Shown here: one piece after another, positions 1-64,000 of the stretch
Layout of the letters: each line of letters starts with the position of its first letter
How positions within the stretch are numbered: the stretch's first letter is position 1
Assembly (NCBI GenBank): GCA_011033025.1
Contig: WFMF01000253.1
Location: 186,001 to 250,000 of the forward strand
DNA: 64,000 bases
Direction of reading: 5' to 3'
Origin: Beroe forskalii
Lineage: Eukaryota; Ctenophora; Nuda; Beroida; Beroidae
Made by a program: the position numbers and the translations under genes
Notes under the pieces: generated by a model
Database searches by the model: none
What the model was told of the DNA's origin: nothing
What the model saw: only the letters and a program-made list of their open reading frames with translations

Positions 1-30
1 ACAGAGCATGTTTTAACATCACCATGTGAG

Positions 31-298
31 CAGTGTAACATTTCAGAGTGTTTTAGAAGCGCCACAGAATCAGACCCTTCTGACAGTGTAACATTTCAGA
101 GTGTTTTAGAAGCGCCACAGAATCAGACCCTTCTGACAGTGTAACATTTCAGAGTGTTTTAGAAGCGCCACAGAATCAGACCATCCTGACAGTGTAACAT
201 ATTTCAGAGTGTTTTAGAAGCGCCACAGAATCAGACCCTTCTGACAGTGTAACATTTCAGAGTGTTTTAGAAGCGCCACAGAATCAGACCCTTCTGAC
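31..298 (+). repeat. 53-bp minisatellite carrying copies of a PDE9 3' splice site
   Basis: Five tandem copies of a 53-bp unit (starts at 31, 84, 137, 190 and 245). Each unit holds GCCACAG followed by AATCAGACC and CTTCTGACA, which is the acceptor and first bases of the PDE9 exon that follows directly. Only the last copy runs on into coding sequence. The upstream copies are thus duplicated, potentially usable acceptor sites. Confidence 0.9.
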
Positions 299-3200
299 AT
301 CCTGAAGCTGTACAACGCCAGTAACTCCCTAACCAACATCTCCCCCCGTCTGCTGGCTAACACTGCAGAGACCCGGTACACTCTGAAAGTGGTGGGAGCT
401 AAGCAGTGCCTCAGCAGTGATGGTAAGTGTGGTGACGTCATTGTCAGGGGTTAGGGATCGTTCACATATTACGTAATCAATTTTTGGCCGATTTCAACCC
501 CCCTCCCCCTTGTAATCAAGTTTACAGTAGTTGTATTTGTTACAATAACATGTGACGTAATCATTTGGAAACCCCCTCCCCCTCTAGGTGATTACGTAAT
601 ATGTGAACGATCCCTTATAATGGGAAATTGGTGACGTCATTATCAGGTGGTAGAAATTCATAAAATATCGCACCTTCAAGATTCGTAGGAGCACTGCATT
701 ATAGTACACACCAACGTATATTTGTCAAATCAATCTATTGCACTGTGACTCTCTTGTCTGTTGTCGATGTTGCTTTTTACACGACGGAGTACTAATGCCC
801 CCACCGAGAGCTGTAAGAGAGAAGTAGGCGGTTCAACTTATCAGCTTATTACGTTATGCTGTGATGATGACGTCATCTCAACCGTCTATTTCCCGTGCGC
901 GGCGTTTAAATGCCCCCTCCGAGAGCTGTTTGATATTGATTCCTGAGCAGTGGTAGCTGGTGTGACGTCATCGATTCACATTTCTGAGATATGATCATGA
1001 CGTCATCAATGCTCTACTCGTATTCTGGTCGAATGTCTCATCGCGTTATTAATATAAGCCACGTACGTGGTATACAGACATTCAAATGTGCAGGAATACA
1101 AACATAAGGTGCGGGAATACTAAACTTGGCGCGCCCCTGGGGAGGTACGGGATTCGTTCCCATCCGCAGTAGCCCTGGTGACTGGGACCTCCCAGTGGGA
1201 GGTCCCGTGCTGGGGTTTCTGTTTGGATTTCCTGTAGATTAATCCCCCGTTAAGTTGTAAACTTGGCGCGGTAAGTATTGTTCGTCTATGTCACGTGAAC
1301 TAAAACTTACCTTGCGCAGTAACTGGAGCAGTCTACTAACTTGAACTTTCAGTTCTTCCTGCAGGAGACACACTATGAACACATTACTGAAAGTTTCAGT
1401 TACTGCCCCAGTTTTTGTTCACTTTCAGACATAGACGTCCATTACTTACTGCGCCGAGTTTAATAGAGTAATAAAGGTTGAGCAGACATGTAGACTATAT
1501 TAACTGTATGGTGGAGCTCATATTATACTGTATTTCATGAATATAATTTATATGTCTTACTCGCTCACTAGTAGATTCTCAAGTATACAGCGCACACAGT
1601 GTACAGTATTATTCTCTACAGTCATACATAGATTCAAGCAATTGTAGATAAACAATGGAAATACAATTTGTCAGTTGTACGCATAGCACTGCTTTCAGTG
1701 CGGAGTAGGTACTAGTAACGATTTTTACTATAATTTTTCACCTCTAAGAAACCCATGAAAAAATAAATTTGGTTTAAATGAGGCCGAATTGTTAATCTCT
1801 GATCTATCTTTGAGGTCAAAAATCCCAAAAATAGCCTACGAATGAACCAAGTTTTAAAAAAGAACCAAAATTTTCAATGTTAGGATCATCAGAGCATTGC
1901 GCCCAAACAGCTGTATTGTACCCAAATGCTTTAAATTCGGATGATAGACACTATTTAACCATGAAAAAAACCACAAGATTTTGTTGGTGTGTTATTCGGG
2001 GGAATGGTTAAATACTTCCTTATTTATAGTTATTGAATCACTCATTTATTCTATCTGCTGTAATGTGACAGTGTGACGGCGTGATGCGCTATTTATAGAT
2101 ATATCATTTTGAAGCAGCGTGTCAATACCTGTATACAAATTAATTAATGCTTCAAAAATATAATATCATATCGTGCATGATTATTGATTAGGCGCATAGT
2201 AAGCCAATCACATATTGTAAGCCAATCATGAAACGTTATTTTTCATTAATTACCTACGACACTGTAATGTAGGCGCATATATTATTAAAGTTTACCCGCG
2301 GCCCTCTTTCGTTCGTCCAATCAGCGCACAGAACCATACCAATCCTGCGCGCTCATTGGTCAAACCTAGCTTTGAGCTGTGGGTAAAAATAATTATATCG
2401 CGAAATATGTCTTTCAGTTGCGTTTTGACGTCATCATTTGGTTTTCTAAATAAGATAGTGACGTCATGTTTGAATGGTTTGTGCTCCAGCGTATGAAATA
2501 CTGAAATATTACAATGGCATGGCAACAAAATACTTATACCTATTACTCTATTAGAAGAGTTAATTCCATCTAGCAATCATTTACGATTTATTAAAATCAA
2601 CATATTTCGACCCGTAGCCCAAATATGGACCCGATCAGACAAGCTTCTATTGTAGACAGTAAACACCGATGAAAATGTCAGAGAGTTCTACAACTATATA
2701 TATTACCTAATGGCGTCATAATACGCAGAATTGTCAAATATTATCCGTTACGGGCGGCCTATTGGATTCAGGATTTACCACTTTATAACTTTATAGTTCA
2801 AGGATTATTAAGCTTTCCCAGGACAATGCGTGTGTGTCAAAACTCCTCCTACTTTCACGTGTATCCGGCGAGGCATAGCTGTCCTGACGTCATCAAGTGA
2901 CTATTCTAAGCCCTACTAATGACGTCATGAAGTGACTATTCTAAGTTCTGCCAATGCCGTAGTGCTCTGCTGTTCTATACAGCATTATTGTTGCATTGTA
3001 CAGTGTCCAGCTGTCAACAACGTCTTGGTATGTATTGAGATCGGTGCTCATTGCGTATGTAATGTAATGTATGTATGTATGTAGATGCGCCTCCGAAGAT
3101 TCGCTGTGCTGATGGAAAAGGCAAAGTTTGTCCTCCTTATTACTGGATTAATGGGTGTTGAAGGGTGACGTCATTACCGCACCTTGAAGCGGTGAATGGA

Positions 3201-6200
3201 TGCCGTGTTTCTTGGGGTGTCTTAACGCGCACAAAGTCCTGATAGAAAGAAATTTTTAAATCTGTAAATGAGTCTTACCTACGTCGTATTGCAGTGTATA
3301 AACTTATAAACATGATGTATAAACATGACGTTGCTTAGCTCTAGCGTGTGCGTAGTTAAATGAAATGATATGCGTGTTTTGTGTATACTGTGTACATTGT
3401 ACAACATACCTGTATGAGATGATATTATTATATGCATAGTAGGCTTCATTAAATACATAGAGACTTGTCTCATCGGGTCCATTTTGGGATACCTTCTAAT
3501 GGCGCGGCACCTTGCCAGGAATATTGAAATCTCCATTAAAAATTTAATTTCAATCGAATGATGGTCAAATCTTCTGGATAATATGCGGGAGACTTATATG
3601 TTTTTTCATGGAGGTATAGAAACGGTAATGTTTTGATCGCTTCCTGAAGATGGATTTTTGGACATACCGACGATGTTTCATTTTATCGGATCTGATTAAA
3701 TTTTGTAACGGTTCTAAAGAATTTTTGTAATTTAAGAAGTGTACATAATTCATTTATTGGCATATTATAATAAAAGTGAAATGCAGCTTACATTAAATGT
3801 GTAACAAACACCCAGTAATAGATTTTACATTCCAACGACCCTCTGAAAAATTCTAGTGTGTAGGTATAGTGTGCATAGTTAGTAGGTATACCTATACTGT
3901 CAGGAAATGGCTTCCATTCCGTCCATTCTATGTAAATCTAAGTTTGAACTGTCAGTTGGCAAAGGTCTAAATTTCTAGGATGTATGTCGATATAAGTACC
4001 CATTTAAGTATTTAAGTATTTAGCTAAATAATAACTTGACTATCAATTACTAATATCGATATTTTGTGACAAAAATCAGCATAAATTATATGAAACAACA
4101 AAAGTATAATCATGAAAAATTTTTGACGGGGTTCTGGTAGAATTTTGTGTGACAGTTTTGGCAAAACTGTAATGAAAGTATAAAATAGTGATATTTTAAC
4201 CAAATTATGACACAATCATAACACTTGTTCTGTTTTTCAGGTATAACACCAGAAATCAACGAAACTCTGCTTTCCATTGAAAAGAGGTTGGTATTCTAGA
4301 AGACCACATTCTTTACTTCCTAAGCTTTTCAAACTTTCAAACCAGTCTTTTTCTACTGTTTTATGTGAACTGTGGTCAGTAATACGAAACTTTATGTTGT
4401 TTAGCCCTCTTCGGGTCACTGTTCAATGTTCATTGACCTACACGTCATATACCTACCATGCTTGACGCAGTAAGTGCTGGCTTGCTCACGTATCTCACAA
4501 CTTTTATTGCTGGCTTGGGCACGTAACTCACAACTTTTATCTGGGGTCGGAGAACTGAAACATCAATTAACTTGAAACACTCGGTACACGGATTGTTGCC
4601 TCCAGATTACAGTATACATGAACTGGAAGTTTCAAGTCTGTATCTATGAGGTAAATTTGAAGTTTTGGGCCACATGACCAAGCCAGGACAATACAAAAGC
4701 GTCATTAACACAACTCATATATTTATATCTCCATATATTTACTATTCGGTATTGGGCTTTGTAATGTCAGGTGTAATGACCTATAATGATCGGTGTATTG
4801 CCTCGTTCAGCGTGACAAATCACAGCTACACGTCTCTCCTCCTCCTCCTTTGACCAACCGCTAATATCGTGTAATTACTTTCTCTATTGTACTCTAGCAC
4901 TGTGAACTGCTGTCAGCGGTTATCACGGCTTAAAGTTGTGGGAAGGATGGCATCGTGATCATAGAACGGCTCTTAATCCGACTCTTAATACGGCTCTTAA
5001 TCCGCTCCTAATCCGCTCTTAAATCGTAAACTAAAACTTGAAGCCTTTGATGTTCGAATGGTGGGTTTTGGGGAATTTGTAGAGAGCGTGGTATAGCCGT
5101 AAAGGTATCAGTCAACAATTCAACATGGTGATATGATGGCAGTATCCATAACATTGAAGAAGTGTATAAAGCAACAGGACTTTGGTACCATTAATTGTTG
5201 CCAAAATGAAGGTTACACCATGAATATAACGCCTGGTTAGTGGCCATTACAGTCATTAATAATGACTCATTATCCCATTGTATCACGGTCACAAGTCACA
5301 ATGACATTGGGCGCTCTTTTGTCCCATTTTGGCAACACGATGCACCGTTGCCAGCCATTGCCATGTATCTAAATCTGCAAAACACAGTACAAACTTCCAG
5401 TGATTCGATCAACTCATGTCTCTGTGTTTTTATTTCTACACGTGTCATTCGCCTGTGTCGGTAAGAGTTGCTGCTACAAAGGTTTTATATTTCCTAAAAA
5501 GGTTACAAATCCTAGGTTTTATATTTCCTACAAAGCTACAAGGATGACAAACCCTGAAACCCATGAATTGAAACATGTACCGCCTCGTGGGGGGCGGTAT
5601 GTGCTCTCAAAGTGATAAGGTGTTAATCTATCTCAATTAATGAGTACTTTATTCATTCTCTTTTGACTCAATGTACAGCTTGAAGTGCAAATGTAAACGA
5701 CTTAGTTTACATATTTTGTACTTCTACTTGTACCATTGAGTCAAAAGAGATGGAATAAAGTACTAATTAATCGTAATCATGCGACTCTTATTCAACAACC
5801 CGAGCCGTGAAATCAGCGATTTGTTTCAGTCAAAATTTGTATTTTAATCCAAGAACTTATTTAGGTAAATTTCTGGTTGCTCCTGGTTGTTCTCTATGAG
5901 AGTATGAGCGGTATCATAACACCGCTTGGATTATATAATAGAGCATCTAATTACAACATGAGATGAGGTTAATAGGTTATTGAACTCAGGGAGATCTCTT
6001 GGTGCTGCTCACGGTTAACTGCCGAATCCACGTCATCAATTCTTCATTCTAACGCATGATCATTACGTCACTCTCAACTCTAAATAACGATTTATATCGA
6101 ACAAGAGATGGGGGTAGATAAAAGGTGCTAAGTGGCCAAGGTAATTTTCTCATAAGAGCACCCACTTAACAACTTGGGTTGCTTTTGATATAGCTCAGCC

Positions 6201-9200
6201 CCGCATTAGAACAGTCCCGAATTAGGACTGCCACGCATTAGAACAACAGATAATCCAGCAACGCACTGGGATAGTAAGACTATAATATAATGACGCCACT
6301 TTTAACGGGTGATGACTAATTATCTGGAATTATTTCAATGTATTCTTATGGACAAATCGAGATCATTTTAGAGCTCAGCTGTGGTTATTCTATTGAGTTT
6401 TGTAACCTACCTTAGGACTGCCCCGCATTAGAACAACAGATCATCCAGCAACGCTCTATGATAGTAAAACTAAGATATAATGACACTAGGTTTAGCTTTC
6501 CATCGGGTTTTGTTACCTACCTTATAGGTATTAGGTAGACATCTTATAATAGTTGTTGTTATTATAAGTGTTAATATAAGGGGGTGTTAGGGTGCCTTCA
6601 GATGTACCTTATAAGCTTATAGAGTTATAGGTAGATCACATTAATTATGGTATGTTTCAATGTTAATTTTATAGGTAGATCACATTAATTATGGCATGAT
6701 TCAATCTTAAGCTTATGCTCTTATAGGTAGATCACACTAATTATGGCATTTTTCAATCTTAAGCTCATAGGTAGATCACATTAATTATGGCATGTTTCAA
6801 TCGTAACGCTCCCTTGAAATTAACCTTTCTTGTGGAATTCCGAATTATTGCATTTTTATCTATTGTAAAAAGTACAAACCACAGAACAGAAGTGCTGATC
6901 CATGTTTCCATACTAAGTAGGCAAAAAATAATGATAAAGAAAGTAATGATTTGATATCATGCCCAAATTTAATATTTTGATCGTCTCACTTATAATTTGG
7001 AGATGGCACGTGAATGATGTCTGTGGGCCTGTTAGTAATTTAATATCATGCTCATAATTCATATCATGCTCAAATTATGTAAAATTCAGTTAATTCATTA
7101 AAGTAGAAGATTTTGTTGGTTGAAAGTGAAGTCATCAGTTAGCCTATTGAAAATTGATGTTATTTCACTTTGGTTTCACCGTATGATATGAAGTCATCAG
7201 TTAGCCTATTGAAAATTGATGTTATTTCACTTTGGTTTCACCGTATGATATGAAGTCATCAGTGAGCTTATTGAAAATTGATGGGACTCCAATGGGAATC
7301 ACTGACAAACTCATTGTCGTATATTTCTCATACCCGAAACTTTCAGCGATTCAGCAAAATACCGAATTATCGAAAGGGAAGCCGGAAGGTGTTATTTCAT
7401 TTTTGTCATGGGTTGGATGTGATCAAACCTACAAGGAGGAGGTCCAGCTGCCATATTGTTGCGATGCAAAATGTGAAGTTAAACAATTGAGCCCTCAAAG
7501 AAGGCGTGGTAGAAGTTGGAGGGGCAATTTATAACTCATTACACGTCGAGGAAAGCGTGGTAGGAGTAGCAGGGAAGGGCCATCACTCGTCAAGAAAGGC
7601 TTGCTAGGAATAGGAGAGGCAGGTCATCACTCGTTAAGAAAGACATGGCAGGAGTAGGAGGGGCTGTCAAGAAAGGTGTGGTAAGAGAGGCTGCTCATCA
7701 CTCGCGGCCTTTTTCTACTACGGTACCTTATTAACAACGGTACCCATTAGCAACGGCACCTTATATACAACGGTACCTTATTAACAACGGCACCTTATAA
7801 ACAACGGTACCTTATTAACAACGGTACCTTATTAACAACGGTACCTTATTAACAACGGTACCTTATTAACAACGGTACCTTATTAACAACGGTACCTTAT
7901 TAACAACGGTACCTTATTGAGGACGGTACCTTATTAACAACGGTACCTTATTAACAACGGTACCTTATTAACAACGGTACCTTATTAACAACGGTACCTT
8001 ATTAACAACGGTACCTTATTGAGGACGGTACCTTATTAACAACGGTACCTTATTAACAACGGTACCTTATTAACAACGGTACCTTATTAACAACGGTACC
8101 TTATTAACAACGGTACCTTATTTACAACGGTACCTAATTAACAACGACAAATTATTAACAACGACAAATTATTAACAACGACAAATTATTAACAAGAAGT
8201 TTACTAAGAAACTAAATCGAACTAATGACCAAACCCGTAGCGCATGCCTTTATATATGGCATTGACACCACTCTGCACCCAATCAAGTATGACGAATAGC
8301 CTTACGTGCACATACCAACTCTATGACGTTGACACCACTCTGCATGACGATTGAGATTGCGTGCACATACCAACTCTATGACGTTGACACCACTCTGCAT
8401 GACGAATAAGGTTACGTGCACATACCAAATCTATGACGTTGACACCACTCTACATCAAATTCGGCATGACGAACAACCGCGTTTGCACATTCCACATTCC
8501 AACTCTTTGGGATAAGGCTGTGTGATCTACAATCATGTTTCACTGATCATAACAAATGTTGCTGTGTAAATACCAAAGTATCTGAGAGAATTAAAGGTAG
8601 TTGAAGGACTCCTCCAGGTGAGGCTAAGCCTGCTCTTCCTCACCCCTGGCTACATGGATGCACTACTTTTGTGGCACGAAATATTCTGAAATCTGTAGCG
8701 CTCGCGCGAGGCAAAATTGAGCTCAAGTACTGGTACTTGAGCGCACGCGCGAAGCAAAAATCTGTGTGATTTTTCAGATAACGTCAAAACGCTCACGACC
8801 GTTCTTTTTGACATTGTTCTAGAATTGAATTCTTCAACCACATGGCTTGTAAGCATTGGGCAGACGCCACACATAACTTATCTCTGATTAAAGTTCGAAA
8901 GTTAAACTGCTGCACGGGTTTGATGCCCTTCAATCTTATTTCTATCAGCCTTCCAAAATGGGTCATATTTGTCCAAAGCGATACCCCTTTAGTCTAGACC
9001 TCCAGCACCCATTCGGCATTTCAAAACATCGAAGATTGTTATTTGTTGTGAATTCTGGTTTAAGACAGTTTAAAATATTACCCTTTTTACCGCCACCACC
9101 CCATTAACTTTCACAGCAGTTACTATAACCTGTAGCGTAATGATTTGAAAGCCTCCCCCTGGCTGATTAGGTGATAATATGTGAAGGATCCCACGTATAT

Positions 9201-12200
9201 ACTTCACCTTGTCGGTGCTGCCTGCCCCAAATGGCAGCCTCATCACATCACCACACAACACCTCCCTACTCCTCTTCACCATCCCATCCACAAATCTATT
9301 ATCATCTGAAGGTAAATGGCAGGAAATTCTACCCATTCACTCTAACGCTAGGAATTTTGCGCAGCATAATCATAGCAATCACCAAATTCATTACTACTCT
9401 TCAGGTTACTGAACCTGGAGAAGAACATAGTCCTTAACTCTGGTGACACGCCCCCGGCAGTCTGGGACATGCGAGCTAAAGTTGAGAACCTGCGAGAAAA
9501 GCTGGAAAGTGTGGAGCATATGAGTTGGTTGGGGCTCTACAAGGATATTGATAAGTATGTGATCTTGACAAAAGAGAATATTTAGAGATTTTGAAGTTCA
9601 CATTTCACAAGCACATGGGTGCTGATTTTGTTTTAAAGTAGTTTTCGGTGAAAGCTTTCTTTTATATTTCAGAAATATTTTCAGTTTTCATTTAATGGCA
9701 GGCGCAATTCTTGTTTCCTGTTTCACCCCCCCCCCCCCCCCTTTCCATTGAATGTAACGCCGGCAGGCGCAATTCTTGTTTCCTAACCTTGTTTCATCAC
9801 CCCATCTAATGGGCCGCATCCACAGGAAAGGGTCGCATAGCAAAACTAGCAGCAATACGATTCACTGCTGTGGCACCAAGAAGACCAAAGAGAAATACCA
9901 GTACAGCACACAAGTCTTCAAGAAGTTTGAGCAACTCAGGTATATAAATTAAGTTAGATTATAACTAAATTGATCGTTTCAACTCCTGATTGATATGCTA
10001 CGCTTTCAGATACAATAAAATTTGGGACCTGAAGATATCGTAGAACGACGAAATTGATTGTCATCAAAGAACCACATCGTTTCTATTTGTACTTGTACCA
10101 TTGCATCAAAAGCTAATAAATTAAGTACTCATTTATTGCCTTCAGATCGGTAGAACTCACCGAAGCTACCCGCGAACTCCTCAAGAAGCCTACATTCGAC
10201 ATTTGGCAGTGGGAAGACAGTGAAATGCTCTACCTGTTGCAGCAGATGTTCGTGGATCTTAAGCTCGTGGAACGCCTCTACATCGAGGTACCTGACCCTT
10301 ACCCTTTCCCTAAACCTAACCCTAACCCTTACCCTAAACCTTACCCTATCCCTTACCCTAAACCTTACCCTATCCCTTACCCTAAACCTTACCCTATCCC
10401 TTACCCTAAACCTTACCCTATCCCTAACCCTAACCCTTACCCTATCCCTTACCCTAAACCTTACCCTATCCCTAACCCTAACCCTAACCCTTACCCTAAC
10501 CCTTACCCTAAACCTTTCCCTAAACCTTTCCCTAGACCTAACCCTTACCCTAAACCTATACCTAACCCTAACCCTAACCCTTACCCTAAACCTAACCCTA
10601 ACCCTTACCCTAAACCTAAACCTAACCCCAACCCTAACGGCTAACCCTAAACCTAACCCTAACCCCTACCCTAACGGCTAACCCTAAACCTAACCCTAAC
10701 CCTAAACCTAAACCTAACCCCAACCCTAACGGCTAACCCTAAACCTAACCCTAACCCCTACCCTAACGGCTAACCCTAAACCTAACCCTAACCCCTAGAT
10801 CTTAAGCTCGTGGAACGCCTCTACATTGAGGTACCTTTCCTTTACATTAAAGGAAATTCAAAAAAGTCTTATAAATTATCCTCGAAATGGGTCCAAAATT
10901 GGGATTTCGATGCTGAATCTAGATTTGTGTTGAGAAACACACTTTTTATAAACCAACATTTGACAAAATAAGCTTTTATTGAATGTCACACTGTCCTCAG
11001 CTGCCAGTACTGCAAGCCTTCCTGTACCAAGTTCACGTGAGCTACAACTACACTCCCTACCACAACTTCAGGCACTGTTTCTGTGTCTCCCAGATGATGT
11101 ACGGACTCATCTGGTTGTGCAACCTTCAGGAAACGACCGGTTGACATTTCTCAATGAATCCAGTTACGGTTTCGGTTGACTAAAAACGCCAGTTTACCGG
11201 TATTTTGGTTTCGGTTCGGTTTACCGAACGTTTCCCCTTAACGCTTAATTGCAAAATCAAAATATTCGGTTACGGTTTCGGTTGGCTTAAAACGCCTGTT
11301 TAACCGGTATTTTGGTTTCGGTTCGGTTTACCGGTCGTTTCCTACCTTCAGGACAAGCTCGATGATATCGAGATAATGACCCTGCTGGTGTCTGCGATAT
11401 GCCATGACTTGGATCACCCTGGCTACAACAATGCTTACCAGGTTAAGTTATATAGGTAACTACTAAACTCACAAAACCGTTGAACGGTTGTCGTAGTAAC
11501 CCAGTAAGTAGTAACCCAGTAACTCCCTGCTGATTGAGTGTGATCAGTCATTTTGTTAGCTGGAAGCAACGAAACTTAACTTCACGCAGTCTGAAAAAAG
11601 ATTATTCAAACTTGGGATAACCAAAATTGACAATGCGCCCATTTGCAATGTTTGCTCCAATTGACGTTACCCCTCCGGCAGGTTAACGCTAAGACTGAGC
11701 TCGCACTGCGTTACAACGACATTTCCCCGCTGGAGAACCACCATGCGGCGGTGGCATTCGAGATCCTGAGCTGCGAACAGAGCAACATCGTCAAGCACCT
11801 GCCCCATGAGGACCACAAGCGCTTCAGATCCAACACTATCAAGTGAGTTTCTAGGCAATTCCCTTGGCATTGCGGCACCTGTAATCCGTGTTTCTTACAG
11901 AATTAAAGGTGCATGACGCGATAATCATGAAAAATTAACATATACATTTTATTGGCTTAATGTGATCCTTATAGCATAACAAAAACTTGTGGTGAGTATG
12001 GGCGTGTAAATTTCATGTATTACCGGTCTAATTGGATAAACTAATTTGTGCCGGATTCAGCAATACAGCACCCTCGCTTCTGATCATGTATTGTTTACAT
12101 TGCGTTCCATGTTTCTGTTCGTGTTTAGTTTCATGTTGTGCTGTAAAATACGTGTTTCTCGTTTTAGACACCTCGACTAATTATGTACTCTTGTTAACAC

Positions 12201-15200
12201 ACTGTAATAAGGCTTTTTCGAACTGTTCAATTACCGTAATAATAGCTTAATAGTTAAAAACGAATTAAACTATGCATTTCAAGTTTCAACAATTACGAAT
12301 CTTCAGCGTTCTAACCAGTACACTCAGACACCAGTGCACTCTTAGACCAGTGTACTCTGAAACCAGTGCACTCTGATCTGAAACCAGTGCACTCTGATCT
12401 GACACCAGTGTACTCTGATCTGACACCAGTCCACTCTGACACCAATCCACTCTAACACCAGCGCATTCTTAGACCAGTGCACTCTGAAACCAGTGCACAC
12501 TGATCTGAAACCAGTGCACTCTGATCTGACACCTGTCCACTCTGATCTGACACCAGTCCACTCTGACACCAGCGCACTCTAACACCAGCGCACTCTTAGA
12601 CCAGCGCACTCTTAGACCAGTACACTGCAACACCAGCGCACTCTAATAGTAATACAAACACACCCTGAGTCTGATACCACATTAGTGCACTCAACGACCA
12701 GTACACTCTGACTCTTTGACACTGGAGAGCACTCTGACACCAGTGCACTCTAACACTACGTCATTCTGGAATATGACTCGTGTGCTTTTGACAGCAGGCA
12801 CTCTCACACGAGTTTACTCTAACACCATTACACTCTAACACCAGTGCATTCTGATACCAGCGCACTCTGAGCCTGACGCCCTGACAAGTGACACCAGTAA
12901 ATTCTAATTACAGTGACACCATTAATTGTCAGCAGTGTGCTCGGGCACCATCCAACTGTGGCTCCAGTTCACTTCACCAATGTCCAATCCACTCCGAGAG
13001 CAATGCACTCTGACACCAGTGCATTGAGCATCACACTCCAACACCAGTTCACTCTGGACCCACATGGAAATTACACTGGCTATAGTGATCCAGTCAAAAC
13101 AAATTGAATTGACTGTTGAAACTGTTCATTTTGTCGCATAAAGCATCTGTTTTTATAAATTTTTCAGCTTGACGAATCAAATGATATTAATCAATGTCAT
13201 AATTATGCGGTTGAAAAGTGGGATGTAGCACCAAGACTGTAATTATAATACAATTAGCCTTGCTGTATCGCTTGCGTACTGTTGTTGATATTGATATGCA
13301 GCGCAAGGTGCTGTATTGCTGCAGAAAACGGAATCTTTGGGGGCTCTAATTAGGGTGATCTAATTAGGCACACGCCGCAAGATATACATAGGCGTGATCC
13401 ACTAGTGATCTGCTACTATTTTAAGCAAAGTTGTTTTTTTCGTGTCATGCACCTTTAATTGCATGCAGTGTTACTTTGCCAGACGTTGCCTGGCCCCAGA
13501 ATCGGAGAGTCAGGACTCAGAGAGTCTTATTTTAAATAAATTTATTCGATTTAAAATGTCGGCCGGGCAATGTCTGGCAAGTGCTTCTGAAGACTCACAC
13601 ACGACCCTACAGGTGTATATTAGCCACGGACATGGCCCGACATAACGAGATAGTGACAGCCTTCAACAACATATCAGGGTGCTACGAAGACGGAAATCCG
13701 GAGCACAAATTACTGGTAAGTTGAGCAAATAACTTGTCAGTTGAGCAAATTACTGGTCAGTTGAGCAAGTTACTGGTCAGTTGAGAAAATTGCTGGTCAG
13801 TTGAGCAAATAACTTGTCAGTTGAGCAAATTACTGGTCAGTTGAGCAAGTTACTGGTCAGTTGAGAAAATTGCTGGTCAGTTGAGCAAATTACTGGTCAG
13901 TTGAGCAAATTACTGGTCAGGTTGAGCAAATGACTGGTCAGTTGAGCAAATGAATGGTCAGTTGAGCAAATTACTGGTTAGTTGAGCAAATTTCCTTCGG
14001 TGTATTGATATAGGACTGATAATTTGAGTTTGGAAGTATCACTTTAAGTATTCCTACTTTTCTATCAAATCTGATATCTTTATGTGGGCACCGCCACATT
14101 ATTTTTTACAAAGTAACTTATCCCCAGTTGATGGAGATATTTCTAAAAGTTTCTGATATTTCAAACGAAGCTCGACCTATGTGCGTGGCTGAGCCCTGGG
14201 TCGAATGTTTGCTCCAAGAATTCTTCATGCAGGTTTATAGACTTATAAGCGGTTGAGACGCCATTTTTTCCCTCCCCATTGGCCTTTTTGTGAATACAAA
14301 AAGGCAAATGAGAGGGTTGGCAGAGATCATGGTCTGGAAGGGTGAGAAATAGATTATGTGTATATCAGGTCCAGTTTTGCAATACAACTACTGTAATTTC
14401 TGGAAAGTGCCCGGATTGCTCCTTTATAATATCAGTCGCGAAAATGTCCCTCCGTCCCTCCGTCCGTCCCTCCGTCCCCATATCACATAAATCTTCAAAA
14501 TAACGAATTTCTTAATTCATGGAGCTGTCGGTTGTCAAAAGTATAAATCTTATAGGTTGATCTGGCCCATCCGTGCCGCATGCTCGAACTCCTAAATTAT
14601 GATAAGTTCTAAATTTAATTAGGCTGTTGAAGAATTCTTGTCTTAAAAAGTTAAAATCTTAGGTGTGAGTTGGGCGGTGGATTGGAGGAAAAGGCTTCGG
14701 TTTTGTACTAGGTTTAGTACCAAACTGCATAACTATTAGACTTTCTGCTGGATTCGACTAAGCTTGAGAAATACTATTTGCTATGAAAGACGAATATTGC
14801 TTTTTGGGACAAGAGACAGCATTGGAACAGAAAACAAAAGCACAAAATTTGAAAATCAGATAAAGAGTAATATCAACTTAGCATAAACATTTAAGAAAAT
14901 ACATCGGTGAATAAACAGTGACACAATTTGATGCGAAACGTAAACCAATTCAACAAAATGGCGCGAAATCTACAACGAACTGAGTACAACAACGAACGCG
15001 CGCGCAAGAATTTTAGAAGAAATGGCACGCCAATTCATATTCGGTGGTCGCGCGCAGCACGCGCACGAAACAATATTTATACTCTCATCACTTTAAGTTT
15101 ATAACGACTGCGTTTTGTATTATCTTATTGTGATGTTTTTTTAAGGTTACATCAAGCACCGCGGGGGAGGGAAATTAAGCGCCTGCATACGGCCTACGGG

Positions 15201-16341
15201 AACAGCAATAACTGTGTCGGTGCAGGCGCAATTCTTGTCTATTCTTGAAATAGTACCTATATTGGAATCACGGTTTTGGGATATTTTTTGGATTCTTTTG
15301 AGATGTTTCGGATTCTACAAGAAAACTTGTTTCGCTCATATATTCCTGTCGAATATTAACTTAAAATTGAAAGTTTTAATTGATCTGCCTGATCTTTCAC
15401 TCCCGATATATCTCCTCAGTCCGACGCAGAGAAGTTGGAGGGTCTCCCAGTGGCCCCCTTCATGGACAGGGAAAAGGTAACGAAACCATCAGCTCAGGTG
15501 GGATTCATCAAGTTCGTCCTGCTGCCCCTGTACGAGTCAGTTGCTGCCATGTTCCCGGAGATTAGGGTGAGTTGCTTTGTGATAATGTGATATAAGTTGC
15601 TTTGTGTTGAACTTGAAGTTGCAGCAACATCGAGATAAATATAACATGAAGTAACATGTTGAAGTTCATCTTTGTTTGGCCTCTGCGTCCCTCCCAAATG
15701 CTAAGAATAGTACCACTTTTTCCCCTATAGTACCACTTTTTCCCCTATATGATATTCTCGCCAAGCAACAAATGAAGTGTATATTCGTTTTCTCTCCCTC
15801 TAGGAACCGATTCTGACCCCCGTCAAACGGGCCCTGGTGTACTATACTGAAATGAGTGACAAGTTCGAGGCTGACAAGGCTGCCATCAAATTGAAGGAGC
15901 AGGGCAGACGGATTTCTCTGACGATAGACCCTAAGGTGATGCTCAATATGGGATTTCTAGTATCTTTCATCTGGTATCGCTGTAGATCGAATCCCGAAAT
16001 CCAAAGTCTCTGCGACTTTCGTCGGGTTATCCTCGCCCTCGGACAAAAACATACAAAGCGCGAAAATATAATAAGGATTTCCTGAACTGTAAAATCTTCT
16101 CCGTCTTGAATCCTCATTCAAGATCGTATCATTATTGATATTATTTCAGGTAGAACATCCAGTACAGCGGTTACAGCAAACAGTCTCGTCAGAAGCTCCA
16201 ACCACCGCTCAATTGACGGCGACACCACCGAACTCGGCAGACTCCGCAACATCCTCCGATGAGGGTGGGTCGTCAGAAGCAGATCCCAAAGAGGTGAAAC
16301 TCACATTGGATGACGATAAGGACGACTTAGATGAAAGCTAG
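282..16341 (+). CDS. PDE9A: PDE9-type high-affinity cGMP phosphodiesterase, 5'-partial, 13 coding blocks
   Basis: Hydrolyses cGMP to GMP in the PDE9 family. Coding blocks read from the sequence: 282-422, 4241-4286, 9405-9554, 9826-9939, 10146-10287, 11001-11129, 11352-11441, 11682-11842, 13613-13715, 14128-14232, 15420-15566, 15804-15935 and 16150-16341. Joined they give one frame of 550 codons ending in TAG. All junctions are GT-AG with matching phase except 11129/11352, where a MITE interrupts the exon. Catalytic signatures: [11 protein letters not shown] (metal-binding H), [12 protein letters not shown] (HD motif), [30 protein letters not shown] and [10 protein letters not shown]. The N-terminal regulatory part ([17 protein letters not shown]) also fits PDE9. 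The last exon is an acidic, Ser-rich tail. The start codon lies before the window. The C-terminal five exons recur inverted at 61976-63800. The family call is firm; whether this copy is functional is doubtful because of the in-frame TGA at 11142 in the MITE. Confidence 0.93.
800..935. mobile_element. small palindromic element carrying TGACGTCA
   Basis: Imperfect inverted repeat: AGTAGGCGGTT on the left and AACCGTCTATTTCCCGTGCG on the right around a TGACGTCA at 868. The same architecture (AATAGGCGGT / ACCGCCTATTTCTCG with central TGACGTCA) recurs at 33740-33838, so this looks like a dispersed MITE-like family. No target duplication could be fixed. Confidence 0.5.
963..1005. repeat. 35-bp TGACGTCA dimer
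   Basis: Two TGACGTCA palindromes whose starts (963 and 998) are 35 bp apart, in the first PDE9 intron. One of a recurrent set with the same spacing. Confidence 0.7.
1258..1462. mobile_element. palindromic MITE-like element
   Basis: About 45-bp imperfect terminal inverted repeats. The left end starts TAAACTTGGCGCGGTAAGTA and the right end closes CTTACTGCGCCGAGTTTA. Both arms include GTCTATGTC followed by GTGAAC-like sequence. It lies within a PDE9 intron and is non-coding. Confidence 0.6.
2885..2962. repeat. 35-bp repeat carrying TGACGTCA, 2 intact copies plus 1 decayed
   Basis: Units start at 2885, 2920 and 2955. The shared body is GTGACTATTCTAAG. The third copy has TGCCGTAG in place of the palindrome. 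Confidence 0.75.
5633..5770. mobile_element. hairpin element with about 60-bp inverted repeats
   Basis: Left arm: GAGTACTTTATTC, then CTCTTTTGACTCAATG and TACA. Right arm: TGTACCATTGAGTCAAAAGAG and GGAATAAAGTACT. The arms pair almost throughout, with a short loop. A partial relative (TACTTGTACCATT with ATCAAAAGC) lies at 10088-10130. Non-coding MITE-like element. Confidence 0.6.
6622..6803 (+). repeat. about 50-bp tandem repeat, 4 copies
   Basis: Four copies of a unit centred on TATAGGTAGATCACATTAAT followed by TATGGCATG, with variable spacers. Confidence 0.8.
7128..7275 (+). repeat. 62-bp tandem repeat, about 2.4 copies
   Basis: GAAGTCATCAG starts at 7128, 7190 and 7252, each followed by the same CTATTGAAAATTGATG sequence. 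Confidence 0.85.
7721..8190 (+). repeat. 17-bp minisatellite
   Basis: About 27 copies of GGTACCTTATTAACAAC. A variant unit ending GAGGAC appears twice with a fixed spacing, showing a higher-order repeat. The last copies degrade to GACAAATTATTAACAAC. Confidence 0.93.
8270..8470 (+). repeat. 55-bp tandem repeat, 3 copies
   Basis: GACGTTGACACCACTCTGCA starts near 8325, 8380 and 8435, with GTGCACATACCAA in each unit. Confidence 0.85.
10288..10797 (+). repeat. interstitial telomere-like tract (CCCTAA/CCCTTA variants)
   Basis: About 510 bp of C-rich hexamer repeats close to the animal telomere repeat CCCTAA, with many CCCTTA, CCCTAAA and CCCTATC variants. A higher-order unit containing AACGGCTAACCC occurs in its last third. 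It starts two bases into the donor of the exon ending at 10287 and stops at a duplicated copy of that exon end. Open frames across it ([16 protein letters not shown]) are artefacts of the repeat. Confidence 0.92.
10798..10836 (+). repeat. duplicate of a PDE9 exon end and donor
   Basis: The 39 bp are identical to 10255-10293 except one base: coding [11 protein letters not shown] followed by GTACCT. They are preceded by CCCCTAG, so the piece looks like a mini-exon with its own acceptor and donor. It flanks the telomere-like tract as a direct repeat. Confidence 0.9.
11129..11342. mobile_element. hAT-like MITE inserted in the PDE9 HD-domain exon
   Basis: 214 bp with perfect 13-bp terminal inverted repeats: GGAAACGACCGGT at the left, ACCGGTCGTTTCC at the right. 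Flanks are an 8-bp target duplication with one mismatch, AACCTTCA (11121-11128) and TACCTTCA (11343-11350). Internally there are two copies of a ~108-bp unit rich in GGTTTCGGTTCGGTTTACCG. Reading the host exon through it meets TGA at 11142-11144. Removing the element plus one target copy restores [12 protein letters not shown] in frame. Confidence 0.9.
11907..13454. mobile_element. TTAA-flanked non-autonomous TIR element (piggyBac-type target)
   Basis: Starts AGGTGCATGACGCG and ends CGTGTCATGCACCT, with TTAA on both sides (11903-11906 and 13455-13458). The inverted arm has the empty site AGAATTAATTGC at the equivalent place (near 63950-63965), with a single TTAA. Such TTAA duplications are typical of piggyBac (and Kolobok). 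There is no transposase frame; the interior is mostly a minisatellite. Confidence 0.9.
12310..13060. repeat. irregular minisatellite within the TTAA element
   Basis: Units of about 18-22 bp built on ACACCAGTGCACTCTG, degrading toward the right end. Part of the mobile element, not coding. Confidence 0.85.
13476..13580. mobile_element. mini TIR element, TTGCCAGACGTTGCC family
   Basis: 105 bp with ends TTGCCAGACGTTGCCTGGCC and GGCCGGGCAATGTCTGGCAA. The interior has GAGTC inverted repeats. The same insertion is in the inverted arm (63833-63937). Shorter relatives sit at 56456-56517 and 60668-60747. Confidence 0.8.
13712..13990 (+). repeat. 20-bp minisatellite made from a PDE9 5' splice site
   Basis: About 14 copies of GGTCAGTTGAGCAAATTACT. 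The unit is the exon end CAAATTACTG plus donor GTCAGT/GTAAGT of the exon ending at 13715, so each copy presents another ACTG|GTCAGT donor. An 80-bp higher-order block occurs twice. The inverted arm has far fewer copies (63465-63500 and 63661-63700). Confidence 0.92.
14270..15237 (-). mobile_element. about 970-bp dispersed element, copy 1
   Basis: Present in this PDE9 intron and, in opposite orientation, at 29999-30976; absent from the matching intron of the inverted arm. Its ends are CCCTCCCCATTGGCC and GGTGCAGGCGCAATTCTTG. It has no terminal inverted repeats and no clear protein; CCGTCCCTCCGTCC runs occur inside. Class unknown. Confidence 0.8.
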
Positions 16342-16767
16342 CAGTCCACTACTGTTAACCTAAAAGGAAGTTGTACATTTTCTTGGGTTTTTGCTGTTGG
16401 ATTCCAATCCATTGCCACGATCCGGCACAACTTGTACGAAACACGGAGTTAAGGGTTTAACCTACTCCATACAGAGCCTTCTTTTAGTTCTACGAAACAC
16501 GGAGAACCTTATTAAGGGTTTAACTTGTTCAAGCGGAGCCCTCTTTTAGTTGTGTGCACCGCATGCCTTCACTTGTCAAAACGTTCCTGCGTGGCGTTGT
16601 CAGACCCCTTCGCCTTCGGCGTGGCTGCGTAACCATCTGGGTATATCATCTGGTTAGATAAACTGAACTCTAATTGAATTGCGTTCAGATGATATGCCCT
16701 CCATCATTGTCATTGAAAAGTTCCAAGTGTGACGTTGTTCTTATTGGTCTTATTAATGTAAATAGTG

Positions 16768-16773
16768 AATAAA
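16768..16773 (+). terminator. candidate polyadenylation signal of PDE9
   Basis: AATAAA about 430 bp after the stop codon, in AT-rich sequence. It is conserved in the inverted copy (61555-61560, minus). Confidence 0.5.
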
Positions 16774-17604
16774 CTATGCACTTTCATTAATTGAGTTATG
16801 AAGCATAAACATTAAGTTTCATTAATTGAGTTAAATAATAAATTGTTTTTACTTATACGGTTCGAGTTTTTATATTATAGATGCATTATGATGCCGATGT
16901 ATACATCAATTTATTGATTAAATATTAATTGGAGTTGATTTCAAGTGAAATATCCAATGATACCAAGTTTTGATCAGAATCAAGTTTTGATCATAATTTT
17001 AGTATACTATGCTTCCTGCACAAGGAATTGTGTTATATTTTAGCGAGGTATTTAATTTTAAGCCATTTCTCAGGAAATAGGTTTGTACCTATTACTCGTT
17101 AATAAACACTCCATTTCAAGTTATTAAAGTATCGTGTGATTTTGAAGGAAGGGTTTATAGTAAACTGTGCACTTTCAGTAAAAGTGCTAACCGTGATATT
17201 ACGCACGACTGGTCAAAGGCCTGAGTGTGTAATATAGCATTAAAAACAGAGGCCGATGGTTTTATTGCAGGTAAATGTACTGAGTTATATCATTATCATG
17301 GTTAAGTTTGCACTCTTTACTCGTTACTAAACCCTTCATTTAAAATATCATATTAACACAATGACAAAGTTTTGAACATATTGATGTATCTGAAAGCAAA
17401 TTTGGAATTGAAATTTTCATTTATTCTCAAATTTATGCGATTTATTATTTATATTTGTAGGATTTCATACTCTCATTTTGAAAATGAAAAAATACAGTAT
17501 ACAGTTACACACGCGATCACAGAATTGGTATAATATAATTACGATGTACTATAAGTTTTTGTAATTACCCTAATATTAATAAGGTTTGGTTTAAATCAGG
17601 TAAT
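16774..17604. other. AT-rich PDE9 3' flank, nothing coding seen
   Basis: No open frame of note. It is collinear with 60748-61550 in reverse complement with scattered substitutions, which is useful for measuring arm divergence. Confidence 0.6.
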
Positions 17605-17990
17605 CAGCGCCTAGATAACAGTGCGCGCGCACTTAGAAACAGTGCGCGCGCACTTAGAAACAGTGCGCGTGCACATAGAAACAGTGCGCGTGCACATAGA
17701 AACAGTGCGCACACTTAGAAACAGTGCGTGCGCACTTAAAAACAGTGCATGCGCACTTAAAAACAGTGCGTGCGCACTTAAAAACAGTGCATGCGCACTT
17801 AAAAACAGTGTGTGCGCACTTAGAAGCAGTGCGCGCGCACTTAGAAGCAGTGCGCGTGCACATAAAAATAGTGCGCGCGCACTTAGAAGCAGTGCGCGTG
17901 CACTTAAAAATAGTGCGCATGCACATAGAAACAGTACAGTGCACGCACTTAGAAACAGTGCGTGCGCGCTTCCTCAGAACAGGAAGCGCC
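17605..17990. repeat. 21-bp CG-rich minisatellite
   Basis: About 18 copies of CAGTGCGCGCGCACTTAGAAA with alternating purine-pyrimidine cores (GTGCGCGCGCAC). The unit is a multiple of three, giving spurious frames on both strands. The counterpart is 59930-60660. Confidence 0.92.
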
Positions 17991-18534
17991 GCGCGCGTAC
18001 ACACACCTATGCGGGCTTAGGAAGCGCTTTTGGAAACACTGACACAGTGATTTAAGTGAATGCGCACTTGCACATTGCCAATTGCCATTAGGTTTTTTTT
18101 ATTACTTTATTTCAATTTTATATTCACTCTCCTTCCTTAAACTTTATAATAAATTTAATTTTGATTGATATGTCATTTACTTATTCTGTCATTGGGATAC
18201 ACCATCCATTATGGATGTTTGGTGCTATTACGAAATGTATAATATTTTAACCTCTTCGAAGATTTTTCCCCATTTATAAAAAGCCTGTCATTTTTCTAGA
18301 AATATTGATAGTGCAAATTGAAATTTCTTGTTCAATTTGTTTTATTTTATTGGTTGAATATTTTGCCGTCTGCATGTGTTTGGTTACTATATTACTGTTG
18401 TGAATTGTTGTGCTCTGACTTACCAACGTACCTTGATAATAGGATAGATGTCTCTGTCATCCTCTGAAGTATCAAGCTTGGATTATGGAATATGGATAAG
18501 CTCTCCAAATCATCAAACCTTTGTTCAGCTTCCA

Positions 18535-19560
18535 ATTATTTCAGGAAGGACTCCTTGATCCTGGGAAAGACTCATTCATAGAAAGACTCCTTTTTCCCAG
18601 GATACACCCCTTCATCCTAGGCCTGATTCCTTGTTCCTGGGATTTAATTCTTGATCCTAGAAGAGTCTCCTTGATACTGGCCTGGGATAGTCTCCTTGAT
18701 CTTGCAATACACTCATTAATCCTGGGATGCACTTCTTGATACTAGAAAGAATCCTTGAACCTGGTGAAGGTGCTTCTATCTTGGGACAGACTCCTTCATC
18801 CAGGCTGCACTCATCACAGGGTATATTCCTTGATCCTATAAAACTGGAATCTGGATTCTTGATCCTGCAAAATGCCCTTGATCCTGAGAGAGTCTCCTTG
18901 ATCCTGTGAGAGTCTCATTGATCCTAAGTGAGTCTCCCTGATCATAGGAAAGACTGGGATGGGCTCATCGATCCTTCGAAAGACTCCTTGATCCTGGGAA
19001 AGACTCCTCCATCTGAAAAACTCCTCCATCTCAGGATAGACTCCTTCATCCTAGGACGGATTCCTTGTTCCTGGGATTTAATTCTTGATCCTAGAAGAGT
19101 CTCCATGATCCTAGCCTGAGCAAGTGTCCTTGATCCTGAGAAAGACTTAATGATCCTGGAAGAGACTCCTTGATCCTTGGATACACTCATATCCTGGTTT
19201 CTTGGGTTGCTCTCCTTGATCAATGATCCTGAAAAAGAACCCTTGAAAGCCTGAACCTGGTGAAGACTCCTATCTTCCGACAGACTCCTTGATCCCGAGA
19301 GGCTGCACTCCTTCATCCCAGGGTGCATTCCTTGATCATAGGACTGACTCCTTGATTATGAAAGAGTCTCCTTGATTCTGGGAGAGTCGTCTTGAAACTG
19401 AGAGAGTCTCCTTGATCATGGGAGAGACTCCATGATCCTGGAAGAGACACCTTGATCCTGGGATGTACTCATCCATCCTGGGTACACTCTATGGCTGACT
19501 CTTTGATCCTTGGAAAGTGTGCTGGACCCTGGAGCTGGGATACCTATACTCCTCTATCAA
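18535..19560. repeat. CTTGATCCTGG minisatellite
   Basis: Irregular units of about 25-30 bp with ACTCCTTGATCCTGGGA. The inverted counterpart at 54560-55560 has nearly the same order of variants, so the array predates the duplication. Confidence 0.9.
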
Positions 19561-20400
19561 CGGAGCTGATTTGCAGAATAAAGGTACTTTTTTCTCTATA
19601 GAAGCTAAGAAGAATCACATTAAGATAGGAATCGTGTAAAAATAATTTTCAATTAAATCATGAAGCAATCAAGTTCCTCCTTACCTTAAAACAACTTCTT
19701 ATATTCAGGTTGCTAGTCCGCTCTGTCATCTGATCATTCTACCTAGTTCATTCATATTAAACTCTGCACATCTTCAAAACGATGATCAACACCTCCCTCC
19801 CTGAAAATATATAATCTGATGTGGAACCTTCATTCTAGAGCTCGATGGCACTTCAAAAGACTCCCTCCCGACTCTCATGCCCACCCTCTCATCGAAGGTT
19901 AGTAACTTCTTTGTCTGTATTGACTGATTCCCCCTCTCATCAGATTGCCCAGGGTTTGTATCGTTTAATTCCCCCTCTCATCGGAATGCACTGTGTTAGC
20001 ATCGTCTAATTCCCCCTTTCATCAGAATACACTGTGTTTGTATCGTCTAATTCCCCCTATCGTCAGAATGTACTGTGTTTGTATCGTCTAATTCCCCTCT
20101 TATGAGAATGCACTGTGTTTATATAGTCTAATTCCCCTCTTATCAGAATATATTGAATTTGTATCGTCTAATTCGCCCTCTTATCAGGATATTCTGTGTT
20201 TGCATCGTTTAATTCCCCCTCTCATCAGAATGCACTGTGTTAGCATCGTCTAATTCCCCCTTTCATCAGAATGTACTGTGTTTGTATCGTTTAATTCCCC
20301 CTTTCATCAGAATGCACTGTGTTAGCATCGTCTAATTCCCACTCTCATCAGAATGTACTCTGTTTGTATCGTCTTATTCCCCCTCTCGTCAGAATGCACT

Positions 20401-21235
20401 GTCCCATATCCAGAAAATTTAAAATTTCCACACAGACCAATTTTCATGCTTTCTGTGGCCCCCTCGCTTCGCTCGCAAAGGACGACCTCAAATTTTGCAA
20501 TTTTTTCTAATGTATCGAACTTTATTTTAAGAGAAAAACCAGGCAAAACCAAGCATGTTTCTGGGGGTAAGCCCCCAGAAGCCAAGTCAGACGTTCTATG
20601 TAAATGGAATTGAGTAATTGACGCCTGATAATGATTTTTACCCTAAATTTAGCCGAATGTCAAGGTGCTGGGCATAGGAAATCTAAGGCAATATGGATTT
20701 CGAATGACAAGCAGGGGTCTGGGGCGGCAGCCCCAGAAACAGACGTTCTGAGTAAATGAAATTGTCACCTCTTAAGGATTCTTACCCTAATTTTAGCCGA
20801 AATTTCAAGGTAACTAACACAAGAAACCTAAAACGAGGTAATTTGAGATGAAAAGCAGGGGTCTGGGGCGGCAGCCCCATAGCCAGACGTTCTGAGTAGA
20901 AAATTGTAACCTCATAGTGATTTTTACCCTAATTTTAGCCGAAATTTCAAGGGACATTATGCAAGAAACCTAAGGAGGAATGAATTCCGAGTGACAGCAG
21001 GGGGTCTGGGGCGGCAGCCCCCAGAAGCCACACGTTCTGATTAGATGACATTGTAACCTCATAGTGATTGTTACAAGAAACCTAAAACGGAATGAATTTT
21101 GAAGTCTTGCAATCTAAATAAGTTGAGCTTTACTGTCCTTTGCCAAAAATTTCCACCGAAATTATGAAATTTGCTCATTTTTCCTAAATTTCCGCACAGA
21201 AATCTGCTGGTCTGCTGCGGTTATTGGCGATGGGT
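20401..21235. repeat. non-satellite insert with GGTCTGGGGCGGCAGCCCC repeats
   Basis: Interrupts the 41-bp satellite. It holds three or four copies of a ~150-bp unit with GGGTCTGGGGCGGCAGCCCC and TTTTACCCTAATTTTAGCCG. No coding potential recognised; possibly a degenerate transposon. Confidence 0.6.
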
Positions 21236-23325
21236 GCACCGTGGTTGTATCGTCTAATCCCCCCTCTCATCAGAATGCACTGTGGTTGTATCGTCTAATT
21301 CCCCTCTCATCAGAATGCACTGTGTTTGTATCGTATAATTCCCCACTCTCATCAGAATGCACTGTGTTTGTATCGTCTAATCCCCCCTCTCATCAGAATG
21401 CACTGTGCTTGTATCGTCTAATTCCCCCTCTTATCAGAATGCACTATATTTGTATCGTCTAAGCGTCTAATTCTTCCTCTCATCATAATGTACTGTGTTT
21501 GTATCGTCTAATTCCCCTCTCATCAGAATGCACTGTGCTTTTATCGTCTAATTCCCCCTCTCATCAGAATGTACTGCATTAGTATCGTCTAATTCCCCTC
21601 TCATCAGAATGCACTGCATTAGTATCGTCTAATTCCCCTCTCATCAGAATGCACTGTGTTTGTATCGTCTAAGCGTCTAATTCCCCCTCTCGTCAGAATG
21701 TACTGTGTTTGTATCGTCTTATTCCCCCTCTCGTCAGAATGCACTGTGTTTGTATCGTCTAATCCCCCCTCTCATCAGAATGCACTGTGCTTGTATCGTC
21801 TAATTCCCCCTCTTATCAGAATGCACTATATTTGTATCGTCTAAGCGTCTAATTCTTCCTCTCATCATAATGTACTGTGTTTGTATCGTCTCAACTCTCA
21901 TTCCTCTCTCATCAGAATGTACTGTGTTTGTATCGTCTAAGCGTCTTATTCCCCCTCTCATCAGAATGCACTGTGCTTGTATCGTCTAATTCCCCCTCTC
22001 ATCAGAATGCACTGCATTAGTATCGTCTAATTCCCCTCTCATCAGAATGCACTGTGTTTGTATCGTCTAAGCGTCTAATTCCCCTCTCATCAGAATGCAC
22101 TGTGCTTGTATCGTATTATTCCCCCTCTCATCAGAATGCACTGTGTTAGCATCGTCTAATTCCCCTCTCATCAGAATGCACTGTGTTTGTATCGTCTAAT
22201 TCCCCCTCTCATCAGAATGCACTGCATTAGTATCGTCTAATTCCCCTCTCATCAGAATGCACTGTGTTTGTATCGTCTAAGCGTCTAATTCCCCTCTCAT
22301 CAGAATGCACTGTGTTTGTATCGTCTCAACTCTCATTCCTCTCTCATCAGAATGTACTGTGTTTGTATCGTCTAAGCGTCTTATTCCCCCTCTCATCAGA
22401 ATGCACTGTGCTTGTATCGTCTAATTCCCCCTCTCATCAGAATGCACTGCATTAGTATCGTCTAATTCCCCTCTCATCAGAATGTACTGTGTTTGTATCG
22501 TCTAATTCCCCCTCTCATCAGAATGCACTGTGTTTGTATCGTCTAATTCCCCCTCTCATCAGAATGCTCTGTGTTTGTATCGTCTAATCCCCCCTCTCAT
22601 CAGAATGTACTGTGTTAGCATCGTCTAATTCCCCTCTCATCAGAATGCACTGTGTTTGTATCGTCTAATTCCCCCTCTCATCAGAATGCACTGCATTAGT
22701 ATCGTCTAATTCCCCCTCTCATCAGAATGCACTGCATTAGTATCGTCTTATTCCCCTCTCATCAGAATGCACTGTGTTTGTATCGTCTAATTCCCCCTCT
22801 CATCAGAATGCACTGCATTAGTATCGTCTAATTCCCCTCTCATCAGAATGCACTGTGTTTGTATCGTCTTATTCCCCCTCATATCAGAATGCACTGCATT
22901 AGTATCGTCTAATTCCCCCTCTCATCAGAATGCACTGCATTAGTATCGTCTTATTCCCCTCTCATCAGAATGCACTGTGTTTGTATCGTCTAAGCGTCTA
23001 ATTCCCCTCTCATCAGAATGCACTGTGTTTGTATCATCTAATTCCCCTCTCATCAGAATGAACTGTGTTTGTATCGTCTAAACCCCTCTCATCAGAATGT
23101 ACTGTGTTTGTATCGTCTAATTCCCCCTCACATCAGAATGCACGGTGTTAGTATCGTCTTATTCCCCCTCTTATCAGAATGTACTGTGTTTGTATCGTCT
23201 GACGTCTAATTCCTCCTCTCATCATAATGTACTGTGTTTGTATCGTTTAATTCCCCTCACATCAGAATGCACTGTGTTTGTATCGTCTAATTCCCCCTCT
23301 CATCAGAATACACTGTGTTTGTATC

Positions 23326-24104
23326 GTATCTTAATAATAATTTCGTAAGAGCACGTGAATTATGTCTGTCTGTGCCGCCGTATACAATTAAATTTGAGCT
23401 TGCCAAGAAAATATCAAGAGAAACGAAGGCTAAGCTGGGCTAAGTCGCGCCGTTGCTATGGAAACCAATTTTTCGCACGTGCAGATTATGATCAGTTACC
23501 TTACTTTAGAGGTAAGGTAACTTTGAGATTTTTTGACGTTTCCTTAACTTCAAATTTAAGATCTCAAGATGGGGAATGGGTATAACTTGAATAACGGAGG
23601 ATATTGCAGTTGCATTGCTTTCAGTGTGGCAGAGGTTGGTCGATAATCAAAGTTGAGTCGGTGAAAACAGTAGTAGCTGCAGTTGTAAAAATAACCGTTA
23701 AGGTTACAAGGTGTGCACAATTCAATCGAGTCGAATGTAGGTTCGAAGACAGTTCCTGGCCTGCGAACAAAACAAATTATCCAATGTCAGTGTCAGTATG
23801 AGAATCAGTTGCCAGAATTAACATCATCTTGCAATCAAAACGGAACGCTGGAACAAAACTCACATGGTTTAGCACGTTCAAGACTATAACCGACGAATTC
23901 GATCTATTTTCCACTCTGCCCTTCATAAATTTTTTTGAATATTTGATTTTTGCGCATAACTTTTGACCAAATTGGAATTTTTTGATGCGGTAAAAATTAT
24001 CCAGTCAATTCGAATGGCAGTGTTTAAAACTTGCGAACGAGGTGCTGCGTAGCAGCGCCGAGTGAGCTGTGTGTTTGCAGGCCCAACGGGCCTGCTAGTA
24101 ATAA
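23326..24104. mobile_element. second insert in the satellite array, unclassified
   Basis: About 780 bp of unique sequence ending GAGGTGCTGCGTAGCAGCGC and CAGGCCCAACGGGCCTGCTA. A related CTCGGCGCCACTTCGGGGCACCTCG string occurs near 33430-33460. Likely mobile; no frame recognised. Confidence 0.45.
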
Positions 24105-24235
24105 TATAATTCCCCCTCTCATAAGAATGTACTGTGTTTGTATCGTCTAATTCCCCCTTTCATCAGAATGTACTTTATTAGTGTCGTTTAATTCCTGTCT
24201 TATCAGAATGTTCTGTCTAATTCCTCCTCAGCCCC

Positions 24236-25754
24236 GAGGTATTGCCTTTCATAACAAATTGCCTTTAATAATAAAACAAATCACGGTATCTTTTCATGTT
24301 AACTCCCATAATATAATAATTGGAACTTGACAATGGCTTAGTATTATATGCTTACCCACAATCTAAGTTACTGAATGTCACCTTATCTTCAGATTGTTAC
24401 TGTGGCTTTCAGAGATCAGGAAGATAAAAGAGGTGACATGTGACTATGCAAGACAGCTTAAATCATCTTGGTAAGCTCTTCAATTTCCTGATATATTTAA
24501 TTATCATGTTATCTCTAATCTACGAGTATTAACTGAACATTTCCTAATTCCTATTATATCAGCACGATACCGCATGGATTATCTTAGTACAGGGATAAAA
24601 GAAAAAAGTGATGCATAAAATTTACACTAGATTCTAGAAAACTTATTTTGGTTATCAATATTTGATGGTTGAGGGTAATATCATATGCCATCGCTTTTAT
24701 CCAATCGGGCCATTCAGCTGTAGTCTGGTCTGCTAGACGGTTGGCTCTTCAGTTGAACGGGACCGGCTGGTTGGGTAGTTGGTAGGCTGGCTAGCCGGTG
24801 GTGTCGGGGTTGTTCAAGACTACCGCCGACCCTAAGAATTTTATATTTTATAGGGTAATAGAAGGGGCCAATAAGGTCGTGCAGAGCCTTTCCCCAGTAA
24901 CCCGACGTATAGGGTTGCAACTAAGGCATTGATACGAACCAAAGCCTAATAAGTAGTATGAGCAATGCATGTTGGGGTAATTCACATGTGTATTAATATC
25001 TAGGATCCGTTTAGGGTACATGGGATTTCATGCGAGCTACAATCAGTTACTGAACCATCACTCATCTCTTCTACTTCCATTGATCTCTATGTCCAATCCC
25101 CCCTTTCTCTCTAAACTGTGATGCTCAGAATTCCGGAGATCTGGGGGACCCAGCCCTGCAGTTGTAAGCTGTGAGAGGTACGGTGGGCCGAAACCTCTCC
25201 TTTCTCTCTTGTCACCTGCTAATAGAAAACCTCATCGCAGTTGACAAGGGAGGACCTTGCATCTGCAGGGTAACCGCTGGGCGCTGATGATTCACAGTTT
25301 AGTTTCTTCCTTCTCCACTACGATCTTTGGGTTAGAAAATTGATATTCAGAATTTATTTTATGTTTGTCATATACCCATACACCTTCAAAGATAAGACTT
25401 TTGGATTGGGAGGATTTCACTTTTTCAAGCTTCTAAGACTGGTTGCTCTACATGATCGTATCCTCAATTCCAGTATGCTTGGAGTGTGACCTACTGATCA
25501 GATACCTCACATGAATGAGCACAATATGATTATAGTTTCTTTGTTGGTGAAAAAGTTCCCAAATCATGTTTCGCAATTTTCCCATGAAAATTTCCAGTTT
25601 TGACGTGGGCGCAGACAAAGCTTTTTAAAATAAGCTTGTTCGCGCGCGTACATTATATAAATAGCGCGCGCGCGGCGCGCGGCATGCAGCTCACTATATA
25701 GTGCGTGCATTGGTTTTTTTTGCAGCCTGAATTCAACCCGACTTAGCAGCCAGA
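24236..25754. other. arm segment without recognised gene
   Basis: Well conserved against 50862-52350. It ends in a GC-rich alternating stretch (GCGCGCGCGGCGCGCGG, 25664-25680) and a TATATA-containing palindrome. I see no gene, although the 25080-25320 segment is strikingly conserved between arms. Confidence 0.5.
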
Positions 25755-25894
25755 AATAGTAGCATCCTCCAATCCTGCGTCAGCTGCCAGGCTAACTCGC
25801 TCATTTTATCCTAACCTAAGTAAGCGCGGCTACATTTTGAACAGAGTTGAAAGTCTCGGTTTGACCAAGAAATGGGGGCAAATGACCACATTAC

Positions 25895-26025
25895 AAAATC
25901 GCCGACTCGACTCCGATCGGCGCCCGTCCGGCGCTGATCAGCAATGATCGGCGCCGATGGAAAATCGACCATTTTCCATCGGCGGTCGTCGGCGCTGATC
26001 GGCGCTGATCAGCGCCGATCATACT
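25895..26025. repeat. cluster of GATCGGCGCCGATC-type palindromes
   Basis: Overlapping palindromes (GATCGGCGCCGAT, GGCGCTGATCAGCGCC, ATGGAAAATCGACCATTTTCCAT). A shorter relative is at 33568-33615, sharing GCCGACTC and TCGGCGATTTTGCAA. Confidence 0.7.
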
Positions 26026-26283
26026 GTACACATTTTTCCGCTTTTCTGGATGGAAAGGTGTAACAAACATTTTAGCGATACTTAGATTGAGAATGCAGAA
26101 TAAAATGTTAATTAAATCGAAATCTTGACAGTTTTCAAACGTTCAAATCAACGAGCGGCGAAGATGCCCAGAGAAAACTACCCCCATAGATAACTCTGAA
26201 TCTAATAACTGCCTTTCAAAGTCCAAACAGAGTTCGCCCAAAATCCACCTTTGCTATTGATTGTAGCCAGGGCTGTTACTTAC

Positions 26284-26565
26284 TGCACATCCATAGGTAC
26301 ACGTCCATACGCCAGGCTCCTCCAGTACCGCCAGAACATGCCCTAAGCGGGACCCGGCCGTATCTCCTGAAGGTACGATGAGCAGAGCGGGATGTGAAGC
26401 ACTGATTCCCATTCTCAACTGCAAAAGTCTTGTAACCCTTTTTCTGCGCAAACGCCCTGCACCTCTCTACTGTGTTTTTGGGATCGGTGAATCGGATCCC
26501 TCCTGATATAGCTCGTCGGGGTCTATCCCTCCAACATCCCACGTTGCGGAATTTACAGCTTGTTT
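26284..26565 (-). CDS. WSC-like cysteine-rich domain exon
   Basis: Single exon with acceptor CTTCCTCAG and donor GTAAGT. It reads NVGCWRDRPRRAISGG, then ERCRAFAQKKGYKTFAVENG, NQCFTS, YGR and GGTGGAWRMDVY. The GCW-D start, the FA..KGY..FAV.NG..C core and the C..GTGGAW..DVY end are typical of secreted WSC-like/carbohydrate-associated modules in invertebrate proteins. No neighbouring exons of the same gene were found, so this is a fragment or part of a longer gene. It lies just downstream, on the same strand, of the PAN-like array; a functional link is only inference. Confidence 0.6.
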
Positions 26566-26908
26566 CTGAGGAAGTTGTGTTGATTTAGTTTCGATAGGCC
26601 AATTAGTTTTAGGAATACCAATTAGTTTTAGGAATACCAATTAGTTTTAGGAATACCATATATTGCATAATTCGCACATAAGCTACCAGGCTTGGAGCGT
26701 AGCAATAGGGATTGGGTTAAGGGGCTAATAGGACTTTATAAACTCCGACGTTTATTATCGGTTTATTTTTGGTTTGGTTTCGATTTGCCAGATGGGTAGA
26801 AATAAAAGAAACTCCAGAGTCTTGGGTTATAAGGATCAATAGGTGAAGTGGTCCCATGTACCAAGGGGAAAATTGAGAGCAGTTGGCTGCCGAGAAAATT
26901 GAGAACAT

Positions 26909-26975
26909 TAAAATCGCTTGTATGTTGAGAGGGTAATATTATGCAATATTATGCATCAACATACAAGCGATTTTA
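26909..26975. other. hairpin of module 1
   Basis: Inverted repeat TAAAATCGCTTGTATGTTGA / TCAACATACAAGCGATTTTA around AT-rich sequence, about 130 bp beyond the stop of the minus-strand PAN-like gene. Related hairpins lie at 28537-28593, 31134-31190 and 33282-33363. Confidence 0.75.
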
Positions 26976-27105
26976 CTACAGTGCAAAACCAGGCATGAAT
27001 CCAGTCCAGAATTTTGCAAATATACCAAAGCTCAATTCAAAACATGTAACTTCTTACTGTTTTCTATCAACTTTTTTACCGATGCCCAACACAATGCCAC
27101 CCAAC

Positions 27106-27643
27106 TTATTTTGTTATTTCACCCTGCCCGATACACAGGACAGAAAATGCATACAAACCTTTGTTACAATCGTTGACATGGTATGCCGTATACTGGCCAA
27201 TCTGGACATTTTTGGTGCAGACATCTAAGGCTTCCTTGCGGTAGAAGTAGCAACTCTTGTCGGCGTTCTTCATGAAAAACACTTCACAGTTGCTGATGGC
27301 TTGACACATAGCCCTACAACTTGCTACTGAACGTGGACCCGTTTTCCAACCAATGCGAGCTTCTTTATATCGGGGACCACATGCGCCATTCCACAGCTTC
27401 CCACAGCCTGGAAGAGATACATTGATAAACCTTAATTTCAAGCTTTTCTGCTTCTCGATGTTTTTTTTTAAACAATAAAGTTCGAGGATTTTTTTTGATC
27501 TTTTACAATTAATCTTGAATATAATCACGAATTTAATCTTCCCTATTTGCAATAGATGCTTCAGACTTCAACCTACCGTGAATTGAAAAATCAGCACTAG
27601 CAGGTAATACAATGACCAGGAAGGTGATTAGGAATATAATCAT
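27106..27643 (-). CDS. small secreted PAN/Apple-like protein, copy 1
   Basis: Two exons, 27577-27643 and 27106-27407 (minus strand), donor GTAGGT, acceptor CTTCCAG, phase 1. The 122-residue product has an N-terminal signal peptide (MIIFLITFLVIVLPASA) followed by one cysteine-rich domain: GCGKLWNGACGPRYKEA, CRAMCQAISNCEVFFM, SCYFYRKEALDVC and HVNDC. The spacing CxxxC...C.VF.M...SCYFY...C resembles a PAN/Apple fold, usually a protein- or sugar-binding module. The start was chosen at the Met directly before the hydrophobic run; the longer upstream frame enters a MITE. Target and role unknown. Confidence 0.65.
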
Positions 27644-27675
27644 AGACTGAACTATTTTTGAACATGATAGATCAG

Positions 27676-27947
27676 GGCTAAAAACCTGGCGGAATCGATT
27701 CCACGGCGGACTTCTGCCGTGGACTTCCAAAAACTCTGCGGCGGATTTTTTTGGCGGAAATTTCAACGATTCCGCGGCGGAATTTCTGCCAGACTCCGGA
27801 AAATCCGCGGCGGACCCGCGACTCCGTGGCTAACTTTCAAAAAGTCCGCTGCGGGTCCACTTAATTCCGCCAAATTATTATTCTGGTGGAATTTATCGGA
27901 GTCCGCGGCGGAACCGCGGCGGAGTCGATTCCGCCAGGTTTTTAGCC
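27676..27947. mobile_element. CG-rich hAT-like MITE, module 1
   Basis: 272 bp, ends GGCTAAAAACCTGGCGGAAT and ATTCCGCCAGGTTTTTAGCC, flanked by 8-bp target duplications TAGATCAG (27668-27675 and 27948-27955). Filled with CCGCGGCGGA motifs. It sits about 30 bp upstream of the PAN-like start codon, in the promoter or 5' UTR position. Confidence 0.9.
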
Positions 27948-28536
27948 TAGATCAGCATTCTATCAGAATTTCTATCTAGAAATTGAAAATCTCGTTGTAA
28001 TACCCATTGATTTTGTAACAGTTTAAAATGAAAGTGATAGCAATGATAAATCGCAATAAATTAAGATTTAATGCGAGAAGCATCATTCGGAGAATGATGC
28101 AAAGCTCGAGAGAGGGAGAATGGATGCTGCATTTGCATAGGATGGGGGAGGAAGCCCAAAAATACAACTACAAGCCTGCGGACCTAATTCACTATGGACT
28201 TTCCGTTTGTTGGGCCAGCTTTTACCTTCTTTTGTTTTTTGAGCTGGTAGTGGTACTGTCTTTACAGAAGTGGATGACCGGTCACCTGCGTGGGGATACT
28301 CTCATGGAATTAAAGGTAAACCAAGATAGCTGAGGAAAGGTAAGACTAAGATGTAACGGTTATTGCTAGTCAGGAATGTAAAAAATAATGTAAATAAATG
28401 GAAATTATATTGAAAAAAGGTATAAATTGGTAGAAATAGAAATACACACGAGGAAATTTATTAGGTGAAGTGGTCCCATGTAGTTGTACCAAGGGGAAAA
28501 TTGAGAGCAGTTTGCTGCCGAGAAAATTGAGAACAT

Positions 28537-28593
28537 TAAAATCGCTTGTATTTTGAGAGGGTAATATTATGCATCAACATACAAGCGAATTTA
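28537..28593. other. hairpin of module 2
   Basis: Shorter, slightly mismatched version of the 26909 hairpin, beyond the end of PAN-like copy 2. Confidence 0.65.
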
Positions 28594-28723
28594 CTAGAGT
28601 GCAAAACCAGGCATGAATCCAGTCCAGAATTTTGCAAATTTACCAAAGCTCAAATCAAAATATGTAACTTCTTACTGTTTTCTATCAACTTTTTTACCGA
28701 TGCCCAACACAATGCCACCCAAC

Positions 28724-29262
28724 TTATTTTGTTATTTCACCCTGCCCGATACACAGGACAGAAAATGCATACAAACCTTTGTTACAATCTTTGACATGGT
28801 ATGCCGTATACTGGCCAATCCGGACATTTTTGGCGCAGACATCTAAGGCTTCCTTGCGGTAGAAGTAGCAACTCTTGTCGGCGTTCTTCATGAAAAAAAC
28901 TTCACAGTTGCTGACGGCTTGGCAAATAGCCCTACAATTTGCTACTGAACGTGGACCCGTTATCCGACCAATGACAGCTTCTTTATATCGGGGACCACAT
29001 GCGCCATTCCACAGCTTCCCACAGCCTGGAAGAGATACATTGATAAACCTTAATTTCAAGCTTTTCTGCTTCTCGATGGTTTTTTTAAAAACAATAAAGT
29101 TCGAGGAATTTTTTTGATCTTCTACAATTAATCTTGAATATAATCACGAATTTAACTTTCCCTATTTGCAATAGATGCTTCAGACTTCAACCTACCGGGA
29201 ATTGAATAATCAGCACCAGCAGGTAATACAATGAGCAGGAAGGTGATTAGGAATATCATCAT
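28724..29262 (-). CDS. small secreted PAN/Apple-like protein, copy 2
   Basis: Exons 29196-29262 and 28724-29025 (minus strand), same lengths (67 and 302 bp) and phase as copy 1. Signal peptide MMIFLITFLLIVLPAGA, then the same cysteine pattern with a few substitutions (for example CRAICQAVSNCEVFF, LDVCAKNVRIG, HVKDC). All cysteines of copy 1 are kept, so it is probably functional. Upstream lies the same MITE, so the insertion predates the triplication. Confidence 0.65.
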
Positions 29263-29294
29263 AGACTGAACGCTTTTTGAACATGATAGATCAG

Positions 29295-29565
29295 GGCTAT
29301 AATCCTGGCGGAATCGATTCCACGGCGGACTTCTGCCGTGGAGTTCCAAAAACTCCGCGGCGGATTTTTTGGCGGAAATTTCAACGATTCCGCGGCGGAA
29401 TTTCTGCCAGACTCCGGAAAATCCGCGGCGGACCCGCGACTCCGTGGCTAACTTTCAAAAAGTCCGCTGCGGGTCCACTTAATTCCGCCAAATTATTATT
29501 CTGGTGGAATTTATCGGAGTCCGCGGCGGAACCGCAGCGGAGTCGATTCCGCCAGGTTTTTAGCC
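29295..29565. mobile_element. CG-rich hAT-like MITE, module 2
   Basis: Same element and TAGATCAG target duplication as at 27676 (29287-29294 and 29566-29573). The left end has mutated to GGCTATAATCC. Confidence 0.88.
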
Positions 29566-29998
29566 TAGATCAGCATTCTATCAGAATTTCTATCTAGAAA
29601 TTGAAAATCTCGTTGTAATACCCATTGATTTTGTAACAGTTTAAAACGAAAGTGATAGCAATGATAAATCGCAATAAATTAAGATTTAATGCGAGAAGCA
29701 TCATTCGGAGAATGATGCAAAGCTCGAGAGAGGGAGAATGGATGCTGCATTTGCATAGGATGGGGGAGGAAGCCCAAAAATACAACTACAAGCCTGCGGA
29801 CCTAATTTACTATGGACTTTCCGTTTGTTGGGCCAGGTTTTACCTTTTTTTGTTTTTTGAGCTGGTACTGTCTTTACAGAAGTGGATGACCGGTCACCTG
29901 CGTGGGGATACTCTCATGGAATTAAAGGTAAACCAAGATAGCTGAGGAAAGGTAAGATGTAAAGGTTATTGCTAGTCAGGAATGTAAACAAGAATTGC

Positions 29999-30976
29999 GC
30001 CTGCACCGACACAATTTTTGTTGTTCCCGTAGGCCGTATGCAGGCGCTTAATTTCCCTCCCCCGCGATGCTTGATGTAACCTTAGCATCATAATACAAAA
30101 CGCAGTCGTAGTAAGAGTATAAATACTGTTCCGATGCACGTGCTGCGCGCGACCACCGAAAACACGAATTGGCACGTGCCATTTCTTCTAAAATTCTTGC
30201 GCGCGCGTTCGTTGTTGCACTCAGTTCGTTGTAGATTTCGCGCCATTTTGTTGAATTGGTTTACGTTAATACGTTTCGCATCAAATTGTGTCAGCGTTTA
30301 TTCACGCAATGTATTTTCTTGAATGTTTATACTAAGTTGATATCACTTTTTATCTGACTTTCAAATTTCGTGCTTGTGTTTTCTGTTTCAATGCTGTCTC
30401 TTGTTCCAAAAAGCAATATTTGTCTTTCACAGCGAAAAGTATTTCTCAAACTTAGTCGAATCTAGCAGAAACTCTAAAGGTTATGCATTTGGTACTAATT
30501 CTAGAACAAAACCGAAGCCTTTTCCTCAAATCTACCGCCCAACTCACACCTAAGATTTTAACTTTTTAAGGCACGAATTCTTCAACAGCCTAATCAAATT
30601 TAGAAATTTTCACAATTTAATTTCGGAGTTCGAGCATGCGGCACGGATGGGCCAGATCAACCTACAAGATTTATACTTTTGACAACTGACAGCTCCATGA
30701 ATTAAGAAATTCGTTATTTTGAAGATTTATGTGACATGGGGACGGAGGGACGGAGGGAGGGAGGGACATTTTCGCGACTGATATTATAAAGGAGCAATCC
30801 GGGCACTTTCCAGAAATTACAGTAGTTGTATTGCAAAACTGGATCTGATGTACACATATTCAACAAAGTGAAACGCGTGGTTTACGACCCATGCTATTTC
30901 TCACCTTCCCAAACCACGATCTCTGCCAACCCTCTCATTTGCCTTTTTGTATTCACAAATAGGCCAATGGGGAGGG
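29999..30976 (+). mobile_element. about 980-bp dispersed element, copy 2
   Basis: Starts CAAGAATTGCGCCTGCACC and ends GGCCAATGGGGAGGG, in an A-run. The empty site is visible in module 1 (28375-28390, GTAAAAAATAATG). Reverse complement of the copy at 14270-15237. It has no inverted termini and no recognised protein. Confidence 0.82.
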
Positions 30977-31133
30977 AAAAAATAATGTAAATAAATGGAA
31001 ATTATATTGAAAAAAGGTATAAATTGGTAGAAATAGAAATACACACGAGGAAATTTATTAGGTGAAGTGGTCCCATGTAGTTGTACCAAGGGGAAAATTG
31101 AGAGTAGTTGGCTGCCGAGAAAATTGAGAACAT

Positions 31134-31190
31134 TAAAATCGCTTGTATGTTGAGAGGGTAATATTATGCTTCAACATACAAGCGATTTTA
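31134..31190. other. hairpin of module 3
   Basis: TAAAATCGCTTGTATGTTGA pairing with CAACATACAAGCGATTTTA. Confidence 0.7.
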
Positions 31191-31379
31191 TTTCAGTGCA
31201 AAACCAGGCATGAATCCAGTCCAGAATTTTGCAAATTTACCAAAGCTCAAATTCAAAATATGTAACTTCTTACTGTTTTCTATCAACTTTTTTACCGATG
31301 CCTAACACAATGCCACTGACCTTATTTTGTTATTTCACCCTGCCCGATACACAAGACAGAAAATGCATACAAACCTTTT

Positions 31380-31857
31380 TTACAATCGTTGACATGGTAT
31401 GCCGTATACAAGCCAATCCGGAAATTTTTGGCTGCAGACATCTAAGGCTTCCTTGCGGTAGAAGTAGCAACTCTTGTCGGCGTTCTTCATGAAAAACACT
31501 TCACATTTGCCGAGGGCTTGACACAGAGCCCTACAATTTGCTACTGAACGTGGACCCCTTTTCCACATAATGCGAGCTTCTTTATATCGGGGACCACATC
31601 CGCCATTCCACAGCTTCCCACAGCCTGAAAGAGATACATTGATAAACCTTTATTTCAAGCTTTTCTGCTTCTCGATATTTTTTAAACAGTAAAGTTCGAG
31701 GAATTTTTTTGATCTTTTACAATTAATCTTGAATATAATCACGAATTTAATCTTCCCTATTTGCAATAGATGCTTTAGACTTCAACCTACCGGGGATTGG
31801 ATAATCAGCACCAGCAGGTAATACAATGACCAGGAAGGTGATTAGAAATATCATCAT
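31380..31857 (-). pseudogene. PAN/Apple-like copy 3, frameshifted
   Basis: Exon 1 31791-31857 is intact (MMIFLITFLVIVLPAGADYPIP) and exon 2 starts at 31624 with the usual CGKLWNGGCGPRYKEA. After EALDVC a one-base insertion shifts the frame, replacing the conserved IGQYTAYHV..DC end by an unrelated tail that stops at 31380. The last conserved cysteine is lost from its normal frame. Called a pseudogene; a sequencing error is not excluded. Confidence 0.6.
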
Positions 31858-31889
31858 AGACTCAACGATTTTTGAACATGATAGATCAG

Positions 31890-32162
31890 GGCTATAATCC
31901 TGGCAGAATCGATTCCACGGCGGACTTCTGCCGTGGACTTCCAAAAACTCCGCGGCGGATTTTTTTTGGCGGAAATTTCAACGATTCCGCGGCGGAATTT
32001 CTGCCAGACTCCGGAAAATCCGCGGCGGACCCGCGACTCCGTGGCTAACTTTCAAAAAGTCCGCTGCAGGTCCACTTAATTCCGCCAAATTATTATTCTG
32101 GTGGAATTTATGGGAGGATGCGGTGGCACCGCAGCGGAGTCGATTCCGCCAGGTTTTTAGCC
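31890..32162. mobile_element. CG-rich hAT-like MITE, module 3
   Basis: Third copy, 273 bp, with TAGATCAG on both sides (31882-31889 and 32163-32170). Confidence 0.87.
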
Positions 32163-32440
32163 TAGATCAGCATTTTAATAGAATTTCTATCTAGAAATTG
32201 AAATTCTCGTTGCAATACCCATTGATTTTGGTAACAGTTTAAAACGAAAGTGATAGCAATGATAAATCGCAATAAATTATAAAGATTTAATGCGAGAAGC
32301 ATCATTCGGAAAATGATGCAAAGCTTCGAGAGAGGGAGAATGGATGCCGCATTTGCATAGCATGGGGGAGGAAGCCCAAAAATACAAGCCTAGACCTAAT
32401 TCACTACGGATTTTCCGTTTGTTGGGCCAGCTTTTATCAC

Positions 32441-33281
32441 CTTTTGTTTTTTGAGCTGCAATTTGCATACTATGATACTTACCATGAAGTAAGAAGATTG
32501 GGGTTGGATATAATACGATCCGGATCAGAAACATAGGGATTTCACACATTTTCAATTTCACAGTATTTATACGTAGATTAGATAATAAAATATAATATGT
32601 GACTTTGACTTTTTTTTGTTGCTAACCCCTTTCAAAAACAATGGAGGGAAATTGTACAGTGGATTTAAGTAGAGTCTATATACCATGGTACAGAATATTT
32701 ATAAATCAAAATATTTATACGAATTTTGATGTTTTCGTATTGAGAGGTTCCGTTCAGTCCGAGCAGCTATTGTGTCAAATGTTGTTCAAATTTTGGTATA
32801 TACAAAGTGTAATTTCAACACAACCCCAGATTCCATGTCCTATAAAATTTATAAAGTATAAATTATGTGTCGTTCAAATTTTCCATAACACAGTATTTAT
32901 CTGACGTTGACATACCCTCTCGAGAATCAGCACCGCGCGCGGCGCTGATTCTCATCGCGGCTGGTGTCAGCGGGTCATACATCGTACGACAACACAGTAT
33001 AAGATCGAAAAATATTTGAAAACAAAAATTGCAAAGGCAATATCAAAGGCTTTTGGTAACTTGGTAGCTTGGTAGGGTTTATCCGAGAGTCGGAAAGGTC
33101 ATCAGAGGTCCGACCACCGCGCTGGCGACAAGTCTACCAGAGAGTTTGACCAATTGCAGCTGTAGCCAGCGACCTCTAGTCCTAGACAACACCACAAAGG
33201 GGGACTAACTTTAAAAGTGAGAAGGCTCAGCTTACCACGGGTAAATTGAGGTCAGATGGCTGCCGGGAAGATTGAGAATAG
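32441..33281. other. AT-rich intergenic segment, no gene seen
   Basis: No frame with family features. A short palindrome GAATCAGCACCGCGCGCGGC / GCGCTGATTCTC lies at 32921-32956. Confidence 0.5.
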
Positions 33282-33363
33282 TAAAATCGCTTGTTTATGT
33301 TGAGAGGGTAATATTTTGCAATATATTGCATAATATTACCCTCTCAACATACAAGCGATTTTA
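33282..33363. other. near-perfect 82-bp hairpin
   Basis: Arms of about 33 bp (TAAAATCGCTTGT...GAGAGGGTAATATT and its complement) with a short TTGCAATATATTGCA loop that is itself palindromic. It is the most complete member of the hairpin family and has no PAN-like gene attached. Confidence 0.75.
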
Positions 33364-33739
33364 CTATAGTGCAAAACCAGGCATGAATCCAGTCCAGAAT
33401 TTTGGGGGCGTGCAAATTTACCAAAGCTCACTCGGCGCCACTTCGGGGCACCTCGTTCGCACATATGACGTTTTTGAGTATTTATTTAAGTATGTTCAAA
33501 CAGGGGTATGGGGGCGCCAGCCCCCAGAAGTGAGAGGTCTGAGGTATGCTATTGAAAACCTTCCGGGCCTAGTCAGCGCCTATCAGCGCCGATCGGCGCC
33601 GAGTCGGCGATTTTGCAATATTGTCATATGCCGAAATGGGGATACATGAGGCCTTTTAAACACTGTCCATGAATTGGGTTGTTTTGAACTGATATTTCTG
33701 ATGAATATTCGACTTGGGGACTTTGAAGGGAATTAAACA

Positions 33740-33838
33740 CCTGCACGAGAAATAGGCGGTAGATGATGACGTCATTATCATATAATAATGTATTTATTTA
33801 GTTGATGACGATAAACCGCCTATTTCTCGCGCGGCGTA
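33740..33838. mobile_element. palindromic element carrying TGACGTCA
   Basis: CGAGAAATAGGCGGT and ACCGCCTATTTCTCG are perfect complements around a TGACGTCA at 33767. Relative of 800-935. Confidence 0.6.
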
Positions 33839-34115
33839 TAAACAACTGCAGAAAGTAATTCATGGAACTAATCGAATTTGCTTTCATCAAGGGCAGTAAG
33901 TAAGTAATTATGCTCAGCATTAGAACAATTCTAGTTTCTACCATCTAATGCATTCTTATCAGTCATTCAGTCACGGGGGTTATATGCTAAAGCATATCAA
34001 ATGGTGATAAGAACACAAAATTCGTGTTAAAATTCTCTGCTGACGTGAACCATAGCAAAACGCACATACATCTTACAGCTGCACCTCGCTTCAGTTCTCT
34101 CAACCTTCTCTTGAG

Positions 34116-35441
34116 ATGCGCATTTCCCTTGTAGTAATCTGCCTCCTAGTAGGCGTGAGTTACAGCAGCTCGTCTGTAGAATCCTGGCTAGAGACAGCTA
34201 AAGAAGAGACAAGCACTGGGGGTGGTAAGATCTGGGCGGTGTTGGTGGCTGGGTCCTCTGGTTTCTGGAACTACAGACACCAGGCTGATGTGTGCCACTT
34301 GTACCAGTTACTGACCAGGAAGCATGGAATCCCCAGACAGCAGATAATTGTCATGATGATGAACGACATTGCCTACAACGAGGAAAACCCCACTCCAGGT
34401 GTAATAGTGAACGCGTTGCATGGAGTGGATGTCTACGAGGGGACCATGATAGACTACATGCAAAAGGACGTTACCCCAGAGAACTTCCTGAACATCTTGA
34501 TGGGTCGCCGGATGGGCTATGGCAGCATGAAAACTCTCCGCTCGGGACCGAATGACTACGTGTTCGTGAACTTCGTGGACCACGGAGACACAGGAATCCT
34601 GGGTTTCCCTAACGATGAGCTCCACTTGAAGGACCTGACTACCACCCTGAATCATATGCACGAGCAGAAGCGGTACAAGCAGATGCTGTGGTATGTGGAG
34701 GCTTGCTTCTCCGGCTCCATGTTCCAGAACCTCTCTCCCGACATGAACATCACCGCCCACACGGCCGCTAACGCAGAAGAGAGCAGCTACGCGTGCGTGT
34801 TCGACAAGAAACGGGGCACGTATCTGGGGGACTGCTGGAGTCTCAACTGGCTGAACAACACGGAGCAGATCTTCCCCCACCTCGAGCAGGAGACAGTGGA
34901 GGAGCAGTACGAGGCAGTGAAGAAACTGACGACAGAGAGTCATGCCATGATATACGGGGATTTGGATGTCATTTACCATGAGCCAATCTCCACATTCCTG
35001 GGACAGGGAAATGCACCTGGATATGACAGTCAGGTAGTCTCAGACTTCTCCCCCGTCAGAGAAGCCTCGGTTGCGACCCCTGACGCACTACTGGACACCT
35101 TGAGACGGAGACAGGAGGCTCTGTTACCGGAAGTAGATGAGGAGTTGGAAGCTGAGATTCGCTACCACGAGAAGACGGAGCAGAAGGTTCAGGAGGTTTT
35201 GAAGGAGATAGTGCTGAGAGTTGCTCCTGAGGGAATGTTGGCAGCGTTCCAGAGTTCCAGACAGAGCATCTATCATCCTGGGTGTAACAAGGAAGTGCTG
35301 AGTGCGTTCTACAACACTTGCTGGAGGGCTCAGAAACACCCTTACATCACCAAATACACGTACTGGCTCAGCAACCTCTGCAACTCATACAGGAGTGAGG
35401 AGATCCTACAGGCTATAGCCGCTTCCTGCAGCTCCAATTAG
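34116..35441 (+). CDS. LGMN: legumain-like asparaginyl endopeptidase (peptidase C13), intronless
   Basis: 441 residues, about the length of animal legumain preproenzymes. Legumain cleaves after Asn (and Asp at low pH) in lysosomes or secretory compartments. Signal peptide at 1-16 (MRISLVVICLLVGVSY). GSSGFWNYRHQADVCH is at 46-61 and NDIAYNEENPTPG at 83-95. The catalytic His is in VDHGDTG (His156) and the catalytic Cys in EACFSGSMF (Cys197). ESSYACVFDKKRGTYLGD follows, then an acidic linker and a C-terminal prodomain with four cysteines, as in the legumain activity-modulation domain. The frame is intact from the Met at 34116, with no introns, unlike the intron-rich neighbours, which suggests a retrocopy; no poly(A) tract or flanking repeat was seen. 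HGD replaces the more usual HGS after the catalytic His. Confidence 0.96.
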   Translation: MRISLVVICLLVGVSYSSSSVESWLETAKEETSTGGGKIWAVLVAGSSGFWNYRHQADVCHLYQLLTRKHGIPRQQIIVMMMNDIAYNEENPTPGVIVNALHGVDVYEGTMIDYMQKDVTPENFLNILMGRRMGYGSMKTLRSGPNDYVFVNFVDHGDTGILGFPNDELHLKDLTTTLNHMHEQKRYKQMLWYVEACFSGSMFQNLSPDMNITAHTAANAEESSYACVFDKKRGTYLGDCWSLNWLNNTEQIFPHLEQETVEEQYEAVKKLTTESHAMIYGDLDVIYHEPISTFLGQGNAPGYDSQVVSDFSPVREASVATPDALLDTLRRRQEALLPEVDEELEAEIRYHEKTEQKVQEVLKEIVLRVAPEGMLAAFQSSRQSIYHPGCNKEVLSAFYNTCWRAQKHPYITKYTYWLSNLCNSYRSEEILQAIAASCSSN

Positions 35442-35824
35442 CAGCCCAATTAGCTGCTTCAATTAGCTGGGAGACAGTGGCAGCATTCCGTGACCTAATT
35501 GACTAATTGACTTAGCTCTTGTGTTTGACAATCAGCTGGAATCATTCTTAGATCAGGGTACTAGGACTTCGCATCATGGATTGAAAATTAATATTGTGAT
35601 CAGACTACAATTCGTCACCTACAAGCTAAAAGGTCTTATGTGTATGTTTGTACTTTTGAGATATCGCAGAAAAACAATTTTGAACAAAAAATCAGCAAAA
35701 TGTAAGACCTTTATGCTTTTTATTGATGATTTCCTAAGATACTATATAACTTGTTAACAAAAGGTCTTATGTTGATGTTTGTTTTTCGGAATAGGGACAA
35801 TTTAAGTCCTTTTAGATAAAAGTG

Positions 35825-35921
35825 AATAAATTGGAATTAGACGGTGATAGAAGTACAAAGATCGTTTGAGGAGGTCCGTCTGAGCCCTTGGAAGGTAATG
35901 TTCTGAAAAGGTCTTAATAAA
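35825..35921 (+). terminator. candidate poly(A) signals of legumain
   Basis: AATAAA at 35825-35830 and 35916-35921, about 0.4-0.5 kb after the stop codon. Confidence 0.45.
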
Positions 35922-36511
35922 ATACTCTTATGTTCAAATTTTATAAACGTACTATATCCGGTTGACATTCACATGGTGAATTGAGCAATTCTTTTTGTTA
36001 TGTTAAGAAAATAATGAAAAACTCTTGTTGTTGATAGTAGCTTAGTGGCAAGCGAGCTTTAATGAGCATGCAATACAATCAAATATATCAAAAACTGTTC
36101 GTGTTTCTTGAAAGGCACGGAAAATGTTTTAATTCGTAATTCATATGATCTTAAAACAGAACTAAAATAGTCCCTCATTTTTGCGAAAATATGGTTCGTT
36201 TAGAGGATTTTGGCAAAGCTCCTTGATTCGAAATAGAATAAATAATTCAACGATAGAGTGCAATCACTTTGTACAATGTACATTATTCATGTATTTACAA
36301 GTTCGTGAGATTTTCATTCTTTTATATCGATATCGAAAGGAAAAGTTAAAAAGGTTACTTGTTATTTTAAACATCAATCAGCAGCAATAGTCTGTCCGCA
36401 AAAAACATTCATTATCTCTAATAACTTAATGAGCTAGTAATGATAATGATCCAATATTGATTATTGGTTGCGCTTGAAAATGAGCAGTTAATTCCGTCAT
36501 CACGTGAGTGA

Positions 36512-36519
36512 TGACGTCA
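36512..36519. promoter_or_regulatory. TGACGTCA palindrome beside TCACGTGA
   Basis: The context CATCACGTGAGTGATGACGTCACTC joins an E-box-like CACGTG and a CRE-type palindrome 15 bp apart, on the 3' side of the minus-strand gene. Function is inferred only. Confidence 0.35.
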
Positions 36520-36568
36520 CTCAGCCTCTATATACATATATACATATACCATCCTCCTTGGTTTCTGC

Positions 36569-37832
36569 TCAGCCTCGGATAGGCCACTCCGGGTGAATTG
36601 ACCAGTGCCGGCCTCGGTTAGCGTTGGGGGCTGAGAATATGGCGCCCTGGTGAAAGACGCCCTGAGGTTTAGCTTCCTTCAGCACCTTGGCCATCTTCGC
36701 CTTTTTCTTCTTTCCTGAAACCATTGTGAAATTAACAAACGATTTCACTAGGGATGTTAATGAAATCGTTTGATGTGGTCAAATTTATTTTCTTGAATGG
36801 GCTTATTAATTTACTTTTTTTATGACATGCTTATTTTCGATAGATCAGAGTGAAAAATTGGTTTTTGAAAAGGCAATAATTAAGATAATATTATTTTTTG
36901 GCAAACGTTTGGGGCATACATAACATAACATGCTTGAAAAGGTGAAATATGATTGTAGGCATTTGATCAATCTGCCTCGTAATCAAACTTTTAATCATCC
37001 CAAAATTTCATGGAAATCCATCTCGATATTTTCCATTTCTCTAAATTCTCTAACTAATATTTTAAAGCATGCAGTCATTCCCCTGCTGTACATTATTCGC
37101 CTGTCAAAGTCAGTGGGTGTCACCCCAGGGGATGGCTTATAGTGGAGTTTGTAGTGTTGCGAGTTCTCGGTTAGCCACCTTGAAACAGTTGCTTCAGTGG
37201 GGCTATACTCAAGAGTCGCATCGTTTAAATTGCTCTGAGTTAATTCTGATATTCCTCTTAACTTTTGCGAACTCGTTTAGTGAAATATGATCGACGTTAT
37301 CTTCAGTTATCAAATTTGATTGCATATATAAAATAGTGTTGAAATTAGCAAGGTTTGGCGTCTAAACAAGTGCCACATTCATGTTTCATAGGATTTAAAT
37401 TAAAGTTTCTTATCTTATTTTTGTCTTATTTTAACCGTTTTGTTTCAGTATGAATATTATCATGGTTTATACTGTAGTAGGATTTGGAATACTTGGAATA
37501 ACGGTGAGGAGGTATTGGGTGAGATTTCTTCTTTCTTCAGTACTGAAGCTGTTCCTTTTGATTCGGCGGATTCTGGCTTCTTCTCGACGGCTGAAATAAT
37601 TGTAGCTTTTCTTTACTCTAGCCAATTTCTATGTACCCGCTTTCATGCACAAAACTTCAGAAAAATCCCAGATTTTAAAAACAAATTAGATGACATTCAT
37701 TGAGTTTTCGGTGACTAAAGGGGGTTCGTGGTAAAAATCAAAACATTTTTTCTTACGTTTCGGCTTAGGGACTTCCTTCATGGGCCATTGAGCTCTTGGG
37801 GCTCCAGGTAGCAACCATCGGCCCGACTCTTC
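36569..37832 (-). CDS. last two exons of an unidentified gene
   Basis: Exon 37757-37832 (acceptor TATTTCAG, donor GTAAGA) and terminal exon 36569-36714 (acceptor GTTTCAG) join in phase to give EESGRWLLPGAPRAQWPMKE, VPKPKRKKKKAKMAKVLKEA, KPQGVFHQGAIFSAPNANRG and RHWSIHPEWPIRG, then TGA. It is basic, with a lysine-rich stretch followed by a Trp/Pro/His tail. I do not recognise the family. Earlier exons should lie above 38000 on the same strand. A coding-looking stretch at about 42680-42750 (minus; reads SRDSYEGFSSTNMVEAGHKA) is a weak candidate, but its phase does not match directly. Confidence 0.5.
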
Positions 37833-37882
37833 CTGAAATATTAATGTTGGTGGGGATTATTTCTGTAATGAGGTCCAGGCAA

Positions 37883-37980
37883 AGCAACCATCGGTCCAAC
37901 TCGACCTGAAATATCAAGGTTGCTTAGGTTGGATATTTTTTCTGTTAGCAACCATCGGCCCAACTCGACCTGAAATATCA
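37883..37980 (-). repeat. two duplicated acceptor/exon-start copies
   Basis: Each copy (near 37883-37915 and 37946-37980) reads on the minus strand ATATTTCAG, GTCGAGTTGG and CCGATGGTTGCT, matching the true exon start at 37832 (TATTTCAG, GAAGAGTCGG, GCCGATGGTTGCT). These are decoy 3' splice sites in the upstream intron. Confidence 0.85.
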
Positions 37981-37983
37981 AAG

Positions 37984-39056
37984 TTGCACTTGCTTAACTT
38001 TCGAAATTGTGGTATTCAGAGCAACACAACACTGAGTTAGAGTATTGCCGGAACTGTGCTGTTTTAAACGATACAACCCTGAGTATTGCGGAACTCTCTG
38101 AATTTTGAAACAAACAGTATTGCCGGAACTCACCCGATGCCGAATGCCTGTGTTTGCCGCAATGAGAGCAGGCCATACTCAAAAGAAAGCAACGCTAGAC
38201 GTTCTACTACAAAAGTTTGAGTGATATAAACATATCTCATAAGAGATAAGGTGTTGTGATGTCATTATTCACCGCTCAGAGCCGTGGGGGTGACGCCATA
38301 AATGTTCGTGTGTGCGTTTGTGGAGTATAGGTTGTGAGTGAATATCAGTGCAATACACGACTTAACATTGTAGTGGCACTCATTTGTGGCCAAGGAAGTA
38401 AGACCTGGGGTTGATCAATTCAATCCGATAAAAACGGTTAAAAATGATATGATGGCTTAACAATAATCAAGGGATTTGTTCTTAAACCTTAATAATTTTC
38501 GAGGAACGTTCAGAATTTATATCCAAGGCTTAGTGAATTTTAATTATAAAAAACTACCTGAGTTAGATGCCATCGCTGGAAAATCTGTTCAATTCAAAAA
38601 CAATCTGAGCTTCAAAATGGACACGGAAAAAGCACTTTAAAAAGAAGGGCACAGAAATAGTTACAAAATGTTGAAAAACTGAGCGGTCTTCAGTCTTAAC
38701 TTGCCTATAAAGCTATAAGGAAGCGTTTAATATGCCCGAATATACCGTTCATTATTTATAGCTCTTAGTCTCAAGTAGTACCTGGAAAACGGTATTTTGC
38801 AATTCCCCAGGTAAACGTGCTATCTTATACGATTTTGATACACGCCGGACGCCCCTCCTTTCAATTTAACAGTGCAAAAAATATTTCCTTGTGTTTGAAA
38901 AGGTGCTATATCTGAGATTATGCCGAATAATAAATTTCTCGTGATTATTTTCATGTATCTATCAGGCTACCTCCTTGGTTATGTTCCATGCAGACTGTGT
39001 TCTACATATGTAATGAGATTCTTTAGTTTATGCACCGCGCTGAAAAATAGGCTGTG
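37984..39056. other. AT-rich stretch, no gene seen
   Basis: Contains a short repeat on GTATTGCCGGAACT near 38040-38130. No supported frame. Confidence 0.5.
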
Positions 39057-39099
39057 TGACGTCATCAATTCACCACTTTGAAGGCAGATAATGACGTCA
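39057..39099. repeat. 35-bp TGACGTCA dimer
   Basis: Palindromes start at 39057 and 39092, exactly 35 bp apart, separated by TCAATTCACCACTTTGAAGG. Confidence 0.75.
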
Positions 39100-39196
39100 T
39101 TGTGCCTAATATAGCCCTATTCGACCCACAGACCAGTGGATATGATGCACGTTACAACTTTACAAGGTTCATTATATGGGAGCTCACCATGGCTGC

Positions 39197-40085
39197 AGCA
39201 CAAAAATAGAAGCAAACAGTAAACAAACCCATGTCTTGGAAACAGTAAACAGTAAACAAACCAATGTCTTGGAAGCAGTAAACAGTAAACAAACCCAATT
39301 CTTGGAAACAGTAAACAGTGAACAAACCCATGTCCTGGAAACAGTAAACAGTAAACAATAAACAAACCAATGTCTTGGAAACAGTAAACAGTAAACAAAC
39401 CCATGTCTTGGGAACAGTAAACGACAAACAAACCCACGTCTTGGAAACAGTAAAAAATAAACAAACCAATGTCTTGGAAACAGTAAACAGTAAATAAACC
39501 CATGTCTTGGAAACAGTAAACAGTAAACAAACCCATGTCTTGGAAACAGTAAACAGTAAACAAACCCATGTCTTGGAAACGTCAAACAGTAAACAAACCC
39601 ATGTCTTGGAAGCAGTAAACAGTAAACAAACCCATGTCTTGGAAACAGTAAACAGTAAACAAACCCATGTCTTGGAAACAGTAAACAATAAACAAACCCA
39701 TGTCTTGGAAACAGCAAACAGTAAACAAACCCATGTCTTGGAAACAGTAAACAAACCCATGTCTTGGAAACAGTAAACAATAAACAAACCCATGTCTTGG
39801 AAACAGCAAACAGTAAACAAACCCATGTCTTGGAAACAGTAAACAAACCCATGTCTTGGAAACAGTAAACAGTAAACAAACCAATGTCTTGGAAACAGTA
39901 AACAGTAAACAAACCAATGTCTTGGAAACAGTAAACAGTAAACAAACCCATGTCTTGGAAACAGTAAACAGTAAACAAACCAATGTCTTGGAAACAGTAA
40001 ACAGTAAACAAACCCATGTCTTGGAAACAATAAACAGTAAACAAACCAATGTCTTGGAAACAGTAAACAGTCAACAAACCCATGT
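39197..40085. repeat. 33-bp minisatellite
   Basis: About 27 copies of the unit AAACAGTAAACAGTAAACAA plus ACCCATGTCTTGG. Because 33 is a multiple of 3 and the unit lacks stops, frames of up to 320 codons stay open on both strands. They are artefacts. Confidence 0.95.
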
Positions 40086-42069
40086 TTCGGGAGGTTCATG
40101 GAATGCAATTGCAATGGCCCTTATTTAGAAAACTAAAAACTTTTATCCCACCTAGTGTGAAATTTATTCCATCAGTTGAACAAAAGAACAATATGATAAT
40201 GGACATTTCTCTGGTCCTTTTTGATAGTCGCTACCACCCACCACCCATATTTTACCTTTTTCATTCACAACAACTGACATGCTTCTTCTTCTTGTATTGG
40301 AGCAACGGAAATTAACGGAAAATATTGTAAAAATGCAGACAAAAATCCATCCGACTTGCCCTGAGCTCTTACTTTTATATACTCGCTTTGTTATTTTAAA
40401 AACACGGAATATTTAAAGTCAATTCTTCCCGATAGAACAATAGATTACTCTTTATCAACGGCTGTGTGCACATGTGCTAACTGTGCATGGCTGATATATT
40501 ACAAGCGGCTACGAAATGCTCTCCATTTCGTCATCATTTCCCCATACCGGAGCCTGTTGATGACGTCACCACATATTATGTGTCCAGCGGTTTCACTTCT
40601 GTTCACAGTGCTCACACTGCAAACCCTGCGCGCGCAGCTCACATGCAGGTGTTTTAACTTTCTATTTAATCGATGAATTCAAGGCGCGCACCGGAGACTT
40701 TAAAACTATTTATTTAATAAATGCTTCTATCTATATGAGATTTATCAACGTAATCCACATGTTTAGCTGTGGTATAGATGGCCTCTGCTTTGATCAAGGT
40801 AGCTTTCACAAAACACAGAAATGATGATGCCTTGTAAAGGCCATCATATTTACAGTGTAAATGCACGAAATATTTGCAGCGAGCTTGCATTTTTAGTGCA
40901 AGGAGCATAGCAATCATACTGTGGCGGTGTTTTAGAGAGGATGTTCTGATACAGACACATCCCACATACCTATTGCATTTGATAGCATGGACAAGTTTTA
41001 TATGCGTCTCTATGACTCATTCAACTCAAGGTAGCCTAGGTGTTGGAGGACTTAAAACAAGGCAAATTGTTAATTTTCGTTTAAAATAATTTTCAAATCT
41101 GTGCACTTAAAGCATGATACAAAATTTATTGCGAGCTTTGTAAGTCTCAAGTGGACTTTTTTGTCCGCCACATGGTGCTTGATTATGAATAATAGATTTA
41201 TATCTGATATATTATTTTTTGTTTAAAATAAGCTTTGTGTTCTGATTTATTAAAAGATGCAATTTTTGCATTCACGCGCAAATAAATATATCTTTTATCT
41301 CGTAATTTATTATTTTTTCATGCACTGTAAAAAAATATACTTTCATATTTTCTACTCCCGCGTATGTCATGAAAAATGAAAACCTTGTTAGTAAATCGTC
41401 GTTTTATTGTCAGAAATGAAAGTAGATGAATGATGGAATGATAAAATAGATAAAATAGAAATGAAAATGGCATAAAATGATAAAATGGCATGAAATGATG
41501 AAATAGAAATGAAAATGGCACAACAACTGATATTTCAGCACTCTATTGATGCCTAGGATAATTTCTGGTTGAAATCGTATTTAAATTAATCAATGATTTT
41601 AATTACTCTATTATACGTGGCACTATTCATGATATATTCAATTTAGAGGAAAATTCATGCCTCGTACAAATGAAAATAGTCATAAATCAACCATGTCAAA
41701 CGATGATAATGACACCTATATATTCTAAACGTAGTACAATCACCCGACTTATTACACCCGGGTAAAATAATCAGGATAATCAGCAACTGTAAATCCTTAA
41801 CCATACAATAATCATAGATAATAATAGATAAAATTCAACATCAACCGATCAAGCTGGCGTAAAGATTATGAGCTAAGTAAACCGTAAAATGTAGAAGCTA
41901 CGTAAACGCAAAATGTTTGCGTTGAATATTCTCCTACCTAACCATATGTGCAGGGTAAGAACAGCAACAAACCCACAGACACTCTGACCCAATAATTTAT
42001 TATTGGCCATGTGTAATTTTGTTTGGTCACGTGCTATTGTTATGTCATTCACCAAACACGGGGTGTTCA
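40086..42069. other. no supported gene
   Basis: AT-rich. A minus-strand frame at 40714-40965 contains KYDGLYKASSFLCFVKATLI, but there are no splice signals or family features to call it. A TGACGTCA at 40561 has a decayed partner TTTCGTCA exactly 35 bp upstream. Confidence 0.4.
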
Positions 42070-42147
42070 GTGACTCCACAACTCACCACTTTGAGCTATG
42101 ATGATGACGTCATCAACTGACAACTTTGTGCTATGATGATGACGTCA
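42070..42147. repeat. 35-bp TGACGTCA tandem repeat
   Basis: Intact units at 42105 and 42140 with a decayed unit just upstream (TGACTCCACAACTCACCACT). Shared body: ACTTTGTGCTATGATGA. Confidence 0.8.
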
Positions 42148-43655
42148 TCTCCATCTCTCTCCAATAGCAGGTTAATGACCGGATTACCGGAGCAAGGCTC
42201 TGCTGCAGGGTTGCAAATCACGAATCTGCACAGTGCACTGTGCACCCTTAATTATCTCTTTTTATAGCTCCATGTAGGAGGAATAATAGAACCATGTTTA
42301 GAGTTTGAAATGTTACGATATAAATATCAGATACATACAGCACTATGATTCCAGCAGCCTGCATAGGATCTGTCTATATATTATGGATATCAGGGAACAT
42401 AAAATATTTCATGAGAATAATTTCAAGGTCGTTCTGAGGTCCATATATTGGTCACTTAACAATGTCTTCTCAGAGTCAGACCATTCTGAAGAAGTTAATA
42501 TCAGTCCTTCACTCCTTCACACTCTCCTCTTCACTCCTTTAATATGCTGCAAGGACTAAATAATCATTTGGGAATTAAAGATGTCAATTTCATTGATTGC
42601 AGTTATTGAATATTATTAAGTCACTTAAGCCCCTGTAAGTTACTGCACCTACTTTAATGATAATCTGTGCTGATCGTGACCTCAAATCCATGGCTTTGTG
42701 CCCCGCTTCGACCATGTTTGTGGAACTAAAGCCCTCATACGAGTCCCGGGATAAACTTCAGTGTTTGCAACCACAATGATCGAGCAGTTAATTCATTATA
42801 TTAATATTGTAAACGATGGCTAGTGAGCTAAGACAATTGAAAATAATATATTATTTTATTCTTTTATGTGCACAAAAAATTTATGCAAAATTCAATACAC
42901 GCTGTATTTTTAGGTTCAATTTATTGTGCAATAGATGATAGAATTACCGTCAATGAAAATAAAACGTTGCCAGGCTGAGTTATGTCTTATTAAAGTACCC
43001 TGTTTTTCTTGCATGAATTTAGGATTGTGATATAAGTGCCCACTGCCCAGGTCGAAGCCCATTTGCCATTTGGTGCCCAAGGCGCCCCTCAGTGCCTTGG
43101 GGACACCAAAGGGACACCCCACGGTATCTGTTCACGCCATATTTTGCATACGTCACAAATTTCATCAAGTTTTGGTTTTGGTTTATTTTGTTGTATGAAC
43201 TATGACTAAAGTTTCAAAACTTGAACTTTGTGACAGGCGGCCGTAGTCTTTGTATTGAACAAAACGTTGGTTAATAAAGTCAATTGAACCATGATATTTG
43301 ATGATATTTTGGACAAATTAAGGAGTATTTATACGAGCAGTGAAAAATAATTTGATGAAGGTATAAAACTATTCATAAAAAGCTTATTCAATAAAAGTTG
43401 ATTAAAATAAAATATCAAATAAAAAAGATTATAAATTTTGAATACGGCTGAAGTTGTGTCATTCATTACTGAAGAATTAAGAAAAGGACACAGCCATAAA
43501 TAATTCATAAGTTTGATCTGACCTAACGATGTCAACTATTGATTTCAAAATATGATAGACGATAGTGATTAGTGACGACATCAGTCTCTATTCCTTAAGC
43601 TATGATAATGAAGACATCAGTTTTTACTACTTATAAGCTATGGTTGTTACGCCAA
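42148..43655. other. no supported gene
   Basis: Contains the weak coding-like stretch at 42680-42750 (minus) and a hairpin around GCCCAAGGCGCCCCTCAGTG at 43077. Decayed 35-bp units (TGACGACA, TGAAGACA) lie at 43573-43616. Confidence 0.4.
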
Positions 43656-46600
43656 TCACCGCGGGAAGGCCTCAGAGGCCAGGGCTCTGGCTGCCGCTTT
43701 CACCACCCACGTAGCGATAGTTAACTGCTTCCTTACCTGGAATAAGAAGGTATTCGGTCATTTGGCCTATCTGGACATATTTTGGCCTAACCTGGATATA
43801 TTTTGGCCTACCAACGGTTAGGGTCATATCAGGGGAGAGATAAATTCAAAAATTATGTGAGGTTTAGTCGATAGGCCAAATGTCCATTTAGAACGCGACG
43901 TTAGAACGCGACGTTAGAACGCGACGTTAGAACTTCAGTTGCTGTCTACATTGTGGACATTTCAGCTGTTCTCAGAACTTCGTTAGAATGCTGCTGTTAA
44001 CTCACGGCATTCCAGTCCGCTGCAGTTCCACTCTTCTTGGCTGTGGTCACAGCGTCGTAGAGACCAGGGAATATAGACCCGCTGTAGGAGTCCAGGAGAC
44101 TTGGGGCGAATACCATGTGCCTGAAAAGTAGGATATAAAGATGAAACAAGGATGTGACAAGGATGCGACAAGGACATGCCTGAAAAGACAGACAAGATGT
44201 TAGAATACCATGTGCCTGAGTAGTTAGATGTAAAGGTGGACAAGGATGAGACAAGAATAGTGAGATGGTACAAAGATGAGACGAGGACAGTAAGATAGCA
44301 AGTTGCAAGGATGGGACTAGGACGAGACAAGGACATTCCGCAAATAAGAGGCTAGGTTTTAGAATACCATGTGCCTGAAAATTGAATGGTTTCAAAGATT
44401 TGGGAAGAGAGGCTAGGTGGTAGAATACCATGTGCCTGAATAGGTAGATGTAAAGATGGGAAAATGAGACAAGGATAAGTAGATAGTGAGATGGTACAAG
44501 GATGTGACAAAGATTTGACAAGGATCGTAAGATACTTAAATGGGACACGGATGAGAAAATGTTTTGCAAGGTTTTACAAGGTTTTTTATAATTTCAGTGA
44601 AGCAGCCTACCTTTTGTGGGGGCGTTCTGGGAGGCCCTGCGGCACGATGAAACTCCGCTCCATCACCAGCATCTTGTCGTTAAACCGCCGCACGTCCATG
44701 GCGTTAGACCTGAGGAGGTGACGTCATTATCAGGGGTTAGAGTGGTAAGTTGATGACGTCATTATCAGGGGTTAGAGTGACGAGTTTACAATGAATAATG
44801 ATATTTCATTCATTCGATCTTGAAATGCAGAAGGGGTCATTAACCGTTATTTTTTGAAGTATTTTAGAAGACTTTTTTGAATTTTTGATTGATTCACAGA
44901 ACCTGCCATTCTTTGGTTATCACAGAATAGAAATATCTGCTGTATTTTTCGAATGACAAAAAAAGTAAAAGGGGTCAAGACATTTGGCGAACCCTGTATT
45001 ATTTCTATTTGCTCCAATAATTATGTCGCAATCCTGACCCCGCCCACTATTTCCTTAACCTCCTCTTCTTGGAATCTGTAATCGTTCAGCACAAAGCATT
45101 CTTGCATTGCAGAGTTTAGACCCCCTGGGTGACGTCCTAACCACGATCAATAGTGTGCAATTGATGAAATCGAACCGTGCATTGTTCGAAAGTTGGAGCT
45201 TAATCTGAAGCCTATGATAACTGACTTGTCCACAAGTCATGTTGACCACATGGAATTCTGCAGTCAATATTTTCTTACAACGGTTGATTGTTACTGCTTT
45301 GTTGTCACTGGAATTTCAAGAATTCCAGCTGTGTTTGTAGTTGATTGCACAATTTGGAGATGATCTGCAATCTGCATTCTTCCTGAGTCTGTAGTAAGTC
45401 TACTGTACCATTTTCAATCTTTTGAAGTTTTCTTTTCAAGCTTACTTTTCTTTTTTTCAAGCCAAGTTTCCTTTTCAAGCCCACTTGATTGTTCTTGCAC
45501 AATTGAAGCTTGTTTGCTTATTTACAGACGCTTGCACAATCTGGTGTTTGTCTGTATAGTCTACCTCTCATTACATTATTTCAACCTCAATACATCGCCA
45601 TCTAAATGTTTTTTCATATTTTGTTCACAAGTTCACAATACCACTTATCTGCTTTGTAATGGAGCCCTTAATTAATTAGTTTTTGGTCTCTCCATTCTCC
45701 AGCATACTGCTATATAACTTTTTTGGTCAAAATTAGAAAATTAATTACAGCCTGGGGTTGTAGATAGAGTTCAGTCGGTGGCCCTTGGTAAATTATTTTC
45801 ATAGCTACGATTGGTCAGTGATCAATCGTGATCAATGATCACGTGACCATAAAGATCTGTGATCAATGATCACGTGACCATTAGATCTGCGGGCGGAGCT
45901 AACCGTCAAGAACTCTATTGTAGTATCCTGGAGACAGCACACAAACAGCACAATGCCAGCACCTTACATTCTACCATGCTGTCAAGGAGAATAGTTGCTG
46001 AAAATGACGTCATTATCATAGTTAAACGTGTTGAATTGATGACGTCACTTTGTTTTCCTCCGCAAGGCCTTCATGTAACGTGGATACCAGGCAAAGTGCT
46101 CATTATTGTGTTATTAGCGCACAAAGCACTCCATAGACTTTATAGCTTTACAGGTAGTGTTTTTGTTTGCTGCTGCTCCTTCTAGAGTGTGTTTGTGTGT
46201 ATCGTGGAGGCTTTTGTAAAGCACATGATCCCTTAATATCGGTTCTTACTTTATCGGCATTTTTACCGGCTTTCTGGAAAGAAATTGAAAAGTACATTTG
46301 GTCATTAAGTTTGGACCTGAGGTGTCATCATATTATCAATAGTTTTGTTTCTTTCTAAGTAGTTAAGTTCTAAGACTTGATTGCGTCCTTAACTGCCCAT
46401 GTTTTGTAAACCACCTTTTTGTGTTTTCATCCAACTCACAGCTGTCCATGTTTTGTAAATCACCTTTTTGTGTTTTCGTATCTGCTTCTGGAGTTCTCGT
46501 ATTCCTCTGCGTTTTTAACCAGCAGATCCAGCACCTTATCGAACAGAGCTGAAATGTAACGTGTGTTAGTGAGTTAGTGGTCACACATGATTGCGTGTTT

Positions 46601-49459
46601 CACTCACACAAATCAATAAACTGCGTGTTTCACGCACACGAAGCAATCAATTGCGTGTTTCACTCACACAAATCAATAAACCGCGTGTTTCACTCACACG
46701 GACAATAAACTGCGTGTTTCACTCACTCAAATCAATCAACTGGGTCCTGAGATCGTCCTTCAAACTACTCTCGTCGATGGTATTAACTATGAAGGAGGCG
46801 TAGGCGTTAGCATCCAGCGGCACTAGTCGGTTGCAAGACAACTCCATGATAAGAGTTGCAGATACTTCAGCCACCGACCTAGGAGGAGGGGGGAATAAGT
46901 CGCCTTGATATTTTATACTTTAACGAGACGTATTCATGTGGAACGAATTTTGGGGGGTTTACAAAATAAAATCACCATATTTTCGCACTCGACTAATCGA
47001 CGTTGCATTCATGTTCATACGTTCACATTTAATCTATATAAATTAATTTTCAAAACAACAGGCTGGCCGGGATTTATTCTTTATTACTGAAAGCATGTTT
47101 CCTATTTACCAAACACAATAGGCAATTCAATTAGTGTGGTGGTAGCTTAGAATAGTCTTTGTCCTCTACAAAAGCATTGAGTTAGGGGCGTTCTATTTAC
47201 TAAAAGCTACAGGAATTTATACCTTGTCGCCCGCATGTCTGGGTCTGCATACTTGGACAGATAGTCAATGTTGTCATACTCCGTATGGTAAGTGAAGTAA
47301 TCTCCAACCACCGTCAAATCTATACTCGAAACCCCTGAAATAGTCACTGTAAGACTACAAGTCTATACTTGAAATCCCTGAAATAATCACTGTGAGACTA
47401 CATGGGAATACAAGTCTATACTTGATGCAGTTGACACCCCTAAAATAATGGCTTGTGAGACAATAAATCTATACTTGTACCCCTGGAATATTCACTTGGA
47501 CCCAATTAAATAGGGTCAACTTTGGAATACCTTTCGAGGGCACAGCTCCGGGATATATCCGGTTCTGACCCGCAGCCCATAGGATCAGTATGGACCCAAT
47601 CAGACAAAGGTCTATGTATTGAAGTGTTTGAGACACCTGTGAAAACGTTAAAATCAAAAATAGCTAGGTATAACTCATGCAAGTTGCAACTATTAATATC
47701 TTACCTGCTGATCCTATGAAAGAGGCGTAATCCGAACCGGAGCCGAGTGTTTTAAGAACAGGCACATCACCAGTTGGATTAGACGTAGAAAGGGGGAAAT
47801 ATTTCAATCAACTAAGCTAACCGATACTGATGTAGTAATTCATTTCAATTCCTAGTTATTCACCAAAGATCTCACTGACATTTCACGACTTGATTAGTCG
47901 ATTAGCTAATTGCCTAGCTACTCACGTTGATTTCCACTGATCGTAAAAGGTAGCTCCCTTGCAGTCGGAGACACTACTGCATCCTGCCCTCTTTGTTGCT
48001 CTTTCTAGCAAAGGCCTGATGAAAAGTTATTATTTGATGTATCAAACATCACGAAAAAGAAATTTTTCTCTGGTAGTTTAAAGAATAATAATTTTAAGTT
48101 TTTGAAATATATTCACAAATCTCAAAAGCCACAAAAAGATCATTTGAAAAGGCATGCTGACAGTCAAAGGTGTTTGTTGAGTTGGTCTACTGTCAGTCGT
48201 CTTGCTGGGTCACGGTGTAGGGCATTCTGGTATCAAGGGCTGCTAGTGACTGAAATACTGGTTTACATGAGTTAGGGTGGCTGCTGGTAGGTTACCTGAA
48301 GTTAGGAGTGGCTGCTTACCTGAAGTTAGGAGTGGCTGCTGGTAGCTTACCTGAAGTTAGGAGTGGCTGCTGATAGGTTACCTGAAGTTAGGAGTGGCTG
48401 CTGGTAGGTTACCTGAAGTTAGGAGTGGCTGCTGGTAGGTTACCTGAAGTTAGGAGTGGCTGCTGGTAGGTTACCTGAAGTTTGGAGTGGCTGCTGGTAG
48501 GTTACCTGAAGTTAGGAGTGGCTGCTGATAGGTTACCTGAAGTTTAGGAGTGGCTGCTTAGTTACCTGAAGTTAGGAGTGGCTGCTTACCTGGAGGGTGG
48601 GTTACCTGAAGTTAGGAGTGGCTGCTGGTATGTTACCTGAAGTTAGGAGCGGCTGCTGGTATGTTACCTGAAGTTAGGAGTGGCTGCTGGGCTGAAGTTC
48701 AAGTTCCCTGAAGCCGCTACATCCACATTGACGTAAGCCACCATTTTCTCCTGCAGCAGAGTGATGTAGTCCTCCACAAACTCCGTGCTCCCGATAATTC
48801 CTTGCTCCTGAGAGGAAGTTCGGTGGTAGAAACCTTCATAAATCATAATCTGTAGTCTACTGTACAATTTGAAATGGCCCCCTTCATAATCTGTAAAAGT
48901 GACTACTGTATAATTTGAAATGGCCCCATCATTAATTGCTGCTAAAAACAGCCATAATTAGAGTGACTATAATAGACTCATCAGCTAAAATTAATAGCAC
49001 CAACCTCTGCTCCCCAACTAGCGAATACAATCGTTCTCCTCGGCTTCCACCCTGTCTCTCGCAGCTTCTTCAGACCATGGCCTAGCTCGTTCAGAACTGA
49101 AACACGAAGTGGAGATTTACTGATCTCGAAAATGTGAGGCATTCCAATTCCCGGGCGATAATTAAAAAAAGAGTCGAAGAATGTGAGCAGGAGTGATGGA
49201 ATCATCAAGTAAAGAACGGTGAGCAGTGAGCACACGATACTTTACAATTACCACAAGAGAAAAACACAAATTCAAGAGACAAGCAAAAATTTCTCTTGAA
49301 TCTGCGACACTTACCTGCAAGACCGGTTGTGGCGTCCACTGCCCCGTAAACCCACGTGTCTCTATGGTTACCAATCATCACCCATCTGTCCGGCTCCTGG
49401 GAGCCCTTCAGAACTCCGAAGATGTCCTCGATCTCAACCAGCTTGTACTCCAGATTCAC
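43656..49459 (-). CDS. FOLH1: glutamate carboxypeptidase II / NAALADase-like peptidase, 3' eleven exons
   Basis: M28B zinc peptidase; vertebrate relatives release glutamate from N-acetyl-aspartyl-glutamate or folyl-polyglutamate at the cell surface. Exons (minus): 49315-49459, 49005-49096, 48668-48807, 47926-48015, 47705-47784, 47223-47334, 46727-46878, 46464-46548, 44611-44709, 44006-44120 and 43656-43736. They total 1191 bp in one frame (396 residues), about the catalytic and dimerisation half of human GCPII. The metal ligands and catalytic Glu are all present: NHRDTW (His), GAVDATTG (Asp), SWGAE/EQGIIGSTE (Glu-Glu across a junction), VNVDVAASGN (Asp) and YHTEYDN (His). The end QLTIATWVVKAAARALASEA matches the family C-terminus. 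The membrane anchor and protease-associated part are not in the window. The intron before 47784 ends in AC rather than AG. The symbol is family-level; NAALAD2 is equally possible. Confidence 0.93.
44206..44440 (-). repeat. three duplicated acceptor/exon-start copies in the GCPII intron
   Basis: The true exon starts at 44120 with TTTTCAG, GCACATGGTATTC. Copies near 44207-44220, 44362-44378 and 44423-44440 repeat CAGGCACATGGTATTCT, with similar flanks, as decoy 3' splice sites. Confidence 0.88.
44719..44761. repeat. 35-bp TGACGTCA dimer beside a GCPII acceptor
   Basis: Units start at 44719 and 44754: TGACGTCATTATCAGGGGTT then AGAGTG. They begin about 10 bp upstream (in transcription) of the exon starting at 44709, so one lies in the acceptor region. 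The same body occurs after the PDE9 donor at 433 and at 632. Confidence 0.8.
46005..46047. repeat. 35-bp TGACGTCA dimer
   Basis: Palindromes at 46005 and 46040, 35 bp apart, in a GCPII intron. Confidence 0.75.
46399..46470 (-). repeat. tandem duplicate of a GCPII 5' splice site
   Basis: The exon end at 46464 (GAAAACACAAAAAG, then GTGATTTAC) is repeated about 49 bp further into the intron as GAAAACACAAAAAG, GTGGTTTAC. One decoy donor. Confidence 0.85.
46591..46726 (-). repeat. 30-bp minisatellite made from a GCPII 5' splice site
   Basis: Four copies follow the exon ending at 46727. Each carries TTGATTT followed by GTGAGTGAAACACGCA, equivalent to the real donor TTGA, GTGAGTGAAACACGCA. Confidence 0.9.
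47358..47500 (-). repeat. three duplicated acceptor/exon-start copies
   Basis: The real acceptor is GTGACTATTTCAG then GGGTTTCGAGTATAGAT (exon from 47334). Upstream copies read ATTATTTCAG, GGATTTCAAGTATAGAC; ATTATTTTAG, GGGTGTC...AAGTATAGAC; and GAATATTCCAG, GGGTACAAGTATAGAT. All keep AG|GG and AAGTATAGA. Confidence 0.85.
48265..48667 (-). repeat. about 31-bp minisatellite made from a GCPII 5' splice site
   Basis: About 13 copies on the minus strand of CCAGCAGCCACTCCTAACTT followed by CAG and GTAAC. This is the end of the exon 48668-48807 (PAATPNFR) plus its donor, so every copy offers another CTTCAG|GTAAC donor. Confidence 0.93.
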
Positions 49460-49538
49460 CTGGGCAGGGTGGCAGAAAATGTGATATAATGTTATACTAC
49501 AGATTCTACTGTAATAGGCAGGTGAGACAATTATGATA

Positions 49539-50861
49539 AGTCAAGATCGAAATTTGGTGACAAAACCGATTATTTCCATTCAAAATCATGTTTTTGTGAC
49601 TTAGTTTGACTTTTCTGAACAGGTTTAAAGTGATTCCGAACAAATTTGGAGAATTTTTGAAATGGGTGTCAGGGTGTCATCTCGGTGTCACCGCGTCACC
49701 ATTTTCAGGAATAGAGGCCTCAAGATGGTTGAAGCAGTATCTAATGGCCATCAGCAATCATATTTGATCACATAAAATCACCAGAACATGTTGAAACACC
49801 CAGAAACACGCATTTCAATTTTGTCACATTTTGTTACAAGTGCCGGTAATTTGGCGGATACTCTCAGGTCATGAAAATGGTGACAAGTGCCATATCTCGA
49901 CTTCTGCAATAGATAGCCACACCAAATTTTGCAGGCATGTCAATTTCATGGTAACTAGAAGATATAAATCATCAGACATTCAAAAATTACATTTTCAGGT
50001 CTTTTATGGCCCTTTTTTGATTTTCAGCTGATGTGACACTGTATTTTCAGGCTAAGTCAAGATCGAAATTTTGGTCGACAAAACCGATTATTTTGAATCA
50101 AAATCATCTTTTTGTGACTAAATTTGACTTTCTGAACGATTTAAAAGCGATTCCGAACAAATTTGGAAAATTTTTGATTGGGTGTCATGGTGTCATTTAG
50201 GTGTCACCGCGTCACCATTTTCAGGAATAAAGGCCTCAAGATGGTTCAAACAGTATCTAGTGACCATATCTGATCATATAAAACCATCAGAGCATATTAA
50301 AACACCCAGGAACACGCATTTCAATTTTGTCACATTTTGTTACAAGTGCCGGTAATTTGAGGGATACTCTCAGGTCATGAAAATGGTGACAAGTGTCATA
50401 TCTCGAGTTCTGGAATAGATAGCCACACCAAATTTTGCAGGCACGTCAGTTGAATGTTTACTAGAAGAAATAAATCGCCATCTCAACAAAAAAGTCGATT
50501 TTTCGTCCGTGATGACCGATTTTTCGTTTTTTAACTGTATTTTCAGCCTATGTCAATATCGCAATATTACCTGACAAAATCGAAAATTTTGGATCAGAAT
50601 CATGTTTTTATGACTTACTTTGACATTCTGAACGGTTTAAAAGTGATTCCGAACAAATTTGGAAAATTTATTTTTTGTGTCACCATGATGTCATCATGTC
50701 ATCACTGTGTCATCACCGACTCTAAAACTGCTCAGAAAGTGTCTAATGACATCCTACTATCATATCTGATGGTTTGGAACCAACAAAAAATGTCAGAACA
50801 CCCAGAAACACGCATTTCAGTTTTGTCACAAGTGCCGGTAATTCGGGGGATTCATCTACTG
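49539..50861. repeat. about 500-bp tandem repeat, 2.6 copies
   Basis: Units start near 49541, 50057 and 50553 at TCAAGATCGAAAT-like sequence and share GATTCCGAACAAATTTGG and GTGTCACCGCGTCACCATTT. The last copy is cut at the inverted-arm boundary. No exon of the carboxypeptidase lies in it. Confidence 0.85.
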
Positions 50862-52362
50862 CTGGCTGCTAAGTCGGGTTGAATTCAGGCTGCAAAAAAA
50901 ACCAATGCACGCACTATATAGTGAGCTGCATGCCGCGCGCCGCGCGCGCGCTATTTATATAATGTACGCGCGCGAACAAGCTTATTTTAAAAAGCTTTGT
51001 CTATTGCGCCCCACGTCAAAACTGGAAATTTTCGCGGGAAAATTGCGAAACATGATTTGGGAACTTTTTCACCAACAAAGAAACTATAATCATATTGTGC
51101 TCATTCATGTGAGGTATCTGATCAGTAGGTCACACTCCAAGCATACTGGAATTGAGGATACGATCATGTAGAGCAACCAGTCTTAGAAGCTTGAAAAGTG
51201 AAATCCTCCCAATCCAAAGTCTTATCTTTGAAGGTGTATGGGTATATGACAAACATAAAATAAATTCTGAATATCAATTTTCTAACCCAAAGATCGTAGT
51301 GGAGAAGGAAGAAACTAAACTGTGAATCATCAGCGCCCAGCGGTTACCCTGCAGATGTAAGGTCCTCCCTTGTCAACTGCGATGAGGTTTTCTATCAGCA
51401 GGTGACGAGAGAGAGAACGGAGAGGTTTCGGCCCACCGTACCTCTCACAGCTTACAACTGCAGGGCTGGGTCCCCCAGATCTCCGGAATTCTGAGCATCA
51501 CAGTTTAGAGAGAAAGGGGGGATTGGACATAGAGATCAATGGAAGTAGAAGAGATGAGTGATGGTTCAGTAACTGATTGTAGCTCGCATGAAATCCCATG
51601 TACCCTAAACGGATCCTAGATATTAATACATGTGAATTACCCCAACATGCATTGCTCATACTACTTATTAGGCTTTGGTTCGTATCAATGCCTTAGTTGC
51701 AACCCTATACGTCGGGTTACTGGGGAAAGGCTCTGCACGACCTTATTGGCCCCTTCTATTACCCTATAAAATATAAAATTCTTAGGGTCGGCGGTAGTCT
51801 TGAACAACCCCGACACCACCGGCTAGCCTACCAACTACCCAACCAGCCGGTCCCGTTCAACTGATGAGGCAGCCGTCTAGCAGACCGGACCACAGGAATG
51901 GCCCGATTGGCATATGATGGCATATGATATTACCCTCAACCATCAAAGATTGATAACCAAAATAAGTTTTCTAGAATCTAGAGTAAATTTTATCCATCAC
52001 TTTTTTCTTTTATCCCTGTACTAAGATAATACATGCGGTATCGTGCTGATATAATAGGAATTAGGAAATGCTCAGTTAATACTCGTAGATTAGAGATAAC
52101 ATGATAATTAAATATATCAAGAAATTGAAGAGCTTACCAAGATGATTTAAGCTGTCTTGCATAGTCACATGTTACCTCTTTTATCTTCCTGACCTCTGAA
52201 AGCCGCAGCAACATTCTGAAGATAAGGAGGCAATGCGGCATTCAGCAATTGAGATTGTGGGTTAGCATAATATACTAAGCTACTGTCAATTCCCAATTAT
52301 CACCTGAGTTAACTGTGAGATACTGTGACTTGTTGTAAAGGCAATTTGTTATGAAAGTAGGC

Positions 52363-54013
52363 TTTCCAGTCCGATACTCCGATAATCGAAACCGATAATT
52401 ATCTCCGATAATTCGTCAAAATAAAGAAATGAATTATCGGTTTATCTAGATAAAAATTATTCTTATCTAGATAAAATAGCAAAACTGTTTTCATTGAAAT
52501 GGTTGTAAAATTGAAAAATTTCAAAAAAGATTCTCACTCTCGGACTGGTTTCAACTTTCACCAGTCCGAAGGATCACTGCCACCTGTCTAGCATGTCACT
52601 GGCACCTTTCTGACCAATCACCAACACCAGTCTGACATACCACAGACAACTATTTGATGTATAGTTGAAACGATCCTGATGTATCACTGACACGAATTGT
52701 TTAATGGATAACTGATACCGACACAAACCTGGCACCAGTGACATTATTCTGTCGTGTCGCAGACCCAAGTCAGATATTTATCATTGAAACTGGTCAGACG
52801 TACTACTGATACTAACAGTATGCTGGATGACTGAAACCACTCTGCCGTATCAATGACACCAGTCTGCCCATGCCGTATCACTGACACCATGCTGTCGTAT
52901 CACTGACACCAGTCTGACTTATCACTGACACCAGTCTGCCGTATCACTGACACCAATCTGCCGTATCACTGACACCAATCTGCCGTATCACTGACACCAA
53001 TCTGCCGTATCACTGACACCAGTCTGCCGTATCAATGACACCAGTCTGCCCATGCCGTATCACTGACACCATGCTGTCGTATCACTGACACCTGTCTGCC
53101 GTATCACTGACACCAGTCTGTCGTATCACTGACACCAGTCTGCCGTATCACTGACATCAGTCTGTCGTATCACTGAACCCTGTCTGCTTTATCTCTGACA
53201 CCTGTCTGCCTTATCACTGACACCAGTCTGCCTTACCACTGACACCAGTCTGCCGTATCACTGACACCAGTCTGACTTATCACTGACACCAGTCCGCCGT
53301 ATCACTGACATCAGTCTGCCGTATCACTGACACCAGTCTGCCGTATCACTGACACCAATCTCTCGTATCACTAACACCAGTCTGCCGTATCACTGACACC
53401 AGTCTGCCGTATCACTGGCACCAGTCTGTCGTATCACTGACGCCAGTCTGCCGTATCACTGACACCTGTCTGCCGTATCATTGACACCATTGAGAGTCCG
53501 ATGAATTGTGACGTATTATTGACACTATTCTGTCGTAAGATTGATCATTGACAACAGTATTCATAAGGCATATCGAACGCGTCTGACGTATCACTGACAC
53601 CAATCTGATGCATGATAGATACCTTTCGTACGCATCTCTGACCTAGTCTGCTGTAAAGTATTCCTTATACCGTTGTGACGGATTAATGGCTAAGTCTAAC
53701 AAATCAATGATATCAACCTGAATGAACTCTGGAACCAATCGGAAGCGCCTTTGGTACCACTATTACGTATCATTGACAATTTGTAGAGGTAATGTTATCA
53801 CTAACAACAGTCTCACTTTTCACTAACGCCAGTCGGGTGTAACAATCACCATGATATCAGACTGACGTATATTTGGTGAAAGTAACCAGATTGACAGTGG
53901 CAAAAAAGTTTTTAAAAAAATAGATTTTATCTAGATCAAAATTTTATCTAGATAAAACCGAAAAAATTATCGGTTTATCTAGATAAAAAATTTGTTGCCG
54001 ATAATGGAAAGCC
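52363..54013. mobile_element. candidate 1.65-kb TIR element filled with a minisatellite
   Basis: Ends are GGCTTTCCA and TGGAAAGCC with TA at each side. Both ends hold ATTATCGGTTTATCTAGATAAA repeats. It is absent from the left arm, where the flanks (TTGTTATGAAAG) continue differently. The short termini make the class uncertain. Confidence 0.55.
52560..53500. repeat. 22-bp minisatellite
   Basis: About 35 copies of TATCACTGACACCAGTCTGCCG with variants. Confidence 0.92.
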
Positions 54014-54180
54014 TAGATAAGAGGGGGAATTAGACTATACTAACACAGTGCATTCTGATGAGATGGGGAATAAGACAATACTAACACATCGCATTCTGAT
54101 GAGAAGGGGTATGAGACGATACAAACTTAAAACATTCTGATAAGAGGGGGAATTAGTCAATACAAGCAAAGAAGTTACTA
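54014..54180 (-). repeat. short remnant of the 41-bp satellite
   Basis: Three or four copies of GAGGGGGAATTAGAC and CATTCTGATGAGA, against roughly 3 kb in the left arm. Confidence 0.8.
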
Positions 54181-54559
54181 ACCTTCGATGAGAGGGTGGG
54201 CAAGAGAGTCGGGAGAGGGTCTTTCAAGTGCCATCGAGCTCTAGAATGAAGGTTCCACATCAGATTGTATATGTTCAGGGAGGGTGGTGTTGATCGTCTT
54301 TTTGAAGATGTGTGGAGTTTAATATGAATGGACTAGGTAGAATCATATGACAGAGCGGACTAGCAACCTGAATATAAGAAGTTGTTTCAAGGTAAGGAGG
54401 AACTTGATTGCTTCATGATTTAATTGAAATTATTATTTTTGCACGATTCCTATCTAAATGTGATTCTTCTTAGCTTCTATAGAGAAAAAAGTACCTTTAT
54501 TCTGCGAAGCAGCTCCGTTGATAGAGGAGTATAGGTATCCCAGCTCCAGGGTCCAGCAC

Positions 54560-55560
54560 ACTTTCCAAGCATCAAAGAGTCAGCCATAGAGTGCACCCAG
54601 GATGGACGAGTACATCCCAGGATCAAGGTGTCTCTTCCAGGATCATGGAGTCTCTCCCATGATCAAGGAGACTCTCTCAGTTTCAAGACGACTCTCCCAG
54701 GATCAAAGAGACCCTTTCATAATCAAGGAGTCAGTCCTATGATCAAGGAATGCACACTGGGATGAAGGAGTGCAGCCTCTCGGGATCAAGGAGTCTGTCG
54801 GAAGATAGGAGTCTTCACCAGGTTCAAGCTTTCAAGGGTTCTTTTTCAGGATCATTGATCAAGGAGAGCAACCCGAGAAACCAGGATATATGAGTGTATC
54901 CAAGGATCAAGGAGTCTCTTCCAGGATCATTAAGTCTTTCTCAGGATCAAGAACACTTGCCCAGGCTAGGATCATGGAGACTCTTCTAGGATCAAGAATT
55001 AAATCCCAGGAAACAAGGAATCCGTCCTAGATGAAGGAGTCTATCCTGAGATGGAGGAGTTTTCAGATGGAAGAGTCTTTCCCAGGATCAAGGAGTCTTT
55101 CGAAGGATCGATGAGCCCATCCCAGTCTTTCCTATGATCAGGGAGACTCACTTAGGATCAATGAGACTCTCACAGGATCAAGGAGACTCTCTCAGGATCA
55201 AGGACAATTTTGCAGGATCAAGAATCCAGATTCCAGTCTTTATAGGATCAAGGAATATACCCTGTGATGAGTGCAGCCTGGATGAAGGAGTCTGTCCCAA
55301 CTCCAAAGATAGAAGCGCCTTCACCAGGTTCAAGGATTCTTTCTAGTATCAAGAAGTGCATCCCAGGATTAATGAGTGTATCGCAAGATCAAGGAGACTA
55401 TCCCAGGCCAGTATCAAGGAGACTCTTCTAGGATCAAGAATTAAATCCCAGAACAAGGAATCAGGCCTAGGGATGAAGGGGTGTATCCTGGGAAAAAGGA
55501 GTCTTTCTATGAAGGAGTCTTTCCCAGGATCAAGGAGTCCTTCCTGAAATAATTGGAAGC
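54560..55560 (-). repeat. CCAGGATCAAGGAGT minisatellite (arm copy)
   Basis: Reverse complement of 18535-19560, with the same order of variant units. Confidence 0.9.
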
Positions 55561-56073
55561 TGAACAAAGGTTTGATGATTTGGAGAGCTTATCCATATTC
55601 CATAATCCAAGCTTGATACTTCAGAGGATGACAGACAGATCTATCCTATTATCAAGGTACGTTGGTAAGTCAGAGCACAACAATTCACAACAGTAATATA
55701 GTAACCAAACACATGCAGACGGCAAAATATTCAAACTGACCAAACCTGTATAATCTTTGGCAAATCAACCAATAAAATAAAACAAATAAAACAAGAAATT
55801 TCAATTTGCACTATCAATATTTCTAGAAAAATGACAGGCTTATGGTGTCCGAGAGTGGACACAAAAAAAATAAGTCGAAAAAAATAAGTTGAAAAAAATA
55901 AATCGAAAAAAATAACTTGAAAAAAATAACTCGAAAAAAATAACTCGAAAAAATAAATCGAAAAAAATAACTCGAAAAAAATAACTCGAAAAAAATAACT
56001 CGAAAAAATAACTCGAAAAAAATAAATCGAAAAAAATAAATTTACAGTTCACAGTTCAGTATGGGAGACTTGC

Positions 56074-56117
<44 letters not shown>

Positions 56118-56455
56118 TATGCAGGAGACTCGCTTGCTAAACACGTATATCCCTGTTCTGTGTTCGCATTGCGCGGGGCGCTTCCGAAAGCGCTGCGCGC
56201 GTACGCGTACGCACGCCTATGCGGGCTTCGGAAAAATTGTCGTACGTTGTATGACCCACTGACTTCACCAAACCAGGTGCTAACGCCGATAGGCGTGCGC
56301 CGCGCGCAGAAGAGGGTTATCTTGTTTGAGTAAGCCGCTGACGCTGCAGTGCGGCGCTGATCCTCACGAGCCGGTCATCAGTGTCATCGGCCGAGAAAAG
56401 AACCAACGACAGCGCACTGGCGCAGTGCACACATGCTGATGCACGCGGCGCAGAA

Positions 56456-56517
56456 TTGCCAGGCGTTGCCTGGCCCCCTCGCGTTGAAAAAAATATGGGG
56501 CAGACAACGCCTGGCAA
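56456..56517. mobile_element. 62-bp mini TIR element (TTGCCAGGCGTTGCC family)
   Basis: TTGCCAGGCGTTGCCTGGCC to GGGGCAGACAACGCCTGGCA, nested in the 3.87-kb element. Confidence 0.75.
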
Positions 56518-57525
56518 GCGCAGAATAGGGCGCTTGTTAAGAAAACATCACTCAGAAACACTTTAAACTTAAGGGCTTCTTTTTCTGACATTGCCCGACC
56601 CATTATTATCGAAAAAAACTAGTCGAAAAAACAAGTTAAAAAATAAGTCGAAAAAATAAGTCGAAAAAAATAAGTCGAAAAAAATAACTCGAAAAAAATA
56701 ACTCGAAAAAAATAACTCGAAAAAAATAACTCGAAAAAAATAACTCGAAAAAAATAATGAATAAGTCGAAAAAAATAACCCGAAAAAAATAACTCGAAAA
56801 AAATAACTCGAAAAAATAACTCGAAAAAAAATAACTCGAAAAAAATAACTCGAAAAAAATAACTCGAAAAAAATAACTCGAAAAAATAACTCGAAAAAAT
56901 AACTCGAAAAAAATAACTCGTAAAAAATAACTCGAAAAAAATAACTCGAAAAAAGTAAATCGAAAAAAAATAACTCGAAAAAAATAAGTCGAAAAAAATA
57001 AGTCGAAAAAAATAAGTCGAAAAAAATAAATCGAAAAAAATAAATCGAAAAAAATAAATCGAAAAAAATAAATCGAAAAAATTATATCGGTACCATTGGT
57101 ACCATTGGCACCAATGGCATCACTGTCGCCAATGGCACCATTGGTGCCATTGGTGCTTCTACCCTCTAATAGTGATCTCGACTTTAGTATCGCTTCTTAA
57201 TGGCGCCATTGGCTCCATTTAAATGGTACCATTGGCATCCAATGGTACCAATGGAGATAGGGTGCACCATTGGTGTCATTTCAGCAATCACCATTGGTAC
57301 CAATGTAAAAGAAGCGCTTTCCTATGGGGAAGCGCGCCGTGCAATGTGAACAGGGATTTATGTCGACGGACGTTAAGTCCGTTTATTTCTTCTGACTGGA
57401 TGGCGAGAGCGCTAAGTGACCGCGTCCAAATGTGGAACGTTGCACCGCACGTTGCCCTAACCTAAACCAGGACCCTGGTTACGCACACGGAGTGCGCGGC
57501 GCAGCAGGGGAACCCCTGGTTAGGG

Positions 57526-59141
57526 TATGTCTCCCATGTAAACGGGGCTGAGTGACGTCATTTTTTGCCCTACTTTTTTTTCACGGCACCACTTATTTAT
57601 TCATGAAATTTCAAACTTATTTTGTGCGCGCACAACGTAGTTTTCCCATATTTTTTAAATTATTTTAATTTTTATAGTTATTTAAGAACAAGAACGGAAC
57701 CGGAACTTAGATCTTAGAACAAGATCGTAGAACTGGATTTAGATCTTAGAACAAGATCATGGAACAAGATCGTAGAACTGGATTTAGATCTTAGAACAAG
57801 ATCATGTTCCAAGATCTAAATCCTAATCCAGTAACACGATCCTGTTCCGGTTCCATGATCTTGTTCTAGTGAGCTACGATCTATTGATCTATGTTCCACG
57901 ATCTAGTGGGCTATGTTCTAAGATCTAAATCCAGTTCCACTATCAGCTGTTTCTAGATCTAAATCCAGCTACGATCTATTGATCTATGTTCCACGATCTA
58001 AGATGTAGTGAGCTATGTTCTATATGATCTAAATCCAGTTCCACGATCCTGTTCCAAGATCTAAATCCAGTTCTACGATCCCGTTCCACGATCTTGTTCC
58101 GGTTCCATGATCTTGTTCTATTGTGCTATGATCTATTGATCTATGTTCCACGATCTAGTGAGCTATGTTCTACGATCCTGTTCCTAGATCTAAATCCAGT
58201 TCTAAGATCCTGTTCCACGATCTTGTTCCGGCTCCATGATCCTGTTCCAAGATCTACATCCAGTTCTACGATCCTGTTCCACGATCTTGTTCCGGTTCCA
58301 TGATCCTGTTCCAAGATCTACATCCAGTTCCACGATCCTGTTCCAAGATCTAAATCCACGATCCTGTTCCACGATCTTGTTCCGGTTCCAAGATCCTGTT
58401 CCAAGATCTAAATCCAGTTCTACGATCCTGTTCCACGATCTTGTTCCGGTTCCATGATCCTGTTCCAAGATCTAAATCCGGTTCAATGATCCTGTTCCAA
58501 GATCTAAATCCAGTTCCACCATCCTGTTCCAAGATCTTGTTCCAGTTCCATGATCCTGTTCCAAGATCTACATCCAGTTCCACGATCCTGTTCCAAGATC
58601 TAAATCCTGTTCCACGATCTTGTTCCGGTTCCAAGATCCTGTTCCAAGATCTAAATCCAGTTCTACGATCCTGTTCCACGATCTTGTTCCGGTTCCATGA
58701 TCCTGTTCCAAGATCTAAATCCAGTTCTACGATCCTGTTCCACGATCTTGTTCCGGCTCCATGATCCTGTTCCAAGATCTAAATCCAGTTCTACGATCCT
58801 GCTCCACGATCTTGTTCCGGCTCCATGATCTTGTTCTAAGATCTAAATCCTGTTCCACGATCTTGTTCCGGTTCCATGATCTTGTTCTAAGATCTAAATC
58901 CAGTTCTACGATCTTGTTCTAAGATCTAAATCCAGTTCTACGATCTTGTTCTAAGATCTAAGTTCCGGTTCCGTTCTTGTTCTTAAATAACTATAAAAAT
59001 TAAAATTATTTAAAAAAATGGGAAAACTACGTTGTGTGCGCACAAAATAAGTTTGAAATTTCATGAATAAATAAGTGGTGCCGTGAAAAAAAAGTAGGGC
59101 AAAAAATGACGTCACTCAGCCCCGTTTACATGGGAGACATA
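57526..59141. mobile_element. nested element with about 200-bp TIRs (MULE-like architecture)
   Basis: Starts TATGTCTCCCATGTAAACGG and ends with its complement. The arms stay nearly identical for about 200 bp, including TGACGTCA at 57553 and 59107. Flanked by a 12-bp direct repeat, CCCTGGTTAGGG (57514-57525 and 59142-59153), which is itself nearly palindromic. The core is a minisatellite of GATCTAAATCCAGTTC and TACGATCCTGTTCC. Long TIRs and a long target repeat recall Mutator-like elements; no protein. Confidence 0.75.
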
Positions 59142-59929
59142 CCCTGGTTAGGGGAACACTGCGCGTGCGCGCGAGGGTAGGGTAACATCCTAAGAGGATA
59201 TATGTGTTTAGCAAGCGAGTCTCCTAAGCCCGCATAGGTGTGTGTACGCGCCGCACGCTTCCCTACGGGACACACAGGGGAAGCGCGCTGCTGGGGAAAC
59301 GCGCCGCGCGAGCCACACAGGTGACAGGGATATACTTGTTTAGCAACCTATATTAAACTGTGAACTGAGAATTTTTTTAGAGTTATTTTTTTCAAGTTAT
59401 TTTTTTCGATGAATTTTTTTCGACTTATTTTTTTCGAGTTATTTTTTTCAAGTTATTTTTTCCGATTTATTTTTTTCAACTTATTTTTTTCGAGTTATTT
59501 TTTTCGAGTTATTTTTTTCAAGTTATTTTTTCCGATTTATTTTTTTTCAACTTATTTTTTTCGAGTTATTTTTTTCGATTTATTTTTTTCGACTTATTTT
59601 TTTCGACTTATTTTTTTCAAGTTATTTTTTTCGATTTATTTTTTTTCAACTTATTTTTTTCGACTTATTTTTTTCGACTTATTTTTTTTGTGTCCACTCT
59701 CGGACACCATACAGGCTTTTTATAAATGGGGAAAAATCTTCGAAGAGGTTAAAATATTATACATTTCGTAAAAGCACCAAACATCCATAATGGATGGTGT
59801 ATCCCAATGACAGAATAAATAAATGACATATCAATCAAAATTAAATTTATTATAAAGTTTAAGGAAGGAGAGTGAATATAAAATTGAAATAAAAAACCTA
59901 ATGGCAATGTGCATTGTGCATTGTGCAAG

Positions 59930-60660
59930 TGCGCATTCACTGTGTCAGTGTTTCCAAAAGCGCGCGCACTGTTTCCAAGTTCATGTCCACTGTTTCGAAG
60001 ATCGCGCACTGTTTCCAAGTGCGCGCATTGTTTTCAAATTCAAGTCTGCGCGCGCACTGTCCCCCAAGTGCGCGCGCACTGTGTCCGAGTGCGTTGTTAC
60101 TGTTTTTATATGCGCGCACTGTTTTCAACTATGTGCGTACTGTTTTCAACTGTGTGCGCACTGTTTAGTTTTTTAGTGCGTGCGTACTACATGACAATTA
60201 ATCTAAATGCGCGCGCACTGTTTTTAAGTGCGCGCACTGTTTCTAAGTGCGCATTCCCCTAACCAGGGGTGTCGCGAGCAAGGCGCGGCGCGCGCGTAAA
60301 ACTAGGGATCTGGTTAGAGCAAAGTGCGCAGGCACTGTTTTTAAGTGCGCACGCACTGTTTTTAAGTGCGCACGCACTGTTTTTAAGTGCGCACGCACTG
60401 TTTTTAAATGCGCACGCACTGTTTCTATGTGCACGCGCACTGTTTCTATGTGCACACGCACTGTTTCTAAGTGCGCGCACTGTTTTTATGTGCACGCGCA
60501 CTGCTTCTAAGTGCGCGCGCACTGTTTTTAAGTGCGCACGCACTGTTTTTAAGTGCGCACGCACTGTTTCTAAGTGCGCGCACTGTTTCTATGTGCACGC
60601 GCACTGTTTCTAAGTGCGCGCGCACTGTTTCTAAGTGCGCGCGCACTGTTTCCTAGGCGC
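59930..60660 (-). repeat. 21-bp CG-rich minisatellite (arm copy)
   Basis: TTTCTAAGTGCGCGCGCACTG units, the counterpart of 17605-17990, with more copies and more divergent left units. Interrupted by CCCCTAACCAGGGG at 60257. Confidence 0.9.
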
Positions 60661-60667
60661 TGATTAC

Positions 60668-60747
60668 TTGCCAGGCGTTGCCTGGCCCCCTCGCGCGCGC
60701 GCCCCGACTCGGTTGAAAAAAAATATGGGGCAGACAACGTCTGGCAA
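60668..60747. mobile_element. 80-bp mini TIR element, private to this arm
   Basis: TTGCCAGGCGTTGCCTGGCC to GGGGCAGACAACGTCTGGCA. The left arm lacks it at the equivalent place (about 17570-17600). Confidence 0.75.
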
Positions 60748-61554
60748 TATTAGGCTAATTACAAAAACTTAATGTACATCGTAATCATATTACACCAATT
60801 CTGTGATCGCGTGTGTATACTGTATTTTTTCATTTTCAAAATGAGAGTATGAAATCCTACAAATATAAATAATAAATCGCATAAATTTGAGAATAAATGA
60901 AAATTTCAATTCCAAATTTGCTTTCAGATACATCAATATGTTCAAAACTTTGTCATTGTGTTAATATGATATTTTTAAATGAAGGGTTTAGTAACGAAGT
61001 AAAGAGTGCAAACTTAACCATGATAATGATATAACTCAGTACACACATTTACCTGCAATAAAACCATCGGCCTCTGTTTTAATGCTATATTACACCTCAG
61101 GCCTTTGACCAGTCGTGCGTTATATCACGGTTGTTAGCACTTTTACTGAAAGTGCACAGTTTACTATAAACCTTCCTTCAAAAATCACACGATACTTCAA
61201 TAACTTGAAATGGAGTGTTTATTAACGAGTAATAGGTACAAACCTATTTCCTGAGAAATGGCTTAAAATTAAATACCTCGCTAAAATATAACAACACAAT
61301 TCCTTGTGCAGGAAGCATAGTATACTAAAATTATGATCAAAACTTGATTCTGATCAAAACTTGGTATCATTGGATATTTCACTTGAAATCAACTCCAATT
61401 AATATTTAATCAATAAATTGATTTATACATCGGCATCATAATGCATCTATAATATAAAAACTCGAACCGTATAAGTAAAAACAATTTAATTATTTAACTC
61501 AATTAATGAAACTTAATGTTTATGCTTCATAACTCAATTAATGAAAGTGCATAG
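60748..61554. other. AT-rich 3' flank of the second PDE9 copy, no gene seen
   Basis: Collinear with 16774-17604 in reverse complement. Confidence 0.55.
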
Positions 61555-61560
61555 TTTATT
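61555..61560 (-). terminator. candidate poly(A) signal of PDE9 copy 2
   Basis: AATAAA on the minus strand, at the position matching 16768-16773. Confidence 0.45.
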
Positions 61561-61975
61561 CACTATTTACATTAATAAGACCAATAAGAACAACGTCACA
61601 CTTGGAACTTTTCAATGACAATGATGGAGGGCATATCATCTAAACGCAATTCAATTAGAGTTCAGTTTATCTAACAAGATGATATAACCAGATGATTTCG
61701 CTGCCACGCTGGAACGTTTTGACAAGCGAATGGAAGGTACGCACAACTAAAAGAGGGCTCTGTTTGGAGCAAGTTAAACCTTAAGGTTCTCCGTGTTTCG
61801 TAGAACTAAAAGAAGGCTCTGTATGGAGTAGGTTAAACTTAAACCCTTGCGGTGCTCCGTGTTTTGTACAAGTGGTCGTAGGGGTGCCTTATCGTGGCAC
61901 TGGATTGGGATCCAACAGCAAAAACCCATGAAAATGTACAACTTTCTCCATATTGTGAGGAAGAGAGGTGGACTG

Positions 61976-63800
61976 CTAGCTTTTGCTTTCATCTATGTCG
62001 TCATCCAATGTGAGTTTCACCTCTTTGGGATCTGCTTCTGACGACCCACCCTCATCGGAGGATGTTGCGGAGTCTGCCGAGTTCGGTGGTGTGACCGTCA
62101 ATTGGGCGGTGTTTGGAGCTTCTGATGAGACTGTTTGTTGTAACCGCTGTACTGGATGTTCTACCTGAAATAATATCAATAATAATACGCGCTTCAATGA
62201 TTCAAGACGGAGAAGATTTTACAGTTCAGGAAATCCTTATTATATCTTCGCACTTTGTATGTTTTTTGTCCGAGGGCGAGGATAACCCGACGAAAGTCGC
62301 AGAGACTTTGGATTTCGGGATTCGATCTACAGCGATACCAGATGAAAGATACTAGAAATCACATGTTGAGCGTCACCTTAGGGTCTATCGTCAGAGAAAT
62401 CCGTCTGCCCTGCTCCTTCAATTTGATGGCAGCCTTGTCGGCCTCGAACTTGTCACTCATTTCAGTATAGTACACCAGGGCCCTCTTGACGGGCGTCAGA
62501 ATCGGTTCCTATAGGGAGAGAAAACGATTAACGAAGATAAACTTCATTTGGTGCTTAAGGGAGAAGATGGAGATAAACTTCATTCGTTGCTCGGCGAGAA
62601 CATCAAAAAGGGACAAAGTGGTACTATTCTTAGCATTCGTGAAGGACACAGAGGCCAAACAAAGGTGAACTTCAACATGTTACTTCATGTTATATTTATT
62701 TCGCTGTTGCTACAACTTCAAGTTCAACACGCAGCAACTTATTTCGCGAAGTAACTCACGCGAATCTCCGGGAACATGGCAGCCACTGACTCGTACAGGG
62801 GGAGCAGGACGAACTTGATGAAGCCCACCTGCGCTGAGGGTTTTGTTACCTTTTCCCTGTCCATGAAGGGAGCCACCGGGAGACCCTCCAACTTCTCCGC
62901 ATCGGACTGAGGAGATATATCGGGAGTGAAATCAGTCGGATCCAATCAGATTATTATTAAAACTTTCAATTCTAAGTTCATTCGACAAGAATATGAGGTA
63001 ACTTTTCTAGCAGAATCCAAAACATCTCAAGAGAATCCAAAAAATATCCCCAAACTGTTGATTCCAACATTTGATACATTGTACTATTTCAAGCATAGAA
63101 AAGAACATGGCATTAACAAATCTCATCCGCCAATTTAAATCAATCAAAGTCTATTAACCTGCATGAAGAATTCTTGGAGTAAACATTCGACCCAGGGCTC
63201 AGCCACACACATAGGGCGAGCTTCGTTTGAAATATCAGAAACTTTTAGAAATATCTCCATCAACTGAGGATAAGTTTTTGTAACAAATAATGTAGCGATC
63301 CCAAATTAATATATCAGAATTGATAGAAAAGTAGGAATACTTAAAGTGGTACTTTCAAACTCAAGAAATTGCTCAAAAACAAATGTGAACTACCAAAAGA
63401 CTTCAAGATATAAAACGGACAAAATTATCGGCCATAAATAAACCGAAGGAAATTTGCTCAACTGACCAGTAATTAGCTCAACTGACCAGTAATTAGCTCA
63501 ACTGATGCACCAAAAGACCTATCAACCGCACATGAAATTATCGGTCCTATTTAAACCGAAGAAAATTTAAGAGATTGAAGTTTAAACGATATAACTGATA
63601 CAAGAGAATTGTAATCAGGAGCTTTCGAAAATCTTGTGATTATCGTCGTCGGCTCAATGGAAATTTGCTCAACTGACCAGTAATTTGCTCAACTGACCAG
63701 TAATTTGTGCTCCGGATTTCCGTCTTCGTAGCATCCTGATATGTTGTTGAAAGCTGTCACTATCTCATTGTGTCGGGCCATGTCCGTAGCTAAGATACAC
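61976..63800 (-). CDS. PDE9A: PDE9-type phosphodiesterase, second copy, five 3' exons
   Basis: Exons (minus): 63698-63800, 63159-63263, 62760-62906, 62377-62508 and 61976-62164. Lengths (103, 105, 147, 132 bp) equal those of the first copy; the last is 189 rather than 192 bp. It encodes [54 protein letters not shown] and the [20 protein letters not shown] helix. The tail differs ([10 protein letters not shown] for [21 protein letters not shown] for [10 protein letters not shown]). All frames are open and splice sites intact, and one donor is GTCAGT where copy 1 has GTAAGT. Upstream exons fall beyond the window. It is either a real duplicate or the other allele misplaced by assembly. Confidence 0.93.
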
Positions 63801-63832
63801 CTGTAGGGTCGTGTTTGAGACTTCAGAAGCAC

Positions 63833-63937
63833 TTGCCAGACATTGCCTGGCCGACATTTTAAATCAAATAAATTTATTCAAAATAAGACTCTCTGAGTCC
63901 AGACTCTCCGAGTCTGGGGCCAGGCAACGTCTGGCAA
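63833..63937. mobile_element. mini TIR element (orthologous to 13476-13580)
   Basis: TTGCCAGACATTGCCTGGCC to GGCCAGGCAACGTCTGGCAA, at the same intron position as in copy 1, so it was inserted before the arms separated. Confidence 0.8.
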
Positions 63938-64000
63938 AATAACACTGCATGCAATTAATTCTGTAAGAAACACGGATTACAGGTGCCGCAATGCCAAGGG

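Follow-up and report, generated by a model that had tools for sequence, protein, structure and literature searches.

Introns in one stretch of the genome of the ctenophore Beroe forskalii (216 Mb) carry repeats that copy the neighbouring exon boundary, which raises the question of whether splice junctions themselves seed minisatellites or whether ordinary duplications simply persist there. The stretch analysed, hereafter the window, is 64,000 nucleotides long and corresponds to positions 186001-250000 of contig WFMF01000253.1, which has 251,020 bases. A sequence-only reading of the window had listed eight such junctions in three genes, with a ninth case at a telomere-like tract, and had proposed a process acting at splice junctions. 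We find that the observation is real and extends to several unrelated genes, that the mechanism is probably ordinary and that a splice-junction-seeded process is not established.

The genes concerned are a PDE9 gene on the plus strand (copy 1), a GCPII gene on the minus strand, and, at the right end of the window, another PDE9 gene in inverted orientation (copy 2) that is about 85-97% identical to copy 1 in aligned stretches. Among the best matches of GCPII are those of the ctenophores Bolinopsis microptera and Mnemiopsis leidyi, each 61% identical. Exon maps came from spliced alignments with related proteins, P0001 (84% identical) for PDE9 and the ctenophore proteins P0121 and P0122 for GCPII; the PDE9 references came from short, transcript-like contigs. 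In both genes the outermost splice sites fit the related proteins. The acceptors at 11352 and 64554 were placed by hand, the aligner's positions 11358 and 64548 being out of reading frame. Fifty-three junctions were usable, three having been left out for want of an acceptable splice site, and the intron 47817-47925 was kept as a control intron although its own acceptor was excluded. A junction was scored as matched when an ungapped direct repeat with a score of at least 15 covered at least 6 bases on either side of it.

Local direct repeats span 10 of the 53 junctions (7 donors and 3 acceptors). Five belong to PDE9, at 261, 10287 and 13715 in copy 1 and at 64465 and 63698 in copy 2. The copy 1 acceptor array (31-299, plus strand) was identified by TRF and spliced alignment and consists of five 53-bp units, each made of 16 intronic and 37 exonic bases. 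Some boundaries depart from those of the sequence-only reading, and here the true acceptor lies before 261 and not near 298; the exon that follows was mapped to 261-422 by alignment to P0001, and its start recurs at 40, 93 and 201 in tblastn. The copy 1 donor array (13706-13992, plus strand) holds 14.3 units of 20 bp, each containing 10 exonic bases, with the true donor after 13715. Its counterpart in copy 2, at the donor after 63698, has 2.3 units (63662-63707, minus strand), and a detached piece of the same 20-bp donor repeat, 2.8 units long, lies within the copy 2 intron (63451-63505, minus strand). The repeat at the copy 2 donor 64465 lies just beyond the window end (locus L047). These two copy 2 donors were additions to the junctions listed earlier.

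The ninth case was borne out at the copy 1 donor after 10287. The exon end and donor (10255-10293, plus strand) are duplicated directly as a 39-bp segment; the second copy lies within the intron (10798-10836, plus strand) with one mismatch in 39, and a telomere-like (CCCTAA)n tract found by TRF runs between the two (10291-10794, plus strand). Duplicated flanks were considered as a general rule of telomere-like tracts and this was rejected after comparison with 12 other loci, none of which had flanks duplicated like those in the window. Where flanks in that survey did match over at least 20 bases (L002, L086, L089, L092 and L093), the matching stretches were copies of a motif of the GGCGCCTATAGGCGCC type that lies apart from the tract, and in L085 the tract extends past the locus end.

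The five GCPII junctions, all on the minus strand, are 48668, 47334, 46727, 46464 and 44120. In the donor array after 48668 (48263-48690, 31-bp unit, 13.9 copies, TRF), TTCAG followed directly by GTAAC can be read in many units; the intron spans 48016-48667, so the array leaves part of it unfilled. TRF also identified an acceptor array of two 43-bp units at the exon start 47334 (47315-47402) and a donor array of five units of about 30 bp after 46727 (46590-46742). At the donor after 46464 (46393-46477) the segment 46442-46477 is duplicated at 46393-46428 (shift -49, score 30), and the acceptor at exon start 44120 (44108-44443; score 21, 3 copies) has dispersed copies near 44203, 44362 and 44421. 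Seven of the eight junctions listed by the sequence-only reading were thus borne out, each being supported by the exon maps and crossed by a repeat. The eighth, read as an acceptor of an unknown gene, is a dispersed repeat at 37883-37980 with no strand assigned; gene support was sought there and none was found, no gene or exon being supportable and a Pfam search of an open reading frame about 600 bases away giving only a match with E=0.11.

The copies share two properties that had been described from the letters. The GT or AG is intact in 64/64 copies, two of them in L078, as had been stated. The copies had also been said to lie always on the intron side; this held for 63/64, and the one copy that departs from it, in L078, seems to come from a myosin exon duplicated in tandem. 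The pattern follows from splicing itself, since splicing takes the outermost copy that gives the same mRNA and the other copies therefore count as intron. When splice-site scores were compared, the PDE9 copy 1 donor and the GCPII donor 46464 scored clearly higher than their own copies. A general weakening of the inner sites was rejected: the other junctions scored about the same as their copies, and some copies of GCPII 48668 outscored the true site.

We consider it likely that these repeats are minisatellites of the type termed mirages, produced by ordinary local duplication that splicing hides and not by a mechanism peculiar to exon edges. Short stretches of about 20-66 bp would be duplicated directly and nearby, in some cases with filler between the copies, widely in the non-coding DNA of this repeat-rich genome, and would then grow or shrink as arrays. 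Where the founding segment straddles the edge of an exon, the exon would be joined at the outermost splice site as before and the mRNA would be unchanged, whereas duplications entirely within exons would mostly be purged by selection. Boundaries would then look seeded although their rate of duplication would be close to that of any other tolerated position. The molecular step may be fill-in of staggered breaks for the duplications with filler, and slippage or unequal exchange for the arrays. Correct splicing at the outermost site is predicted from the exon maps, and the earlier suggestion that the repeats are tolerated agrees with this, as the outermost site yields the same predicted mRNA and the repeats can persist.

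Comparison of paralogues is consistent with this sequence of events. The 13715-type donor array has 14.3 units in PDE9 copy 1 and 2.3 in copy 2. In PDE9 copy 2, but not in copy 1, a 45-bp segment spanning a junction (33 exonic and 12 intronic bases) is duplicated, its two copies being separated by about 100 bp of filler, and the pair also differs by copy-specific repeats that miss junctions, such as a 20-bp doublet at 15707-15749. A tandem pair of kinases elsewhere (C25), 87-91% identical in their two longest aligned stretches, has 7 extra copies at a common acceptor in one member and 1 in the other. These differences are in keeping with small duplications that occur often, some of them around filler, and with later turnover of the arrays. 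Ninety bases of the copy 2 filler matched the genome solely at their own position. A retrotransposon origin of this filler was considered on a reading of GNEIADYLAK that appeared RNase H-like by eye and was rejected when Pfam found nothing.

Mirages were named in amphioxus Adh3 as minisatellite-like tandem duplications of exon-intron boundaries and were found in the globins BflGb6 and BflGb9 as well (PMC3087553); PGBD5 and troponin C have been added to the amphioxus mirage genes (PMC3902484). Many of them are described as carrying AG/GT, their number is described as varying between haplotypes and they reportedly leave regular splicing undisturbed (PMC3087553). The Beroe repeats resemble them in that the unit spans the 5' or 3' splice boundary, the copies contain AG/GT and the copies lie on the intron side. 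The unit length here, about 20-66 bp, lies within the 10-160 bp reported for mirages, and the copy-number instability is matched here between paralogues only (14.3 versus 2.3 units and 7 versus 1 extra copies). They differ in coming from another animal group, in including two cases with other DNA between the copies and in including some cases that are two separated copies and not tandem arrays. As reported, the amphioxus mirages have RT-PCR behind them whereas splicing here is predicted from sequence, and unlike the amphioxus repeats those here were counted in a sample. Searches of one open-licence library of papers listed no earlier account of such repeats in ctenophores.

Three other systems share features with these repeats. 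In the Rogers model an intron is gained when a segment that contains AGGT is duplicated in tandem, as described for ATP2A1, fission yeast and potato RdRp (PMC4974935, PMC3629103); here too tandem copies with splice signals adjoin an exon, though no new intron is shown. Neointrons in Daphnia are described as having direct repeats of exon-terminal sequence from staggered breaks with inserted filler (PMC4202315). Those repeats are given as 4-12 bp and lie at the opposite intron end, whereas the repeats here are longer (39 and 45 bp in the filler cases) and are internal to the intron. In human segmental duplications, variable internal minisatellites are reported to vary from one paralogue to another and may be located at exon-intron boundaries (PMC2812944); by that account half of them are in coding sequence, whereas here the predicted mRNA is unchanged.

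The closest competitor is that splice boundaries are preferred sites for the founding of arrays, through breaks, R-loops or repair there; we regard this as unlikely. The frequency of repeats at junctions relative to other positions bears on it. As repeats the junction structures exceed background: in a block-shuffled sequence control 0.17% of 600 points reached the same score. Within the window, local repeats held 31.6% of 690 interior points of short introns (about 218), about 156 of 600 random points (26%) and 3.8% of 342 exon points. For the rest of the genome a sample blind to repeats was drawn from exon matches to the PDE, tyrosine-kinase and myosin-head families, in which 71 intron pairs were called and 61 kept, 10 being excluded on score or margin. 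Similar junction repeats occur there in other genes on several unrelated contigs, which upholds the claim that such repeats copy exon boundaries in unrelated genes. They were seen at 8/163 junctions in the larger set, with two further matches in L078 excluded as exon duplication. By coverage, 6/122 junctions lay in local repeats as compared to 257/1683 points (about 15%) of introns under 1.5 kb; the corresponding counts were 77/283 for points in longer introns and 7/732 for exon points.

A boundary peak was sought in a profile of 175 pooled junctions and none was observed. Repeats covered 0/175 at 48 bases within the exon, 16/175 (9%) at the boundary, 13-18/175 (7-10%) at 6-30 intron bases and 11-18% deeper, giving a junction to intron ratio of 0.65 (CI 0.39-0.94). 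The nearest family edges around the 163 junctions elsewhere numbered 6 (one in L078), 3, 6 and 4 per 20-base bin from just within the exon to 60 intron bases, which is roughly flat near the boundary, and 1, 1, 3, 0, 2, 3 and 1 per bin past 60 intron bases, where short introns end. Neither the profile nor the edges favour targeting of junctions.

An array, however, covers many intron points while a junction holds one founding unit, so that raw coverage inflates the intron rate. We therefore also counted repeat families and arrays, with low-complexity segments excluded from the family, edge and collapsed-unit counts. Elsewhere in the genome 5/28 families crossed junctions, as compared to 0.87 expected under uniform placement (P 0.0018), 1.2 with units of at least 20 bp (P 0.003) and 3.0 on the assumption of ancestral introns no longer than 200 bp (P 0.18). 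The counts were 3/7 in introns of at most 500 bp (0.5-0.9 expected, P 0.010-0.046) and 4/17 in introns of at most 1000 bp (1.2-1.9 expected, P 0.03-0.10). Within the window 10/40 families crossed junctions as compared to 2.7-7.0 expected (P <0.001 to 0.14), but the window was chosen for the pattern and its excess is weak evidence. TRF arrays crossed junctions in 7/36 cases in the window (2.4 expected, P 0.0045) and in 3/25 elsewhere (1.7 expected, P 0.23). The outcome of the family test hinges on the null chosen, and the sample is small.

Each array was also collapsed to one unit, a test that does not require the intron length and from whose junctions L078 was excluded. Elsewhere 4/116 junctions (3.4%) were then matched as compared to about 3.0% of intron positions, a ratio of 1.13 (CI 0.23-2.6) over all introns; with single-sided junctions included the count was 7/154 (4.5%). 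The 3.4-4.5% of junctions compares with 1.9% of positions in introns of at most 500 bp, which speaks for targeting, as do the family excess and the filler-bearing junction duplications in two PDE9 introns. In the window 18.9% of junctions compared with 5.8-11.3% of positions. Exon constraint would slow the decay of boundary-anchored copies and may thereby inflate their share. The junction-seeding process proposed from the sequence alone is thus partly favoured by the family tests and not by coverage, profile or the all-intron collapsed ratio. The enrichment over intron positions expected with it divides in the same way in our sample of junctions, the coverage counts running against it and the family counts for it. 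A strong junction process is unnecessary, and a mild excess, at most about 2.6-fold, would still fit the collapsed interval.

The family excess over uniform placement, the TRF arrays in the window, the collapsed rates set against introns of at most 500 bp and in the window, and the invariant splice dinucleotides run against local duplication as described. Over 17 families the dinucleotide positions were variable in 0/34 cases and the nearest eleven other positions in 24/187, with L078 excluded and L080 yielding no copy at threshold in this test or in the copy counts. The contrast has P of about 0.01 if positions are independent, but the test was conceived post hoc and the copies of any one array are related to each other; one exon position was likewise invariant (0/17). 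Plain neutrality does not predict the invariance, which is a lead only.

A combined account would make junctions mild hot spots (about 2-3 fold) and have selection keep the duplicated sites as spare or recursive sites, with about 1 in 20 junctions holding a working reserve; this we regard as improbable. Marginally less probable again is that the inner copies are themselves used or selected, as redundant, alternative or recursive splice sites, and that the arrays are retained for this. The intact GT or AG and the invariant dinucleotides would suit it, as would the AG directly before GT in many GCPII 48668 units, which resembles recursive splice sites. None of the unit lengths 53, 20, 31, 43 and 34 is divisible by three, however, so that one added unit would cause a frameshift (an argument that fails for the 30-bp units of GCPII 46727 and L061), paralogues differ widely in copy number and the dinucleotide test was devised after the data were seen. 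False tandem copies in the assembly or misplaced exon edges are very improbable. The arrays are read from assembled sequence, no acceptable splice site could be placed at three junctions, and the two references disagree on the limits of GCPII exons 4 and 5; against this, the copies carry substitutions relative to one another, the structures recur across several unrelated contigs and the exon frames agree with related proteins.

Local duplication hidden by splicing, the reading we prefer, extends mirages, so named in amphioxus, to a ctenophore and explains why boundary copies look intronic whatever their origin. The 8/163 junctions provide a frequency estimate from a sample not picked for repeats. 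Paralogues with 14 versus 2 units and with 7 versus 1 extra copies are natural material on how the spliceosome chooses among near-identical sites, and the same paralogues bear on whether junction arrays feed intron gain.

Two stretches of the window, 13455-20058 and 54022-63958, formed an inverted pair made up of the 3' half of PDE9 and the repeats downstream of it, with an identity of roughly 85-97% over the aligned stretches. A 41-bp minisatellite (TGTTTGTATCGTCTAATTCCCCC...) was found repeatedly in the window, at 19912-23327, 24107-24216 and 54016-54163.

Neither gene copy has an in-frame donor, whether GT or GC, where one would be expected for the PDE9 intron after NLQ (window 11120-11360, and about 555-790 of L047, the locus that holds copy 2 sequence past the window end). 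At about 900-945 of L047, near the contig end, the copy 2 exon-end CTCTACATTGAG seems to adjoin the next exon directly, with the intron of copy 1 missing. When inspected by eye, an intron of PDE9 copy 1 was seen to carry an insertion of about 1.55 kb (window about 11907-13457) that is absent from copy 2. Judged in the same way, the insertion is flanked by TTAA-like sequence and its ends are inverted (AGGTGCATGAC/GTCATGCACCT); the minisatellite at 12313-12870 lies within it.

In a kinase intron elsewhere in the genome (L053, acceptor 1591) there were two additional copies of the exon start, each with dozens of exonic bases. A myosin-head exon in L078 (G000:C225:1041609-1042105) was apparently duplicated in tandem, and the duplicates are possibly a mutually exclusive exon pair. 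Within the window, an uninterrupted reading frame of 461 residues (34056-35441) looks legumain-like by eye.

Telomere-like tracts were examined at 12 other loci. Counted by eye, AGTCCTAAATTGG-type sequence was present on at least one flank of the tract at eight of these (L002, L085, L086, L088, L089, L091, L092 and L093), and at about six loci it appeared inverted on both flanks. The recurrence of these flanks at 8 of 12 loci suggests that such tracts belong to a dispersed element whose core is telomere-like.
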